Below, piece by piece: positions 1 through 64,000 of a DNA stretch of 64,000 nucleotides (within the stretch, counting starts at the first letter, position 1; each line of letters opens with the position of its first letter). Made by a program: the position numbers and the translations under genes. The notes under the pieces are model-generated. The model was not told the origin of the DNA. It saw nothing but the letters and a program-made list of their open reading frames with translations, and did no database searches. Source of the stretch: Bactericera cockerelli (Eukaryota; Arthropoda; Insecta; Hemiptera; Triozidae); NCBI GenBank assembly GCA_024516035.1, contig CM044958.1, forward strand, positions 21,501,568-21,565,567. Direction: 5' to 3'.

Positions 1-31
1 CGACCACTTATACTTGTGGTATAAGTGGTCG
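1..31. repeat. Perfect 13-bp inverted repeat (hairpin) at window edge
   Basis: Bases 1-13 (cgaccacttatac) are the exact reverse complement of 19-31, with a 5-base loop. It may be a transposon terminus cut by the window edge or a stable intronic hairpin; nothing in the window decides. Bases 32-660 are AT-rich with poly-T runs and show no gene. Confidence 0.6.
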
Positions 32-675
32 AATTAGTTAGCTCGTTTATATTGTCTATTATATTGTGGAGATAAGTTATGCAGGCGGAAAATTAGCAAG
101 CTTCTAGTGAGTTTTTTTTTTTCAAATCGAAGATTTGTGAGATATTGCGTTTACGTGTTACTGACCCATTGCAAGAAATCTTCAAGTACTTTTTAGTGAC
201 TGTGATTCGACCATTTTCGTCCAAATCTAGATAGCGGGACACTGGTTATTTCCCCGTTGAACCGGTTGAACATCCCCCAGTTAGACCGCCAACAAGTTGA
301 TAACAAATATCTTCCATTAATATGAAACAAGGATTCATTGTCATTTGGACTAATTCATAGCTACAAGATTAAAAGCTAGACTTGCCTATATATTTTTTTT
401 TGTTTTTAATTTTACATAAAATGTTTTACAAAGGTTGGCAATAATAAGCATAATACAATTGTTGGTAGAGTAATAATTAAAAAAAGGATCAGAACATTAT
501 TATTATTTTTTTTTTTTGCTCTACTATTTAATGTAGCTAATATGTTGTACCTAAAACTGCCTATATTAGTTCAGGTGACAATGAATCCTCGTCTCATATT
601 ATGAATATGTAATTTGTTCCATAATGGAATATCAAACTTGTTGAATGCTAACGTCTACCGCTTGTTCTGTTGCAG

Positions 676-939
676 ATGGAGAACATTGGCTACCAGAACG
701 ACACCTCTGAGAAGCTAGCCGAGTCCTCGTGCAACTCCAGCACGGTGGAGCTACACCACGTGTCCAAGAAGCCACAGCCAGGGCACGCGTGCAACGCTGA
801 CGCGTGCCGCCGTGCCAACGCCAAGTCCGTGCCGAGTCCGTGGCACCGGCTCAAGTCCGTGTTTCTGGTGGTTCTCATCGTACTGTTTGGGTTGTGGATT
901 GGCCTCATGGCACTGCTCATCACGAAGAACGCGCTGTAG
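676..939 (+). CDS. Small single-pass membrane protein (coding exon), unrecognised
   Basis: An open frame of 87 codons ends in TAG at 937-939. The ATG directly follows a good 3' splice site (pyrimidine-rich tract, then ttgcag at 670-675), so this looks like a coding exon preceded by an intron in the 5' UTR, or the last exon of a longer protein. Residues about 1-55 are polar with several Cys and Lys/Arg. Residues about 59-82 form one strongly hydrophobic segment (start WHRLKSVFLVVLIVLFGLW) and the protein ends four residues later (TKNAL), the topology of a tail-anchored or type II protein. GC content is far above the flanking DNA, which supports real coding. I do not recognise the family. It is convergent with AQR, and a SINE begins about 20 bp after the stop. 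Confidence 0.6.
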   Translation: MENIGYQNDTSEKLAESSCNSSTVELHHVSKKPQPGHACNADACRRANAKSVPSPWHRLKSVFLVVLIVLFGLWIGLMALLITKNAL

Positions 940-957
940 CCGAGGCTGGGGTGGGAA

Positions 958-1196
958 TATGTGGCCTATGTGTCTGTCCCGGTAGCTCAGTGGTAAAGGC
1001 GGCACTCTGTGAATCCAGAGGTTCCAGACGGCGCGCGTTCGAAACCCAGCCGGGACGTGACAAGTTATCCTCCCATTTGGGATTTTTACCACATAATAAT
1101 ACGTCTTGGGCTTACTGTTGGAATAATCGGACTTGATAGTCCTATTCGGGCAGTATAAACAAGGCGATATTGTTATTATAATTATTGCCATGCAGT
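958..1196 (+). repeat. tRNA-headed SINE, family SC
   Basis: The head resembles a tRNA, with A-box-like gtagctcagtggtaaag and a B-box-like gcgttcgaaaccc. It is followed by a body ending in a motif (cagtataaacaaggcgata) that recurs at 16921-17104, 57150-57322 and 57606-57822. Confidence 0.75.
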
Positions 1197-1321
1197 AAAA
1201 AGTGACGCTGACGTCTCGAGTCCAAAAGCACTGAAAAAAATTGTTCTTTTAAAAGTACATGGGGTCTCAGGAAATAAACAACTTGAAATTGTGGCTAATA
1301 GCATTGCTAATGCCTCGCGCC

Positions 1322-1517
1322 TGAGCCAGCGTCGATGGTTCTAGGCCCAGCGAGTCTAGGACTTGGATGGGTGACCATTCAAATTTGAACCTCGTGATGC
1401 TTACTATTCCTAGCCCAACTCAGACTGGGTGAGGTTCATTTTGAGTAGCTAGTTCGTGAGTTTCCTGCGAATTGAAGGAACAACCTCCGTCGTGATATGA
1501 CCATGCAGTTGATTCCC
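1322..1517 (+). repeat. 5S-rRNA-headed SINE (S5), internally deleted copy
   Basis: It begins gccagcgtcgatgg, the 5' end of the S5 head, then jumps by deletion to the 5S box-C-like cttggatgggtgacc. The common SINE core (ctcagactgggtgaggtt) follows. A tRNA-like SINE remnant in reverse orientation follows to about 1625. From 1630 to 2160 I see only AT-rich DNA and a partial repeat. Confidence 0.7.
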
Positions 1518-2169
1518 CCCCAAAATCCTGGTCTTGAACCGCCGACCTTCTGGCTACGAGTCCTCACTGTTAGCTTCACAGGTCTTTCCACTAGCGCGGT
1601 GTGCTCATGGTAGAATGTTCTAATGGGCATTAGTCGGAGATGTTAGTCTTGTTCCTCGGGTTCCAGCATGCTATTGTTCTGTGCCAAGTTTCTTGGGATT
1701 CCCTCATTGTAAATACCTAGCTATCTTCTGAGAAATTTCTCTTCTCTTGTAAAAGAATAATGTATAATGTAAAAGGATTTAAAATTTAAATCAAAATCAG
1801 TGTCTTTTAAGTTTTTTCAGATCTTTTGACTCTCAACTAACTTAGAAAGAAAGTAGAATCAATCATTAACCTCTGAATTCCATAGAAAGTGTCTTATATA
1901 GTCTGACAACCATCAAATATGATTAAAAGCAATTAGCTATAGAGTTCAAAAGCTCTGAATAAAACTGTGGGTAAAAAAATAAAAAAATAAATAAATGTAC
2001 CATATTCTCACGAGCTTCGGTTCTCTGAGTGCCAGACACATCCCAGGACATCTGTTTCTAGTGGACCTCGTCATCTGGGAGCTGTTAAGAACCCTTTTTT
2101 AAATCCGTCAAAGAAACTAGTCCTGGTCTCGAACTGCCGATCTCCAGGCTACGAGTCCGCACTGTTTTT

Positions 2170-2425
2170 TTTTTAAGTGGGGTTTAACGTCGCTTTCAAC
2201 TGGCATGGTCATATCACGACGGGGGTTTTACCCTCCATTCGCAGGAAACTCACAAACCTGCTACTCACATTGACCTCACCCAGCCTGAGTGGGGCCGGGA
2301 AAAGCCAGCGTCACGAGAATTAGAATTTGAATGGTCACCCATCCAAGTCTTAACCTCGCTGGATGTCGCTTAACTTCGGTGTACTGAAGGGAACCGGTGT
2401 ATTCAACATGCGATCGACGCTAGCT
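2170..2425 (-). repeat. 5S-rRNA-headed SINE (S5), near full length
   Basis: This is the reverse complement of the 8734-8996 element: poly-A tail side at about 2170, core (acccagcctgagtggggccg) in the middle, and the 5S-like head (gctagcgtcgatcgcatgtt on the minus strand) ending at about 2425. Confidence 0.8.
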
Positions 2426-2756
2426 CCCGCACTGTTAGCTACAGAGTTCTTTCCTCAGAATCGCTTCACGTTGGATTATCTATGATCCAGTCCTCACTAT
2501 AAGTCCTATGATCACATTCCAAGCCATGGTTCTGTGATCTTGACAGGGGAACGCTTGACTGGTCGGACAAATAGGAGTAGCATTGAGAAGGCTCCTCTCA
2601 CTAGCGTCGAAATGTTACGGACATTTTCTCAACTCCTAACTACAGTCATAGTATGTTCAGTTGTTGCAGGTTAATTATCGATTAATCTAATCTGAACAAA
2701 TTATCCATTTGTTCTAGAAAAAAATTTCGTTGGTTTCTAGAATCCAGGATTACATG

Positions 2757-2930
2757 CCGACCTCCGTGGTTCAGTGGTTAAGAGCATTGATTGAGGTTGC
2801 GGGTTCGAATCCCGGTCAGAGCGGACAATTCTGATCGAGTTTTTCGTTTTCGGAATGGCTGTAAAAATAAAGTGCCCTGAAGTAATGCAAAAGGGGTTCC
2901 AGGGCACAATTATGACTTTAAAAAAAAAAT
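2757..2930 (+). repeat. tRNA-headed SINE, family SG
   Basis: The head cctccgtggttcagtggtta with a B-box gcgggttcgaatcccgg is followed by a body with gccctgaagtaatgcaaaag. The same arrangement occurs in reverse at 13983-14149 and 29520-29706, where the anticodon-stem region is longer; this copy has a small internal deletion. 2930-3130 shows nothing recognisable. Confidence 0.75.
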
Positions 2931-3132
2931 CTAAGCATCCTGTGGTAACATTGTAACACCACATTTCGAAAATATTAATATTTTTCTCATTGGTCTCCTA
3001 GGCCTTCGTACCTTCCATAATAATTATGTATGATTCATTGTATTGATTTGAAGGGTAAAATTACCAGACATTTTGTAATACCTTTGTGCTACTCGAGTCT
3101 TGTTAAGTATTTTTTTAAAAGAGATAATGTAC

Positions 3133-3318
3133 GAACAGGCCCTTGTTTCAGGAACCACTCTCCACTCTCATAATCCCCAAATCTCCTTGCAACCGTCACA
3201 CAACGCACTTTGATTGGTTAATTTGAACGCAGTAACCAACCGCCGTCACACAGAGTGCGTTGTGTGACAGCGAAGATTCGGTGATTTTGAGAGTGTTTTC
3301 TGGAACGGGGCACTGGAA
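3133..3318. mobile_element. MITE-like palindromic element M1
   Basis: Its ends are partly complementary (aaccactctccactctcataat and gattttgagagtgttttctgg). Its centre is a palindrome holding gattggtt and its complement. Related copies lie at 58205-58350, 58616-58760 and 61238-61432. Confidence 0.6.
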
Positions 3319-3416
3319 CTTGTGAATGAGATTGTTAATTTCACCCTTGAATTTTGAATGCACCTTTGAAGACACTAAACTTATTTATAACTATGTATGA
3401 TTTTATTTGTGGTTAA

Positions 3417-3665
3417 GTACGACCTCTTCACAATTTTTGTGGGTAGCGTAGCATTACTAAGAACCTCCTTTACTTTTCGAATTCTATCACACTAATTTCT
3501 CCACTGGTCTTTACTCGTACAAGTAACTACTCATTTTTCGTCACGAGGTATGAGTGGACCCCAAACATCCAAGTACAGAGCAGAAAAATTCCTGCCCCGT
3601 TGGGGATCGAACCCAGGCCACCATGCGTGCAATGCCTAGCGTGCTAACTCAATCGGCAACGGTGA
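3417..3665 (-). repeat. tRNA-headed SINE, family SY
   Basis: On the minus strand a tRNA-like head (B box ggttcgatccccaacgggg) is followed by a body also found at 24755-25030 (cacgaggtatgagtggaccc on the plus strand). 3670-4490 is AT-rich and probably contains the AQR 3' UTR. Confidence 0.65.
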
Positions 3666-4354
3666 CTACTTTATTAATAATTATTATTTTGGCTTAAATT
3701 TCGAGTTTAACTCTCAACTGCCATATTTTTGTGCATTCAAAAATCCTCGTCCTTTTATTGCATATCATTTCTTTTTCAAACACATTTTGTATCTTGTACT
3801 CTTTGTAAAATTGCATTGATCGGTGCATTCATAAACAGTACCACAAATTTAGGTCCGTTTAAGGTGAAAGTTGACCTAAATTTATTGATACACTATTAAT
3901 TTTACACAACTTTAATGGATTGTTTAGTTGGAATAATGTACTGTATATTTTTTAAGGGTCATTTAATATTCATTCGTTTTTTTTTTTTTGGTTTTCAATT
4001 TATTTTTTGAGATATAAGTGTTCTACACCCAAAGTCTTTCTTGAGGATAGGAACAAACTGTCACGGAAATTCGAAATAATTTAAAGTTTTTATGAAACTA
4101 GATTGTAAACGATGTAAATATTATTTTAAGTTAATTAGATATCTTCGTCATATTCATTTGTCTTTCTCTCGGACTTTACCATTATGTTACCTTAGAGTTA
4201 AGAATAAAATAAATACAATGTTAAATTTTCTATAAACGCGTTTTAATTTGTTACAAATTTATTTACAGTTTTTAAGAGAAGAAAAAAAATATAAATATTT
4301 TTTTTGAAATCAGGAGAGTTTAATTCGTCCAGAAAAGTTATCAGCTCAATTTCG

Positions 4355-4382
4355 AAAAAACCTACCGGAAGGTAGGTTTTTT
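4355..4382. repeat. Strong hairpin in the AQR 3' flank
   Basis: aaaaaacctacc (4355-4366) pairs perfectly with ggtaggtttttt (4371-4382) around a 4-base loop (ggaa). It lies about 110 bp past the AQR stop, so it is probably in the 3' UTR. A minus-strand AATAAA (plus tttatt near 4257) lies further downstream. Role unknown. Confidence 0.6.
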
Positions 4383-4492
4383 TGTTATTGTTGTGATTTA
4401 CTTTGTGTTCCAGCACTTCAAGCTATCTAAAATGGTCCGATTTTAAATGTCAGGTTCATCACCCATGAGATATACGTTATTGCGTAGACTCC

Positions 4493-6096
4493 TCACTCAG
4501 TCTCCATGGCCTCCCCTTCCTCCTCCCCCTCACTCTCATCACTCTCCCCTCCCCCGGGGTGCATGTCCACTCTCCCCTCCACCTCCTTCACCGGGATCTG
4601 GCCTGGCTTGGCCCACTTCTCCGCGTTCAGCTGGGCCCGTCCATAGAACTCCTTCTTCATGCTGCTCACCTTCTCCACGTACAAGTTGTACACGAAGGTG
4701 GTGAGCTGCACCATGTCCGCCAGCACGAGGAACTTGTGAACGGGGCTTGTGTGGCGTCGACTCGTGGGGAACGACTCCTGCGGGACCAGGTGCAGCTGCT
4801 GGGGTCGACTCATGAGCTGGTTGAAGGCGGGCGTCAGCTCGAAACAGTTGCGGAAGAGAGAGACCCGCGCGAACACGTAGAGGCCGAGCCGCGCGCGGGA
4901 CATGGCGACTATGAGGCGCCGCACGTCCCGCAGGTGCCCCACGCTGGAGGTCCGCACCAGAGACAGCAGGATGTAGTCGTTCTGCTGCCCCTGGTACTTG
5001 TCCACTGTCGTCACCTTGTGTGGGCGCCCGATGAGGGGGTTGTCCGCGCAGCGCGTGTTGATCACGTCGCGGATCAAATGCTTCTGCCCGTTGTACGTGG
5101 ACAGGATGGTGATCTGGTGGGCGGGGTACCCCAGCAGCCGCATGTACATGAAGAGGGCCACACAGGACTCCGCCTCCGCTAGGTTCTGGTAGAAGTAGGG
5201 CTGGGGCTCGCTCTCCCCCACCCCGTTGAAGTCCTCCACATTGACCAGCTGGAAGTCGTACACCAGGCCGGCGTTGGCCTTGAGGTACTCCGGGTACACG
5301 CCCACGTGGGCCATGTTGTCCAGCCTCTTGTAGCGCCAGGAGTAGAGGCGGGCGAGGGAGGGGCGGGCCCTGCCCTGGGCGTCCAGGTCCACGGTGGGCG
5401 CCCCGAGGCGGACCAGGCGGGAGAACAGGCTCTGCTCCATGTTGGAGTACTTCTGGAAGGCCATGTTCTTGATGACGGGCGGCAGCTGGTTGTGGTCTCC
5501 TATCATGATCCAGCGCTTCAGTCTGTTGAACCCGTCCTGTGGGTTCTGCAGCAGCAGGGGGATGAAGGTCTCTATCTCCAGGATCTGGGCGGACTCCTCC
5601 ATGAGGATGTTGTCGTACTTGAAGCCCATGTCCACCAGCTCCTGTCTCTTGAGCGCGGCGTGCGTGCAGGTCATGGCTATGATCCGGGCCTCCTTCACCA
5701 GCAGGTACTTGCTCCTGTCCAGGCCACTGCGCAGCAGCTCAAAGGCGCGGAACTCCTCCAGCTGGGTGAAGATCTTCTCTATGTAGCGGAAGCAGCCCTC
5801 GGCCGTCTCCATGTCCGCCTCGTAGGTCTTGCCCTTGAACAGAGGCTTGGGCGCGTTCTCGAAGAAGCCATGGAAGGGGAAGGCCGCGCTGAGCTGGCCG
5901 AGGGCCACGGGGTGGCCAGGGCGCGGCCGCACCGAGGCCAGGTACTTCTCCCAGCGGGCCAGCACCTGGTAGAGGAAGAAGTGGCCGGCTGTCTCGCAGG
6001 TGCTGGCCACCTCCCCCGGCACCTCCAGGGAGGTCTGCAGTCTCTCCACCTCCTGCAAGAGGTCCAGGCGCTTGGCCAGCACATAGTTCACACGTC
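4493..6096 (-). CDS. AQR: AQR exon 12: C-terminal two thirds of the helicase
   Basis: It starts after an acceptor CAG (minus strand, 6099-6097), in phase with exon 11 (split Gly), and reads 534 codons to TGA at 4495-4493. Visible SF1/UPF1-type motifs: the motif Ia/Ib area ([10 protein letters not shown]), motif II as EESAQ (the family uses a DE-like EEAAQ), motif [11 protein letters not shown], motif IV region [15 protein letters not shown], motif [20 protein letters not shown] and motif [17 protein letters not shown]. The last about 30 residues are acidic ([14 protein letters not shown]). This tail is shorter than the one I know from vertebrates. GC content is high and codon use is strongly biased compared with the AT-rich introns. 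Confidence 0.95.
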
Positions 6097-6384
6097 CTGG
6101 GGGGGAAAGGAAAATGGTGTGTTTGAGTCGGGATCTCACAGAGATTCATATTTTGTTGCGACTTTTGCGATTCTTAGAAGCTTTTATCATTAGCTTAGGA
6201 AAAGAACCTTTGTAAAAATCCAATATTGTTAATAAATATATAAAATGTTTTAAAAAAAATGTTTTGAATAAGAATATAGACGGGTTAATGTAAATTTAAG
6301 CATCATTTTGCACTATCTGACCTAACTAACGTCCTGAGGGTCAAACTTGTTCTTCCTCACAAAAAAAATGATAATACTTTTAAG

Positions 6385-6557
6385 GCTAGGTAACCACTAG
6401 GCGAGGTTAATGCTTGCACCATTTTCTACCACATCATTATTATGCGGTCATTTACTCTTGAATAAATGAGGAAATGCATTGTGTGAGATTCGAATCAACA
6501 GATTCCTACGCTACTTTTTATCACCAGACTAGCGCCTTAACCACTAAACTACCAGTG
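6385..6557 (-). repeat. tRNA-headed SINE, family SL
   Basis: On the minus strand the head reads cactggtagtttagtggtta with a B-box region gattcgaatctcac. It is related to 34755-34966 and 42168-42376. It lies in the AQR intron between exons 11 and 12. Confidence 0.65.
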
Positions 6558-6599
6558 TACGGTGATTATTATAAAAAACACGAAGAAACATTTTTTTTT

Positions 6600-7012
6600 A
6601 ATGAGATGATCGCAGGTTCGCCTCCTGATCAGAGGGTCGCGGGTTCAACTTCCGATCAGAGAGGATCGTAGGTTCAACTCTTGATCAGAGGGTCGCAGTC
6701 GATTCCTGATCAACGGGTCGCAATCAACTCCTGATCAACGAGTCACAATCGACTCCTGATCAACGAGTCGCAGGTTCAACTCCTGATCAACGAGTCGCAG
6801 GTTCAACTCCTGATCAACGAGTCACAATCGGCTCCTGATCAACGAGTCACAATCGACTCCTGATCAACGAGTCGCAGGTTCAACTCCTGATCAACGAGTC
6901 GCAGGTTCAACTCCTGATCAACGGGTCGCAATCGACTCCTGATCAACGAGTCGCAGGTTCAACTCCTGATCAACGGGTCGCAATCGACTCCTGATTAGAG
7001 GGTTAAGTGGCA
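6600..7012. repeat. Minisatellite array A: B-box-like repeats in the intron after AQR exon 11
   Basis: About 27-bp units (gatcaacgagtcgcaggttc and relatives) are repeated about 14 times. Many contain ggttcaactcc, a close match to the RNA polymerase III B box. The same sequence continues at 7572-7618 up to the exon 11 donor, so the array originally abutted the splice site and was separated by the SINE at 7066-7427 and AT-rich DNA. Confidence 0.8.
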
Positions 7013-7065
7013 GAGAATGCCTAAGGCATTAACTTCGCCCCGGATTACAATACATTGTACATTTA

Positions 7066-7427
7066 TATCTCCCTTGCCTTTATCCCATATTAGCTTATGT
7101 TGCTTTTGGGGTCGGCATTGTTCAATCTCATGGTTGAGGTTGGTAGGGTGGAGCATGTTTTTTTTTTATGGCTGGATGCCCTTCCTAACGCAAACGATTC
7201 TACTTGATTTAACGTCCTGGATTAGGACGGGGGTTTTACCATCCATTCGCTGGGAATCGTACCAGCTACCCACATTAACCTCACCCAGCCTGGGTAGGGC
7301 CGGAAATGGCAGCCTCACGTGTTTGGATGGAACAGAATTTTCTTCGAAAAGTCTGCCCCAGCCGGGAGTTGAACTCGGGAACTCTGGACTACGGGCAGTA
7401 GTCACAACCATTACGCCACGGAGGCTG
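7066..7427 (-). repeat. tRNA-headed SINE sharing the S5 core (family SV), full length with 18-bp target duplication
   Basis: It is flanked by an exact 18-bp direct repeat (caatacattgtacattta at 7048-7065 and 7428-7445). On the minus strand it has a tRNA-like head (gcctccgtggcgtaatggtt, B box gagttcaactcccgg). This is followed by a core nearly identical to that of the 5S-headed SINE (aggctgggtgaggttaatgt and atggtaaaacccccgtc). Confidence 0.85.
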
Positions 7428-7618
7428 CAATACATTGTACATTTAAATTTAAATATTTTTTTTTCTTCTATATCTGATTTTGTAAATACCTATTGTTAAT
7501 TTTTTTTTTTATCTTTGTTAATAATTTATTGTTGTATGTATTGTATAAAAAAATAAAGTGTAAATAAATAAGGGTCGCAGGTTCAACTCCTAATCAGCGG
7601 GCCGCGAGTTCGACTCAC

Positions 7619-7914
7619 CGTAGCGGCTGAAGTCCTTCTCCGTCTCGAGCGCCTCCTCGCCATGCCCCAGCCGCAGCAGATGTCTCTCGTCCACGTCGAG
7701 GCCCATGATCTTCTCGAACAGCTGGTTCAGGGCCTGGTTGGAGTGGGTCACTATGAGCGTGCGCTGGGCGGGGAAGTTGTGGTACAGGTTGGAGATGATC
7801 TGGACGGCCACGTCGGTCTTGCCCGTCCCCGGGGGCCCCACCACGAGCGTCAGGCCTGGCTGCATGCCCGCCCGTATGGCCTCCACCTGGGTCGGCGTGA
7901 AGGGGATGGTGTTC
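7619..7914 (-). CDS. AQR: AQR exon 11: Walker A exon
   Basis: Acceptor CAG at 7917-7915; donor GTGAGT from 7618 down. It starts with the last base of a Lys codon and ends with the first base of a Gly codon completed by exon 12. It encodes [20 protein letters not shown], then the ATP-binding Walker [10 protein letters not shown], motif Ia ([18 protein letters not shown]) and [20 protein letters not shown]. This is the Q-motif/Walker A part of the SF1 helicase domain and matches Aquarius almost residue for residue. All residues needed for nucleotide binding are present. Confidence 0.95.
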
Positions 7915-7926
7915 CTGTGGGGCGGG

Positions 7927-8220
7927 AGGGGAGCGGGGTGTGTGCTTTTTAAAATTGTTAGTGAAAAGAAGGTCCTGGGTTCGATCCCCCGTGCCGACAA
8001 AAATTTGTATTCTCAATTTGGTTACAATTGTTTGAAACGGATACCTTCCGGTGCGCTCGTGTTGACCCAGCACTTAAATGGGAAGTATTGTGTCACTTCT
8101 CGCCCATCACAGGGGAGGCATACTACGGGATGGGCAGGATACAACACAGACCACAAGCGTCTACAGTAGCTCCTGTTTCATGGCTACGAAATAAAAAAAA
8201 AGGCTGTGAAACACTCATCT
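7927..8220 (+). repeat. SINE-like repeat, family SX
   Basis: A B-box-like gggttcgatccccc at about 7978 is followed by a body (tcgcccatcacaggggaggc) that recurs at 57822-57935 and in reverse at 44425-44533. 8221-8455 is AT-rich with nothing recognised. Confidence 0.6.
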
Positions 8221-8457
8221 TTTAAAAAAAAAAGTAGGACGAAAGGTCGGGTGGAAGAGATTGACATAGGCGATAACCACCTTTTCGTTAAGACATTATT
8301 CAACAATTTCGATCAATCTTTATTTACAATTTTTTTATTATACAGGTGCAGTCAAAAGAGACACATTAATGAAAGATAAATAAAGTTTGATTAAGGGTGG
8401 TGATAATGCCTTTGGACATAATATATGTGTGTGTTGTATTTATTTGTATTCTAGGAA

Positions 8458-9940
8458 CTTACTTACTTGCGGGGCTCACTAGACAGGTAGGGGCCGCGGC
8501 TAGGAATCACGTGGGGCTCCACAGTGATGATTCCTAACCCATACTACCAGTACAAATTACTTGCGGGGCTCACTGGACAGGTAGGGGCCACGGCTAGGAA
8601 TCACGTGGGGCTCCACAGTGATGATTCCTAACCCATACTACCAGTACAACTTACTTGCGGGGCTCACTGGATAAGTAGGGACCGCGGCTAGGAATCACGT
8701 GGGGCTCCACAGTGATGATTCCTAACCCATACTGCCAGCGTCGATGGCATGTTGAATACACCGGTTCCCTTCAGAACACCGAAGTTAAGCGACATCCAGC
8801 GAGGTTAAGACTTGGATGGGTGACCATTCAAATTCTAATTCTCGTGACGCTGGCTTTTCCCGGCCCCACTCAGGCTGGGTGAGGTCAATGTGATAGCAGG
8901 TTTGTGAGTTTCCTGCGAATGGAGGGTAAAACCCCCGTCGTGATATGACCATGGCAGTTGAAAGCGACGTTAAACCCGCATTAAAAAAAAAAAAAATAAC
9001 CCATACTACCAGTACAACTTACTTGCGAGGCTCATGGACAGGTAGGGACCCCGGCTTAGGAATCACGTGGGCTCCACAGTGATGATTCCTAACCCATACT
9101 ACCAGTACAACTTACTTGCGGGGCTCACTGGACAGGTAGGGACCGCGGCTAGGAATCACGTGGGGCTCCACAGTGATGATTCCTACCCATACTACCAGTA
9201 CAACTTACTTGCGGGGCTCACTGGATAAGTAGGGACCGCGGCTAGGAATCACGTGGGCTCCAAAACTAACCCATACTACCAGTACAACTTACTCGGGCTC
9301 ACTGGACAGGTAGGGACCGGCTAGGAATCACGTGGGGCTCCACATGATGATTCCTAACCCATACTACCAGTACAACTTACTTGCGGGGCTCACTGGAAGT
9401 AGGGACCGCGGCTAGGAATCACGTGGGGCTCCACAGTGATGATTCCTACCCATACTACCAGTACAACTTACTTCGGGCTCACTGGACAGTAGGGACCCCG
9501 GCTAGGAATCACGTGGGGCTCCACAGTGATGATTTCCTAACCCATACTACCAGTACAACTTACTTGCGGGGCTCACTGGACAGGTAGGGGCCACGGCTAG
9601 GAATCACGTGGGGCTCCACAGTGATGATTCCTAACCCATACTACCAGTACAACTTACTTACGAGGCTCACTGGACAGGTAGGGACCCCGGCTAGGAATCA
9701 CGTGGGGCTCCACAGTGATGATTCCTAACCCATACTACCAGTACAACTTACTTGCGGGGCTCACTGGACAGGTAGGGGCCACGGCTAGGAATCACGTGGG
9801 GCTCCACAGTGATGATTCCTAACCCATACTACCAGTACAACTTACTTGCGGGGCTCACTGGACAGGTAAGGGTCCCCGGCTAGGAATCACGTGGGGCTCC
9901 ACAGTGATGATTCCTAACCCATACTACCAGTACAACTTAC
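8458..9940 (-). repeat. Minisatellite array B: copies of the 3' end of AQR exon 10 with its donor site
   Basis: About 14 units of about 92-94 bp, interrupted by a 5S SINE. On the minus strand each unit holds about 65 bases of exon 10 (encoding ITVEPHVIPSRGPYLSSEPR), the donor CGCAA|GTAAGT and about 27 bases of intron. The functional copy is the first on the minus strand (exon 10, 9941-10086), so the array lies wholly in the downstream intron. Some units carry one- to three-base deletions. Confidence 0.9.
8734..8996 (+). repeat. Full-length 5S-rRNA-headed SINE (S5) inserted in array B
   Basis: It is flanked by an 11-bp target duplication (taacccatact at 8723-8733 and 8997-9007). The first about 120 bases read as a 5S rRNA derivative: 5' end gccagcgtcgatggcatgtt, box-A area caccgaagttaagc, box C cttggatgggtgacc and the 3' stem gacgctggc. 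Then come the SINE core (aggctgggtgaggtcaatgt, gagggtaaaacccccgtcgt) and a poly-A tail. It is a retroposon, not a 5S gene. Confidence 0.92.
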
Positions 9941-10086
9941 TTGCGGGGCTCACTGGACAGGTAAGGTCCCCGGCTAGGAATCACGTGGGGCTCCACAGTG
10001 ATGATTCGCTTCCCCTCCGTTGTCTCAGTCTCCATCTGCTCCTCCTCTCCCTCTCTCTCCTCCTCCTCTGTCCGCTTTTTCAGCAC
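9941..10086 (-). CDS. AQR: AQR exon 10
   Basis: Acceptor CAG at 10089-10087 after ctaccccc. 146 nt in phase 0, ending with two bases of a Lys codon completed by exon 11. It encodes VLKKRTEEEE, an acidic stretch (EGEEEQMETETTEGK), then RIITVEPHVIPSRGPYLSSE. This joins the beta-rich region to the helicase core, as in Aquarius. The acidic linker lies where the family also has a charged low-complexity insert. Its donor is the first of about 15 equivalent donors in the adjoining array. Confidence 0.9.
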
Positions 10087-10099
10087 CTGGGGGTAGTTT

Positions 10100-11360
10100 T
10101 AATTTGACTGACATAAATCGACGCTGTCCAAACGAACGGTCTCGTAATTTCAAAACTTTATATTTTTTTTTTTTTACTAAATCGACCGGGGAAATCATCA
10201 TTATACAAAAACAAACCAATTACAAATAAATTGAAATAGAATCAAAACAAAACGACAGAAAAATGTCAGATAAATACTACCTAATAAGAATTATATCAAC
10301 TAGGAATAATTAAATTATTTTCACATGAGATACGTACAGGGTGTAAAAATGTGCGTTTTCTGTGTACCTATCGAAGTGTCGTAACTGTATTTCAATTCAC
10401 TCCATGTTCATTTTATTTTTCATAATAATCTTTCATAAGAATAGATTGTGAGTTTCTAGCGAATGGAGGGTGAAATCTCCGTCTCGATTTTTTTTCCTTT
10501 TTAGGGTTTTGATCATACGAAGAAAAACCCCTATTAAAACTATTAACGAGCCTTTTTTCCGTACGCTGTCTGTCACAAGTCATAACTCTAGAACGGTTTA
10601 AGCTATCGAGCCTAAACTTTTTTTTTGCACTAGATACATCTCGGAATTGCCCAGTATTACTTTGAGGGGGAATGACCTGGATGTTAAAGATGTTAATAAA
10701 TATAGGGCACAACTTAGTGTGAGATGTAGGTAGACCACTAAAAGACCGAGATCAACAAAAAAGAAAAAAGGAAACAGAGAAAAAAACCCCTGTATCTACA
10801 ATAAGTCTCTAAATTGTAACATTTAATGTGAAAATGGTTGGGTGGAAGAGATTGCCATAGGCAATAACCACGCCCTTGAGTTAGGACACATGTTTATATA
10901 TATTTTTCTATTCTTTTTCCTTTTTATTGTATAAATTGTTTCCATTTTTTAATTTTTATAATAATTATTTGTACTATACATAATATATGTCTTTTTATAT
11001 CTAATAAAGTGTTTAATAATAATAAAAAGACTGAGATCAACAAAAAAGAAAGAAGGAAAGAAAGAAAAAACTCCTTTATCTACAATAAATCTCTAAATTG
11101 TTTTTTTACTTTTAGAAAGTATTTCAAACGTAGCTTCCGTGGTTGGACTTGGAGTTCATTTAACTTTCATTACATTTGAACAGTTGCTAAATTGTAATTT
11201 TTTTATTTTTTATTCGTCATAAATTAAAAAAAATAATTACCTATAAAAATGAGGCATTCCCGCTCCGTCTTCGTAGGGTAAGCTTCTTATTAGCCTCCTT
11301 GCTCCTCTTATGCTAAATTGTAATATTTAATGTGAAAAAGGTTATGAAAAATAAAACTAC
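10100..11360. other. AT-rich intron without recognised genes (AQR intron 9)
   Basis: It holds poly-A/T runs. Two related stretches (gttgggtggaagagattgcc and a variant near 11603) resemble 8250-8300 and probably belong to one dispersed repeat. A fragment starting cagggtgtaaaaatg at 10337 has the same terminal motif as the long-TIR element at 31484. No exon was found. Confidence 0.5.
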
Positions 11361-11364
11361 TCAC

Positions 11365-11512
11365 CTCGTGGAATGTAAGCCGGAAGGGCCGCACTAGCTT
11401 GGTGGGGTCGTTGGTTTTGAGCTTGATGAGAGCTCCCGGGAAGCTAGCTCTCAGATGGTCCATGTTGAGGAATGTATCGTTGAAGTCCATGGTGGCGATC
11501 TCATTGGGCATC
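11365..11512 (-). CDS. AQR: AQR exon 9
   Basis: Acceptor TAG at 11515-11513; donor GTGAGT from 11364 down. The first base completes a Glu codon from exon 8, then 49 codons follow: MPNEIATMDFNDTFLNMDHL at the start and RPFRLTFHE at the end, in phase 0. The MPN.IAT.DFNDTFL block is a hallmark of Aquarius ahead of the helicase core. It sits 1.88 kb from exon 8, most of that being array C. Confidence 0.92.
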
Positions 11513-11999
11513 CTACAAAGATAGCAGACAGTCAAAATCAAAGCCAATTGAATGAGTTCCCTTCCCAGGTTCGACTGTATTAAAGATTGGGTGATAAACA
11601 AGGGTTGGGTGGAAGAGAGTGCCATAGGCAATAACCCCGCCCTTTAGTTAGGAGCATTTCCTTGATAGTTTTCTTTTTCCGTTAAAATATTATTACATAT
11701 GTCTTTTTTCAATAAAGTTTTATTATATAATATTAAATATTATTTTATTTTTATTTAATTTTATTATATAGTAAAAATAATTTCCTCTTACTGTAAGGAA
11801 GTATTGTATGGACTCGAACCACACTCAAGTTAAATCATCTTATCGATCGATTATGATTCGTTATAGAAAAGTTTTTCATATAAGTATTTAATTAGAGACA
11901 AAACCTAAACTGGGATAACTGCCATCGACGAAATTTTATATTATTGCTCTTACTCTGTGCCTACACCAGCAGTCTCGCTGGGGATCTATAAAAAGTAGC

Positions 12000-13392
12000 A
12001 CTATGCATTGGATTGGTCCTGTCAATTTTAGCTTGTAAAAACGAGTGGTGAAGTGCTGAGAAATCAATTCTTAGCACTACTCTGTGCTACCCAGCAGTTC
12101 ACGATGGGACGTATAAATGATGACCATTAGCTTTGTGTTCTGGGCCCTTCAGGATTATTAGTACCTGTAAAGCATTGTGTAATGCGGTATCTCCCCTGTA
12201 AGTATATATTAGCTACTCACTTTGTGTAATGGCGTGTTATACCCTTTCATGGTATTATTAGCTACTCATCTTCTGTGTAATTGGACGTGCCCCAGGTATT
12301 ATTAGTATCCAACTCTGTGTGTAATGGGCGGCCATATATCTCTCCTTAGGTGATATTATTAGCTACTCACTCTGTGTAATGGGCGGCCCCCGGTATTATT
12401 AGCTACTCACTCTGTGTAATGGGCGGCCCCAGGTATTATTAGCTACTCACTCTGTGTAATGGGCGGCCCCCAGGTATTATTAGCTACTCACTCTGTGTAA
12501 TGGGCGTATGCCCACACGCAGGTATTATTAGCTACTCCAACTTCACTGTGTAATGGGCGGCCCCCAGGTATTATTAGCTACTCACTCTGTGTAATGGGCG
12601 GCCCCTATGGGTATTATTAGCTACTCACTCTGTGTAATGGGCGGCCCCCGGTATTATTAGCTACTCACTCTGTGTAATGGGCGGCCCCCTTGGTATTTTA
12701 TTTATTGCTACTCACTCTGTGTAATGGGCGGCCCCCTGGTATTATTAGCTACTCACTCTGTGTAATGGGCGGCCCCGGTATTATTAGCTACTCACTCTGT
12801 GTAATGGGCGGCCCCATGGTATTATTAGCTACTCACTCTGTGTAATGGGCGGCCCCCTGGTATTATTAGCTACTCACTCTGTGTAATGGGCGGCCCCTGG
12901 TATTATTAGCTACTCACTCTGTGTAATGGGCGGCCCCCTGGTATTATTAGCTACTCACTCTGTGTAATGGGCGGCCCCGGTATTATTAGCTACTCACTCT
13001 GTGTAATGGGCGGCCCCCAGGTATTATTAGCTACTCACTCTGTGTAATGGGCGGCCCCCAGGTATTATTAGCTACTCACTCTGTGTAATGGGCGGCCCCT
13101 GGTATTATTAGCTACTCACTCTGTGTAATGGGCGGCCCCCGGTATTATTAGCTACTCACTCTGTGTAATGGGCGGCCCCCTGGTATTATTAGCTACTCAC
13201 TCTGTGTAATGGGCGGCCCCCTGGTATTATTAGCTACTCACTCTGTGTAATGGGTGGCTCCCCAGGTATTATTAGCTACTCACTCTTGTGTAATGGGCGG
13301 CCCCCTGGTATTATTACTACTCACTTTAAGCGGCACCTGGATTTAGCTATCACTTGTGATGGGTGGCCCCCCAGGTATTATTAGCTACTCAC
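12000..13392 (-). repeat. Minisatellite array C: copies of the 3' end of AQR exon 8 with its donor site
   Basis: About 30 units of 38-42 bp. On the minus strand each has the exon tail GCCGCCCATTACACAGA, the donor GTGAGT and about 14 intron bases (agctaataatacc). Units near exon 8 are regular; those at 12000-12360 are degenerate with many indels. The functional donor is at the exon 8 edge (13393/13392). Confidence 0.9.
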
Positions 13393-13562
13393 TCTGTGTA
13401 ATGGGCGGCCCCCGGGTCCCCGTAGCCCAGGATAATGTCATGCAGCCAGTCAGGCACCACACACTCCGTGTTCATCAGCTCCCGTATGGTCTCCAGCACA
13501 GCCTTGAAGTTGTTCTCCTTGGGCTTCCGCCGCATCAGCACGTTGAATGTCTCGTACACGTC
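13393..13562 (-). CDS. AQR: AQR exon 8
   Basis: Acceptor CAG at 13565-13563. 56 codons plus two bases: [56 protein letters not shown]. The [15 protein letters not shown] block is strongly conserved in Aquarius. It joins exon 7 (…GKE) in phase 0 and exon 9 through a split Glu codon. The last about 20 bases are the part amplified in array C. Confidence 0.95.
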
Positions 13563-13865
13563 CTGGTAACAAAGTTACAAAAGTATAAGTACTGCTCTAT
13601 TTTTTGCATTTTTTTTTTTTAATGAATAAACTTCCTTAGAAGCTTACATTTTTTGTATTAGCTGAGGGAAAGTGTTGCTTTGTAAACTATTTGTATAATA
13701 TATTGATTCTAAGGGCGGAATTAATAGACGTTTTTGTAATACCTCTGGGCGCTAAGTCACGGATTGCGTACTGTGTAAGATAGGGAAAACCATCACTTAG
13801 CAATGACTTGTGATATAGAATTTGTCTATCAATTTCGTCCTAGATCTTTGCTAAACTTGGGACAT

Positions 13866-13935
13866 GTCACATGAACCACCGACCAGGTTACAAGTCCACC
13901 GTCTTATTGATCAAGCAACTGAGGTCGATTACTCT
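13866..13935 (-). repeat. Truncated tRNA-Thr-like SINE (ST)
   Basis: Reverse complement of the ST head (aacctggtcggtggttc region), in the AQR intron between exons 7 and 8. Confidence 0.6.
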
Positions 13936-13982
13936 GTTTATCGTCCAGCAGCAAGACACTGGTCTTCTCCTTTTTTTTATTT

Positions 13983-14149
13983 ATTTATTTAAAAAAAAGG
14001 TAATTGTGCCCCAGAACCGCTTTCACATTACTTCAGGGCACTTTACCTTTACATCCGGAAACGGAAAATTTTCCGCACCGGCCGGGATTCGAACCCGCAA
14101 CCTCCGGGTCAGCAACCAATGCTCTTAACCATTGAGCCACGGAGGTCGG
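13983..14149 (-). repeat. tRNA-headed SINE, family SG
   Basis: The minus-strand head cctccgtggctcaatggtta with B box ggttcgaatcccggccgg is followed by the SG body (gccctgaagtaatgtgaaag). It lies 55 bp from the exon 7 donor. Confidence 0.75.
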
Positions 14150-14203
14150 CTGGTCTTCTCCCTGTTGAACGTCCCCAGTCAGGCTGGTTGAGGTTGGTCG
14201 TAC

Positions 14204-14421
14204 CTCCTTGCCGAGGGCCACATTGTCCAAGTCCTCCCTGTACTGGTTGCAGTCGAGCGTCATGCGGAAGGTGCGGGTGTCGCCCGGCAGGAGTGGGCGG
14301 GGCTCTGGGCCGTCCTCAATGATGCGCCCATTCCCGTCCAGCATGCCCTCTAGCTCGCACCCCCGCACGTACACCAGGCCCGTCTGCTCCAGGAAGGCGC
14401 CCTTGTAGCTGATCTTGGTGC
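14204..14421 (-). CDS. AQR: AQR exon 7
   Basis: Acceptor CAG at 14424-14422; donor GTACGA from 14203 down (weaker than its neighbours). The first two bases (GC) complete a codon begun in a missing upstream exon; G gives Gly, as expected. It encodes [40 protein letters not shown] and [19 protein letters not shown]. This is the part of the Aquarius beta region that ends the stretch missing from this window. No exon joining it upstream was found between here and 46964. Confidence 0.93.
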
Positions 14422-14742
14422 CTGGCGAGGGAGAGAACAGGGTAGTCAGAAGGATTACAAAACACACTGCCAAAAAAAAAAAAAAAATATATATGGACAC
14501 AAAACTTTTTCGTGATTATCAAATCACTAGTATCTCAACAAAAAAAAAATCTGTATCGGCAAGTTGTATGTGGACCTTATTTTTGCACATTTTTGTTCAA
14601 AATTTTAGATTTTCTTAAATATCAAAGCTAGATCATATTTTATTAAAAAATAATTTTACAAATGCACTAGGGGTCCCCTCTTGAGACAATTTTAGTTGGT
14701 AAGTTGGTAAAATCTGTGGAAAACACATTGTCAATAATTCTG

Positions 14743-14973
14743 GAGTCAGTCCGATGGCGCTTTGAACGCAACGATTCTTGTAGGATCACCGAAGTTAAGC
14801 AACGTCCAGCGAGGAGAAGACTTCGTGATGCTGGCATTCCGGCCTAACCCAGGCTGGATCAGATTAATGTGTTTAGGAGGTTGGTGAGTTTCTTGCGAAT
14901 AGAATGTAACACCCCCGGTATGATATGACTATGCAGTTGAAACGCGATATTAAACCCAAATTTAAAAAAAAAA
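14743..14973 (+). repeat. 5S-rRNA-headed SINE (S5), diverged
   Basis: 5S-like caccgaagttaagcaacgtc, then a deletion in the box-C area, the core (acccaggctggatcag, cacccccggtatgatatgac) and poly-A. The surrounding 14430-17600 is AT-rich and no exon was found in it. Confidence 0.75.
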
Positions 14974-15613
14974 ATCATACTGGTGTTGCTAGTAATGAAT
15001 ACCAGGTCTCTAAATAAAAATCTAATTATCTCGAAATTTAAGAGAAAAAAATACCAGGTCAAGTACCAAACTCTTGAGGGTGAAAATTAAACCAATTCAA
15101 TTATTTTAAAGAGGCGAAGAGAGAGAGAGAGAGAAAAAATTATCCGGCACTGATTTAGAAGAAATAATCTTCATTTAATTTCGCATTTAGTTATGTTAAT
15201 TGAAGTATTATTCCCTTATTAGGTATTATTTATTTTCTATGCCAATTGTGTTTCCTCAACAACAAAAAAATCCAATACGAAATTCACCCACTTTACCGGA
15301 CACTGTTGTGAAAAAACTAGCAGGTTAAATGGCTTTTTTTATGATTTTAATCGCTTCTCCGTTAAGTTTTCTTTCGATTTCAAGCATAAAAAACATATGT
15401 CACTGCAGACTTTCACCTCTAAAAATGCCAATTTCGAGAACACCATTAATTTACGGAAAAATTGACGTGAGAAAAAAAGTACTTTTACAAAAACCTTACT
15501 ATGACTCTGATTAGAAGTAAACAAGAATATTTTTTTGATTTCATATGGTGTAAAACAATATTTTGAACCTATGAACATAAAAAAAGTACTAAAAAATCTA
15601 ACTAACGCTGAAA

Positions 15614-15945
15614 TACAGGGTGTAACAATTTTGAAACTTGCACCCTACTAGCTCCGCCCCTGATAAGGTTTTTGAAAATTTTAAAAGCTCATTATACTCA
15701 GCCTAACTTGGACTTTGATTAACAGGAATAAAAAATATAGCATTCCATTTAAAATTCGCGAGAAAAATTAAAAAATATGGCCTAAAAACCGGAAGGGCCG
15801 ACCGGGGCCAAAAATAAATATGACCACAGGATGGGCCATAGGGCACTTCCTATACCTAGGACTTTACAGAATTGAAAAATTCCGTCGCGTTCAAAAGTTA
15901 CGAGGGGGTGGCCACCTTTTCTGAAACATACTGTATAGGCTCTCG
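15614..15945. mobile_element. Possible DNA-transposon fragment with cagggtg terminus
   Basis: It starts tacagggtgtaac and ends near catactgtata, resembling the termini of the 31484-33956 element, but the two ends are not convincingly inverted copies. Confidence 0.35.
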
Positions 15946-16162
15946 GTAATGTCTGTGCGCCACTACTGTCTGTATACTATCGATAAGGTTAAATTGAGGT
16001 TTCTTGTAAAAGCAATAGAAACAAGCCGGTTACCAAACTGGTTTCAAAAGGAACAACCACAGTGGAACATATGTCTGTAAACAATCATTACAACATGGTA
16101 CTCTAATGGTACGATAAAAGAATTACTGATGTACACATTGCAGACAATTATAGTTGTAAACC

Positions 16163-16220
16163 GACCTCAGTAGCTGGATCGACAAGGCGGCGGACTTTTA
16201 ACCTGGAGGTCGGTGGTTCA
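16163..16220 (+). repeat. Truncated tRNA-Thr-like SINE (ST)
   Basis: Head only: cgacctcagtagctggatcg through ggaggtcggtggttca. Confidence 0.6.
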
Positions 16221-16727
16221 TCTATAATCTTAATATATCTAATATATTCAGAGGAAAATCATAACTGGCGACCCTCGGTACACCGTACGGAAACCATAAA
16301 AACACTTTCTTACTTCAAAACGGCTTTCTATAGCAACATTATAAGATAAAGCAATTGTTACATTCCATGGCCAGGACTCTGGGTGGTACAGTCATCTCTT
16401 TAAATGAAATACTGTTCATTGAAAAAAATAAACATTACATACTATAATTTGGTCTCCTCAATCAAAGCCAAAAAGGTTGTTCTAAAAAATATCGATCACC
16501 TACGCATGGACGCATGTGGTCTGTATTTATTTTTCCATCTGATTTTTCCTGATAGTCTGATCTTTCTATCAAAGACCGGACTAACGAAAAAAAAATCCTT
16601 GAAAAACTATAGGACTAAGAACCTATTCATTAAGGAAAAGAAATGGTTAGATAAAAGTTGACATCAGGAAAATTGGAAGTTAACAACCAGGAACCTACTC
16701 CTGTGGTTGTACTGCTCTAAGTTTCCA

Positions 16728-16852
16728 GGTAAATACATAATTACTTGCTCAGGTAAATACATAATTACTTGCTCAGGTAAATACATAATTACCTTCTCAG
16801 GTAAATACATAATTACTTGCTCAGGTAAATACATAATTACCTATTCAAATAA
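16728..16852 (+). repeat. 24-bp tandem repeat, about 5 copies
   Basis: Unit caggtaaatacataattact plus tgct. Each unit contains CAG|GTAAAT, which resembles a donor site, but no exon sequence is linked to it. Confidence 0.85.
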
Positions 16853-16920
16853 AAAACAACTCACGTTGACGTTGTCAAAGCCAAACCCAACACATCATAG
16901 GGAATATCGTACGTAATAAT

Positions 16921-17104
16921 AAAAATAATAATATCGCCTTATTCATACTGCCCGATTAGGATTAATGAATCCCATTAATCCAGCAGTAAACCCAAGACGT
17001 ATTATTATGTGGTCGTAATAATTTGTCATGTCCCGGTTGGGTTTCGAGCTCGCAACCTCTGGATTACCAGCCAGACGCTTTGATAACTGACCTACCGGGA
17101 CAGG
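16921..17104 (-). repeat. tRNA-headed SINE, family SC
   Basis: Reverse of 958-1196: body at 16930-17000, B box (gaggttgcgagctcgaaacc on the minus strand) and A box near 17090. Confidence 0.75.
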
Positions 17105-17612
17105 CGTCTACTATCATAACCCTTCTGAAAGTTTTTCTTTTATATCCAGGTTTCTTAGTAGTTTTATACTACAAACTCTCTTTTATAAGTATAGATTGCC
17201 CTTATTAGATTTGATATTATTTTTACAATTATTTATTTATTTATAAAGAGGTTATTTCCCCTTAAAGAGAGGTGAATTTGACCAGGAAATCGATTTCTCA
17301 TATCCAGTTCTCTTTCATATCCAGGTTTGACTGTATTATAACTAAAAATTGTGTTTTTCCGAACCTCAGAACGCAACTTGGAGTTAAATGAATATAAATT
17401 AACATAGTTTGTTTAAAAAAATAGTTCAATAAATCTGCATAGAGCAAATTTTGTTACCAGATTCTGTGAGTGATGTGAACTTTCATGTGGATAACCCCCA
17501 TCGAGAAGACATTTCGAAGTTGAAAAGTTTTGGAGCCGCACACCACGCTACCATGTGACAGATTGAGGAAACAAACTTTCGACACACCTCACAGCACATT
17601 TCTTCCTCCACA

Positions 17613-17829
17613 ATGACGACCGTGTGGTTCCTCTGCTTCCTCGTCTCTGTGTGCGGCCGAGGCTTGGCCTCGCATATACCGCCGCCGCCCGGGCCCATGC
17701 CGCATGCGGCCGCGGTGAAGGTGCACAAGTGCTGCGGCCGCAACGAGATCATGCTGGACAGGAGGTGTGTGGCCGTGACGCCCAACTCCACCATAGAGAT
17801 GTGGTCACCCATATTCACCAACGAGATAG
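17613..17829 (+). CDS. mthl5: Mth-like GPCR exon 1: signal peptide and N-terminal ectodomain
   Basis: ATG at 17613 opens a hydrophobic signal peptide (MTTVWFLCFLVSVCGRGLAS). Pro-rich residues follow, then KVHKCCGRNEIMLDRRCVAV with three Cys, and a possible N-glycosylation site NST. 72 codons plus one base; donor GTAAGC at 17830. The last about 26 bases (tcacccatattcaccaacg…) are the part amplified in the adjoining array. An in-frame read-through past the donor would stop after 18 residues. Confidence 0.88.
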
Positions 17830-19096
17830 GTAAGCGAAGATTTGTTAGGAAGGGCGTTTGTCACCCATATTCACCAACGAGATAGGTAAGCGAAGATTTG
17901 TTAGGAAGGGCGTTTGTCACCCATATTCACCAACGAGATAGGTAAGCGAAGATTTGTTAGGAAGGGCGTTTGTCACCCATATTCACCAACGAGATAGGTA
18001 AGCGAAGATTTGTTAGGAAGGGCGTTTGTCACCCATATTCACCAACGAGATAGGTAAGCGAAGATTTGTTAGGAAGGGCGTTTGTCACCCATATTCACCA
18101 ACGAGATAGGTAAGCGAAGATTTGTTAGGAAGGGCGTTTGTCACCCATATTCACCAACGAGATAGGTAAGCGAAGATTTGTTAGGAAGGGCGTTTGTCAC
18201 CCATATTCACCAACGAGATAGGTAAGCGAAGATTTGTTAGGAAGGGCGTTTGTCACCCATATTCACCAACGAGATAGGTAAGCGAAGCTTTGTTAGGAAG
18301 GGCGTTTGTCACCCATATTCACCAACGAGATAGGTAAGCCAAGCTTTGTTAAGAAGGGCGTTTGTCACCCATATTCACCAACGAGATAGGTAAGCGAAGA
18401 TTTGTTAGGAAGGGCGTTTGTCACCCATATTCACCAACGAGATAGGTAAGCGAAGATTTGTTAGGAAGGGCGTTTGTCACCCATATTCACCAACGAGATA
18501 GGTAAGCGAAGATTTGTTAGGAAGGGCGTTTGTCACCCATATTCACCAACGAGATAGGTAAGCGAAGATTTGTTAGGAAGGGCGTTTGTCACCCATATTC
18601 ACCAACGAGATAGGTAAGCGAAGATTTGTTAGGAAGGGCGTTTGTCACCCATATTCACCAACGAGATAGGTAAGCGAAGATTTGTTAGGAAGGGCGTTTG
18701 TCACCCATATTCACCAACGAGATAGGTAAGCGAAGATTTGTTAGGAAGGGCGTTTGTCACCCATATTCACCAACGAGATAGGTAAGCGAAGATTTGTTAG
18801 GAAGGGCGTTTGTCACCCATATTCACCAACGAGATAGGTAAGCGATGCTTTGTTAGGAAGGGCGTTTGTCACCCATATTCACCAACGAGATAGGTAAGCC
18901 AAGCTTTGTTAAGAAGGGCGTTTGTCACCCATATTCACCAACGAGATAGGTAAGCCAAGCTTTGTTAGGAAGGGAGTTTGGCACCCATGTTCACCAACGA
19001 GATAGGTAAGCGAAGCTTTGTTAGGAAGGGCGTTTGTCACCCATATTCACCAACGAGATAGGTAAGCGAAGCTTTGTTAGGAAGGGCGTTTGTCAT
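17830..19096 (+). repeat. Minisatellite array D: copies of the 3' end of GPCR exon 1 with its donor site
   Basis: About 23 units of 56 bp. Each contains about 26 bases of exon 1 (cacccatattcaccaacgag), the donor ATAG|GTAAGC and about 26 intron bases (gaagatttgttaggaagggc). Units are nearly identical (only a few substitutions), so amplification is recent or homogenised. The functional donor is the first copy. Confidence 0.95.
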
Positions 19097-19545
19097 TCCC
19101 CCCGCATTTCACATCAATTCCCCCAATTCCAAAATGTGTAGTCAGAAGGGTACAAAATCCCCCTTTTCCATTCCCCCCATAGAATAAAAAGGAAGTTGTC
19201 GATTCCTCCGATTAAGTTTTGTATAGTAAAGTTAGGAAAATAAATAGATGGCTATGCCTCGACTGTTAAAAAATGTATGTAAGGCAAATGCATGTAAGTA
19301 AAAGGACTCTTTAGTATCATGATTGCACGGCAGACACAGTCTTGTTTCTAAATTCCGCTTCTAATCAGTATCAGTATAAACAGAAAACTGAGAAGTTGTA
19401 CTAGATGTACATGAATATCAGAACATACCTGGACAGCTGTTTTGAGCTTATCATCAGCAGGTAATAGTTCTGAATATCCATGTCATCAACTAACCTCTCT
19501 ATTTTAATCATTCTCGTCAAACTCTACTACCCCCGTCCCCCGCAG

Positions 19546-19772
19546 GTTTCAAACCCGTCAAGGTCCCCTACGAGCTGGTGATGGGTCTGCCGGACTGCAA
19601 GGCCAAGCAGCAGTGGCCCATCTACCACTACCCGGGGTCCTCCGACAAGCTCATCATCCTACCGGACGGCCAGCTCCGCCACTACATCTTCAAGACGGGA
19701 AACGAACCCAGTCTGCCGCACAGCGACGAGACGTACTACGACTTCCCTCAGGGCCACTACTGTCTGGACAAG
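19546..19772 (+). CDS. mthl5: Mth-like GPCR exon 2: ectodomain
   Basis: Acceptor ccgcag at 19540-19545; two bases complete a Gly codon. 75 codons follow: FKPVKVPYELVMGLPDCKAK, WPIYHYPGSSDKLIILPDGQ and DETYYDFPQGHYCLDK. Donor GTAACG at 19773, phase 0. The LPDG.L…C pattern is typical of Mth ectodomains. Confidence 0.9.
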
Positions 19773-20213
19773 GTAACGTGTCGTGGATAAGGAAACACAT
19801 CTGCCTTTTGACCCGAGATTATGCTGGGTTCAAATCCTGGCCGGGGTGGATTTTTGCGGGGGAAAATTTCAACAACTTCCCATTTCGCTTCGGAGTTCTG
19901 CTGAATATATTCAATGACTTCTAAACGATCCTGATTCAATCACTGACTGTGGGAGAGAGAAAAAAACCGATCGGTTTTTACTACGACTTCCCTCAGGGCC
20001 ACTACTGTCTGGACAAGGTAACGTGGTGGATCAGGAAACACATCTGCCTTTTGACCCGAGATTGTGGGTTCAAATCCTGGCCGGGGTGAATTTTTTGAGG
20101 GAAAATTTCAACAACTTCCCATTTCGCTTCGGAGTTCTGCTGAATATATTCAATGACTTCTAAACGATCCTGATTCAATCACTGACTGTGGGAGAGAGAA
20201 AAAACCGATCAAT
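19734..20213 (+). repeat. Two-copy tandem duplication of the 3' end of GPCR exon 2 with donor
   Basis: 19734-19978 and 19979-20213 are head-to-tail copies of about 245 bp. Both contain tactacgacttccctcaggg…gacaag followed by GTAACG (donors at 19773 and 20018) and about 200 bases of intron, including a tRNA-like motif. Near identity indicates a young event. Confidence 0.92.
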
Positions 20214-20219
20214 TCCATG

Positions 20220-21340
20220 ATGCTTGTACCTTCAATGAGATGAACACAGACATAAATTAATTCATACCCATACATACACAGTATACATATGGATATTACG
20301 TACATACATACACACATTACTCAATTTGCTTGTACACATAAGCCGGTGTATTTCAGTATACATACACATTACACAACCTACTATGCTTAAATAATAGTCA
20401 AACCATATACATACATTCAAAAATCTACATTAATTATACAATATACACATATGTATTTGTACTAATCTAAGAACGTACTCTCAGTATTTATCTTTCCGCG
20501 TCATTCTCTTACACCTACAATAAACTCTGTACTAGGTACAATACAATACAATAACGCAGGTCCAAGGTACAATACAATTCAATACAATAAACTCTGTACT
20601 AGGTACAATACAAATTCATTATCTCTCTCGAAAACACAAGGACATCTGAGCTGTGATTTCATCTTTTACTAATGTCTATTTGCCTGTCTGCTGATCTTCA
20701 TTTAATGTCTGAATATCTACTTATGATCAAGTCTGTTTGTTTGTCTATTGGTATCTCTCATCCAATTTTAATGTCTGTATGTCTGTCTATTGGAATACCA
20801 TTCAATATTATGTCTATATATCCGCTGTATACATTTGTTTGTGTCTGCTTTAGTATCATCTATATTACTATAGTTTTTTTCTATATTATTGTCTGTATGT
20901 CTGACTATTGGAATCTCTCATTCAATATTAATGTCTGTATGTCTGCTGTAACTTCAATCTAATTATTATTTAAGTCCGTTTGTCTGTCTGTTTGACATTC
21001 TTATTCAATATTATGTCTATATATCTGCTGTATACGTTTGTCTGTTTGTGTGTCTGTCTACTAATGATCAAGTCTGTTGTTTGTCTCTTGGAATTTCTTA
21101 TTCAATATTATGACTATATCTCTGCTGTATACGTTTGTCTGTTTGTTTGTGTCCACTTGAGTCTCATCTGTTATTACTGTCTTTATGTCTGTCTATTAGA
21201 ATCTTCTTTAATGTAACTGTCGAGTTCGTTTCTTGGCTAGAATCTCATTTAATACTCATGTGCATTACTGTATGCTTGGCGGGCGGGAGTCAACTATCAC
21301 CTGTCTGCTTAACAGGAGTCAAATATCACCTGGAATATTA
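20220..21340 (+). repeat. Low-complexity region in GPCR intron 2
   Basis: 20220-20420 is rich in acatacatac-type repeats. 20670-21230 is built of diverged units of about 60-80 bp around tgtctgtctattggaatctc and tattatgtctatatatctgc. No exon was found. Confidence 0.6.
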
Positions 21341-21692
21341 GGTATAGGTCTGGTAGCTTGAATGTTTATTTGTCTATTCAGTATTACTGCTTTATCATGA
21401 TTTTTAAATGATTCACTTGAAGCTGTTGAGAATTTCATGTTCTGTTTCTCATTCATGTTTCAGAAAGGTCAGACAGCTTTTGGGAACATATTTATTCGTT
21501 TCTTTTTTAAGCAAAGGCTTCAAAAGATATTCAAGCAAATACACATATTGCAATGAGAGAGAACTATCAATTCTCTATAATTATAAAGCACACAACTACA
21601 TTCAACATGGTCGTAGAAGATAGTTTAAATATCAGAGGCACTCTTTCTCTCGGTAGTGAGCTCGAAGAAGTGTTTTACCTTTGATATATAAT

Positions 21693-22683
21693 ATCCCCCA
21701 AAAAATATCACTTCGTGACATAAAAAAGTCCCGCCAAGTCGTTCCCCAAAAATATTTCAGTTCCCAAATTCATCCCTCCCTCCCTTCCCAAAAAATATAT
21801 TAGTTATTTGTGACCTCCCCCAAAAAAATTATTGAAATCAATTTATGGCCCGCCTTTTATTCATTCACCTAAGTGCAACAGTATACTTATTAATAGCCTC
21901 CCCTCTCTCTTTCTTCTAATGTCCTCTTTCTTTTGTTCCTTATTGCATGTTGGAATGTTTCCTTTACAAACTCAGAACTTAAGTCTTATTTCCTTGCTCC
22001 TTTCACCGACTTGGGCTCTTGGCGGAGTACCACCAAGCAGGTCCGTTCTTAGCCAAAGGAACTGATGTCTTGGTTTTTTTCTAAGATTATATATAAATGT
22101 AGACATATGTAAACATGTGTTCCTTGGAAATGAGCCGGAATCGTGACTTGTTCTGATGGTCCAATTCTCGTTGGTGGCAGATATTTTGCGACTTAGATAC
22201 AGATAATGCATCCTTGGGTCGCGGTCGGCTAGACTTCTCAGTTCCTGTTCTCCATTAGAACCATTATGTTAAATTATCTCTTTTTAATTCTTTCAAAATA
22301 GCACTGTCTATTAGATTTAAAAAAAAAAAATATTCCCAGTTAGTGGTACTCCGCCAAGAGCCCAAGTCGGTGAAAGGAGCAAGGAAATAAGACTTAAGTT
22401 CTGAGTTTGTAAAGGAAACATTCCAACATGCAATAAGGAACAAAAGAAAGAGGACATTAGAAGAAAGAGAGAGGGGAGGCTATTAATAAGTATACTGTTG
22501 CACTTAGGTGAATGAATAAAAGGCGGGCCATAAATTGATTTCAATAATTTTTTTGGGGGAGGTCACAAATAACTAATATATTTTTTGGGAAGGGAGGGAG
22601 GGATGAATTTGGGAACTGAAATATTTTTGGGGAACGACTTGGCGGGACTTTTTTATGTCACGAAGTGATATTTTTTGGGGGAT
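21693..22683. repeat. Perfect 341-bp inverted repeat with 309-bp spacer
   Basis: 21693-22033 is, base for base as far as I compared, the reverse complement of 22343-22683. Examples are ggcggagtaccac at 22021-22033 against gtggtactccgcc at 22343, and the outer ends atcccccaaaaaatatc against gatattttttgggggat. The spacer is single copy. It lies in GPCR intron 2. It may be a foldback transposon, a hairpin-RNA locus or an assembly artefact. Confidence 0.92.
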
Positions 22684-22734
22684 CTTATAACTTTTTGTAG
22701 TGGCCCTGTATAGGTGTGGGGTGAATGATACATG

Positions 22735-24250
22735 TTGTTTCAATATAAAACTATTTTTTTTTTTTTTTTAATTAGATATGCAACATTACATATAATAAAG
22801 GAATTAAATGTAACAATACTAGCATAAATATACCTATAGGTTTCGTTAATCGATACAATAGGATAATAATTTTCATAAAACTAATTCTTATAATTAAGTA
22901 CATAAAGGTAAATATGTATAGATTGATAAATTCTATGTACCTATTTAAAATGTATTAACGGATATTTCATTTTTGAATTAGGCTCTGCTATTGAGAGTTC
23001 AGAAAATCTGTGAAATCGTTGTAGTTTAACGAAAAATCAGGTTTTATGTCCAAGTTATTGAATGTCTTCATGGACGATGTGATGGGGGATTTTGGTGAAA
23101 TATTGTTTTGTAAGTCAAAGAATATTTAACATATTAAATAATGACTTTAAAGGAACAAGTGTTTAAAAATCAAACAGTTTGAATGTGAAGATAAAGATTT
23201 TAGTTTGATATTCATACCTAAGCACAGTATCCTTCTCCAAATTATTCTTTCACCTAAAAAGTAGATATGCGACTTTTGACTCATCTGGGAGAGTGATAAT
23301 ATACTAGATACTGAATATCTATACACCAACTTTTTTCTGAGCTCTGAAAATGATCCTTTTCCCAATTAAGGGCCAAATGTCCCTTTTAGGATAATAGAAC
23401 AATAAAAAAGCACACCTACCACTCACGAGAAAAAAATTTGCCATCGTTTGTGAAAAACGGTCAAGTAGTTTTGGCTGTAGAGCGGTCAACGTGAAAGAAG
23501 AATCAGAAAATGATGAAAAAAATGACGTTTTTAAAGTTTGGTTTTCTCCAACTTAACTCAAACGATTTTGATGGTTCTTTTTTCAAAGCTTGTCTTTATC
23601 GTGCCCCAATTTATATTTATTTATACTACAAGAATTGTGCTAATTTTGCTCTGGCGTATAACCTCACTTAGTGAGTTCGTTCTCACTGTGTTCGGTTAAT
23701 TATGTTTAAAAGAAGGTAAGATAACAAGCGAGACCCTCCCTCAAGTCGAAGAACGATTAGAGAGATAGTCCGGGTTATTCTAAAATTAATCCCGTTTCAT
23801 AAATTGGCACTGTGTCACAGATTTTTACAAGGATGCTGTGTGGTGCCATTCATTTTATCCAGATGGGCCCCTCAACTGGTTCAAATAGTGGGTACACCCT
23901 GAACATATTTCCTTAATTTATGTCAGATATAATAATAAGGACTTTTAAGTCCCATTATTCCAGCAGTATGCCCATTGCCCAAGATGTATTATTATGAGGT
24001 AAAAATCCCAAATGGGAGGATAACTATGTATTTTTACAATTAATTTCTGTGAAAGAATACTGAGAACGAAGCTTATTGTGTTGAGTAATAAATGTATAAA
24101 TATATTTTTTTTTAACTGTTAATTTTTATTTTATATTATAAATGAGGTACAACACAACCCACAACAAAAAGGTTAATAGTACCTCATAAACTCACTAAAT
24201 TTAATGTAAATTATGTTAAACTAAAACAAGTAAAGAGTATTTTGTTTAAA
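22735..24250. other. AT-rich intron segment
   Basis: No gene was seen. 23270-23640 is a dispersed repeat (gatcc-type stretch with tagttttggctgtagagcgg) repeated in the same orientation at 25110-25460. 23925-24025 is a fragment of the SC SINE body. Confidence 0.5.
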
Positions 24251-24754
24251 AAAAAAAATAAAGTCTCAGCTCGAACCCGCGGACCTCTAGCATTACCAGC
24301 TCTTCACAGTGCCGCCTTAACCACTGAGCTAACTGGACTATTGACATATTCCCGTGGTGTTTGCAACATATAAAAGCTTCAATTTATTTTACTTTGTATA
24401 ATAATATTTTTAGCGGCCAGTGAAAGAAATATTTACTAGAGAGAATTGAATAGGGAGGAAAAAGCCTTTCACTTCCTATGTACCTAACATTCCTAATTAG
24501 GAATAGGTATTAGGTAGTGTAGGGGCTTTTACAAAGTTTTCTATGAAACTTCTACATTTCCCACTTAAAAAGGTCAACAAATATTTATGACACTCATGTT
24601 ACACATACATTATTTGTAACATTGGGTACTAGAGATTTTTTTTTTTACATTTTTGAACCTAATATACCTAACCAACATTTTAGAAGAAAAAAAAACAATC
24701 TTGTCTTTTTCACTCCTTGGGCATTACAGGTTTATTATAGCTATGTATGTATGA

Positions 24755-25030
24755 AATTATTTGTGGTCAAGCACAAGGCCTCTTCACAAATTTTGTGGGT
24801 AGTGCAGCATTACTAAGAGCCTCCTTTACTTTTCAAATTCTATTACATTAATTTATTTTAACTCTGGTAATGCCGTCACTGGTCGTTACTTATTCAGTAA
24901 CTACTCATTTTTCCTCACGAGGTATGAGTGGACCCCAAACACCCAAGTAAAGTGCAGAAAAATTCCTGCCCAGCTGGGGATCGAATACAGGCCACCATAG
25001 CGCGCTAAGCAATCAGCACCGGCGACTATT
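24755..25030 (-). repeat. tRNA-headed SINE, family SY
   Basis: Second copy of the 3417-3665 element: the plus strand reads cacgaggtatgagtggaccc, then cagctggggatcgaatacag. Confidence 0.65.
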
Positions 25031-26620
25031 TATGGGTTAGTATACCTTTATACATTTTCACATCGGGACATGTGGATTGAAAGGTTTGTGAATGAGTAGG
25101 TATATACATAATAAACTAGATTAAATATCTATACTCCAATGTTATTCTGAGCTCTGAAAATGATCCTTTTCCTAATTAACGGCCAAATGGTAGCTTTTGG
25201 GATAATGAAACCATAAAAAGGCACACCTACCACCCAGAAGAAAAAAAATGAGCCATCGTTCATGAAAATCGGTCCAGTAGTTTTGGCTGTAGAGCGGTCA
25301 ACGTCAAAGAAGAAGCAGAATTTTTTGAAAAAAAATGACGTTTTTACAGTGTGTTTTTGACCAACTTAACTCAAACGATTTCGATGTTTCTTTTTAAAAG
25401 CTTGTCTATTATCGTGCCCCAATCTGTATATGTAGTTCAATTTTCTCCATCACTTGTACTTTTTCTCCTACAACTACACGAAATTTGCTACTTATGCTGT
25501 CGCGTATAGTATACTCTTGGTAGCGCGCGAACTATTTCGATTGACTTGGCGGGTCGGAGCGCTACCGCGCTCCTTAATAACCTGGTAGATAAAGTTTAAA
25601 TTAAACCTAAAGCAACATAGACTAAAATCATTTTTACAAGTTTTCAAAATACCATAATCAAAATATATATGAAAATTTTAAAGAATAAAAATGCATAATG
25701 TGAGGCAAACGAAGAGTTTTGTAGATAAAAACACATGATAACATAAACATAGTATAGTAGTGCTTTATTTAGACTGTCGGCTCGAGACAGGAAGTCCCAT
25801 TACGCTAACAGTTTAACATAGTTTAGAGAACATGAAATTAAATATTTCAGCTGAAGAAGAACATAGATTAACATCAAAATATATACATAAGATTGAGGAA
25901 AATAAATTTAAAGTAAGAATGAAATTATCAAAGCACAAATACAAATATGAAGAATATAGAAAGAAAAGAACATCGAACATTAGAGGCTTCAAATTTAGAA
26001 GATCACAAACAAAAATAAATAATTACGAAATTAAGAAAAGGATAATTTAAATAAGTTCTAGTAGGTTTGAAATTAATGAAACATGAATGATGATAGATAC
26101 AAATACGAAGAACATAAACAATATAAGTATAAGGAATAACGTTCGAGTAAATCCTAAAGCAAATGATGAAAAGAGTGGCAGCAAATCACACAACACATCG
26201 TCAGCAGTACAGAATTCATAAGAGGGCCCCCGGAGCATTGTTGTCAGCGTTCACGAGATATTAGGCTGAAATAGTGGTTGGGTGGATGAGTCTCTCAAAT
26301 ACTGGCACTAATTAGATAACGCCTTCGGGAGATATGAACCATATAAATACCGAATCCCAGCATCTACAGGAAGCACAAAATTTTTAGCTTACTGCTGGAA
26401 TAATGGGACTCATTAGTTCTAGTCGGGCAGTATAAATAAGGCGATGTTATAATTTTTTTTTTCTTTTTTTTTTTTTTTCTTATTCATATTATTTTCTTCC
26501 TCCAATGTCTTTCAATTTCTTTCATACAAAGCTCCTTTCCTAATCATGGAATGAGTTAAATTTAAGATATCATATTTGTGTTTATTACTTTCTACTCAAA
26601 CTAGCTTTACTAAATCGCCG
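25030..26620. other. AT-rich intron segment with a dispersed repeat
   Basis: 25110-25460 is the second copy of the unclassified repeat at 23270. 25832-26050 has a Lys-rich open frame in AT-rich DNA with no family signal. 26385-26455 is a piece of the SC SINE body. No GPCR exon was found. Confidence 0.45.
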
Positions 26621-26622
26621 AT

Positions 26623-26877
26623 ATCAGTAGATTGATTGATAAGGTGGCGGACTTGTAACCTGGAGCTCGGTGGTTCAAGTCCCGGATTCAGAGTAGATTG
26701 AGTAAAGCGAGTTTGAGTAGTTGTGATATCACGAACGTGATGAACACAAATATGATAACTTCTAACTTTTTAAGTAGCTTTACTAAAACTTTGCTGAACG
26801 TGGGACTTGAACCACCGACTTCAAGGTTACTAGTCCGCCGCTGAGCACCGTATCGATCAAGCTACTGAGGTCGGTCT
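26623..26877. repeat. Two tRNA-Thr-like SINEs (ST) in opposite orientation
   Basis: 26623-26765 is a plus-strand ST copy (head atcagtagattgattgataa, tail gatatcacgaacgtgatg). 26768-26877 is a minus-strand copy whose head ends near tactgaggtcggt. Tail-to-tail, they form an imperfect inverted repeat. Confidence 0.7.
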
Positions 26878-28082
26878 TCTCATGGAATGACCATTAATTT
26901 AAAAAGTAATTACCATATTTTTTTCACATCAGCAACACTCTTACTCATCACCAAGCAAAACTTTTCGCCCACCATGTGGTGACGAGCCCATGGCAGTAAT
27001 TATCTCATGCATACATAGCACATACATATATTAGTACATAATTAAAGTAAAATACCGAGTATTTACACAGGTATAGTCCCTAACGTACTGGTACGTATCC
27101 TATGCATGAGAGGCACAGTATTTGTATTAGTTCTTCACCTCAACTCAGCAACAAAGTTGTATACTATCAAGTTACAGCAACATATGAGCAAACACACAAC
27201 ATATGATTAGAGTGTATACACTACACATTCATTCAACACACATTCACTAGAGTGTACAGTGAACTAGCTAAACCCGGTACTTTGTCGCAATTGATGTTTT
27301 TGCCTGTGGCTCTGAGGTAAATATTTTGGATAACTTGACGCTCCAGCGATGCTATCCGACAAAGTGTTATATCTTACTCGGAAATCAGTATCGCACAGTT
27401 CCTCAGATGCTTATTCAGAAAGATTCATACTTGTAGATAATTACATAAATACTAAATGTTTCGCCCAGGTTGAAATTGTAGATATGTATATTATATATCA
27501 TCAAAGTTGTCACTGATAGTCAAGTGATTAACGCGCTGGTCTGGTAATCCAGGTAACGTAGGGATATTTACGTGAATTTTTTATAATCCTGCCAGAAAAT
27601 TCCGACATCTTGAAAATGGTGACAGATATTTTAATTTTGACAGTTACCTCGGTATTTTGACGGTGGTTTAGGGGGGGGGTCAACTCTGATGAAAATTTCA
27701 ATATCTGTTACCGTTTGGGCTGTGGTATTGTAAACAGACAACCCCTAAGAGGACATAGTAAGCCAGTCAGACACGCACAGATTAGAAGATACAGATACAC
27801 TACACAATGATACAACACACACAGACTAGAGTGTATACCTGTATACACTACACATTCTTACAACACACATACACGACATTGCCAAATATGTACTCGACGG
27901 GTAAGGTAACCTCTCATTATAAGGATGGGTTCAGTGGAATGGCTGAGAGAATCTGCTCTGAGCCTTGTCTGAGAGTTTTGAGTCTTGCTACTATTTCGAC
28001 ATCACGCTAAACCACCCAACTGTGAATTCTAAGCACTATTGATGAGGTTGAAATTTGTCCTTGTTATTATTATTTTATTTTT

Positions 28083-28345
28083 TCTTTAATTTGGGTATAA
28101 CGTCACTTTCAAATGAAAGGTTACATCACGACGAGGCTTTAACCCTTCATTCGCAGGAAACACACAAACAAGCTACTCAAACTAACCTCACCCACGCTGA
28201 GTGGTCCCGGGAATACACACCATCAAGACTATCAAGAGCGTTCAAATTTGAATGGTCACCCATCCAAGTCCTAGACTTGCTGGACATTGCACAACTGACT
28301 GAGAACTGGTGTATTCAACGTGTTATCGACGCTAAAACGAGGGGC
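28083..28345 (-). repeat. 5S-rRNA-headed SINE (S5)
   Basis: Reverse orientation: body with gacgaggctttaacccttca, core cctcacccacgctgagtgg, box C complement ggtcacccatccaagtc and head end atcgacgct. GPCR intron 2. Confidence 0.8.
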
Positions 28346-28755
28346 GACCAACATTAATGGCACGTTAAATACGACAGTTCTTATACAAAAAAATGAAATA
28401 CAACAGTTTTATAAAAAAAAAAATGTTTGGGCCACTGCAGCTGGTTTGTGAGTTTCTAGGATAGAGATTATATCGCCCGTCCCCGAAATCCTCTGACGGT
28501 GAAAATAATGAACAAAAAAATTCCCACAAAACCAAAATAAATAAGTATAACCTAGATATGGAAGAAACTTCAAACAAAAACACAAACAGTGTGCAATAGT
28601 TCTAAATAAATGGCGCAGCACATTGAGAATTTCCTTAAGAAAACTTTATACCAGGTTCATAAATTCTGAACAATATTGTACTGTATGTTTCATTGTTATA
28701 TTCATGTAAATAGAGCTTTGCTCGTTTATTAAATGAACCGGTAAATAAGGTGATA

Positions 28756-28913
28756 TCTCTATACATAAAACAGAAAAAAGGACTACCTACCTATGTTTGT
28801 TTGTTTGTCCGGAGTTGTTTAGCCAAAACGGTAAGAGATAGCGAAAAAAGAGATAGCCATGCCTTAGTAAATTTGAAATTTTGTCCCGTTGCAAAGCACG
28901 GGCAAACGGCTAG
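28756..28913 (+). mobile_element. Short Helitron-like element
   Basis: It begins TCTCTATAC after an A and ends in a GC-rich hairpin region (cccgttgcaaagcacgggc) and CTAG followed by T, matching the 5'-TC … CTRR-3' ends and A|T insertion site of Helitrons. It is far too short to be autonomous. Confidence 0.65.
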
Positions 28914-29007
28914 TTATTATTATTATTCAAAAACACCCCCAGAAATATCACTCTGAAATGTCTTCTCATATTATACAACTTTCCCAACGCCTCCTACCCC
29001 CCCTCAG

Positions 29008-29308
29008 GTGATCACCCAGGAAGGTCTCCTGGAGGCCCAGTTCGCCATGGTGTGCCTCCCTAAGGTCGTGTCCCTCTGGAAGGACACTGACGCCCTCCTC
29101 AAGCAGATAGTTGACCCCGCCCTTCGTCTCCTGGCGGTCTTCCTGCTGCTAGTCGTGGTGGTCACCTACTTGGGCATATCCCAGCTGAGGGACGTGGTGG
29201 GCAACATCATAGCCACCATGAGCGCCTGTCTCATTTGCGCCTACGTCAGCGATATCGCCCGGATTTACACCGAAGAGCTGGTCGATAGTGACTTCTACTT
29301 GCTGGCTG
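29008..29308 (+). CDS. mthl5: Mth-like GPCR exon 3: end of ectodomain, TM1 and TM2
   Basis: Acceptor cccctcag just before 29008, phase 0. 100 codons plus one base: VITQEGLLEAQFAMVCLPKV, linker, TM1 (LRLLAVFLLLVVVVTYLGI), a loop, then TM2 (VGNIIATMSACLICAYVSDI). Donor GTAAGT at 29309. The second ectodomain block with Cys before TM1 is as in Mth receptors. Confidence 0.9.
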
Positions 29309-29404
29309 GTAAGTGTTGCGAGTTTTTTATGGCGAAATTTCATGAAATAAATTGGTCTTTAATTTTTAATTTCAAAAACATTAATAGAACAGGTAACCTT
29401 TTTT

Positions 29405-29520
29405 TGGCAGGGGGGCTATAAACAGGGAGTAGACGAGCAGTCTGGCTGGGGGACTGTAAACAGGGAGTAGACCAGCAGTCTGGCTGGGGAACTATGAAAC
29501 AGGGCAGTCTTTTTTTCCTC
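29405..29520 (+). repeat. Three-copy tandem repeat of about 45 bp
   Basis: Units of the type tataaacagggagtagacgagcagtctggct. Single copies recur at about 29715 and 39840. It lies about 100 bp after the exon 3 donor but contains no exon sequence. Confidence 0.7.
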
Positions 29521-29706
29521 TTTTGAAGGTACGAGTAAGTGTGCCCCGGAACCGCTTTCGCATTACTTCAGGGCACTTTATGTTTACATCCATGCCATTC
29601 CGGAAACGGAAAATTTCGATCAGAAATTTCCGCTACGGGCGGGATTCGAACCTCCAACCTCCGGGTTAGTAACCAATGCTCTTAACCACTGATCCACGGA
29701 GGTTGA
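29520..29706 (-). repeat. tRNA-headed SINE, family SG
   Basis: Plus strand: gccccggaaccgctttcgca body, then B box complement gggattcgaacctccaacct and the head complement. 29707-30550 shows no exon. Confidence 0.75.
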
Positions 29707-30559
29707 CAGACCAGGAGTCTGGCTGATGGGGGACTATAAACAGGGAGTAAACGAGCATTGGCTTGGTTCTGGGGGCCCTTGTCAATTATTAGCCTCCTTG
29801 TAAAGACAGTGGTAGAAGTGCTGAGTCATTCCTTTACTGTCTAGCTAACATCGTTCACGATGACGCCACCCTTTTCTTTTTTTAAAAGGAACTACTGCTC
29901 CATCTTCGATTGATCCATAACTTCGTGGGTGGTATCTGGAACTCGTCAGTGTTAGGAGATTATTGGTTTAGCTTAATTAGAAATGAAAGCACGTATTCCT
30001 TCTCTGAATGTCCGTAGTAAATCGATGTGTGATGTAACAGCACGCCTATCTTCGGTCTGCTTTGCAAGTTTGAACCCAAAACTTGTGGAGCATGTGAATA
30101 ATGTGGATATATCATTGATGCGCTTTCACACACCAAAACAAATTTGACATGTAATTTTTGTTTTCACTTTACAATATTTTTCTAAACATAAAAACCCTGC
30201 TGAGCCCGTTATCATACATTATTTTGATGGTTGACTTCCTCGAGAGAATTTCCATAGAAGTACAAAGGTTCCACCATTTATTTATCGTACGGCTTTATTA
30301 CACATCTCAAAGTGAGTAATAAATTTGATCAGGAAAGCTGATGGCAGTAATTGATCGCCAAAGTTGTCAGTGCTTTAGCCGCATGTCAATGCGTTGCACA
30401 GGGTGAATCAAGAGGAGGCGTACTAACATAACATGTATGAGAGTATGACTCGATCATCTCAATATTATTCTGGGCTGAAGATATAGCTTTATTCTGGACT
30501 TAATAGCTTTATGCTTTGCCCTTATCAGATTTCATATTATTGTTATTTTCATTTCACAG

Positions 30560-30638
30560 ATATCTTCAAACAGATCAGCACGTTAGCAGCTTTCTTCTGG
30601 CTGAACGGACTCGGGTTCTACATCTGGAGGACTTTCAG
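30560..30638 (+). CDS. mthl5: Mth-like GPCR exon 4: TM3
   Basis: Acceptor tttcacag just before 30560; donor GTGAGT at 30639. Two bases complete an Asp codon, then IFKQISTLAAFFWLNGLGFY and IWRTF with two bases of Arg. It encodes the third membrane segment; the aromatic-rich FFWLNGLGFYIW is typical of Mth receptors. Only 79 nt long. Confidence 0.88.
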
Positions 30639-30725
30639 GTGAGTGACAATACAGGTAGAGAAGGCACACTGTTTAATTGAATGGGTACTTTACAGTTACC
30701 ACTAAATAATAATAATAATAATAAT

Positions 30726-31394
30726 AACACAGTTTAGTGGAGTTAACAACCACCAGATGAGGTTAATGCTCAAAGCACTTACTATTATTTTTCTAGTCTT
30801 ATAAAGAAATAGCCCAAGTTCTCATAATAATAACACTCTTTAGTGGAGGGTAACCACCAGATGAGGTTAAAGCTCAAAACATTTTCTACCACCTAACCTT
30901 CAGAGTCTTATTATTATGTGGTCACAAACTCAAAATCATGAGGAATAAATTATGCACTGGGTAGGGATCGAACAAACGGATCCCTACACGCTACTTGGAT
31001 TACCAGACTAGCGCGTTAATATAACTACCAGTGCACAGGGATAGTCGGATAGTGTGGGATTAGTTAATCTAATCCTGTTTCATAATTTGGACCTTAGAAG
31101 AGTCCAACCCAAAGAGCCTTGAGCCTTATACAGAGTGTACCTCCGCAAGGGTGGGTACAAAACAAATTACAATTTACTCAAATTCATGAGGAAAAATTCA
31201 TGCACTGGGTGGGATTCTAACCAACAGATCCCTTACGCTACCTAGATTACCAGTTTTTCTAACCCTCAGAGTCTTATTATATCACCAACTGATATGTATG
31301 AGGAAAAATTCATGCATTGGGTGGGAGTCGAAATACCCTACGCTACCTGGATTACTAGATTAGCGCGTTAATCACTTGACTACCAGTGCATTAA
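30726..31394 (-). repeat. Two or more tRNA-headed SINEs, family SL
   Basis: 30726-31036 and 31188-31394 both carry the minus-strand head ending cactggtagt at the high-coordinate side, and the body cctcagagtcttattattat. The first copy also contains a small partial duplication of its own body at 30830-30870. Confidence 0.65.
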
Positions 31395-32704
31395 AGAATA
31401 TAGCTAAAGTCAAGAATACAACTTTGAAAATCCAAAGTTGAAAGCAACTGAAAGGAACCCATGTGTAAATAATTGATACTATACAGGGTGGACCAAAAAA
31501 ACGTTTACACCCGTTAATGGTAGATTACTGACGACATTTCCAGCCCGGATCTGCAATCCGTTTTTTCGGATTCGCCTTTATAACTGCACAAAGTGATTTT
31601 TTGCAACTTTCTGAAAAAGTCCGACTTTGGCTTATTCTTCAGGTCAGAACTTTTTTCCTGTTTAAGATGAGTTGATTCTAAACAATTCTGCAGAAAGCCA
31701 ACAAAATTTCAATGTATCTAGATACACTACTTTGTTTTTTACGGTTTGGTTTGGCATCTTTTTTTACACCTGAACAGAAAAAAACACCCAAAAAAACTTT
31801 TTTACTAAATAAAACACTCGACATTTGTCCGAACAAATTTTGGCACAGACATGGGCAAGTTTGATAAAAGTTGGCGACCGCCCCGAGGATGCTAAAAAAT
31901 AATTTTACGATTTTTTATCACTGATCTTCTGGGAAAAATTATTAGATGTTTGCCAAAAACTCTTCAAAAATCCTAAGAGTTTTCTAGCTGTAGACTGTGT
32001 AAGGGCGTCTTGTATTGTTTACAAAAATTGTTTACATTGCTTTTTTTGAATACCGCGGTCTCACATGCCTTCATCAGCCAGTTTAGGAAAATTCAAATGA
32101 TAAATTTCGTGCTTCTCAGATTGTCAGTGGTGTTAGCTAGATGTGGTAGTGCTAATAGTGTCAGTCGCATGACCGAGGTTCAATTCTCGACGGTCAATAT
32201 TATTTTAATTATCAAAAAAATCTGATGGAATATTTTATTCATACCTGTATCTGACCTGTTGTAACACCAACAACTTATGGTTTTTTTTGGGGGTAATACC
32301 ATCTGTAAATTGAGTTATATCAGATACTATTGGTATCACAATACACATAATTATTATTCATGTAAGCCCCTGAGAGACTGCCTTGATAATGTAAGGATGG
32401 TTTTTCTTATGCTTCCCTACGAGAGAAAAAAAAACTAGCGAATTTTCCAAACGAAAATAGAGTTCATGAAATAAATCCAGGTAAATAAGTAGGTAGGTCC
32501 TTCTATCATAAACAATACTAATTGAATAACAAATATTTACCGATTGCCAACTCTTAATAGAAGTCTTGGAAAAAACAAGATAATATCTTGTAAAATTAAT
32601 AAACTTATGCAGTCTTTATTAGTTTTATACTATTTTGATATAAACAAAAAGGTATTTAAAAAAACATTTTGTGTTAGTATGTTCAATGGGAAACGATTAG
32701 ACGC

Positions 32705-32775
32705 GCACGATTAGCTCAGTGGTAAGCTAGTCACTTGCCATGCGGAAGATCCCACCCCGGTCCGAACGCCAGAGC
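32705..32775 (+). repeat. tRNA-Gly-like remnant (SINE head or pseudogene)
   Basis: Good A box (tagctcagtggtaagc) and an anticodon-loop-like acttgccatg (GCC), but the T arm is disrupted, so it is not a working tRNA. Confidence 0.4.
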
Positions 32776-32961
32776 CAGCAAAAAATTCATGACTACAAAA
32801 TAAAAAAGACTGTTGCCATTTTTTATTTAGCCATAGTACTAACTATGGATTCTCCTCACACAAATTTTTGAAACCAATGGTGACTTTAGTACCTTAGTTC
32901 TAACTTAGAACTGCCCCTCTACCTTCTTGCCTTTCTCTCTCTGTCTCTTTCTTTCGCTCTT

Positions 32962-32963
32962 TG

Positions 32964-33007
<44 letters not shown>
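32962..33007 (+). repeat. (CT)n microsatellite
   Basis: Pure ct dinucleotides, in the centre of the long-TIR element. Confidence 0.95.
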
Positions 33008-33009
<2 letters not shown>

Positions 33010-34754
33010 TCTCAATTCCCTTAGAGGAACTGTTGGAAGTGGCGTCCACCTTCCTTGATGCAAAGGTTGAACCTCTTCATCATGTTCCGTCGAATGTTGC
33101 GGAAGATTCCAGGTTTTTCTGTCAGGTCATCGAATGCCAACAGGATTCTTGCTACCAGATTTCATAAACTATGTTTTTCACGTGATCCCAAATGTTCCTG
33201 TTGGCAACTCCATAATTATGCTAAATGCGTATCTGCCATTTCAGCATCCGAATTATAATAATGTAACTTGTACTAAAAAAACTCAAGAAGTTTAAAGATA
33301 ATATTTCATAGAATGCAGAAAAATATGCTTGAAAACTATCATCGAGAAACAAACAATCATTCATTTGACTGGCCTTTAATTAATTCCAAGGAAAATAATT
33401 ATCAGACATAAATAGCTAATTACTCTTTGAGTACAAGACGACCCTACACGGTCAACACTTTTAAGATTTTGAACATCATTTTTTGAGACTTACCTGGTTT
33501 GTTTTCCCAGAAGATCACGTGATAAAAAATCGTAAAATTATTTTTTAGCATCCTTGGGTTGGCCGCCAACTTTTATCAAACTTGCCCGTGTCTGTGCCAA
33601 AATTTTCTCGGGCAAATCTTGAGTGTTTCAAAGTGTAAAAAATTTACATGAGAATTTTTTTTCTATTCAGGTGTCAAAAAAGATGCCAAACCAAACCGTA
33701 AAAAACAAAGTAGTGTAGTTAGAAACATCGAAATTTTGTTGGCTTTCTGCAGAAATGTTCAGAATCAACTCATCTTAAACAGGAAAAAAGTTCTGACCTG
33801 AAGAATAAGCCAAAGTCGGACTTTTTCAGAAAGTTGCAAAAAATCACTTTGTACAGTTATAAAAGCGAATACGAAAAAACGGATTGCAGATCCGTTCTAG
33901 AAATGTCGTCAGTAATCTACCATTAACGGGTGTAAACGTTTTTTTGGTCCACCCTGTATAGGTGTCAACAAATGACAATGATGAAAGCAGAACATTTCAA
34001 GAATTTGGCCAAGATATGCCTAGTGACAGGCAATACATTGTACGAGTATTTCCTGTAATTAATTTTATTATAGACTGACATAATCTCCATTGTCACTGCT
34101 TTTGAGTCATGTTCAAATTTTGAATTCTAAATACATCTGGGAATCATAAAGACAAATTTGTCATTATTGAAGTATGACGTCATAATTCTGACATTATCAT
34201 TTGATTCAGCAAGGAGCCACAAAATATGTAATCAGTATGAGAACCAAACACCTGTGAAGGTACTGATAATCCATGATAATAGGGTATTTCATCACTTCAC
34301 TTCGTATGGCATAGTAAATTCAAGAATAGGTACTGACAAACATGGAAGATAACACCAGAAACAATAACATCACCTTTTCACAAATCTTATAGAAAATGAT
34401 TAGAATCTATTGCATCCCTTCACAATTCATGCTATCAATCCTTTGTAAAATACCACTTGTTAACATATACCTACTTACAACTGTCTGGCTAGGGGAATTT
34501 CAACAGGGAGCAGTATCTCGCTACAGAGACAAAGTTTCAAGTCCGTACGATGGTTGATCACATATAAAAATATGTGGTTCAAGACGAGCCAACTTTGTAA
34601 CAAAATTGCCTGGAGACCCCGCTCCAGCTGTAGCCAAGCTGGCTAAAACTACAACAATAAAAACTTAGTGTGATTACTATCAATAAAAATAAAGTAGGAG
34701 AAATACTTTTCAGTCCACCTTGTACACAGACAAAGTACTGACAGCTTTGATATA

Positions 34755-34966
34755 ATAATAATACTCTTTAGTGGAAGCTAACCACCAGACGAGGTTATTG
34801 CTCAAAGCATTTTCTACCACCTAACCCTCAGAGTCTTATTATTATGTGGTCACAAACTCCAATTCATGAGGAAAAATTCATGCCTTGGATGGGATTCGAA
34901 CCAACGGATTCCTACGTTACCTGGATTACCAGACCAGCGCGTTAGCCACTTGACTGTCAGTGACAA
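34755..34966 (-). repeat. tRNA-headed SINE, family SL
   Basis: Plus strand: tttagtggaagctaaccacc, then the B-box complement gggattcgaaccaacgg and the head complement ending ccactTGACTgtcagtg. Confidence 0.7.
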
Positions 34967-36539
34967 CTTTGATGATATATCTACAACTTCAATCTGGGCG
35001 AAGCTCCCAAGTATCTATGTAATTATCTACAAGTATGAATCTTTCTGAATAAGCATCTGAGGAACTGTACGATACTGATTTCCGTGTAAGATAAAACACT
35101 TTGTCGGAGAGCATCACTGGAGCGCCAAGATATCCAAAATATTTACGTCAGAGACACTCAGTGCATACTAATGAACCTGTCAATCAGTAGAACAGGTGTA
35201 GAAAAAACCGATGGGGTGATCTCGGAAATATGGGAACTTGGAATAAGTCTGTACGGCTGAGGAGGAAACCAATAGATTTATTCAATAATTGTCAAGCAAA
35301 TTGTTTGAACAGACTGAAGATGGGAGAGCAGCATGCTACCTTACCTAACGTTTGAGCCTGACCATTCAGAGAGGTAATGCAGCCAGCATTGCGGGCTCAT
35401 TCCCTCTCACAAGTTCTTTGAATGAAGTGTATGTCCTATAGATTATGTTGAAATATTTTTTTTTTTATATTTAATAAAATTAGATTCTGTACTCAGAAGG
35501 AGCGAGTTTCTCTCAAGGAGTTTCTTGAATTTTTTGATTTTCAAATTGATGTAATAGAATAATCGGGGCTCCTCTTGTAGGACTCCAACCAGTTTATAAG
35601 AATATAAATTAAGATATTGGGAAGATTAATCCCATTTGAAGCTGTAATAAAAAAACAAACAAACAAGTCTTAACAGTGCTTAATTAGACCGTCCGTGTCT
35701 GTCCAAGACAGAGAGTCGCCAACAGTTTTGAGAAAACTACCTTCCACAGATGTAGTTTTTGTATGCTTCTACATGACTATATAGAACAACTTGACACAAG
35801 AAATTTAGCTCGATGATAGGTTAACTTTAACATTTTTCAAACTCAATGAGAAACGTGGGGATTCGATCATCTAAACCCGGCAAGACTGACAAAAAAAGGA
35901 AAAATAATTAAAAAGAGTGAAAAAAAGTGAAGCCGGTAGAATCTGGTTTACATATTCAAACCCCGCGGGCGGTTGACTTCATAGCACGAGATGACGAACT
36001 TGTAGCCATGTTCTGAACCACAGTAGTTGAACCGAATCTAAAGATTCCACCAAGCACCAAGCGACATTCAAACAACCAAACGATAGATGAATCATCAAAC
36101 ACGACAACAGGTATTCTTGAAGATGACGTAAAGACTAGAGAACCCACGTACCTCATGGATCTCAGGGTACAGAACGAAATGAAGACCAAGTGATTCTCAA
36201 ACCCTAGTTCTGGGACCAACTAGAAAAGCGGGGAGGTTTTTAACGGGTTGAGCCGGCAGGAATGGTGCCACAGAAGGGCGAAACACTTCTCCCTGAGCCG
36301 TGACTCCAGCATATCCCCACACCTTCCTGGGGTTGAATCAGAAAGATTTTCCTCCCAACAAAAAAATTGTTCTCCAACTGCAAGAATTGTCTCAAAATTC
36401 TATGACTTTTCCAAATTTAGATAATAATATAAAAATATCGCCTTATTTATACTGCCCGATTAGGACTATTAAGCCCCATTATTCCAGCAGTAAGCTCAAG
36501 ACTCAAGACTCATTATTATGTGTAAAAATCTGGTGTAAA

Positions 36540-38706
36540 CATCACACGACTTTCCTTTCCTTCACCCCAAAAATCCTTTATGGCGCCTTTAAATTTCCTC
36601 TATGGTTCAACTCAGAATTAAAAGAAAAAACATTTCAAAAGAAAATAGCACACAAGAAATATAAACAGTCACGTGATCATACATATTATAATTTATTTTC
36701 TAGTTTAAGAAAAGAATGTGAAACTCTTGCTCAGTCACTTTATAATGAGTTCTCAAAGAAGCGCGAAAACCAACTACGAAAAAACCCCAAGTTATTTTGG
36801 GATTTTGTAGGAAACAAGAAAAAGAGTTCGGATCTTCCGACTTTCTTGTTTTTAAATGAAAAATCCTCCTCTGATCCTAAAGGAATAGCTGATTTGTTTG
36901 CTTCTAATTTCTCCTCAGTGTATTCCAAAGATGTACTTGTTCCTCCCGAGTATCACAGCCAACATTCCATATTTTTAGATTCCATTACTATAGAGGAGAA
37001 AGATGTTATCTTTAAGCTTAATAAGCTCAACGGGAGAGAGGGAAGTGGTGCTGATTGTTTGTCCCCTTTAATATTGAAAAAATGTTGCTCGGCGATCTCG
37101 CGACCTTTGACCCTTCTATTTAACACGTCTCTACGCTCAGGCATCTTCCCCGACAGGTGGAAGACAGCTCATATAACCCCAATTCATAAATCAGGTGAAA
37201 AATCGAACATAAAAAATTACCGGCCTGTGTCCATAATCTCAATTATTCCCAAAATCTTGGAAAGTTTAGTTTATGATAAAATCAATGAACCTCTTTGTTA
37301 TCTAGTTAACAACCATCAACATGGTTTTTTGAAAAATCGATCTACGTCAACTAACCTGGTATCTTTCTCTCATTTTATTTCATCTAACATAGAATCCAAA
37401 GGCCAAGTTGACGTTATATATACCGATTTTTCAAAAGCTTTCGACATTTTAAACCACAACCTGTTAATTTCAAAACTAAACAGTTTAGGTATCAAAAATA
37501 AGTTATTAGACTGGATGGCTAGTTTTCATGCCAACAGGACACAAATAGTAAAAATAGGCAACTATGAATCTGACCCCATTAACGTAACCTCAGGCTGTAT
37601 TCAAGGTGGGCACATGTCTGGCCTACTCTTTCTCCTATTCATAAACGATATAGCAACCATTTTCCCAAACATTCAATTTTGGATGTTTGCGGATGATTTA
37701 AAATTAGCAATGAGGGTTCAGGGGCCGCGAGACGCTGCAATAATACAAGAAGCTCTGTCCTGCCTCTCTCACTGGTGTTCATCCAATAGCATGGTTCTGA
37801 ATATTGATAAGTGCTCAGTCATGTCCTATCATAAAACAAAGTCTCCATTCATAGCTAGCTACCACATCAATGGTCGAGCGCTGACTAGACGTGAGTCTGT
37901 GCGGGACCTGGGCGTGACGTTTGTGAAAAACCTTACATTTGTTACTCATATCTCATGTGTACGTGAAAAAGCTCTCAAAATGCTTGGCTTTATCTATCGT
38001 AACACTAAGGAATTCTCAAGCGTTGCTACCCTAAAGGTCCTGTACTACGCCTACGTCCGGTCAGTACTCGAATATTGCTCTATCATTTGGACACCTCACT
38101 ATCAGTGTCATATTAAAGCTCTTGAAACTATTCAACATAAATTCTTATCAATGATTGCATTTAAAGCCAAAATCAAAATTGTTAACCATAACTATAACCC
38201 TATAGAAACTCAATTTAACATTCCCACCTTAGAAAATAGAAGACAACTAAATGACTTAATTTTTTTGCATAAACTACTAAATGGCACAACTTATTTACCA
38301 GAAATACTTGGAGCAATTAACCTGCGAGCTAATAGTAAAAATACCAGAAACAAAGATCTTTTTAGACTTGATCAATCCAGAACGAACAGTTCCCTGCACT
38401 CAACAGTCAATAGATTGCAAAGACTTGGGAACCTAGCCAGTGATAGGGGCATCGACTTCTTCTTCGACAAAGATTCTGCTCTGCGAACTCTAAGTAAGAG
38501 CCAGAATCTGCCACTAGATTTAAGTTAGGTTAATTATTTCTAGTTTATAACTTTTTTTTATATATAATGTAATATTGACAATTACCCGTCATTTTGTTTA
38601 ATTTTAATTTTATTTCAATTTATTTGTAATTTTTTGTACTGCTTTGCTTTTGTAAAATGGGAATTTCCCCCGTCGATTTAGTAAAATAAAAAAATAAAAA
38701 TAAATA
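36540..38706 (+). mobile_element. Non-LTR retrotransposon (jockey/CR1-like) LINE 1, 5'-truncated, reverse transcriptase intact in frame
   Basis: One open frame runs to 38528. It begins with the end of the endonuclease-RT linker (FKFPLWFNSELKEKTFQKK), then the RT domain: motif A YTDFSKAFD, motif B region SGCIQGGHMSGLLF and motif C FADD. Thumb and C-terminal parts follow (VLEYCSIIWTPHYQCHIKAL). The catalytic Asp residues are present. The endonuclease domain is missing; upstream sequence 36423-36522 is a piece of the SC SINE that happens to extend the frame back to 36300. The 3' end is AT-rich with aataaaaaaataaaaataaa near 38690. It sits in GPCR intron 4. Confidence 0.9.
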
Positions 38707-39164
38707 ATTATAAGGAATTGGAACAGGACCAAAAGCCACTGGTGACTCAAAGGTAACATTTAGCTAAAAATCAATATCAAATTCGTAATCAGCACCTCAA
38801 AATCATTGGATTTGATATGTCACAACCCCCATCTACGATAAATAATAAAAAAGTTAATCAAAGCGGGTCCCCCCCAAAATACCGGTAAATTGGGGCCGAG
38901 GTCCAAAAAGTTCAAGATATCAAAAAAATGATCAGAAGAGACCCCTATTATTTTTTTAATCTAAGACATAATTGTTCTCTAATATTTTTTTGTATCTTTA
39001 ACCAATTCAAAGAAGCGGCACTTGCGGCCAATATTTGCGGTCCTGCGGCCGCAGTCTGCGGCCGATTGCAACCAAAAGTTTCGTGGTTCGTCTGGTGTAT
39101 AATTACAATTAGCATACCAAATTTCAAGTCTCTAGCTCTTACCGTTCTCGAGATATCCTGTTTA

Positions 39165-39167
39165 CAC

Positions 39168-39229
<62 letters not shown>

Positions 39230-39230
39230 G
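39165..39230 (+). repeat. (ACAG)n microsatellite
   Basis: Uninterrupted cagacagacaga repeats. Confidence 0.95.
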
Positions 39231-39357
39231 CACGGACCAATGGCTGAAAACAACTTTTTTGGTATCCTGAGGCTATAATTCGTCCAGAAATGTGAAAAAC
39301 TGGGTAGGTCAAATTTTCGACGAATACAATACTTTCCTTATTATAGGATAAGGAAAG

Positions 39358-39471
39358 TAAAAATCCCAAAAGGGAGGATAACTTGTCATGTCCCGGCTGG
39401 GTTTCGAACCCGCGACCTCTGGAATCTCTGGATTCACAGAGTGCCGCCTTTACCACTGAGCTACCGGGAGA
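39358..39471 (-). repeat. tRNA-headed SINE, family SC, partial
   Basis: B-box complement gggtttcgaacccgcgacct, then the A-box complement ctgagctaccggga. Confidence 0.7.
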
Positions 39472-41124
39472 TAGTGCGACATGGGATTGTATAACACGCT
39501 AGATGCCACATGGCCATATACGACAAGTTGATAAGTTAATAATGTGTAGATAGTAGTGAACACTTAAACAGTCATGAATTGGCTACTTTGACCTCAGGTT
39601 GCTGAGGTCAAAAACAATGAGCAGATTATATGCATACGGCGTGTTCTTGTCGACATAGCTATCGCCGCGGATATAGTTATGGTCTGTAGCCGACTGTTTA
39701 CTTTTCGTGTTCGGTAATATTGCCATCATTCATTGATGGTATCCAGAAGCGGCCAGTGGGAAAATGTTTAGGGGGTGCTGCAGCATATACCGAACTAAAA
39801 TGGGATTCATAGAGTTACTTTATCAGTATCTAAAGAGTTTATTCTGGTTGGGGGACTATAAACAGGAAGTAGACCAGCATTGACTTTGTTCTTGGGGCCC
39901 TTGTCAATTATTAGCCTCCTTGTAGACATTGATAGAAGTGCTGAGTCATTTCTCCACTATCTGGCTACCATCGTTCACGATGACGGAACCCTATGATGAT
40001 GATGAAAGAGTTTGAGTTTTTTTACCATGCCAATCACAATGATTATGCATTAAATAATCTAGAAATGTGTGATCGTCTTAGTTGTGTACGAGCCAGGACT
40101 TGAGACAGTCTTCTCTTTTTCTTTTTCGTCTGGGAGTACGCGCCTGCTGGTATCATAAACCACTTCCGCTTGTACAAACATAAAGAATTAATTGGTTCGT
40201 GGAACCAACACATTATCATTGGCTTGGCCTTAGCCACATAGTGATGATACCCGGGCCGACATGACATTTAGCATACCAGTGTTAGCTAGACCATTACAAT
40301 AACAAGCAAATTATCTCCGATTTACCAATACATTATGGTCAGAGCGTGGAGCCTAGCTATCTAGGTATAGTGCGGGTTAGCTACCGACCTCAGCAACTTG
40401 ACCGATAAGGCGGCGGACTTGTAACCTGAAGGTCGGAGGTTCCAGTCCCAAATTAAGCAAAAATTTAATTTGAGTAATTGTGATATTCTGATTACTTTTT
40501 AGGTAACATGAGTGGGTACTTGAGAGTTCCAATCCCCCTAAATATATGTATTTTTCCTCATTTATTTTGAAAATTTACTCTTGTGACAATAATAATACTC
40601 TTTAGTGGGTAATAACTAGGCGAGGTTAATACTTAAAGCATTTTCTACCACCCAACCCTTAGATTCTTGTTAATAATCGCCCAGAAAATAACTACTGGAT
40701 TAAAAGGACTCGTAAGTTTCATTCAGGCAGCATAAAATGAAATCGAGGGTGGAATTAAATAACGTTTTTGTAATACCTCTGTTGTGCATATTGTCTTAAG
40801 CTGTATTTTTCTTTCTTATAACCATTTTTCTTTTGGAAGAGGAAAAATCTTCTTCCAGTTTGGTCAACCAAAATGGATTTATAAAATTCTTGCTTCCATT
40901 TCTTTTATAGGTTAAGTCCTTTGTTTATCTTTAAAAGTACCGAGACGCATTTTTCTTTCATGAATGGTGGGGAAGCTAAAACTTGGAAGAAAATGGAAAT
41001 ATTTGGAAATACCGAATTTGGAGAAAAAAAATTATCCAAAAGAAAAAAAAAACGGCTTTAGATAGGACAAAACTAATGCTAAGTCATGACTTAAGTTCTC
41101 CATATTAATTTTATACCTCAGGAC

Positions 41125-41265
41125 ACCGACCTCAGTAGCATGATCGAGAAGGCGGCGGACTTGTAACTTGGAGGTCGGTGGTTCAAGTCCAGGTTTCAGC
41201 GTAGATTTTAGTTAAGTGAGTTTGAGTAGTTGTGATATCACGAAAGTGATGAACACAAATATGAT
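41125..41265 (+). repeat. tRNA-Thr-like SINE (ST)
   Basis: Head accgacctcagtagcatgat with TGT in the anticodon position (ggacttgtaac), B box ggtggttcaagtcc and tail gatatcacgaaagtgatg. It ends about 140 bp before GPCR exon 5. Confidence 0.8.
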
Positions 41266-41404
41266 ATTTTTTTCTTTGAATTTGATATTTGCCAAAGTAG
41301 ATTCGAACCCCTAGACCTAGACCCTAGAGTCCCTAGACAGTAAACTGATGATGTCTCACTGTGTCATAGTACCATAGGTATACGTTGTTTTACTTTTTTT
41401 TCAG

Positions 41405-41637
41405 GACTCGCAACGTATTCCTGAGGATAACGGACGGTCGCAAGTACTTCTACTACTCATGCTATGTCTGGGCTAGCACCTTCTGCATGTCCTTCATGGC
41501 TGTGTTCTCGCACTTCCTATTGGACGCCGAGGTGCAGGAGTCGTCGGCTGTGCACCTTCTGAGTACTACCCCCCCGGAGCCTTCCCATTCCAGTTGGGCT
41601 CTCCTCCATCCGCCCTCCCAGTGCAACAGAATCATGG
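41405..41637 (+). CDS. mthl5: Mth-like GPCR exon 5: TM4 and extracellular loop 2
   Basis: Acceptor ttttttcag just before 41405; one base completes Arg. It encodes TRNVFLRITDGRKYFYYSCY, TM4 (VWASTFCMSFMAVFSHFLL) and a long loop (AEVQESSAVHLLSTTPPEPS, then SQCNRIM). Ends with one base of Gly; donor GTAGGT at 41638 (non-consensus at +4). The long second extracellular loop with one Cys fits the family. Confidence 0.88.
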
Positions 41638-41681
41638 GTAGGTTTTGAGGATTACATGTATTTCATTTACTTTCCTTATCC

Positions 41682-41824
41682 ACCGACCTCAGTAACTCAA
41701 TTGATAAGGCGGCGGACTTGTAACATGGAGGTCGGTGGTTCGAGTCCCAAGTTAAACATAAATTTAGTAAGGTGAGTTTGATTAATTGTGACATCACATC
41801 GTGATTAGCACAAATATGATAACT
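41682..41824 (+). repeat. tRNA-Thr-like SINE (ST) with 13-bp target duplication
   Basis: actttccttatcc occurs at 41669-41681 and 41825-41837. It starts 44 bp after the exon 5 donor. Confidence 0.88.
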
Positions 41825-42167
41825 ACTTTCCTTATCCTATGAGGCAATTATTTTTTTAATCGAGTCAATTTTATGGTTTTACTTATGTGAAAAAATATTC
41901 CAGATTTTACATTCTTCCTGGGGGTCTTTCCTAAAAATTTTAGATGTATGTTTTAAACTCCATTTACTTCAAACTACTTGAAATTCCCAACCTCATAATA
42001 AACTCACCCCGCCTGGCGTGGACTGGAAATATCCAGCATCGCGAGTAACCATCTTAACCTCTTCCGGTAAAGATTTATAAAACTGTTTTTTCCCCTCTCC
42101 TTTAGAAACAAATAAGCAAAAAACAGTCAAACCTGGGTCCAAGAGAGCAATTTCTATGCCCAATTTA

Positions 42168-42376
42168 TAATAATACTTTTTAGTGGAATGTAACCACCTG
42201 GCGAAGTTGACGCTTAAAGCGTTTTCTACCACCCAGCCCTCAGAGTCTTATTATTATGTGGTCACAAACTCAAATTAATGAGGAAAAATTCATGCACTGG
42301 GTGGGATTCGAAGCAACGGATCCCTAAGCTACCTGGATTACCAGACTAGCGCGTTAACCACTTGACCACCAGTGCT
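42168..42376 (-). repeat. tRNA-headed SINE, family SL, near full length
   Basis: Minus-strand head gcactggtggtcaagtggtt, B-box region gcttcgaatcccacccagtg, and a body with aagactctgagggctgggtg. Confidence 0.75.
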
Positions 42377-42722
42377 TGAGTCTCTATAAGGGAAAATAAC
42401 CTCAGAAATTAAGCAAAAAAATTCCGGTCCCTTGAGTTCTCTATCGATAAGTGACACCAAGGTTTAGGCTGGTATGCAGAGACGATTTTGCAATTCCTAT
42501 AGGGTTCACTGTAGGGTGGTCCCGAGCTTGCTATAGGGAATACTTCGACCCAGACAATTATTTATTAAAGAAACATCTGAATGCACATACGCACAGACGC
42601 TTTAAACAAACGTATCTGGATATCAAAATCAGCTGAAGGGACAAAAAATGACCCAGGCATCTTTACAGTGAGGACTCTGCATACAACCCTTAAACTTTTG
42701 CTTTGGCTTCCGTCTTCCCCAG

Positions 42723-42858
42723 GATGGTTGGGCATCTCCATCTTCTTCATCTCGGTGGGTTCGATTCTTCTAGTCAACACGTTTTTCTACCTCACCACAG
42801 CGCAGAAGATCAGCCGCATGTCTGTGTACGGGCGGATTCATCACAAGATGAGATACAC
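42723..42858 (+). CDS. mthl5: Mth-like GPCR exon 6: TM5
   Basis: Acceptor cttccccag just before 42723. Two bases complete Gly, then WLGISIFFISVGSILLVNTF, FYLTTAQKISRMSVYGRIHH and KMRY plus two bases of Thr. It encodes TM5 and the start of the third cytoplasmic loop (basic). Donor GTGAGT at 42859. Confidence 0.9.
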
Positions 42859-42892
42859 GTGAGTCAGACTTTAGAAAAGTCTTTTTAAAAAA

Positions 42893-43022
42893 ACTCAGCA
42901 GCTTGATCGACAAGGCGGCGGACTCGTAACCTGGAGGTCGGTGGTTCAAGTCCCGGTTTCTGCGTGGATTTAGTAAAGCGAGTAGTTGTGATATCACGAA
43001 AGTGATTAACACAAATATGATA
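42893..43022 (+). repeat. tRNA-Thr-like SINE (ST)
   Basis: 34 bp after the exon 6 donor; 5' end slightly truncated. B box ggtggttcaagtcccgg, tail gatatcacgaaagtgatt. Confidence 0.8.
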
Positions 43023-43480
43023 AATTTATACGTTTTACTTATTCCATATTCTTCTCATTTTACATAATATATGTATTTATGTTTTATTTTACAGTGGGCT
43101 TGATCCGTAAATATACGATTACAATATGATAACTTTAATTTAACTTTATTCTGTCGGGTGTGTTGGCATATAGGACTAAAGAAACCCTTCTTTGCTTTAA
43201 AGTCTAGAGTAGAGTGCTTTTGCTAGTAGAATAAAATACAATACCGTAGTCTCTGTTTTTCTTGTGAAAAAGAGACTAAACACACGCTGGAAGAGACTTG
43301 TATTTTTCACTTTGCCTTTTCCTGAACCTACTTGCGGTTGGCATTGGTCAACCTCTTCCTTATAGGTTAGGTTGTTTGGTTCTGGCACTCCTACTTTGCC
43401 TTTTTACGGTTGGATGCCTTTCGAAGCCACGACCTATTGATTACCAATGAGACGCCTTGACCACTGAGATATATTCCATT

Positions 43481-43620
43481 CCACCGACCACAGTCGCTTG
43501 ATTGATAAGGCGGCGGACTGGTGGTCGGTGGTTCAAGTCCCGGTTTCAGTGTATATTTAGTCAAGCGAGTTTGAATTGTTGTGATATCACGAAAGTGATT
43601 TACACAAATATGGTAACTTC
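43481..43620 (+). repeat. tRNA-Thr-like SINE (ST), head with deletion
   Basis: ccaccgaccacagtcgcttg; part of the anticodon arm is deleted (ggactggtggtcggtggttc). In GPCR intron 6. Confidence 0.75.
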
Positions 43621-43775
43621 TAAATTTTTAAGTAACTTTACTAAATATTTGCTGAACTTGGGACTTTATGACTCCCGAAAAGTACAAATGTACTTAGCGG
43701 AACTTTTTAACAATGATGATTATTGAAAACCGAATAAATTTATTATTATTATTATATTTATATTTCATGCCACAG

Positions 43776-44049
43776 GTTTGAAATGTACGTCAAGATCCTG
43801 GGCGCAATGTCCCTCTGGTGGCTCTCTCTCATCCTCGCCTGGGCTCCCTACAGTGCGCTATGCTACTTCTACATTCTGACCAGTGCGCTACAGGCCATCT
43901 GCCTCTTCTACGTGTGCGTGTTGGGCTGCAAGCGGGTGCGCTACCTCATTAGAACCTCGAGTCTGTTTTCCTGGTGCCAGCGCGGAGTCGAACCCGGACC
44001 CTCGGAGTGGGGCGAGGAACTGTCGTCCATCAATATCAACTACTACTAG
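43776..44049 (+). CDS. mthl5: Mth-like GPCR exon 7: TM6, TM7 and C-terminal tail
   Basis: Acceptor atgccacag just before 43776. One base completes Thr. It encodes FEMYVKILGAMSLWWLSLIL (TM6), then ALCYFYILTSALQAICLFYV (TM7) and a cytoplasmic tail CKRVRYLIRTSSLFSWCQRG…SSININYY, stop TAG at 44047-44049. The WWLSLILAW motif is typical of TM6 in Mth receptors. Confidence 0.9.
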
Positions 44050-44053
44050 ACCA

Positions 44054-44201
44054 GAACCGACCTCAGTAGCTTGATCGATAAGGCGGCGGACTTGTAACCT
44101 GGAGGTCGGTGGTTCAAGTCCGGGATTCAGCGTAGATTTAGTAAAGCGAGTTTGAGTAGATGTGATATCACGAAGGTGATTAACACAAATATGAAAACTT
44201 A
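44054..44201 (+). repeat. tRNA-Thr-like SINE (ST) inserted at the GPCR stop codon
   Basis: Target duplication actactagaccag at 44041-44053 (contains the TAG stop) and again at about 44202-44214. It therefore forms the beginning of the 3' UTR. Confidence 0.88.
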
Positions 44202-44424
44202 CTACTAGACCAGTGTCAACTACTTGCAGGGTGGCATGTTTCATTCGGAGTTTACTACTTGCGTAAATTCCGTGATGTACAGCAATGCCTCGCGTGTTGA
44301 GAAAATTAAGTACAGGGCCATGTCTCCTTACGCAACTAGTATACAGACGTTTCATTAATCGCTGGACCAGCATTTTACTCCTGAAAACTTCTATTTTATT
44401 AAAAATCGGAAGATTTTTTTTATG

Positions 44425-45090
44425 AGTGTTTCACAGCCTTTTTTATTTGGTAGTAATGAAACAGGAGCTACTGTAGACGCTCCTCCGTCTTGTGTAGCTT
44501 GCCCATCCCGTAGTATGCCTCCCTCTGATGGGCGAGAATGAGACAGTACTACAGTTTTTATACTCTGTTTTTTATACTTTTAGATTTTAAAGAACAATCC
44601 TTCATAAATCAAAATTTTGTACTTAATATAATTCCTACTCTATGTCCTGTTTCCTTAATAATAATAATAAAAATACAAAAAAAAATTCGTTTTCTTATAA
44701 CAGATAGATACAAAACCTAAGTTTTTCAAGAGGTTACGACAAGTCAAGAGATGTGACTTCTTTTTTAAATATGAATTTAAATTAATCAATAAGGCAAAGG
44801 CAGGCTTGTAACCTGGAGGTCGGTGGTTCAAGTCTTGTAAGTAGTGTTTTTTTTTATAATGTGAAACAAAACGAATAACAAACACAATATAATATTATAT
44901 CAGCCACAGCAAGCATTTGATAAATGCAGTAGACTTTGCATAAGGGAATAACCGACCTCAGTAGCTCGATCAATAAGGCGGCGGACTTGTAACCTGGAGG
45001 TCGGTAGTTCAAGTCTCGGATTCAGCGTTGATTTGGTAAAGCGAGTTTGACTAGTTGTGATTATCACGAAAGTGATTCACACAAAATATT
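44425..45090. repeat. SINE cluster after the GPCR
   Basis: 44425-44533 is a reverse SX piece, 44782-44842 a truncated ST and 44951-45090 a plus-strand ST (head accgacctcagtagctcgat, tail tatcacgaaagtgattcaca). Confidence 0.7.
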
Positions 45091-45907
45091 AGTTTTTCTC
45101 ACTTTTACAAGGGAATTGTGGTTCATATAAAAATCATTTGAGTTCATCCACTAAGTTCATATTAACGACAATTACGAAAATTGTAACGAACAAACGGAAT
45201 CAGCACAGTTCCAATGAAAAGTATATTTTACGCTCATCATAGTCATCATCATCATTGAATTGCATCATCGTGTTTGATGATGGTCACCAAACTCGATATC
45301 TCCATCAAGTTTATACAAGGAGGCTAATATCTAACAAGGGCCTCCAGAACTAAGTTAATGAAAGTCTGATGTTTCCACTTCTATACCTACTCACTATGCT
45401 CAAGGTGGGTAGTAAGCAAAGCTATAGTGCAAAAGTGAAAAATACAGACTTAATGTTTTCAGTATGCTTCTACACAATCAGCTCAGGTGGGCTAGAGCCA
45501 TGGAGATGCCAGTCTACAAATACAAGTTTATAATATCCTGTTTATTAGGTACTGCAACAGTTTTGCTGTTAAGCACAATAATTCTCGCATCGCCAGCTTG
45601 TGCCCCGTCGAATATTTTGCATCACTTCAAAAATCACTTAGAGATGTTATTATTGTTGTTTTTTATAAATCAAAATATGCTAGAAAAAAGTTGTTGAGGA
45701 CCAAGACATGGAGAAATTGTAAATAACTAAATGAGTGAAATGATTATTTTCCCCACTGTAAATAACGTACTTTAACATTCTGTTGTAAATAAAAATAAAC
45801 AATCATGATCACTTTCTTTGTATGTTCATTTTTAGTCTTATTTCAACTCTTAGTTAGATAGATGATGACGTCTTCATTTCACAGACAAACATACACTCAC
45901 ACACTCA

Positions 45908-45917
<10 letters not shown>

Positions 45918-45962
<45 letters not shown>

Positions 45963-45981
45963 ACTCTCACTGTCACTCTCA

Positions 45982-46012
<31 letters not shown>
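45918..46012 (+). repeat. (TC)n/(CA)n compound microsatellite
   Basis: Long tc run, then cactctcactc, then ca repeats. Confidence 0.95.
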
Positions 46013-46579
46013 GGCACACACCTAAAACCAACCGCCACTATTGTTTTCAGTATCAACAATGCATTTAGTATTACTTACCAAATTTGTCAGACAAAAAGAT
46101 AAAAATCTAGTTATTAACTCAATATCTAGTTATTAATTTATAGGTATACACCAGTTATTGCTGATATATCATTCCAAAGCAAATATACATGAATTACTGA
46201 GAATAAAATAAAACAAAACCAATTGCTGTACCCTTAACAGGGTCGACGTTAGGAAGGTCATCAAGCCGTAAAATGTAGAATAGGAGTGGCAAAACTGACC
46301 ATGAGGAAGAGGTTGATTCATGCCGGCAGCAAGAAAGTTTGGGAAAAGACAAAGTGAAAGAAAAAGAAGAAGGTCATCATATTTGTGCCAATTCGAGCTT
46401 CAGAACCATTGCAAAAACATTCTCGCTTTGAGTTGATAGTTCGTCACGACATATTTCGAGAAAAATATGTCATTCAGGTCAAAAAACGTAAATACTTTTT
46501 GTTGTCCATTTTATGTCCTTACTCGACGTAGCTCAAGAAAGGCTCATCAGAATTTCGCGATTGATATCTCAAATGAAAA

Positions 46580-46656
46580 CTTGAACCCTTGCTTAAATTT
46601 TTCTCAAAAAGAGAAAAAAAAAAAAAATTGAGAAAAAATTTAAGCAAGGGTTCAAG
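46580..46656. repeat. 27-bp inverted repeat hairpin
   Basis: cttgaacccttgcttaaatt… (46580-46606) pairs with its complement at 46629-46656 (one extra A) around an A-rich loop. It is flanked by imperfect direct repeats of about 100 bp. Confidence 0.75.
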
Positions 46657-46963
46657 TGGATACGGCGCCGTCACGACAAATTTTGAGAAAAAAAATGTCA
46701 TTTCGGTCGAAAAATTTGATTTTTTTGTGTCACCCATCCATTTTTTTGTCTTTACCCCATGTAGCTGAACCCTAGAGATATATTCCCTGATCCAAATGGA
46801 CCTATAGGTAAAATTTCAATTTTCTCGGACAATCTGTGTGGATTTGACAACTTTATTATTTAGTCATTTCTTATTGGTCTTAGAATTGGGAATTATTTTG
46901 GGGCCCGTGCCCCCCAGCTCCTCAATAATTGAAAGACCTCTACCCACACCATGCAAGACTCAC

Positions 46964-47142
46964 CTGTGTGAAGAGCCGCCCCTCCGGCCGTCTGGTGAGG
47001 GGGGCCAGCTGACAGCGCACCACCAGATGGCAGTCGTCCAGGATGGTGTTGAAGAAGCGGCGCGTGGAGAGCAGCGCCTCCAGGTCTATGAGGAACTCTA
47101 TGAAGCGCTCGCAGTAGCGGAGTGTGTGGTGCGGGATATCCC
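46964..47142 (-). CDS. AQR: AQR exon 6
   Basis: Acceptor CAG at 47145-47143, the last of about 43 copies of the same acceptor; donor GTGAGT from 46963 down. It starts with two bases of a split Gly and encodes [40 protein letters not shown] and [19 protein letters not shown]. This matches the Aquarius helical region (YCERFIE…DLEALL.TRR.FNTILDD). It ends in phase 0. The exon that should follow was not found. Confidence 0.95.
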
Positions 47143-50060
47143 CTGGTGGGAACAAAGATAGGCATGCGTCAATAATAATAATAGTACTGAGAGTAGTGTG
47201 TAGTGCGGAATATCCCCTGGTGGAAACAAAGATACGCATGCGTCAATAATAATAATAGTACTAGTACTGTGAGTAGTGTGTGGTGCGGGATATCCCCTGG
47301 TGAGAACAAAGATACGCATGCGTCAATAATAATAATAGTACTGAGAGTAGTGTGTGGTGCGGGATATCCCCTGGTGGGAACAAAGAGAAGTCAATAATAA
47401 TAGTACTGAGAGTAGTGTGTGGTGCGGGATATCCCCTGGTGGGAACAAAAGAAGTCAATAATAATAGTACTGAGAGTAGTGTGTGGTGCGGGATATCCCC
47501 TGGTGGGAACAAAGAGAAGTCAATAATAATAGTACTGAGAGTAGTGTGTGGTGCGGGATATCCCCTGGTGGGAACAAAGAGAAGTCAATAATAGTAGTAC
47601 TGAGAGTAGTGTGTGGTGCGGGATATCCCCTGGTGGGAACAAAGAGAAGTCAATAATAATAGTACTGAGAGTAGTGTGTGGTGCGGGATATCCCCTGGTG
47701 GGAACAAAGATACGCATGCGTCAATAATAATAATAGTACTAAGAGTAGTGTGTGGTGCGGGATATCCCCTGGTGGGAACAAAGAGAAGTCAATAATAATA
47801 GTACTGAGAGTAGTGTGTGGTGCGGGATATCCCCTGGTGGGAACAAAGATACGCATGCGTCAATAATAATAATAGTACTAAGAGTAGTGTGTGGTGCGGG
47901 ATATCCCCTGGTGGGAACAAAGAGAAGTCAATAATACGAGTACTGAGAGTAGTGTGTGGTGCGGGATATCCCCTGGTGGGAACAAAGATACGCATGCGTC
48001 AATAATAATAATAGTACTGAGAGTAGTGTGTGGTGCGGGATATCCCCTGGTGGGAACAAAGAGAAGTCAATAATAATAGTACTGAGAGTAGTGTGTGGTG
48101 CGGGATATCCCCTGGTGGGAACAAAGATACGCATGCGTCAATAATAATAATAGTACTGAGAGTAGTGTGTGGTGCGGGATATCCCCTGGTGGGAACAAAG
48201 AGAAGTCAATAATAATAGTACTGAGAGTAGTGTGTGGTGCGGGATATCCCCTGGTGGGAACAAAGAGAAGTCAATAATAATAGTACTGAGAGTAGTGTGT
48301 GGTGCGGGATATCCCCTGGTGGGAACAAAGAGAAGTCAATAATAATAGTACTGAGAGTAGTGTGTGGTGCGGGATATCCCCTGGTGGGAACAAAGAGAAG
48401 TCAATAATAATAGTACTGAGAGTAGTGTGTGGTGCGGGATATCCCCTGGTGGGAACAAAGAGAAGTCAATAATAATAGTACTGAGAGTAGTGTGTGGTGC
48501 GGGATATCCCCTGGTGGGAACAAAGAGAAGTCAATAATAATAGTACTGAGAGTAGTGTGTGGTGCGGGATATCCCCTGGTGGGAACAAAGAGAAGTCAAT
48601 AATAATAGTACTGAGAGTAGTGTGTGGTGCGGGATATCCCCTGGTGGGAACAAAGATACGCATGCGTCAATAATAATAATAGTACTAAGAGTAGTGTGTG
48701 GTGCGGGATATCCCCTGGTGGGAACAAAGAGATGTCAATAATACGAGTACTGAGAGTAGTGTGTGGTGCGGGATATCCCCTGGTGGGAACAAAGATACGC
48801 ATGCGTCAATAATAATAATAGTACTGAGAGTAGTGTGTGGTGCGGGATATCCCCTGGTGGGAACAAAGAGAAGTCAATAATAATAGTACTGAGAGTAGTG
48901 TGTGGTGCGGGATATCCCCTGGTGGCAACAAAGATACGCATGCGTCAATAATAATAATAGTACTGAGAGTAGTGTGTGGTGCGGGATATCCCCTGGTGGG
49001 AACAAAGAGAAGTCAATAATAATAGTACTGAGAGTAGTGTGTGGTGCGGGATATCCCCTGGTGGGAACAAAGAGAAGTCAATAATAATAATAGTACTGTG
49101 AGTAGTGTGTGGTGCGGGATATCCCCTGGTGGGAACAAAGAGAAGTCAATAATAATAATAGTACTGTGAGTAGTGTGTGGTGCGGGATATCCCCTGGTGG
49201 GAACAAAGAGAAGTCAATAATAATAGTACTGAGAGTAGTGTGTGGTGCGGGATATCCCCTGGTGGGAACAAAGAGAAGTCAATAATAATAGTACTGAGAG
49301 TATTGTGTGGTGCGGGATATCCCCTGGTGGGAACAAAGAAAAGTCAATAATAATAGTACTGAGAGTAGTGTGTGGTGCGGGATATCCCCTGGTGGGAACA
49401 AAGAGAAGTCAATAATAATAGTACTGAGAGTAGTGTGTGGTGCGGGATATCCCCTGGTGGGAACAAAGAGAAGTCAATAATAATAGTACTGAGAGTAGTG
49501 TGTGGTGCGGGATATCCCCTGGTGGGAACAAAGAGAAGTCAATAATACGAGTACTGAGAGTAGTGTGTGGTGCGGGATATCCCCTGGTGGGAACAAAGAT
49601 ACGCATGCGTCAATAATAATAATAGTACTGAGAGTAGTGTGTGGTGCGGGATATCTCCTGGTGGGAACAAAGATACGCATGCGTCAATAATAATAATAAT
49701 AGTACTGAGAGTATTGTGTGGTGCGGGATATCCCCTGGTGGGAACAAAGAGAAGTCAATAATAATAGTACTGAGAGTAGTGTGTGGTGCGGGATATCCCC
49801 TGGTGGGAACAAAGATACGCATGCGTCAATAATAATAATAGTACTGAGAGTAGTGTGTGGTGAGGGATATCCCCTGGTGGGAACAAAGATACGCATGCGT
49901 CAATAATAATAATAGTACTGAGAGTAGTGTGTGGTGCGGGATATCCCCTGGTGGGAACAAAGAGAAGTCAATAATAATAATAGTACTGAGAGTAGTGTGT
50001 GGTGCGGGATATCTCCTGGTGGGAACAAAGATACGCATGCGTCAATATTAACAGTACTGA
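47143..50060 (-). repeat. Minisatellite array F: copies of the AQR exon 6 acceptor and exon start
   Basis: About 43 units of 64-77 bp. On the minus strand each has an intron part with tgactt or the longer gacgcatgcgtatc variant, the polypyrimidine/acceptor ttgttcccaccag, and 22 bases of exon (gggatatcccgcaccacaca). Two unit lengths alternate irregularly. The functional acceptor is the last copy on the minus strand. The units are nearly identical. Confidence 0.95.
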
Positions 50061-50111
50061 GAGTACATCCATCCCAGTTAGGGGTATATCTGGCTGGGGG
50101 ACATAGAACAG

Positions 50112-50213
50112 GGAGTAGAATTTTCTTCAAAAAGTCTGTCCCCAACCAGGGATCGAACTCGGGATATCTGCACTAGGGGCAGTAGTTTCAACCGTCACGC
50201 CACGGCGGCTGGC
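50112..50213 (-). repeat. SV-family SINE head (partial)
   Basis: B-box complement agggatcgaactcgggata and head complement cgtcacgccacggcggctgg, as at 7066-7427, without the core. It lies between arrays F and G. Confidence 0.7.
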
Positions 50214-50349
50214 ATCTCCTGATGGTTGATCGCATAAATAAATATGTGGTTCAGAATGAGTCAACTTTCCCACTTCAGTTGGCTACAGACCATCACTCTC
50301 CTCAGATGAAACCAAGCTGGATAGCAACAACATCTAATTACGCTAACCC

Positions 50350-52614
50350 ATCTGCGGGATACTCTCCAACACACCCAGGAACTTGAGCATGATCCTGTGC
50401 AGATACTTCCGCTCACACTCCAGCTTCTACTTCTTACACTTACCTTCCTGCGGGATACTCTCCAACACACCCAGGAACTTGAGCATGATCCTGTGCAGAT
50501 ACTTCCGCTCCCACTCCAGCTTCTACTTCTTACACTTACCTTCCTGCGGGATACTCTCCAACACACCCAGGAACTTGAGCATGATCCTGTGCAGATACTT
50601 CCACTCCAGCTTCTACTTCTTACACTTACCTTCCTGCGGGATACTCTCCAACACACCCAGGAACTTGAGCATGATCCTGTGCAGATACTTCCACTCCAGC
50701 TTCTACTTCTTACACTTACCTTCCTGCGGGATACTCTCCAACACACCCAGGAACTTGAGCATGATCCTGTGCAGATACTCCCACTCCAGCTTCTACTTCT
50801 TACACTTACCTTCCTGCGGGATACTCTCCAACACACCCAGGAACTTGAGCATGATCCTGTGCAGATACTTCCACTCCAGCTTCTACTTCTTACACTTACC
50901 TTCCTGCGGGATACTCTCCAACACACCCAGGAACTTGAGCATGATCCTGTGCAGATACTTCCGCTCACACTCCAGCTTCTACTTCTTACACTTACCTTCC
51001 TGCGGGATACTCTCCAACACACCCAGGAACTTGAGCATAATCCTGTGCAGATACTTCCACTCACACTCCAGCTTCTACTTCTTACACTTACCTTCCTGCG
51101 GGATACTCTCCAACACACCCAGGAACTTGAGCATGATCCTGTGCAGATACTTCCACTCCAGCTTCTACTTCTTACACTTACCTTCCTGCGGGATACTCTC
51201 CAACACACCCAGGAACTTGAGCATAATCCTGTGCAGATACTTCCGCTCCCACTCCAGCTTCTACTTCTTACACTTACCTTCCTGCGGGATACTCTCCAAC
51301 ACACCCAGGAACTTGAGCATGATCCTGTGCAGATACTTCCACTCACACTCCAGCTTCTACTTCTTACACTTACCTTCCTGCGGGATACTCTCCAACACAC
51401 CCAGGAACTTGAGCATAATCCTGTGCAGATACTTCCACTCACACTCCAGCTTCTACTTCTTACACTTACCTTCCTGCGGGATACTCTCCAACACACCCAG
51501 GAACTTGAGCATGATCCTGTGCAGATACTTCCGCTCCCACTCCAGCTTCTACTTCTTACACTTACCTTCCTGCGGGATACTCTCCAACACACCCAGGAAC
51601 TTGAGCATGATCCTGTGCAGATACTTCCACTCACACTCCAGCTTCTACTTCTTACACTTACCTTCCTGCGGGATACTCTCCAACACACCCAGGAACTTGA
51701 GCATAATCCTGTGCAGATACTTCCACTCACACTCCAGCTTCTACTTCTTACACTTACCTTCCTGCGGGATACTCTCCAACACACCCAGGAACTTGAGCAT
51801 GATCCTGTGCAGATACTTCCGCTCCCACTCCAGCTTCTACTTCTTACACTTACCTTCCTGCGGGATACTCTCCAACACACCCAGGAACTTGAGCATAATC
51901 CTGTGCAGATACTTCCACTCACACTCCAGCTTCTACTTCTTACACTTACCTTCCTGCGGGATACTCTCCAACACACCCAGGAACTTGAGCATGATCCTGT
52001 GCAGATACTTCCGCTCCCACTCCAGCTTCTACTTCTTACACTTACCTTCCTGCGGGATACTCTCCAACAACCCAGGAACTTGAGCATAATCCTGTGCAGA
52101 TACTTCCGCTCCCACTCCAGCTTCTACTTCTTACACTTACCTTCCTGCGGGATACTCTCCAACACACCCAGGAACTTGAGCATAATCCTGTGCAGATACT
52201 TCCGCTCACACTCCAGCTTCTACTTCTTACACTTACCTTCCTGCGGGATACTCTCCAACACACCCAGGAACTTGAGCATGATCCTGTGCAGATACTTCCA
52301 CTCCAGCTTCTACTTCTTACACTTACCTTCCTGCGGGATACTCTCCAACACACCCAGGAACTTGAGCATGATCCTGTGCAGATACTTCCGCTCCCACTCC
52401 AGCTTCTACTTCTTACACTTACCTTCCTGCGGGATACTCTCCAACACACCCAGGAACTTGAGCATGATCCTGTGCAGATACTTCCGCTCCCACTCCAGCT
52501 TCTACTTCTTACACTTACCTTCCTGCGGGATACTCTCCAACACACCCAGGAACTTGAGCATGATCCTGTGCAGATACTTCCGCTCCCACTCCAGCTTCTA
52601 CTTCTTACACTTAC
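50350..52614 (-). repeat. Minisatellite array G: copies of the 3' end of AQR exon 5 with its donor site
   Basis: About 24 units of 90 or 96 bp. On the minus strand each contains about 70 bases of exon 5 (encoding LEWERKYLHRIMLKFLGVLE or a shorter form, then SIPQE), the donor GGAAG|GTAAGT and about 12 intron bases. Both unit lengths are multiples of three, so long false reading frames run through the array on both strands. The first copy on the minus strand is the true exon end. Confidence 0.95.
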
Positions 52615-52783
52615 CTTCCTGCGGGATACTCTCCAACACACCCAGGAACTTAAGCATAATCCTGTGCAGATACTTCCGCTCCCACTCCAGCTTCTCCTTC
52701 TGCTCCGGCAAATCCTTCTTCATGATCATCTTCCAGTACTTGCGCCACTTGGGCACACTCTTCAGTTCCTGCTCGCGACGGCC
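52615..52783 (-). CDS. AQR: AQR exon 5
   Basis: Acceptor CAG at 52786-52784; donor GTAAGT from 52614 down. 56 codons plus one base: GRREQELKSVPKWRKYWKMI, MKKDLPEQKEKLEWERKYLH and RIMLKFLGVLESIPQE, then G of a Gly codon completed by exon 6. It corresponds to the Aquarius stretch with KxxKxRKFW…LI.KFI.VL.S.P. Phase 0 at the start joins exon 4. Confidence 0.92.
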
Positions 52784-52828
52784 CTGCGAGGAGAATTGAG
52801 AACGAGGTAAGTAAAAGTTTAGCCAGCG

Positions 52829-53430
52829 CAGCGTCGATGACGCATTGAATTCTCATTCAGTCAGTTTCCGATGAAGATCGATGAAGTTAAGCAACGCCCA
52901 GCGAGGCTGGATGTATTATTATCTGACCTGGTTGCAGGATTTTCAGTGAAACCCTTACAATTAACACTGCGACCTAATTAGATCTATTGTGACCAGTTGA
53001 TTCTATTTGGTTTTAACGTCCTGACTGAGATAGATAGTCAGGACGGGGGTTTTACCCTCCATTCGCTGGGAATCGTACCAGCTACCCACATTAACCTCAC
53101 CCAGCCTGGGTAGGGCCGGAAATACCAGCCTCACGTGTTTGGATGAAACAGAATTTTCGTCGAAAAGTCTGCCCCGACCGGGAGTTGAACTCGGGAACTC
53201 TGAACTACGGGCAGTAGTCACAACCATTACGCCACGGAGGCTGGCGAGGCTGGATGTATAACCATTTCAATTCGAACCCTCGTGATTCTGGCTGGCTAAT
53301 CCATACTCCACTCAGGCTGGGTGAGAATAATATGAGTAGCTGTATGTGAGTATCTATCGAATGGAGAGTAAAACCGCCGTCGTGATATGACGATACAGTT
53401 GAAAACCCAAATTAAAAATAAAAAAAAATC
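52829..53430 (+). repeat. 5S-rRNA-headed SINE split by insertion of an SV SINE
   Basis: The S5 head runs 52829-52915 (gatgaagttaagcaacgccc). An SV element on the minus strand occupies 52916-53243. S5 then resumes after a 15-bp target duplication gcgaggctggatgta (52901-52915 and 53244-53258) with its core (actcaggctgggtgagaata) and poly-A to about 53430. Confidence 0.88.
52916..53243 (-). repeat. tRNA-headed SINE sharing the S5 core (SV), nested in an S5 copy
   Basis: Minus-strand head gcctccgtggcgtaatggtt, B box gagttcaactcccgg, and core aggctgggtgaggttaatgt, as at 7066-7427. Confidence 0.88.
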
Positions 53431-53439
53431 ATACTTTTT

Positions 53440-56430
53440 AATTTTTAATTTTAATTTTAAATTAATTAACGGGAACTACCCATTTTTCACAATTTCCCTA
53501 TCTTATTCTAATATAAAATAAAACTTAGGTCTAGTAAAATAAAACAGTTTCTAAAACTAAGGTTAAAAAAAAAAAAAAAAAAGGAAACCTAAAGGTTGGC
53601 TCTACGCATCGGTCTCACGGATGGAAACAAGGTCCTGAAGTTTGATTTTTAGTGATGTAGGAGTCTCATGAAGAACATTTATATTGTAAGGAGGATTTGC
53701 TAAGATGTTGCATAATGTCATGCATCTATTTAATGGACTATTCTGTGCGATATTAGTCTTACTAGTCATGGTGGTGAAAATATTTTTATTGCGCGTATTT
53801 TTTAAGTTTGTACGATAAGTAATTTGAGACTGAATATCAGCACAATTTATTTCGTTTTTGATGGTTTTTATGAGAAACATGACATCAGCAACATCTCTCC
53901 TGTGTTGTAAGGTTTGTAAATTAAAAGTTTTCATGAGCTCCTGAAAATTAACATGTTTTGATGTATGATGTACTTTGAAGCTCAACAATCTCAAAAACTT
54001 TCTCTGGACTTTCTCAAGTTCATCTATATGAACCTGATATCTGGGGGACCAGAGAGTTGAACAATATTCCAGAGAAGATCGAACCAGTGAACAATAGAGG
54101 GTCTTCAGAGTTGCAGGGTTTTTGAACTCCCTGGTATTCCTAAAGAGAAATCCCAGGTTTCTAAACGCTCTACCGCTCACCTGCTCATAATGATTGTTGA
54201 ACTTCAAATCATGATTCATAATAACACCCAGATCTTTAACTTGATTAACTCTATTTAGTTCTTGGTCATGGATGGAATAATTAAATACAAGAGGTTGGTG
54301 TTTACGATGGTAAGTAATGGTTAAACATTTATCGACATTCAGAACCATCCTATTATCCCCACACCACGAGACCAACGCGTTAAGAGCCGATTGCAGCGCC
54401 ATATAGTCGGCAGGACCATTCACCACTGAGGATATGCGAAAATCGTCCGCGAACAGCCAACTAGACACGTTTTGCACAGATTGTAAGATATCATTAATGT
54501 AAATATTAAAAAGACAACCCGAGAGGTGCCCACCTTGTGGACAGCCTGAGTTAACTTCAAAGGGGTGGGACATGACATTACTATATCTAACAATCTGTGT
54601 TCGATTAGAAAGGTAGCTGAAGAACCAGGAAAGAAGAGGATCGGAAATGCCTATTGCTTGTAGTTTAGAGCATAGAATGTTGGTATTTACTTTATCAAAT
54701 CCGGCGGAAAAATCTGTATACACGGCGTCTACTTGAAGGTTTTGTTCAACAGAATGAGTTAGGTGCTGATAGAATGATATAAGATTAGAATTTGTAGATT
54801 TGTTCTTCATAAACCCGTGTTGATTATCAATTATGATGTCTTGAAGTACCTTCCTGATTTCATGGTATACCAACATTTCTAATAGTTTAGGGATCGAAGA
54901 TATTTTAGCAATAGGTCGATAGTTTCTAATCTGATTCCTCTTACCTTTCTTATAAATTGGAGTCACGTACGATGTTCTCCACTCAGTAGGGAAAGTCCCA
55001 GTACTAAGGCTAAGATTAAAAATGTTGGTGAGCGGACCCGCCAGCTCTGCCGCACATTCTCTCAATATGATTGACGGAATATTGTCAGGCCCACACGATG
55101 TAATTAAGGGTAGTTTGGACATTTTTTGGTAAACATAATTTTTATTCAGGCTTATTTCAGTTAATGGGGGATCTAAACATCGATCATAAATTATCTGATT
55201 AGGTACAATGTGTTCTTTACTGTAGACACTGGAGAAGTGCATTGCGAATAAATTAGCACTTTCCTGGGAATTATTAGCCTGTTTATCATCATAGCACATT
55301 GCATCAGGAAGATCTAAATTTTGTTTTTTACTATTTATAAATTTATAAACTTTTCTTGGGTCCTTTTTTATCTGCTTTTCCGCTGATATTACATATTGTT
55401 GATATGATGAGTGAGATAATGATTTACATTCACGGCGGATTTGTACAAACTAAGAATAAATTAATGGCGAGTTTGTAATCTTGAAATTTTTATGAAGAAT
55501 CTTCTTTAAAAGTACTTTGTCCTTTAATTCCTGAGAGAACCAAATGGGGAATTTAAAATTGTCAACGGTAGTAGTTTTAGGAACGAATTGGTTTAGGCCA
55601 ATTTTTAATGTATCGTAAAAAATCCTCAGTTGATTCTCTAAAGAAGGACCGTCGTTAAGAAGAAGATTTTCAAGATTTACACAAGTGAGATATTCTCGCA
55701 ATGAATTAAAGTCTGTTTTACGAAAAGAAAATATTTGTCTTTTATTGCTTGGTAATGAAGTCTTATGATTCGCCTTAATATTGACTGAAATTAATAGTGG
55801 AGGGTGATGGCTATCCACAGGTAACAATACATCGTGCGGGTTACTGACAACCACCGAATTACAGTTAAGAAAAACAAGGTCAAGAATTTTACTAGAGGAG
55901 TTACGAATAAAATTATACTGATTCAGGCCATAATACAAAGCACTGTTTATCAAAATGTTAGAAGATTGAGATGAACATTCATGAGTGAGATGATTAGAAT
56001 TTTCCACTAAGGTCCAGTTAAGAGAAGGTTGATTGAAATCTCCTGTAAGTAATATGATACTGTCTAAGTTTGATGAAAGAGCACTGTCAAGAAGGTCGAC
56101 ATATGTCTGATATAGTTCAGGTCTGGAACTGGGTGGTATATATACTGTGTTAAGTAATAGAGATGTTTTGTTTATCTGAACTTTAATAAACACAGTTTCG
56201 ATTTTATCATTAAAAATATTAATAAGTTGGCAAGGATACTTTTTCTTTATTGCTATCAAAACCCCACCTCCTTCCTTATTGGGAGTTATAGTTTCACGAT
56301 CACATCTGAAAATATGAAAATCATCGAGACCAAGTTCTGCATCATGGATGCAGCCCTTAAGCCAAGATTCAGTAAATACAATGGCATCGTAATCAACTAG
56401 CGGGACAGCACATACTTGTGTCAATTGTTA
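53440..56430 (-). mobile_element. Non-LTR retrotransposon (jockey/CR1-like) LINE 2, slightly 5'-truncated, one in-frame stop
   Basis: On the minus strand an open frame from 56424 to 53602 is broken only by a TAG at 55452-55450; both parts are in the same frame. The first part (324 aa) is an APE-type endonuclease lacking its first about 40 residues: FTESWL, GGGVLIAIKK, LLTGDFNQPSLNW and DSHHPPLLISV with catalytic-type residues. The second (565 aa from the first Met after the stop) is the reverse transcriptase: motif A YTDFSAGFD, SGCPQGGHLSG and FADD. The 3' end carries AT-rich repeats at 53430-53470. It sits in AQR intron 4 in the same orientation as AQR and is a distant relative of LINE 1. 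Confidence 0.9.
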
Positions 56431-56454
56431 ACACGAAGTGATATCACAGGTACT

Positions 56455-56545
56455 CAAACAAACAATAAATCTTTGCTGAACTTGGGACTCGAACCGCTGA
56501 CCTCTGGTTACGAGTTTACCGCCTTATCGATCCAGCTACTGGGTG
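56455..56545 (-). repeat. Truncated tRNA-Thr-like SINE (ST)
   Basis: ggactcgaaccgctgacctc and head complement ccgccttatcgatccagcta. Confidence 0.65.
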
Positions 56546-57009
56546 ACGTTAAACAGGGAGAACAGTTGGATAGAGACCATCAATTCCTCATTTGTAGCCA
56601 AGCTGGCTACAATTATAACACCAGCTACTCAGGTCGGTTATGATTGATTTAAATAAAAAACCATGAAAGAAATGTTTTGGAATTCCGTTGGAAATATTAA
56701 ATTCCGTTTTATAGAGTATTTGTGACGTCACTTTTGTGATTCCGGACTTTCCAAGTGCGTCCAATCATATTCTGCATTTTTCCATTGAGAAGATGGAATG
56801 TAGATAATCCAAACATGAATGATAATTCTCTTTGGACGCCCAGAAGCGTCCCAGAATGGGAGGAGCCCAGAATTTTCTGGTCTCCCCCCATATGATGTGT
56901 GTGGGGTATTCTGTAGTGTTGTTTACGTATACAAAAACTCACGAGTAAAAATATTTCTAAAAATTCATACTTAAGACTTAGCGCGTTAACCACTTGATAC
57001 TACCACGTA

Positions 57010-57334
57010 TTCTTTGGGAGGATAACTTGTCATATCTCGGTGGGGTTTTGAAACCACGACCTCCGGAATCTCTGGATTCACAGAGTACCACCTTTACCAC
57101 TGAGCTACCGGGACAGACTAACACTCACCTGTTGCACCGACGTCTACGATTAAGACGACTAAAGTCCCATTATTCCAGCAGTAAGCCCAAGACATATTAT
57201 TATGTGGTAATAATTCCAAATGGGAAGATAACTTGTCATGTCCCTGTTGGGTTTCGAACCCACGACCTCTGGAATCTCTGGATTCACAGAGTGCCGCCTT
57301 TACCACTGAGCTACCGGGACAGACTAACACTCAC
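57010..57334 (-). repeat. Two SC SINEs and a two-copy duplication of the AQR exon 4 donor
   Basis: 57010-57118 and 57150-57322 are minus-strand SC SINEs. Between them, 57119-57148 (gactaacactcacctgttgc) repeats the sequence at 57323-57351 that holds the true exon 4 donor; the second donor-like site is at 57128-57127. The period is 206 bp, so SINE plus exon end were duplicated together. Confidence 0.85.
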
Positions 57335-57538
57335 CTGTTGCAGCGACGTCCACATTGACAGAGACACCAAATGTTTGATGGAGTCTCGAATGAGTTTCTC
57401 CTCCATGCTGTTGAAGCAGTGGTTGAGAAAAACGACAAGAGCTGTATGTTCCGACATCATTACACCGGAGGTTTTCAGGGAGGTCTGCAGAACATGGTTG
57501 AAGAGGCCGGGGAAGTGGTCCGGATGCTTCCTGAATAT
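57335..57538 (-). CDS. AQR: AQR exon 4
   Basis: Acceptor CAG at 57541-57539; donor GTGAGT from 57334 down. Exactly 68 codons, phase 0 at both ends: IFRKHPDHFPGLFNHVLQTS, LKTSGVMMSEHTALVVFLNH, CFNSMEEKLIRDSIKHLVSL, SMWTSLQQ. It matches the Aquarius helical domain (KPDHF…LFLDHCFNSLE…QLVSLPMW). Confidence 0.95.
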
Positions 57539-57605
57539 CTGAGGGAAAAGAGAAAAAATGGTAAAAGAGATAGTAAAGAGGGAAAAATTCAATGTAAATG
57601 GGATG

Positions 57606-57935
57606 TATTGTGTCTGTTCCGGTAGTTCAGATGTAAAGGCTCCACTCTGTGAATCCAGAGGTTCCAGAGGTCGTGGGTTCGAAACCCATCCGGTACATGA
57701 CAAGTTATCCTCCCATTTGGGATTTTTGCCACATAATAATATGTCTTGGGCTTACTGCTGGATTGTTGGGACTAAATAGTCCTAATCGGACAGTATAAAT
57801 AAGGCGATATAATTATTATTGTGTCACTTCTCGCCCATCAGAGGGGAGGCATACTACAGGATGGATAAGCTACAACACAGACAGCAAACGTCTACAGCAG
57901 CTGCTATTTCATGGCTACAAATTCAAAAAGGTTGT
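57606..57935 (+). repeat. SC SINE followed by SX repeat
   Basis: 57606-57822 is a full SC copy (tgttccggtagttcagatgt … cagtataaataaggcgatat). 57822-57935 is the SX body. Confidence 0.75.
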
Positions 57936-57966
57936 ATTCTTTTGTATTACTTATATTTCCTTTAAA

Positions 57967-58120
57967 TTAACCCAGCCTGAGTGGGTCCGGGAATAGCCTG
58001 CATCACGAGCGTGGGATAGATTTCAATTGTCACCCACCCAAGTCCTAAGCCCCTGGACGCTCATTTTCAGGACAGAAACGTTAACTGGTGTTGGTGTATT
58101 CAATATGCCATCAACGCTGG
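57967..58120 (-). repeat. 5S-rRNA-headed SINE (S5), partial
   Basis: Core acccagcctgagtgggtccg, box-C complement cacccacccaagtccta and head end catcaacgctggcc. Confidence 0.75.
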
Positions 58121-58204
58121 CCAATGCTCTCCTTGATGTATAGTAATAATGTTTATTATTACATGCTTTTTCTTTTTGTTTGTTCCTTTTCATGTAGCCA
58201 ATTC

Positions 58205-58350
58205 CGAATTTCGTGTTTCCACTGTGGCACAACACACTCTGATTGGTTATTGCATTCAAATCAACCAACCTGAGCGCGTGGTGTGACAGTTGAAAAGGAA
58301 ATTTTTAGATTATGAGAGTCAAAAGTTTTTGTGGAATGGGCTACTGCTAT
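58205..58350. mobile_element. MITE M1 copy
   Basis: Palindromic centre (ctgattggttattg … atcaaccaacc), outer motif gtggaatgggctac. Less than 60 bp from the AQR exon 3 donor. Confidence 0.65.
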
Positions 58351-58400
58351 ACTTTTTGGAATAGGATAATTTATATCTGAAAAACTAGATTATATCTCAC

Positions 58401-58557
58401 CTCCCAAGCGTTCACTCTCTCGCGAAACTTTTCATTGATCATGCATACAATGGACATGAGATGGGCATGGGATGACACATCCGTTTTGTAGTTGGGCCAT
58501 AGGTAGTTCTCGAGATACTGGCTGAACTCCAGCATCATGATCCGACGAATGGCAAAA
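58401..58557 (-). CDS. AQR: AQR exon 3
   Basis: Acceptor CAG at 58560-58558; donor GTGAGA from 58400 down. The first base completes an Asn codon, then 52 codons: [70 protein letters not shown] is nearly invariant in Aquarius. Confidence 0.96.
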
Positions 58558-58615
58558 CTGAAACCGATTAAATACACAAATGAAATATTATAAACAAAAA
58601 AATAGTATAGGTACT

Positions 58616-58760
58616 TGTAGCCCATTTTAGAAACACTCTCTACTCTCAAAAACTCCAAGTCTCTGTTTCAACTGTCACACAATACACTCTGATTGGTTGT
58701 TGCGTTCAAATTAACCAATCAGAGTGCATTCTGTGATAGTTGAAAAGAAGCTTTGGATAA
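58616..58760. mobile_element. MITE M1 copy, near full length
   Basis: Starts tagcccattttagaaacact; centre ctgattggttgttgcg … ttaaccaatcagag is a strong palindrome. It is followed at 58762 by tcttatattataaaatgatt, which resembles a Helitron 5' end; no matching 3' end was found. Confidence 0.7.
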
Positions 58761-58989
58761 TTATCTTATATTATAAAATGATTCGTTTGTGTGTGTGTAT
58801 GTTTGTCCTCGTAAAACTCGAGAACCACAGGTCGGGTTGAGCTGATATTTCGCATAGTTACTGATGACAGGCTTTTTGGCATTATGCACTTTCAAAAAAT
58901 GAGCTTTTCAATGAGCTTATTGAAGTACTGCCATATCTCGCGTATTAATCGCGAAGTAAACAGCTGATTGAGCTGAAATTTAGAGTAGT

Positions 58990-60140
58990 TCCTAATGGCA
59001 ATGTAAAACAGATTTTCAACTTTGTCTATTTTTTAAATGTTGAGCTTTTTATACCAATATCAGACGGTCCCCTTTCACTGTACATCTACGAATTAGTTGG
59101 GAAAAAATTATGAACGATGCTTTTTTGAGTTTGTTAGAGTCCATAGATGATGTTTCCAAAAAAAAAAAAAAATCTTCAAAACTGAAAAATCTTTTCTTTA
59201 CAAACGCAGTTCAATCCCTAGACTACACAGTTTTTACTGAGAAAATCAAGAGGGAAGAGAACAAAAAAAAAAACAATTCCAAAAAGTACAGAAACAAAAT
59301 CATAGAATGCAGCACTGGTATTTTCAAAATCAATTGATGTCCCTGAGCAAGGACAAATTCAGTGAAAGAGTTAACAGGCCTCTGTAATGAAAATTCTTGG
59401 AATCACTAGATAAAGCACAACAGATTTCTTCCAAATATTTTTTCTATCCCCGCATTCTAATAGACAGTGAAAGATACTTCTTTTTACATGAAAAAAACCA
59501 TTTCACAAAATTTCCCCTCCTATAGCCATTTCTCCCCATTATACCCATTTTCTCCCTCAATACCCAGACTACCCCAACAGACCCTATTGAACTACATATT
59601 TATATAATACAAAAAATCCTTAACTATAGTTCAATATGTAAAAAAAATAATGTACATTTTTGCACTAAATGGGACAAAAAATTGTTAAGTGACTGTATTA
59701 TTGGATTTGCCAAGATATATTACAATACCTTATTCTTTAATTTAACAATTTCTTATTCTTTTATCATGGAAAATTAAAATTACCTATGAATTAATTACAG
59801 GTCAGCCATTTCAGCCAAGGCCTCTATAGACTCACCTGCGCCGCAGGCCTAGCTGCAATGTAACTAGTTTGTTATGAAGTTCATATCCAATTAATATGTA
59901 ATGTAATATTTTACATAAAACTAAGATTCTTTTAATATTTTATATTACATATGGAGATTTGGAGATTATGAGAGCGAGAGTGCTTTCTTGAAAAAAGGTC
60001 TTGCCTTCATTCCAGAAATCACTCTCACTCTCATACTTGTAATATTGCAGTAGCTGCCACATTAAAATTGTGAAGACATGCTTGCTTCATCACAAATATT
60101 GTACCTATATGATAGTATTATAATTAAACAACAATAAACA
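58990..60140. other. AQR intron 2, AT-rich
   Basis: A Lys-rich open frame at 59110-59337 lies in A-rich DNA and is probably chance. 59958-60040 is a short M1 remnant. No other exon. Confidence 0.5.
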
Positions 60141-60151
60141 AAATTTCTCAC

Positions 60152-60252
60152 TTGGATCCAATGATTTCAGTTTTGTAGATCTGTGTGACAATATTCTCAT
60201 CATATGGGAGATGAGAGCCTTCTGTGTGTGGTGCCCAGTACTTGCCAGCAAT
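60152..60252 (-). CDS. AQR: AQR exon 2
   Basis: Acceptor CAG at 60255-60253 after a T-rich tract; donor GTGAGA from 60151 down. 33 codons plus two bases: IAGKYWAPHTEGSHLPYDEN, IVTQIYKTEIIGS. It fits the Aquarius N-terminus (…KYWAPH … I.IYE.EI). The phase agrees with exons 1 and 3. Confidence 0.92.
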
Positions 60253-60314
60253 CTGAAAAATAAATTAGAGCAATATTTGAATTAATAAAGTTGAGCAGTC
60301 ATTTGTGATCAAGG

Positions 60315-61023
60315 GTTAAACACGTATGAGACAGCCTGCCCACCAGTGGGTCACATGTTTTTTTTCAATTTCCCTTGTAACGTGACCCACCTGTGGGCAC
60401 AAATAATGCTATGATTAATATATTTTGGTACTTGCCCACCCCAGAGGATAGTTTTTACCAGGTGGAATTTTGAAAATCAATTCAGGTCAAAAGATATGGC
60501 CTTTTTACTGTAACCTCTTTTTTGTGATTTTCTGCATATAGGTCTTGAGTATTTTTTACCTATAAAGGTACTAAATTTGGCTGTCAGCGTCAGAATCATC
60601 AACACTATCAGCACTAAAATTATCATCTAGATTCTTAAAAACCCCTTCAATCTGATCTTTTTTAATTATTTTATTATTGTCTGTCATATCTGTAACATAA
60701 AACAAACTAACATATAGCACAAACTCCTCTAAATTTTAAATTTTAGAGGAATATTATTGTGACCCACCCGTGGAACACACCGTCCTGGAAAGCTATTTTA
60801 ATCCATGGGACAGCGTGCCCACTAGTGGGTCACAAAATAAAATTGCAAACAATAAACGTTCTGAAGCACCAAATAAAAAAATATTGATATATATCGTGTT
60901 TTTACACTAAAAAGTAATCAGTGAAGCAAAAAAATTTTTTGTCATTTTTGGTACACATACCCTAATTTGAAGCTGTCCCAGTGTACAAACTATGGAAAAT
61001 AGGACTCGTCTCATACGTGTTAA
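60315..61023 (-). mobile_element. piggyBac-like remnant (TTAA-flanked) with transposase N-terminal fragment
   Basis: Both ends have TTAA next to cacgtatgagac and its complement. Inner copies of gtgggtcac occur near both ends. On the minus strand a 38-codon frame (60687-60571) starts MTDNNKIIKKDQIEGVF and turns acidic (DDNFSADSVDDSDADS), like the start of piggyBac transposases. The catalytic domain is gone. Confidence 0.6.
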
Positions 61024-61237
61024 TAGAACTAATACAACTAGATTAAAGAGTTCTTATTTCTTGACTATTCAAGTATTCATTTCACTAGTATAATTTACAG
61101 TCAAATTTATAATATTATAAAATGGAAGTATTGTGTTTGTTTTTTAAATCCTATTCAAATTTACATTTGTATTTCAATGATAAAATATTATTTTGAACTT
61201 GCTACCAAGGGGAAGAGTGCCTCTGACCAACCAATAG

Positions 61238-61432
61238 TAGAGAATCTGAAACACTCTCCACTCTCTATCATGAAATCTCTTTCAACCATCACACAATGAA
61301 CTCTGATTGGTTATTCTGTTCAACTTAACCAATCAGAGTGTGTTGTATGACAGTTGATTGGAAATTATGAGAGTGTTGAAAGGGAGATTGGAAATTATAA
61401 GAGTCAAGAGTGTTTCTGGAATGGGCTACAGG
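61238..61432. mobile_element. MITE M1 copy with internal duplication
   Basis: aacactctccactctc … gagagtgtt ends, centre ctctgattggttattctg … ttaaccaatcagagtg. The right end motif (ggaaattatgagagt) is duplicated. About 140 bp from AQR exon 1. Confidence 0.7.
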
Positions 61433-61568
61433 TATTTATAAACTGGACTGGGCTACAGGTATTTATGAATATGAGATACTCTGTGACCAAAATTTGGGTC
61501 AGGAGTGAATCTAGTGATGTCCCCTCTTAACAGCCTTGTTATTCCTGCTGGTCTCAAAAGAATCTTAC

Positions 61569-61652
61569 CTCAGTGATTCTGTCTTTATTAATTTGGTTCA
61601 CTGTAGGTGCTGAACCTTGTTTTTTCTCAGCTTTCCCTTCGTTCTCCTTCAT
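61569..61652 (-). CDS. AQR: AQR exon 1 (start codon exon)
   Basis: ATG at 61652-61650 (context caatATGa), 28 codons MKENEGKAEKKQGSAPTVNQ, INKDRITE, donor GTAAGA from 61568 down, phase 0. The APTV.QIN motif is the conserved start of Aquarius. The upstream 5' flank (61653-61860) is AT-rich and no TATA box is obvious. Confidence 0.9.
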
Positions 61653-61869
61653 ATTGATTTCTACAGCACAAAACTCTTCCGAAAATCACAGAAACCTCTG
61701 TTACAGTTGAATAATACTCTTAACTAAAGCTAAAATGGCATTATAAACATTTTAACAGCTAATTTCTAACTTTAAACAGTAGTAGTAGTATCTATGAATT
61801 ATGATTGGGCACCAAGTTCTTCGAGTTCTTTTAACTGAAGATGGCTATTTAAGCTTTATCTTGTTATTA

Positions 61870-62046
61870 TTTGCCCTTTCATTCGCAGGGAACTTAGAAA
61901 CCTGCTACCCACATTGACCTCACCCAGCCTGGGTTGGGCCGGAATGCCAGCATCACGAAGTCTTCACCTCGCTGGACGTTGCTTAACTTCAGTGATCCTA
62001 CGAGAACCGGTGCATTCAACAGTTCAACACGCCATCGACGCTGGCT
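61870..62046 (-). repeat. 5S-rRNA-headed SINE (S5) in the AQR upstream region
   Basis: Same orientation as AQR, 220-390 bp before its ATG. Core acccagcctgggttgggccg, box-A area complement gttgcttaacttcagtgatc and head end ccatcgacgctggc. Confidence 0.8.
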
Positions 62047-62629
62047 AACTTTAAAGCTTTAAACAGAACCGGAACTTTAACTAACGTCTAACAAAAAAAA
62101 ACGACCAATGTTTGAAAATTTGAAATTTCGAACCAAAATTTATTTGTTTACAAGTATGGTTCAGAAAATGAACGCTAGAGCGCGCAACCTATGACAAAAC
62201 TTTTGCCGTATTTTTCGGTGTGCGTTCGTTCAACACAAGTTCATACAGCATAATAATCGAAATCGATTGTGCTGTGCGACCGTTATGCTGGGTGAATTTG
62301 TGTTGAAAGAACATTATGTCCTGCGAAATTGTGTTGTACGAACGTTTGAAATGGTTAAAATCCATGAAACTCTTTCCATTTCCCCACCCAGAGCTCAAAA
62401 GTTTCCCTTCAGAAGAGAATAGAGAAATTTTATCTATGAAATAGGGAATTTTGCAGGGTGGAATAATGGAAAAACCTTAACTCAATTTTTATTTTTTACT
62501 TTGTAACTTTCTTTTTTTGTAGTTAAGAGTAGTGTATTATTAAAATACAGTGAACTAACAATCAAAGGATTGGAAATTTATTAAAAAAAAAAATAATATC
62601 AATGTAATAAGAAAAGTTTTATTTGAACG

Positions 62630-63186
62630 ACAACAAGCATCGACAGCTGTACTCACATTACTGAAGTCCACAAGGTTGAACTATGGAAACTAGAGTGTCA
62701 CCAGCCTTTGATTGAATCTATTGTAATCTATAGAAATGGGGATATGAAGAGAATAATGACTGCCACTGTGGACAGGTGCAGACAAATGAACTTCTCCTTG
62801 TCTGTAATCAATTGGATGAACCCTGTACCCAACAAGATCTAACCCTGGTTACCCTGGCCAATCTAAGATATGAAAGATATGTTGTCCCGGACATGAAAAG
62901 TAAAGTAAGTAATGTAATAAGCATGAATGGTTTTATGATCATCACTATTGTGAGACAGCAAGCCTGTCTAGTTAAAAGCTTGTTTATCCCAAAAAATTTC
63001 AGTTCCCTTATTTGCCACTACCATATCATTGTGCTATTTGTGCCTGTATCACTAAATCCCAATGAAAAAACAAGGCTTGTGTCATCTGACCCTCATCTTT
63101 TCTCTGGAGAGCCTCCAGATATCTGGGACTTGGGACTTAACATTATTTCCATATTCTCAAATCCACTGCAATACATGTTGCATTGA
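62630..63186 (+). other. Doubtful coding region upstream of AQR
   Basis: Two overlapping open frames. One (about 62630-62835) reads VELWKLECHQPLIESIVIYR and on to NWMNPVPNKI. The other, 62776-63186, has an acceptor-like cag at 62777-62779 and a donor-like aaa|gtaagt at 62905. Base composition is not exon-like. Later text contains SDHNMLK at about 63390, which recalls a LINE endonuclease. A decayed transposon is as likely as a gene. 63190-64000 shows nothing else. Confidence 0.25.
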
Positions 63187-64000
63187 TTTTTTTCCCCTCT
63201 GAGATTCTCAATATTGTTTCTTCTTTCATCATCAATAAGGAATTCAAGAATCTGGAATTATAAATCTAAAACCCTTGTAAAAATATCTATTTTTATAAAC
63301 ATCAAGTCTATTAATCAATAATGGAATAGTTGACACAACTAGAGGATGGCTGAGGCCAACCCAGGTATCCTCTTTCTGGTGTGTCAGATCATAACATGCT
63401 GAAGTGTGATATCATCCCCCCACTAACTATCAAAACACCAGCAAAGCTCCATTACCATGAGTCCTAAATTATGTAGACCAAAGCAACAAGTTATTTCTGT
63501 TTTCCCTATCATCACCATCTCTTAGTATGCCCCAAACACTGGTGACTATCATCTCCCCATAATGAACTGTCCCAAGTCTGAATAACCTTCCTGAATTCAT
63601 GCCCAGCCTCCATAAGAGCCCACGTGCATCTAGTTTTTCTTCACCGTCCCTCAACTTCTAACCACCATTACCCCAATTCAACATTAATCAAAATGGTCTG
63701 TCAATTGTCAAGCTATACCTTATGTTTCCATGATTTCCATGCTACACCAAATTAAAGTTTGCATTGGCTACCAGTCAAATTCTATCTACAAAGTATAATC
63801 TGATACAAAAACAGTATTATGTCCTCTCATGTTTAAAATTAATAAACTATGTACCTGATTTTTACAAGTGAAACCATTCCCTTATAATCGAATCTAAACT
63901 TTGCTTCTTTTCTTTTCATTTAATTTTCACTACATAACTATATTTTTTTTAGTATAAGAAGAATTCCCTGTCCTTTTTGTGTTATATTGTACTTCAATTG

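Follow-up and report, generated by a model that had tools for sequence, protein, structure and literature searches.

The window analyzed here is a stretch of 64,000 nucleotides of the psyllid Bactericera cockerelli (contig CM044958.1, positions 21,501,568 to 21,565,567) that harbors two genes, AQR on the minus strand and a Methuselah-like-5 (Mth-like-5) receptor on the plus strand. AQR is an intron-binding helicase, and its last exon matched the solved human AQR chain 4pj3_A over 482 residues with an E value of 2.4e-245. A second copy of this helicase exon (X9) was not found in the genome, the four other matches being relatives of 33 to 39% identity. The receptor showed 85% identity to Mth-like 5 of Diaphorina citri and 82% to that of Cacopsylla melanoneura; among the 94 receptor matches listed, one protein and one short partial match stood at 64% and the others, psyllids aside, at 34 to 54%. 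The joined receptor exons gave no Pfam match at an E value of 0.001. Using protein matches, splice words, and phase, we mapped 24 splice junctions in the window (12 donors and 12 acceptors). Three features were kept outside this junction count: the X1 acceptor, a short exon of the receptor near 30.6 kb, and a 24-bp donor-like array at 16726, which possibly marks the end of a 5'UTR exon. The exons and the arrays associated with them are collected in Table 1.

Table 1. Exons of AQR (X) and of the receptor (E) and tandem arrays at or near their junctions, in window coordinates
Feature	Position	Strand	Details
AQR exon X1	57335..57548	-	donor at 57335, reads ...SMWTSLQQ/GTGAGT; acceptor end by eye
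AQR exon X2	52615..52783	-
AQR exon X3	46964..47142	-	acceptor at 47142
AQR exon X4	14204..14421	-	without junction-crossing copies
AQR exon X5	13393..13562	-
AQR exon X6	11365..11512	-	without junction-crossing copies
AQR exon X7	9941..10086	-
AQR exon X8	7619..7914	-
AQR exon X9	4494..6096	-	helicase C-terminal part, open frame
Receptor coding exon E1	17614..17829	+
Receptor exon E2	19546..19772	+
X1 donor two-copy duplication	57015..57356	-	with tRNA-like SINE (by eye); unit ~206 bp; 1 extra copy of donor 57335
X2 donor array	50352..52701	-	24-25 copies, mostly 96 bp: exon tail + GTAAGT + intron; 23 extra copies of donor 52615
X3 acceptor array	47121..50065	-	43 copies including the functional one, mainly 65 or 74 bp: pyrimidine tract + CAG + exon start; 42 extra copies of acceptor 47142
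X5 donor array	12188..13417	-	27-28 copies of ~41 bp; 26 extra copies of donor 13393
X7 donor array	8461..10014	-	13-14 copies of ~94 bp, split by 5S-rRNA-like element at 8734-8855; 13 extra copies of donor 9941
E1 donor array	17804..19095	+	23 copies of 56 bp; 22 extra copies of donor 17829
E2 donor two-copy duplication	19734..20210	+	with SINE (by eye); unit ~240 bp, ~6 filler bases between copies; 1 extra copy of donor 19772
27-bp array	6603..7003	.	akin to intron sequence just inside X8 donor
24-bp array	16723..16842	+	5 CAG/GTAAAT donor-like units; left out of counts

A BLAST search of the mapped junctions against the window revealed junction-crossing, same-strand tandem copies within 6 kb at 7 of the 24 junctions, affecting 6 of the 12 donors and 1 of the 12 acceptors, with 2 to 43 copies at each. 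These are the same seven arrays, in two genes on opposite strands, that an earlier note had picked out from the sequence of the window, and TRF also recovers the arrays named there, except for the pair at 57119, which was found by self-BLAST. The functional copy lies at the exon-side edge in all seven, as had been claimed. Between X2 and X3, the intron (47143-52614, 5,472 bp) is about 95% array (donor array, 2,263 bp; acceptor array, 2,923 bp). Within the 6 kb to which the count in the window extends, the junction-crossing matches are local, and the other matches, among the first three listed per junction, do not span another junction on both sides. The 27-bp array had been put forward as an eighth case; it is indeed related to the intron sequence of the X8 donor (7619), but the three matches listed, of seven, start at intron base +3 and exon sequence is not shared.

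Other repeated elements occur in the window. An Rfam search returned one tRNA-like and two 5S-like matches, the latter (RF00001) located at 8734-8855 (+, 65 bits) and 2303-2424 (-, 57.8 bits) and possibly representing 5S-derived SINEs, and an ARAGORN search for tRNA genes found none. Long frames resembling the reverse transcriptase and endonuclease of non-LTR retrotransposons, named by eye, are present at 36297-38528 (+) and 53602-56427 (-).

The splice words are retained in nearly all copies, with GTAAGT in 24 of 24 at the X2 donor, GTGAGT in 26 of 28 at the X5 donor, GTAAGT in 12 of 13 at the X7 donor, GTAAGC in 23 of 23 at the E1 donor, and CAG in 43 of 43 at the X3 acceptor. Indels in or beside the exon-derived stretch are found in 5 of 12 copies of the X7 array, 2 of 22 for X5, 1 of 24 for X2, and none of the 22 and 42 copies for E1 and X3, respectively. 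The exon-edge copies retain the reading frame. A second, inverted copy of window positions 16130-20443 (L015) lies about 26 kb beyond the right edge of the window and matches in three pieces at 98.5%, 96.2%, and 90.4% identity; it shares 99.1% identity with the window in exon E1 and 98.7% in exon E2, and the exon-1 protein is identical. The E1 donor array has 23 units in the window versus 4 in L015, the 24-bp donor-like array 5 versus 2, and the E2 duplication 2 versus 2; the difference in units is one between two placements, L015 being either an allele or a paralog. In the CCT gene L031, a donor is duplicated and its intronic copy carries an in-frame stop, and this duplication was not found in 2,301 bp of the paralog L038 (98.9% identity at the exon end). 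As judged from these sequence comparisons, the arrays are unstable in copy number. The earlier suggestion that such duplications are tolerated as neutral changes is supported by the intact exon-proximal copy seen in L031 and L038, in the distribution of copy indels, and in the L015 placement.

Local tandem-duplication events were called by self-BLAST with one fixed rule and compared with a null model in which units were placed at random only where exons remain undamaged. In the window, 7 of 16 events cross a junction versus 0.6 expected, and none of 200,000 simulations reached 7. Because the window was selected for its junction feature, the independent evidence comes from a held-out gene set and from a genome-wide count. 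The CCT/HSP60 family was picked as the held-out set before its sequence was seen, as conserved and intron-rich, and the event rule was fixed once four of the CCT stretches had been looked at. A PF00118 search of the genome gave 68 exon matches, 53 of which lie inside the 11 analyzed stretches (68,210 bp); the HSP60 locus and a C1 paralog lie outside this set. Four stretches (L029-L032) are loci fitting 10 kb, and L033-L039 were picked for dense exons, which disfavors array-bearing introns. L037 and L038 represent a paralog of L031 and hence are not independent. Exon pairs were called in 21 of 32 cases in the first batch, where four had a profile gap over 12 and seven lacked a compatible splice pair, and in 9 of 10 in the second; the CCT splice sites are predictions, and some of those called score weakly and may be wrong.

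Crossing copies were present at 7 of the 60 called CCT junctions (5 donors and 2 acceptors), with 7 of 42 in the first batch and 0 of 18 in the second. Over all held-out stretches, 7 of 23 events cross junctions versus 2.55 expected (2.7-fold, P = 0.0063), and the first batch alone gave 7 of 19 versus 1.6 (P = 0.0003). Five settings of length, identity, and masking concur for the window and for the held-out genes, with P values from 0.004 to 0.010 for all held-out stretches. Two events that touch or adjoin junctions (L029:7497-7653 and L031:6856-6980) were nevertheless scored as non-junction. Junction arrays are present in unrelated genes on other chromosomes, and the excess over the null model is seen in both the window and the held-out genes. 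When window and held-out genes are pooled, 11 of 42 donors and 3 of 42 acceptors have copies (Fisher P = 0.038), with P values of 0.069 for the window alone and 0.42 for the held-out genes alone; the donor bias is weak.

The assembly behind the genome-wide searches comprises 565,017,811 bases in 1,032 contigs; 13 chromosomes have been reported for three published psyllids of 588-660 Mb (PMC12203342). A pattern requiring three copies of the donor motif MAGGTRAGT separated by 18-48 bases, which addresses donors only, gave 5,480 overlapping matches (2,698 + 2,782) versus 327 (143 + 184) for the same pattern backwards, a 17-fold excess in matches, not in arrays. The matches listed, all in the first 5.2 Mb of C1, belong to five arrays, two of which give most of them. 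All arrays in the window and in the other analyzed stretches escape this strict pattern, and the match total is no array total. As single words outside arrays, the donor word and the reversed word occur 8 and 7 times in 110,633 bp, and other control words are rarer (2, 3, and 0). Together with the enrichment in the held-out genes, this excess, at the level of matches, supports the proposed species-wide tendency over a local accident.

A unit-by-unit donor-motif test was performed on 42 usable units from 20 stretches of 10 kb, 8 flanking the window and 12 at round coordinates. Six of the 42 units ranked in the top 5% for the donor motif against shuffles and seven against local controls, where about 2 are expected, a weak excess, and the distributions of the 42 units did not differ from shuffles or local controls (KS P = 0.56 and 0.18). 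Among ten donor-strong or chosen arrays inspected in the 20 stretches, only the L010 array follows a long exon-like open frame. Located at L010 2698-3910 (C4, ~16-17 kb left of the window), it has about 30 copies of a ~34-bp unit with GAG/GTGAGA directly after the open frame and is likely a further mirage in the sense given below, although it stands outside all counts; the exon reading gave no Pfam match. At L014 3412-6218, 18-bp tandem repeats are nested within higher-order repeats of 437-494 bp.

The same structures have been described in amphioxus, in the globin genes BflGb6 and BflGb9 and in Adh3, and were termed mirages (PMC3087553). RT-PCR suggests undisturbed splicing of these genes, haplotypes differ in length, the Adh3 mirage shows somatic instability, and mirages were proposed as a route to new introns (PMC3087553); PGBD5 has been added to the amphioxus mirages, with a mention of troponin C (PMC3902484). 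The psyllid arrays are mirage-like in that tandem units span the exon-intron boundary (7 of 24 window and 7 of 60 called CCT junctions), in that both boundaries are affected (11 donors and 3 acceptors over both sets), and in that length differs between copies (the E1 donor array in the window and L015; L031 and L038). They are unlike amphioxus mirages in their host, an insect rather than a cephalochordate, and in reaching 43 copies and nearly filling one intron from both ends. Whereas normal splicing is supported by RT-PCR in amphioxus, here it is predicted from the intact exon-edge copies and frames. No report of mirage-type arrays outside amphioxus or lancelets was found in the open-licence papers searched. 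The spider "mirage" was rejected as a parallel, since the term there names a transposon class (PMC9912274).

Tandem genomic duplication of AGGT segments has also been described as a source of new introns (PMC3443670, citing Rogers 1989, Gao and Lynch 2009, and Hellsten 2011). It shares with the psyllid arrays the local duplication of sequence with splice signals, but in that process the duplication falls within an exon and gives rise to a new intron, whereas in the psyllid existing introns grow, and neither a new exon nor a new intron was noticed in the sequence analyzed. Human tandem arrays reportedly gave rise to alternatively spliced introns (by the title of Zhuo et al. 2007), and the likeness, by title only, is that of tandem arrays tied to splice sites. 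Introners are repeated sequences with splice sites that are inserted as introns dispersed over many genes; the psyllid units, in contrast, carry exon of their own gene. The arrays are a known kind of structure, that of the amphioxus mirages, here common in an insect.

We consider it highly probable that these are mirage-type minisatellites, in which local duplication of junctions is followed by amplification through unequal exchange and the copies are tolerated, and that they are common across the psyllid genome. A short segment straddling a splice junction (~15-80 exon bases and ~16-200 intron bases) would undergo tandem duplication, with microhomology or the repair of a staggered break as the probable route. 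The array would then expand or contract by unequal exchange, the presumed source of the difference observed in copy number. The extra copies sit inside the intron and are apparently spliced away, and the exon-adjacent copy, to judge from the intact frames, would be the one used by the spliceosome. Exon definition is an established principle of splicing and probably determines this choice by pairing that copy with the other exon end. If the spliceosome takes the exon-adjacent copy, the mRNA remains unchanged and the arrays would be close to neutral. At some breakpoints short matches can be read: GTCA occurs where the unit begins in exon E1 and again immediately past the E1 array, and another, CATTG, is found at a CCT acceptor breakpoint. 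Such short matches would fit microhomology or staggered-break repair followed by unequal exchange; breakpoint microhomology does not tell mechanisms apart, and slippage at GT-rich donors and R-loop breakage, proposed earlier, are candidate causes. At L029 6043-6512, a 29-bp exon-donor fragment fused to tRNA-like sequence is repeated ~270 bp downstream of the real donor (6057). As these junction fragments sit within a SINE-like array at that distance from the junction, simple tandem duplication does not explain every case, and junction pieces can apparently also be copied at a distance.

An alternative that we regard as possible, though clearly less probable, is that mutation itself is targeted to junctions, with 5' splice sites breaking in connection with transcription (through R-loops, a stalled polymerase, or GC-rich exon ends) and donors hit far beyond their share. 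The genome-wide surplus of tandem donor-motif matches and the excess of affected donors over acceptors argue for it, as does a GC content of 0.46-0.48 in junction events versus 0.34-0.37 in others. However, the donor bias is significant in the pooled data only, the genome-wide figure consists of donor matches of which a few large arrays give most of those listed, and the raised GC may merely mirror the included exon sequence. In an extended and similarly tentative form, a genome-wide transcription-linked process in psyllids would duplicate 5' splice sites far more than other DNA, render intron ends hypervariable, drive intron length, feed new exons and introns, and have arisen independently in psyllids and lancelets. 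It is unlikely that no special process operates, such that tandem duplications arise everywhere, exonic ones are purged, and junction-crossing ones persist at the background intron rate. Tandem duplications are frequent in the genome, as the 42 usable units in the sampled stretches indicate, and the held-out enrichment is moderate, but the excess persists in null models that already bar exon-damaging positions, and the genome-wide excess of tandem donors also argues against such a background.

Assembly errors producing the arrays, or the whole arrangement, are very unlikely, although the locus gives some grounds for the suspicion. Between X3 and X4 (14421-46964), exactly where the opposite-strand receptor lies, the AQR probe used did not find the exons for ~260 residues, and the inverted copy of the receptor 5' region ~26 kb right of the window is ~1.2 kb from an N run. 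In L015, sequence matching window 16130 adjoins sequence matching 46404-46910, as inversion of the intervening segment would give; these matches (at 9136-9613 and at 5644-8848 of L015) point to either a scaffolding error or a heterozygous inversion spanning ~16.1-46.4 kb, and the AQR/receptor arrangement may be an assembly or haplotype effect. A wrong arrangement of two genes would nevertheless not account for the arrays, whose copies carry individual variants and which recur in unrelated genes on other chromosomes, with tandem donors found genome-wide. Insertion of tRNA-like SINEs beside donors, dragging junction copies along, was rejected as the source of the arrays and appears most improbable. 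On the intron side, 8 of the 24 window junctions have a B-box-like site no more than 250 bp away, versus 2.5 expected (P = 0.0025), and a SINE is seen by eye inside two window units (X1 and E2 donors), but this enrichment was not reproduced in the held-out genes (3 of 60 junctions, 4.7 expected), and the junctions with large arrays (X2, X5, X7, and E1 donors and X3 acceptor) have no such site in the 400 bp on their intron side. A selected function, with the spare splice sites serving as reservoir or decoy, is just as hard to credit. Splice words are retained in nearly all copies, which says little because the copies are so similar overall, and copy number differs widely between two near-identical placements.

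Read as mirage-type minisatellites, these serial arrays, with up to ~28 near-identical donors or 43 acceptors, represent a natural experiment in splice-site choice, since one copy has to be selected by the cell, and gene annotators should be warned that inner copies resemble exons. If the counts hold, with five arrays found by the strict pattern in the listed first 5.2 Mb of C1, there may by extrapolation be hundreds of such arrays genome-wide. If they are so common, psyllid genomes would offer cases for studying how minisatellites originate and why junctions are prone to duplication, and would raise the questions of whether intron gain by tandem duplication proceeds at a measurable rate and of why lancelets and psyllids share this trait.
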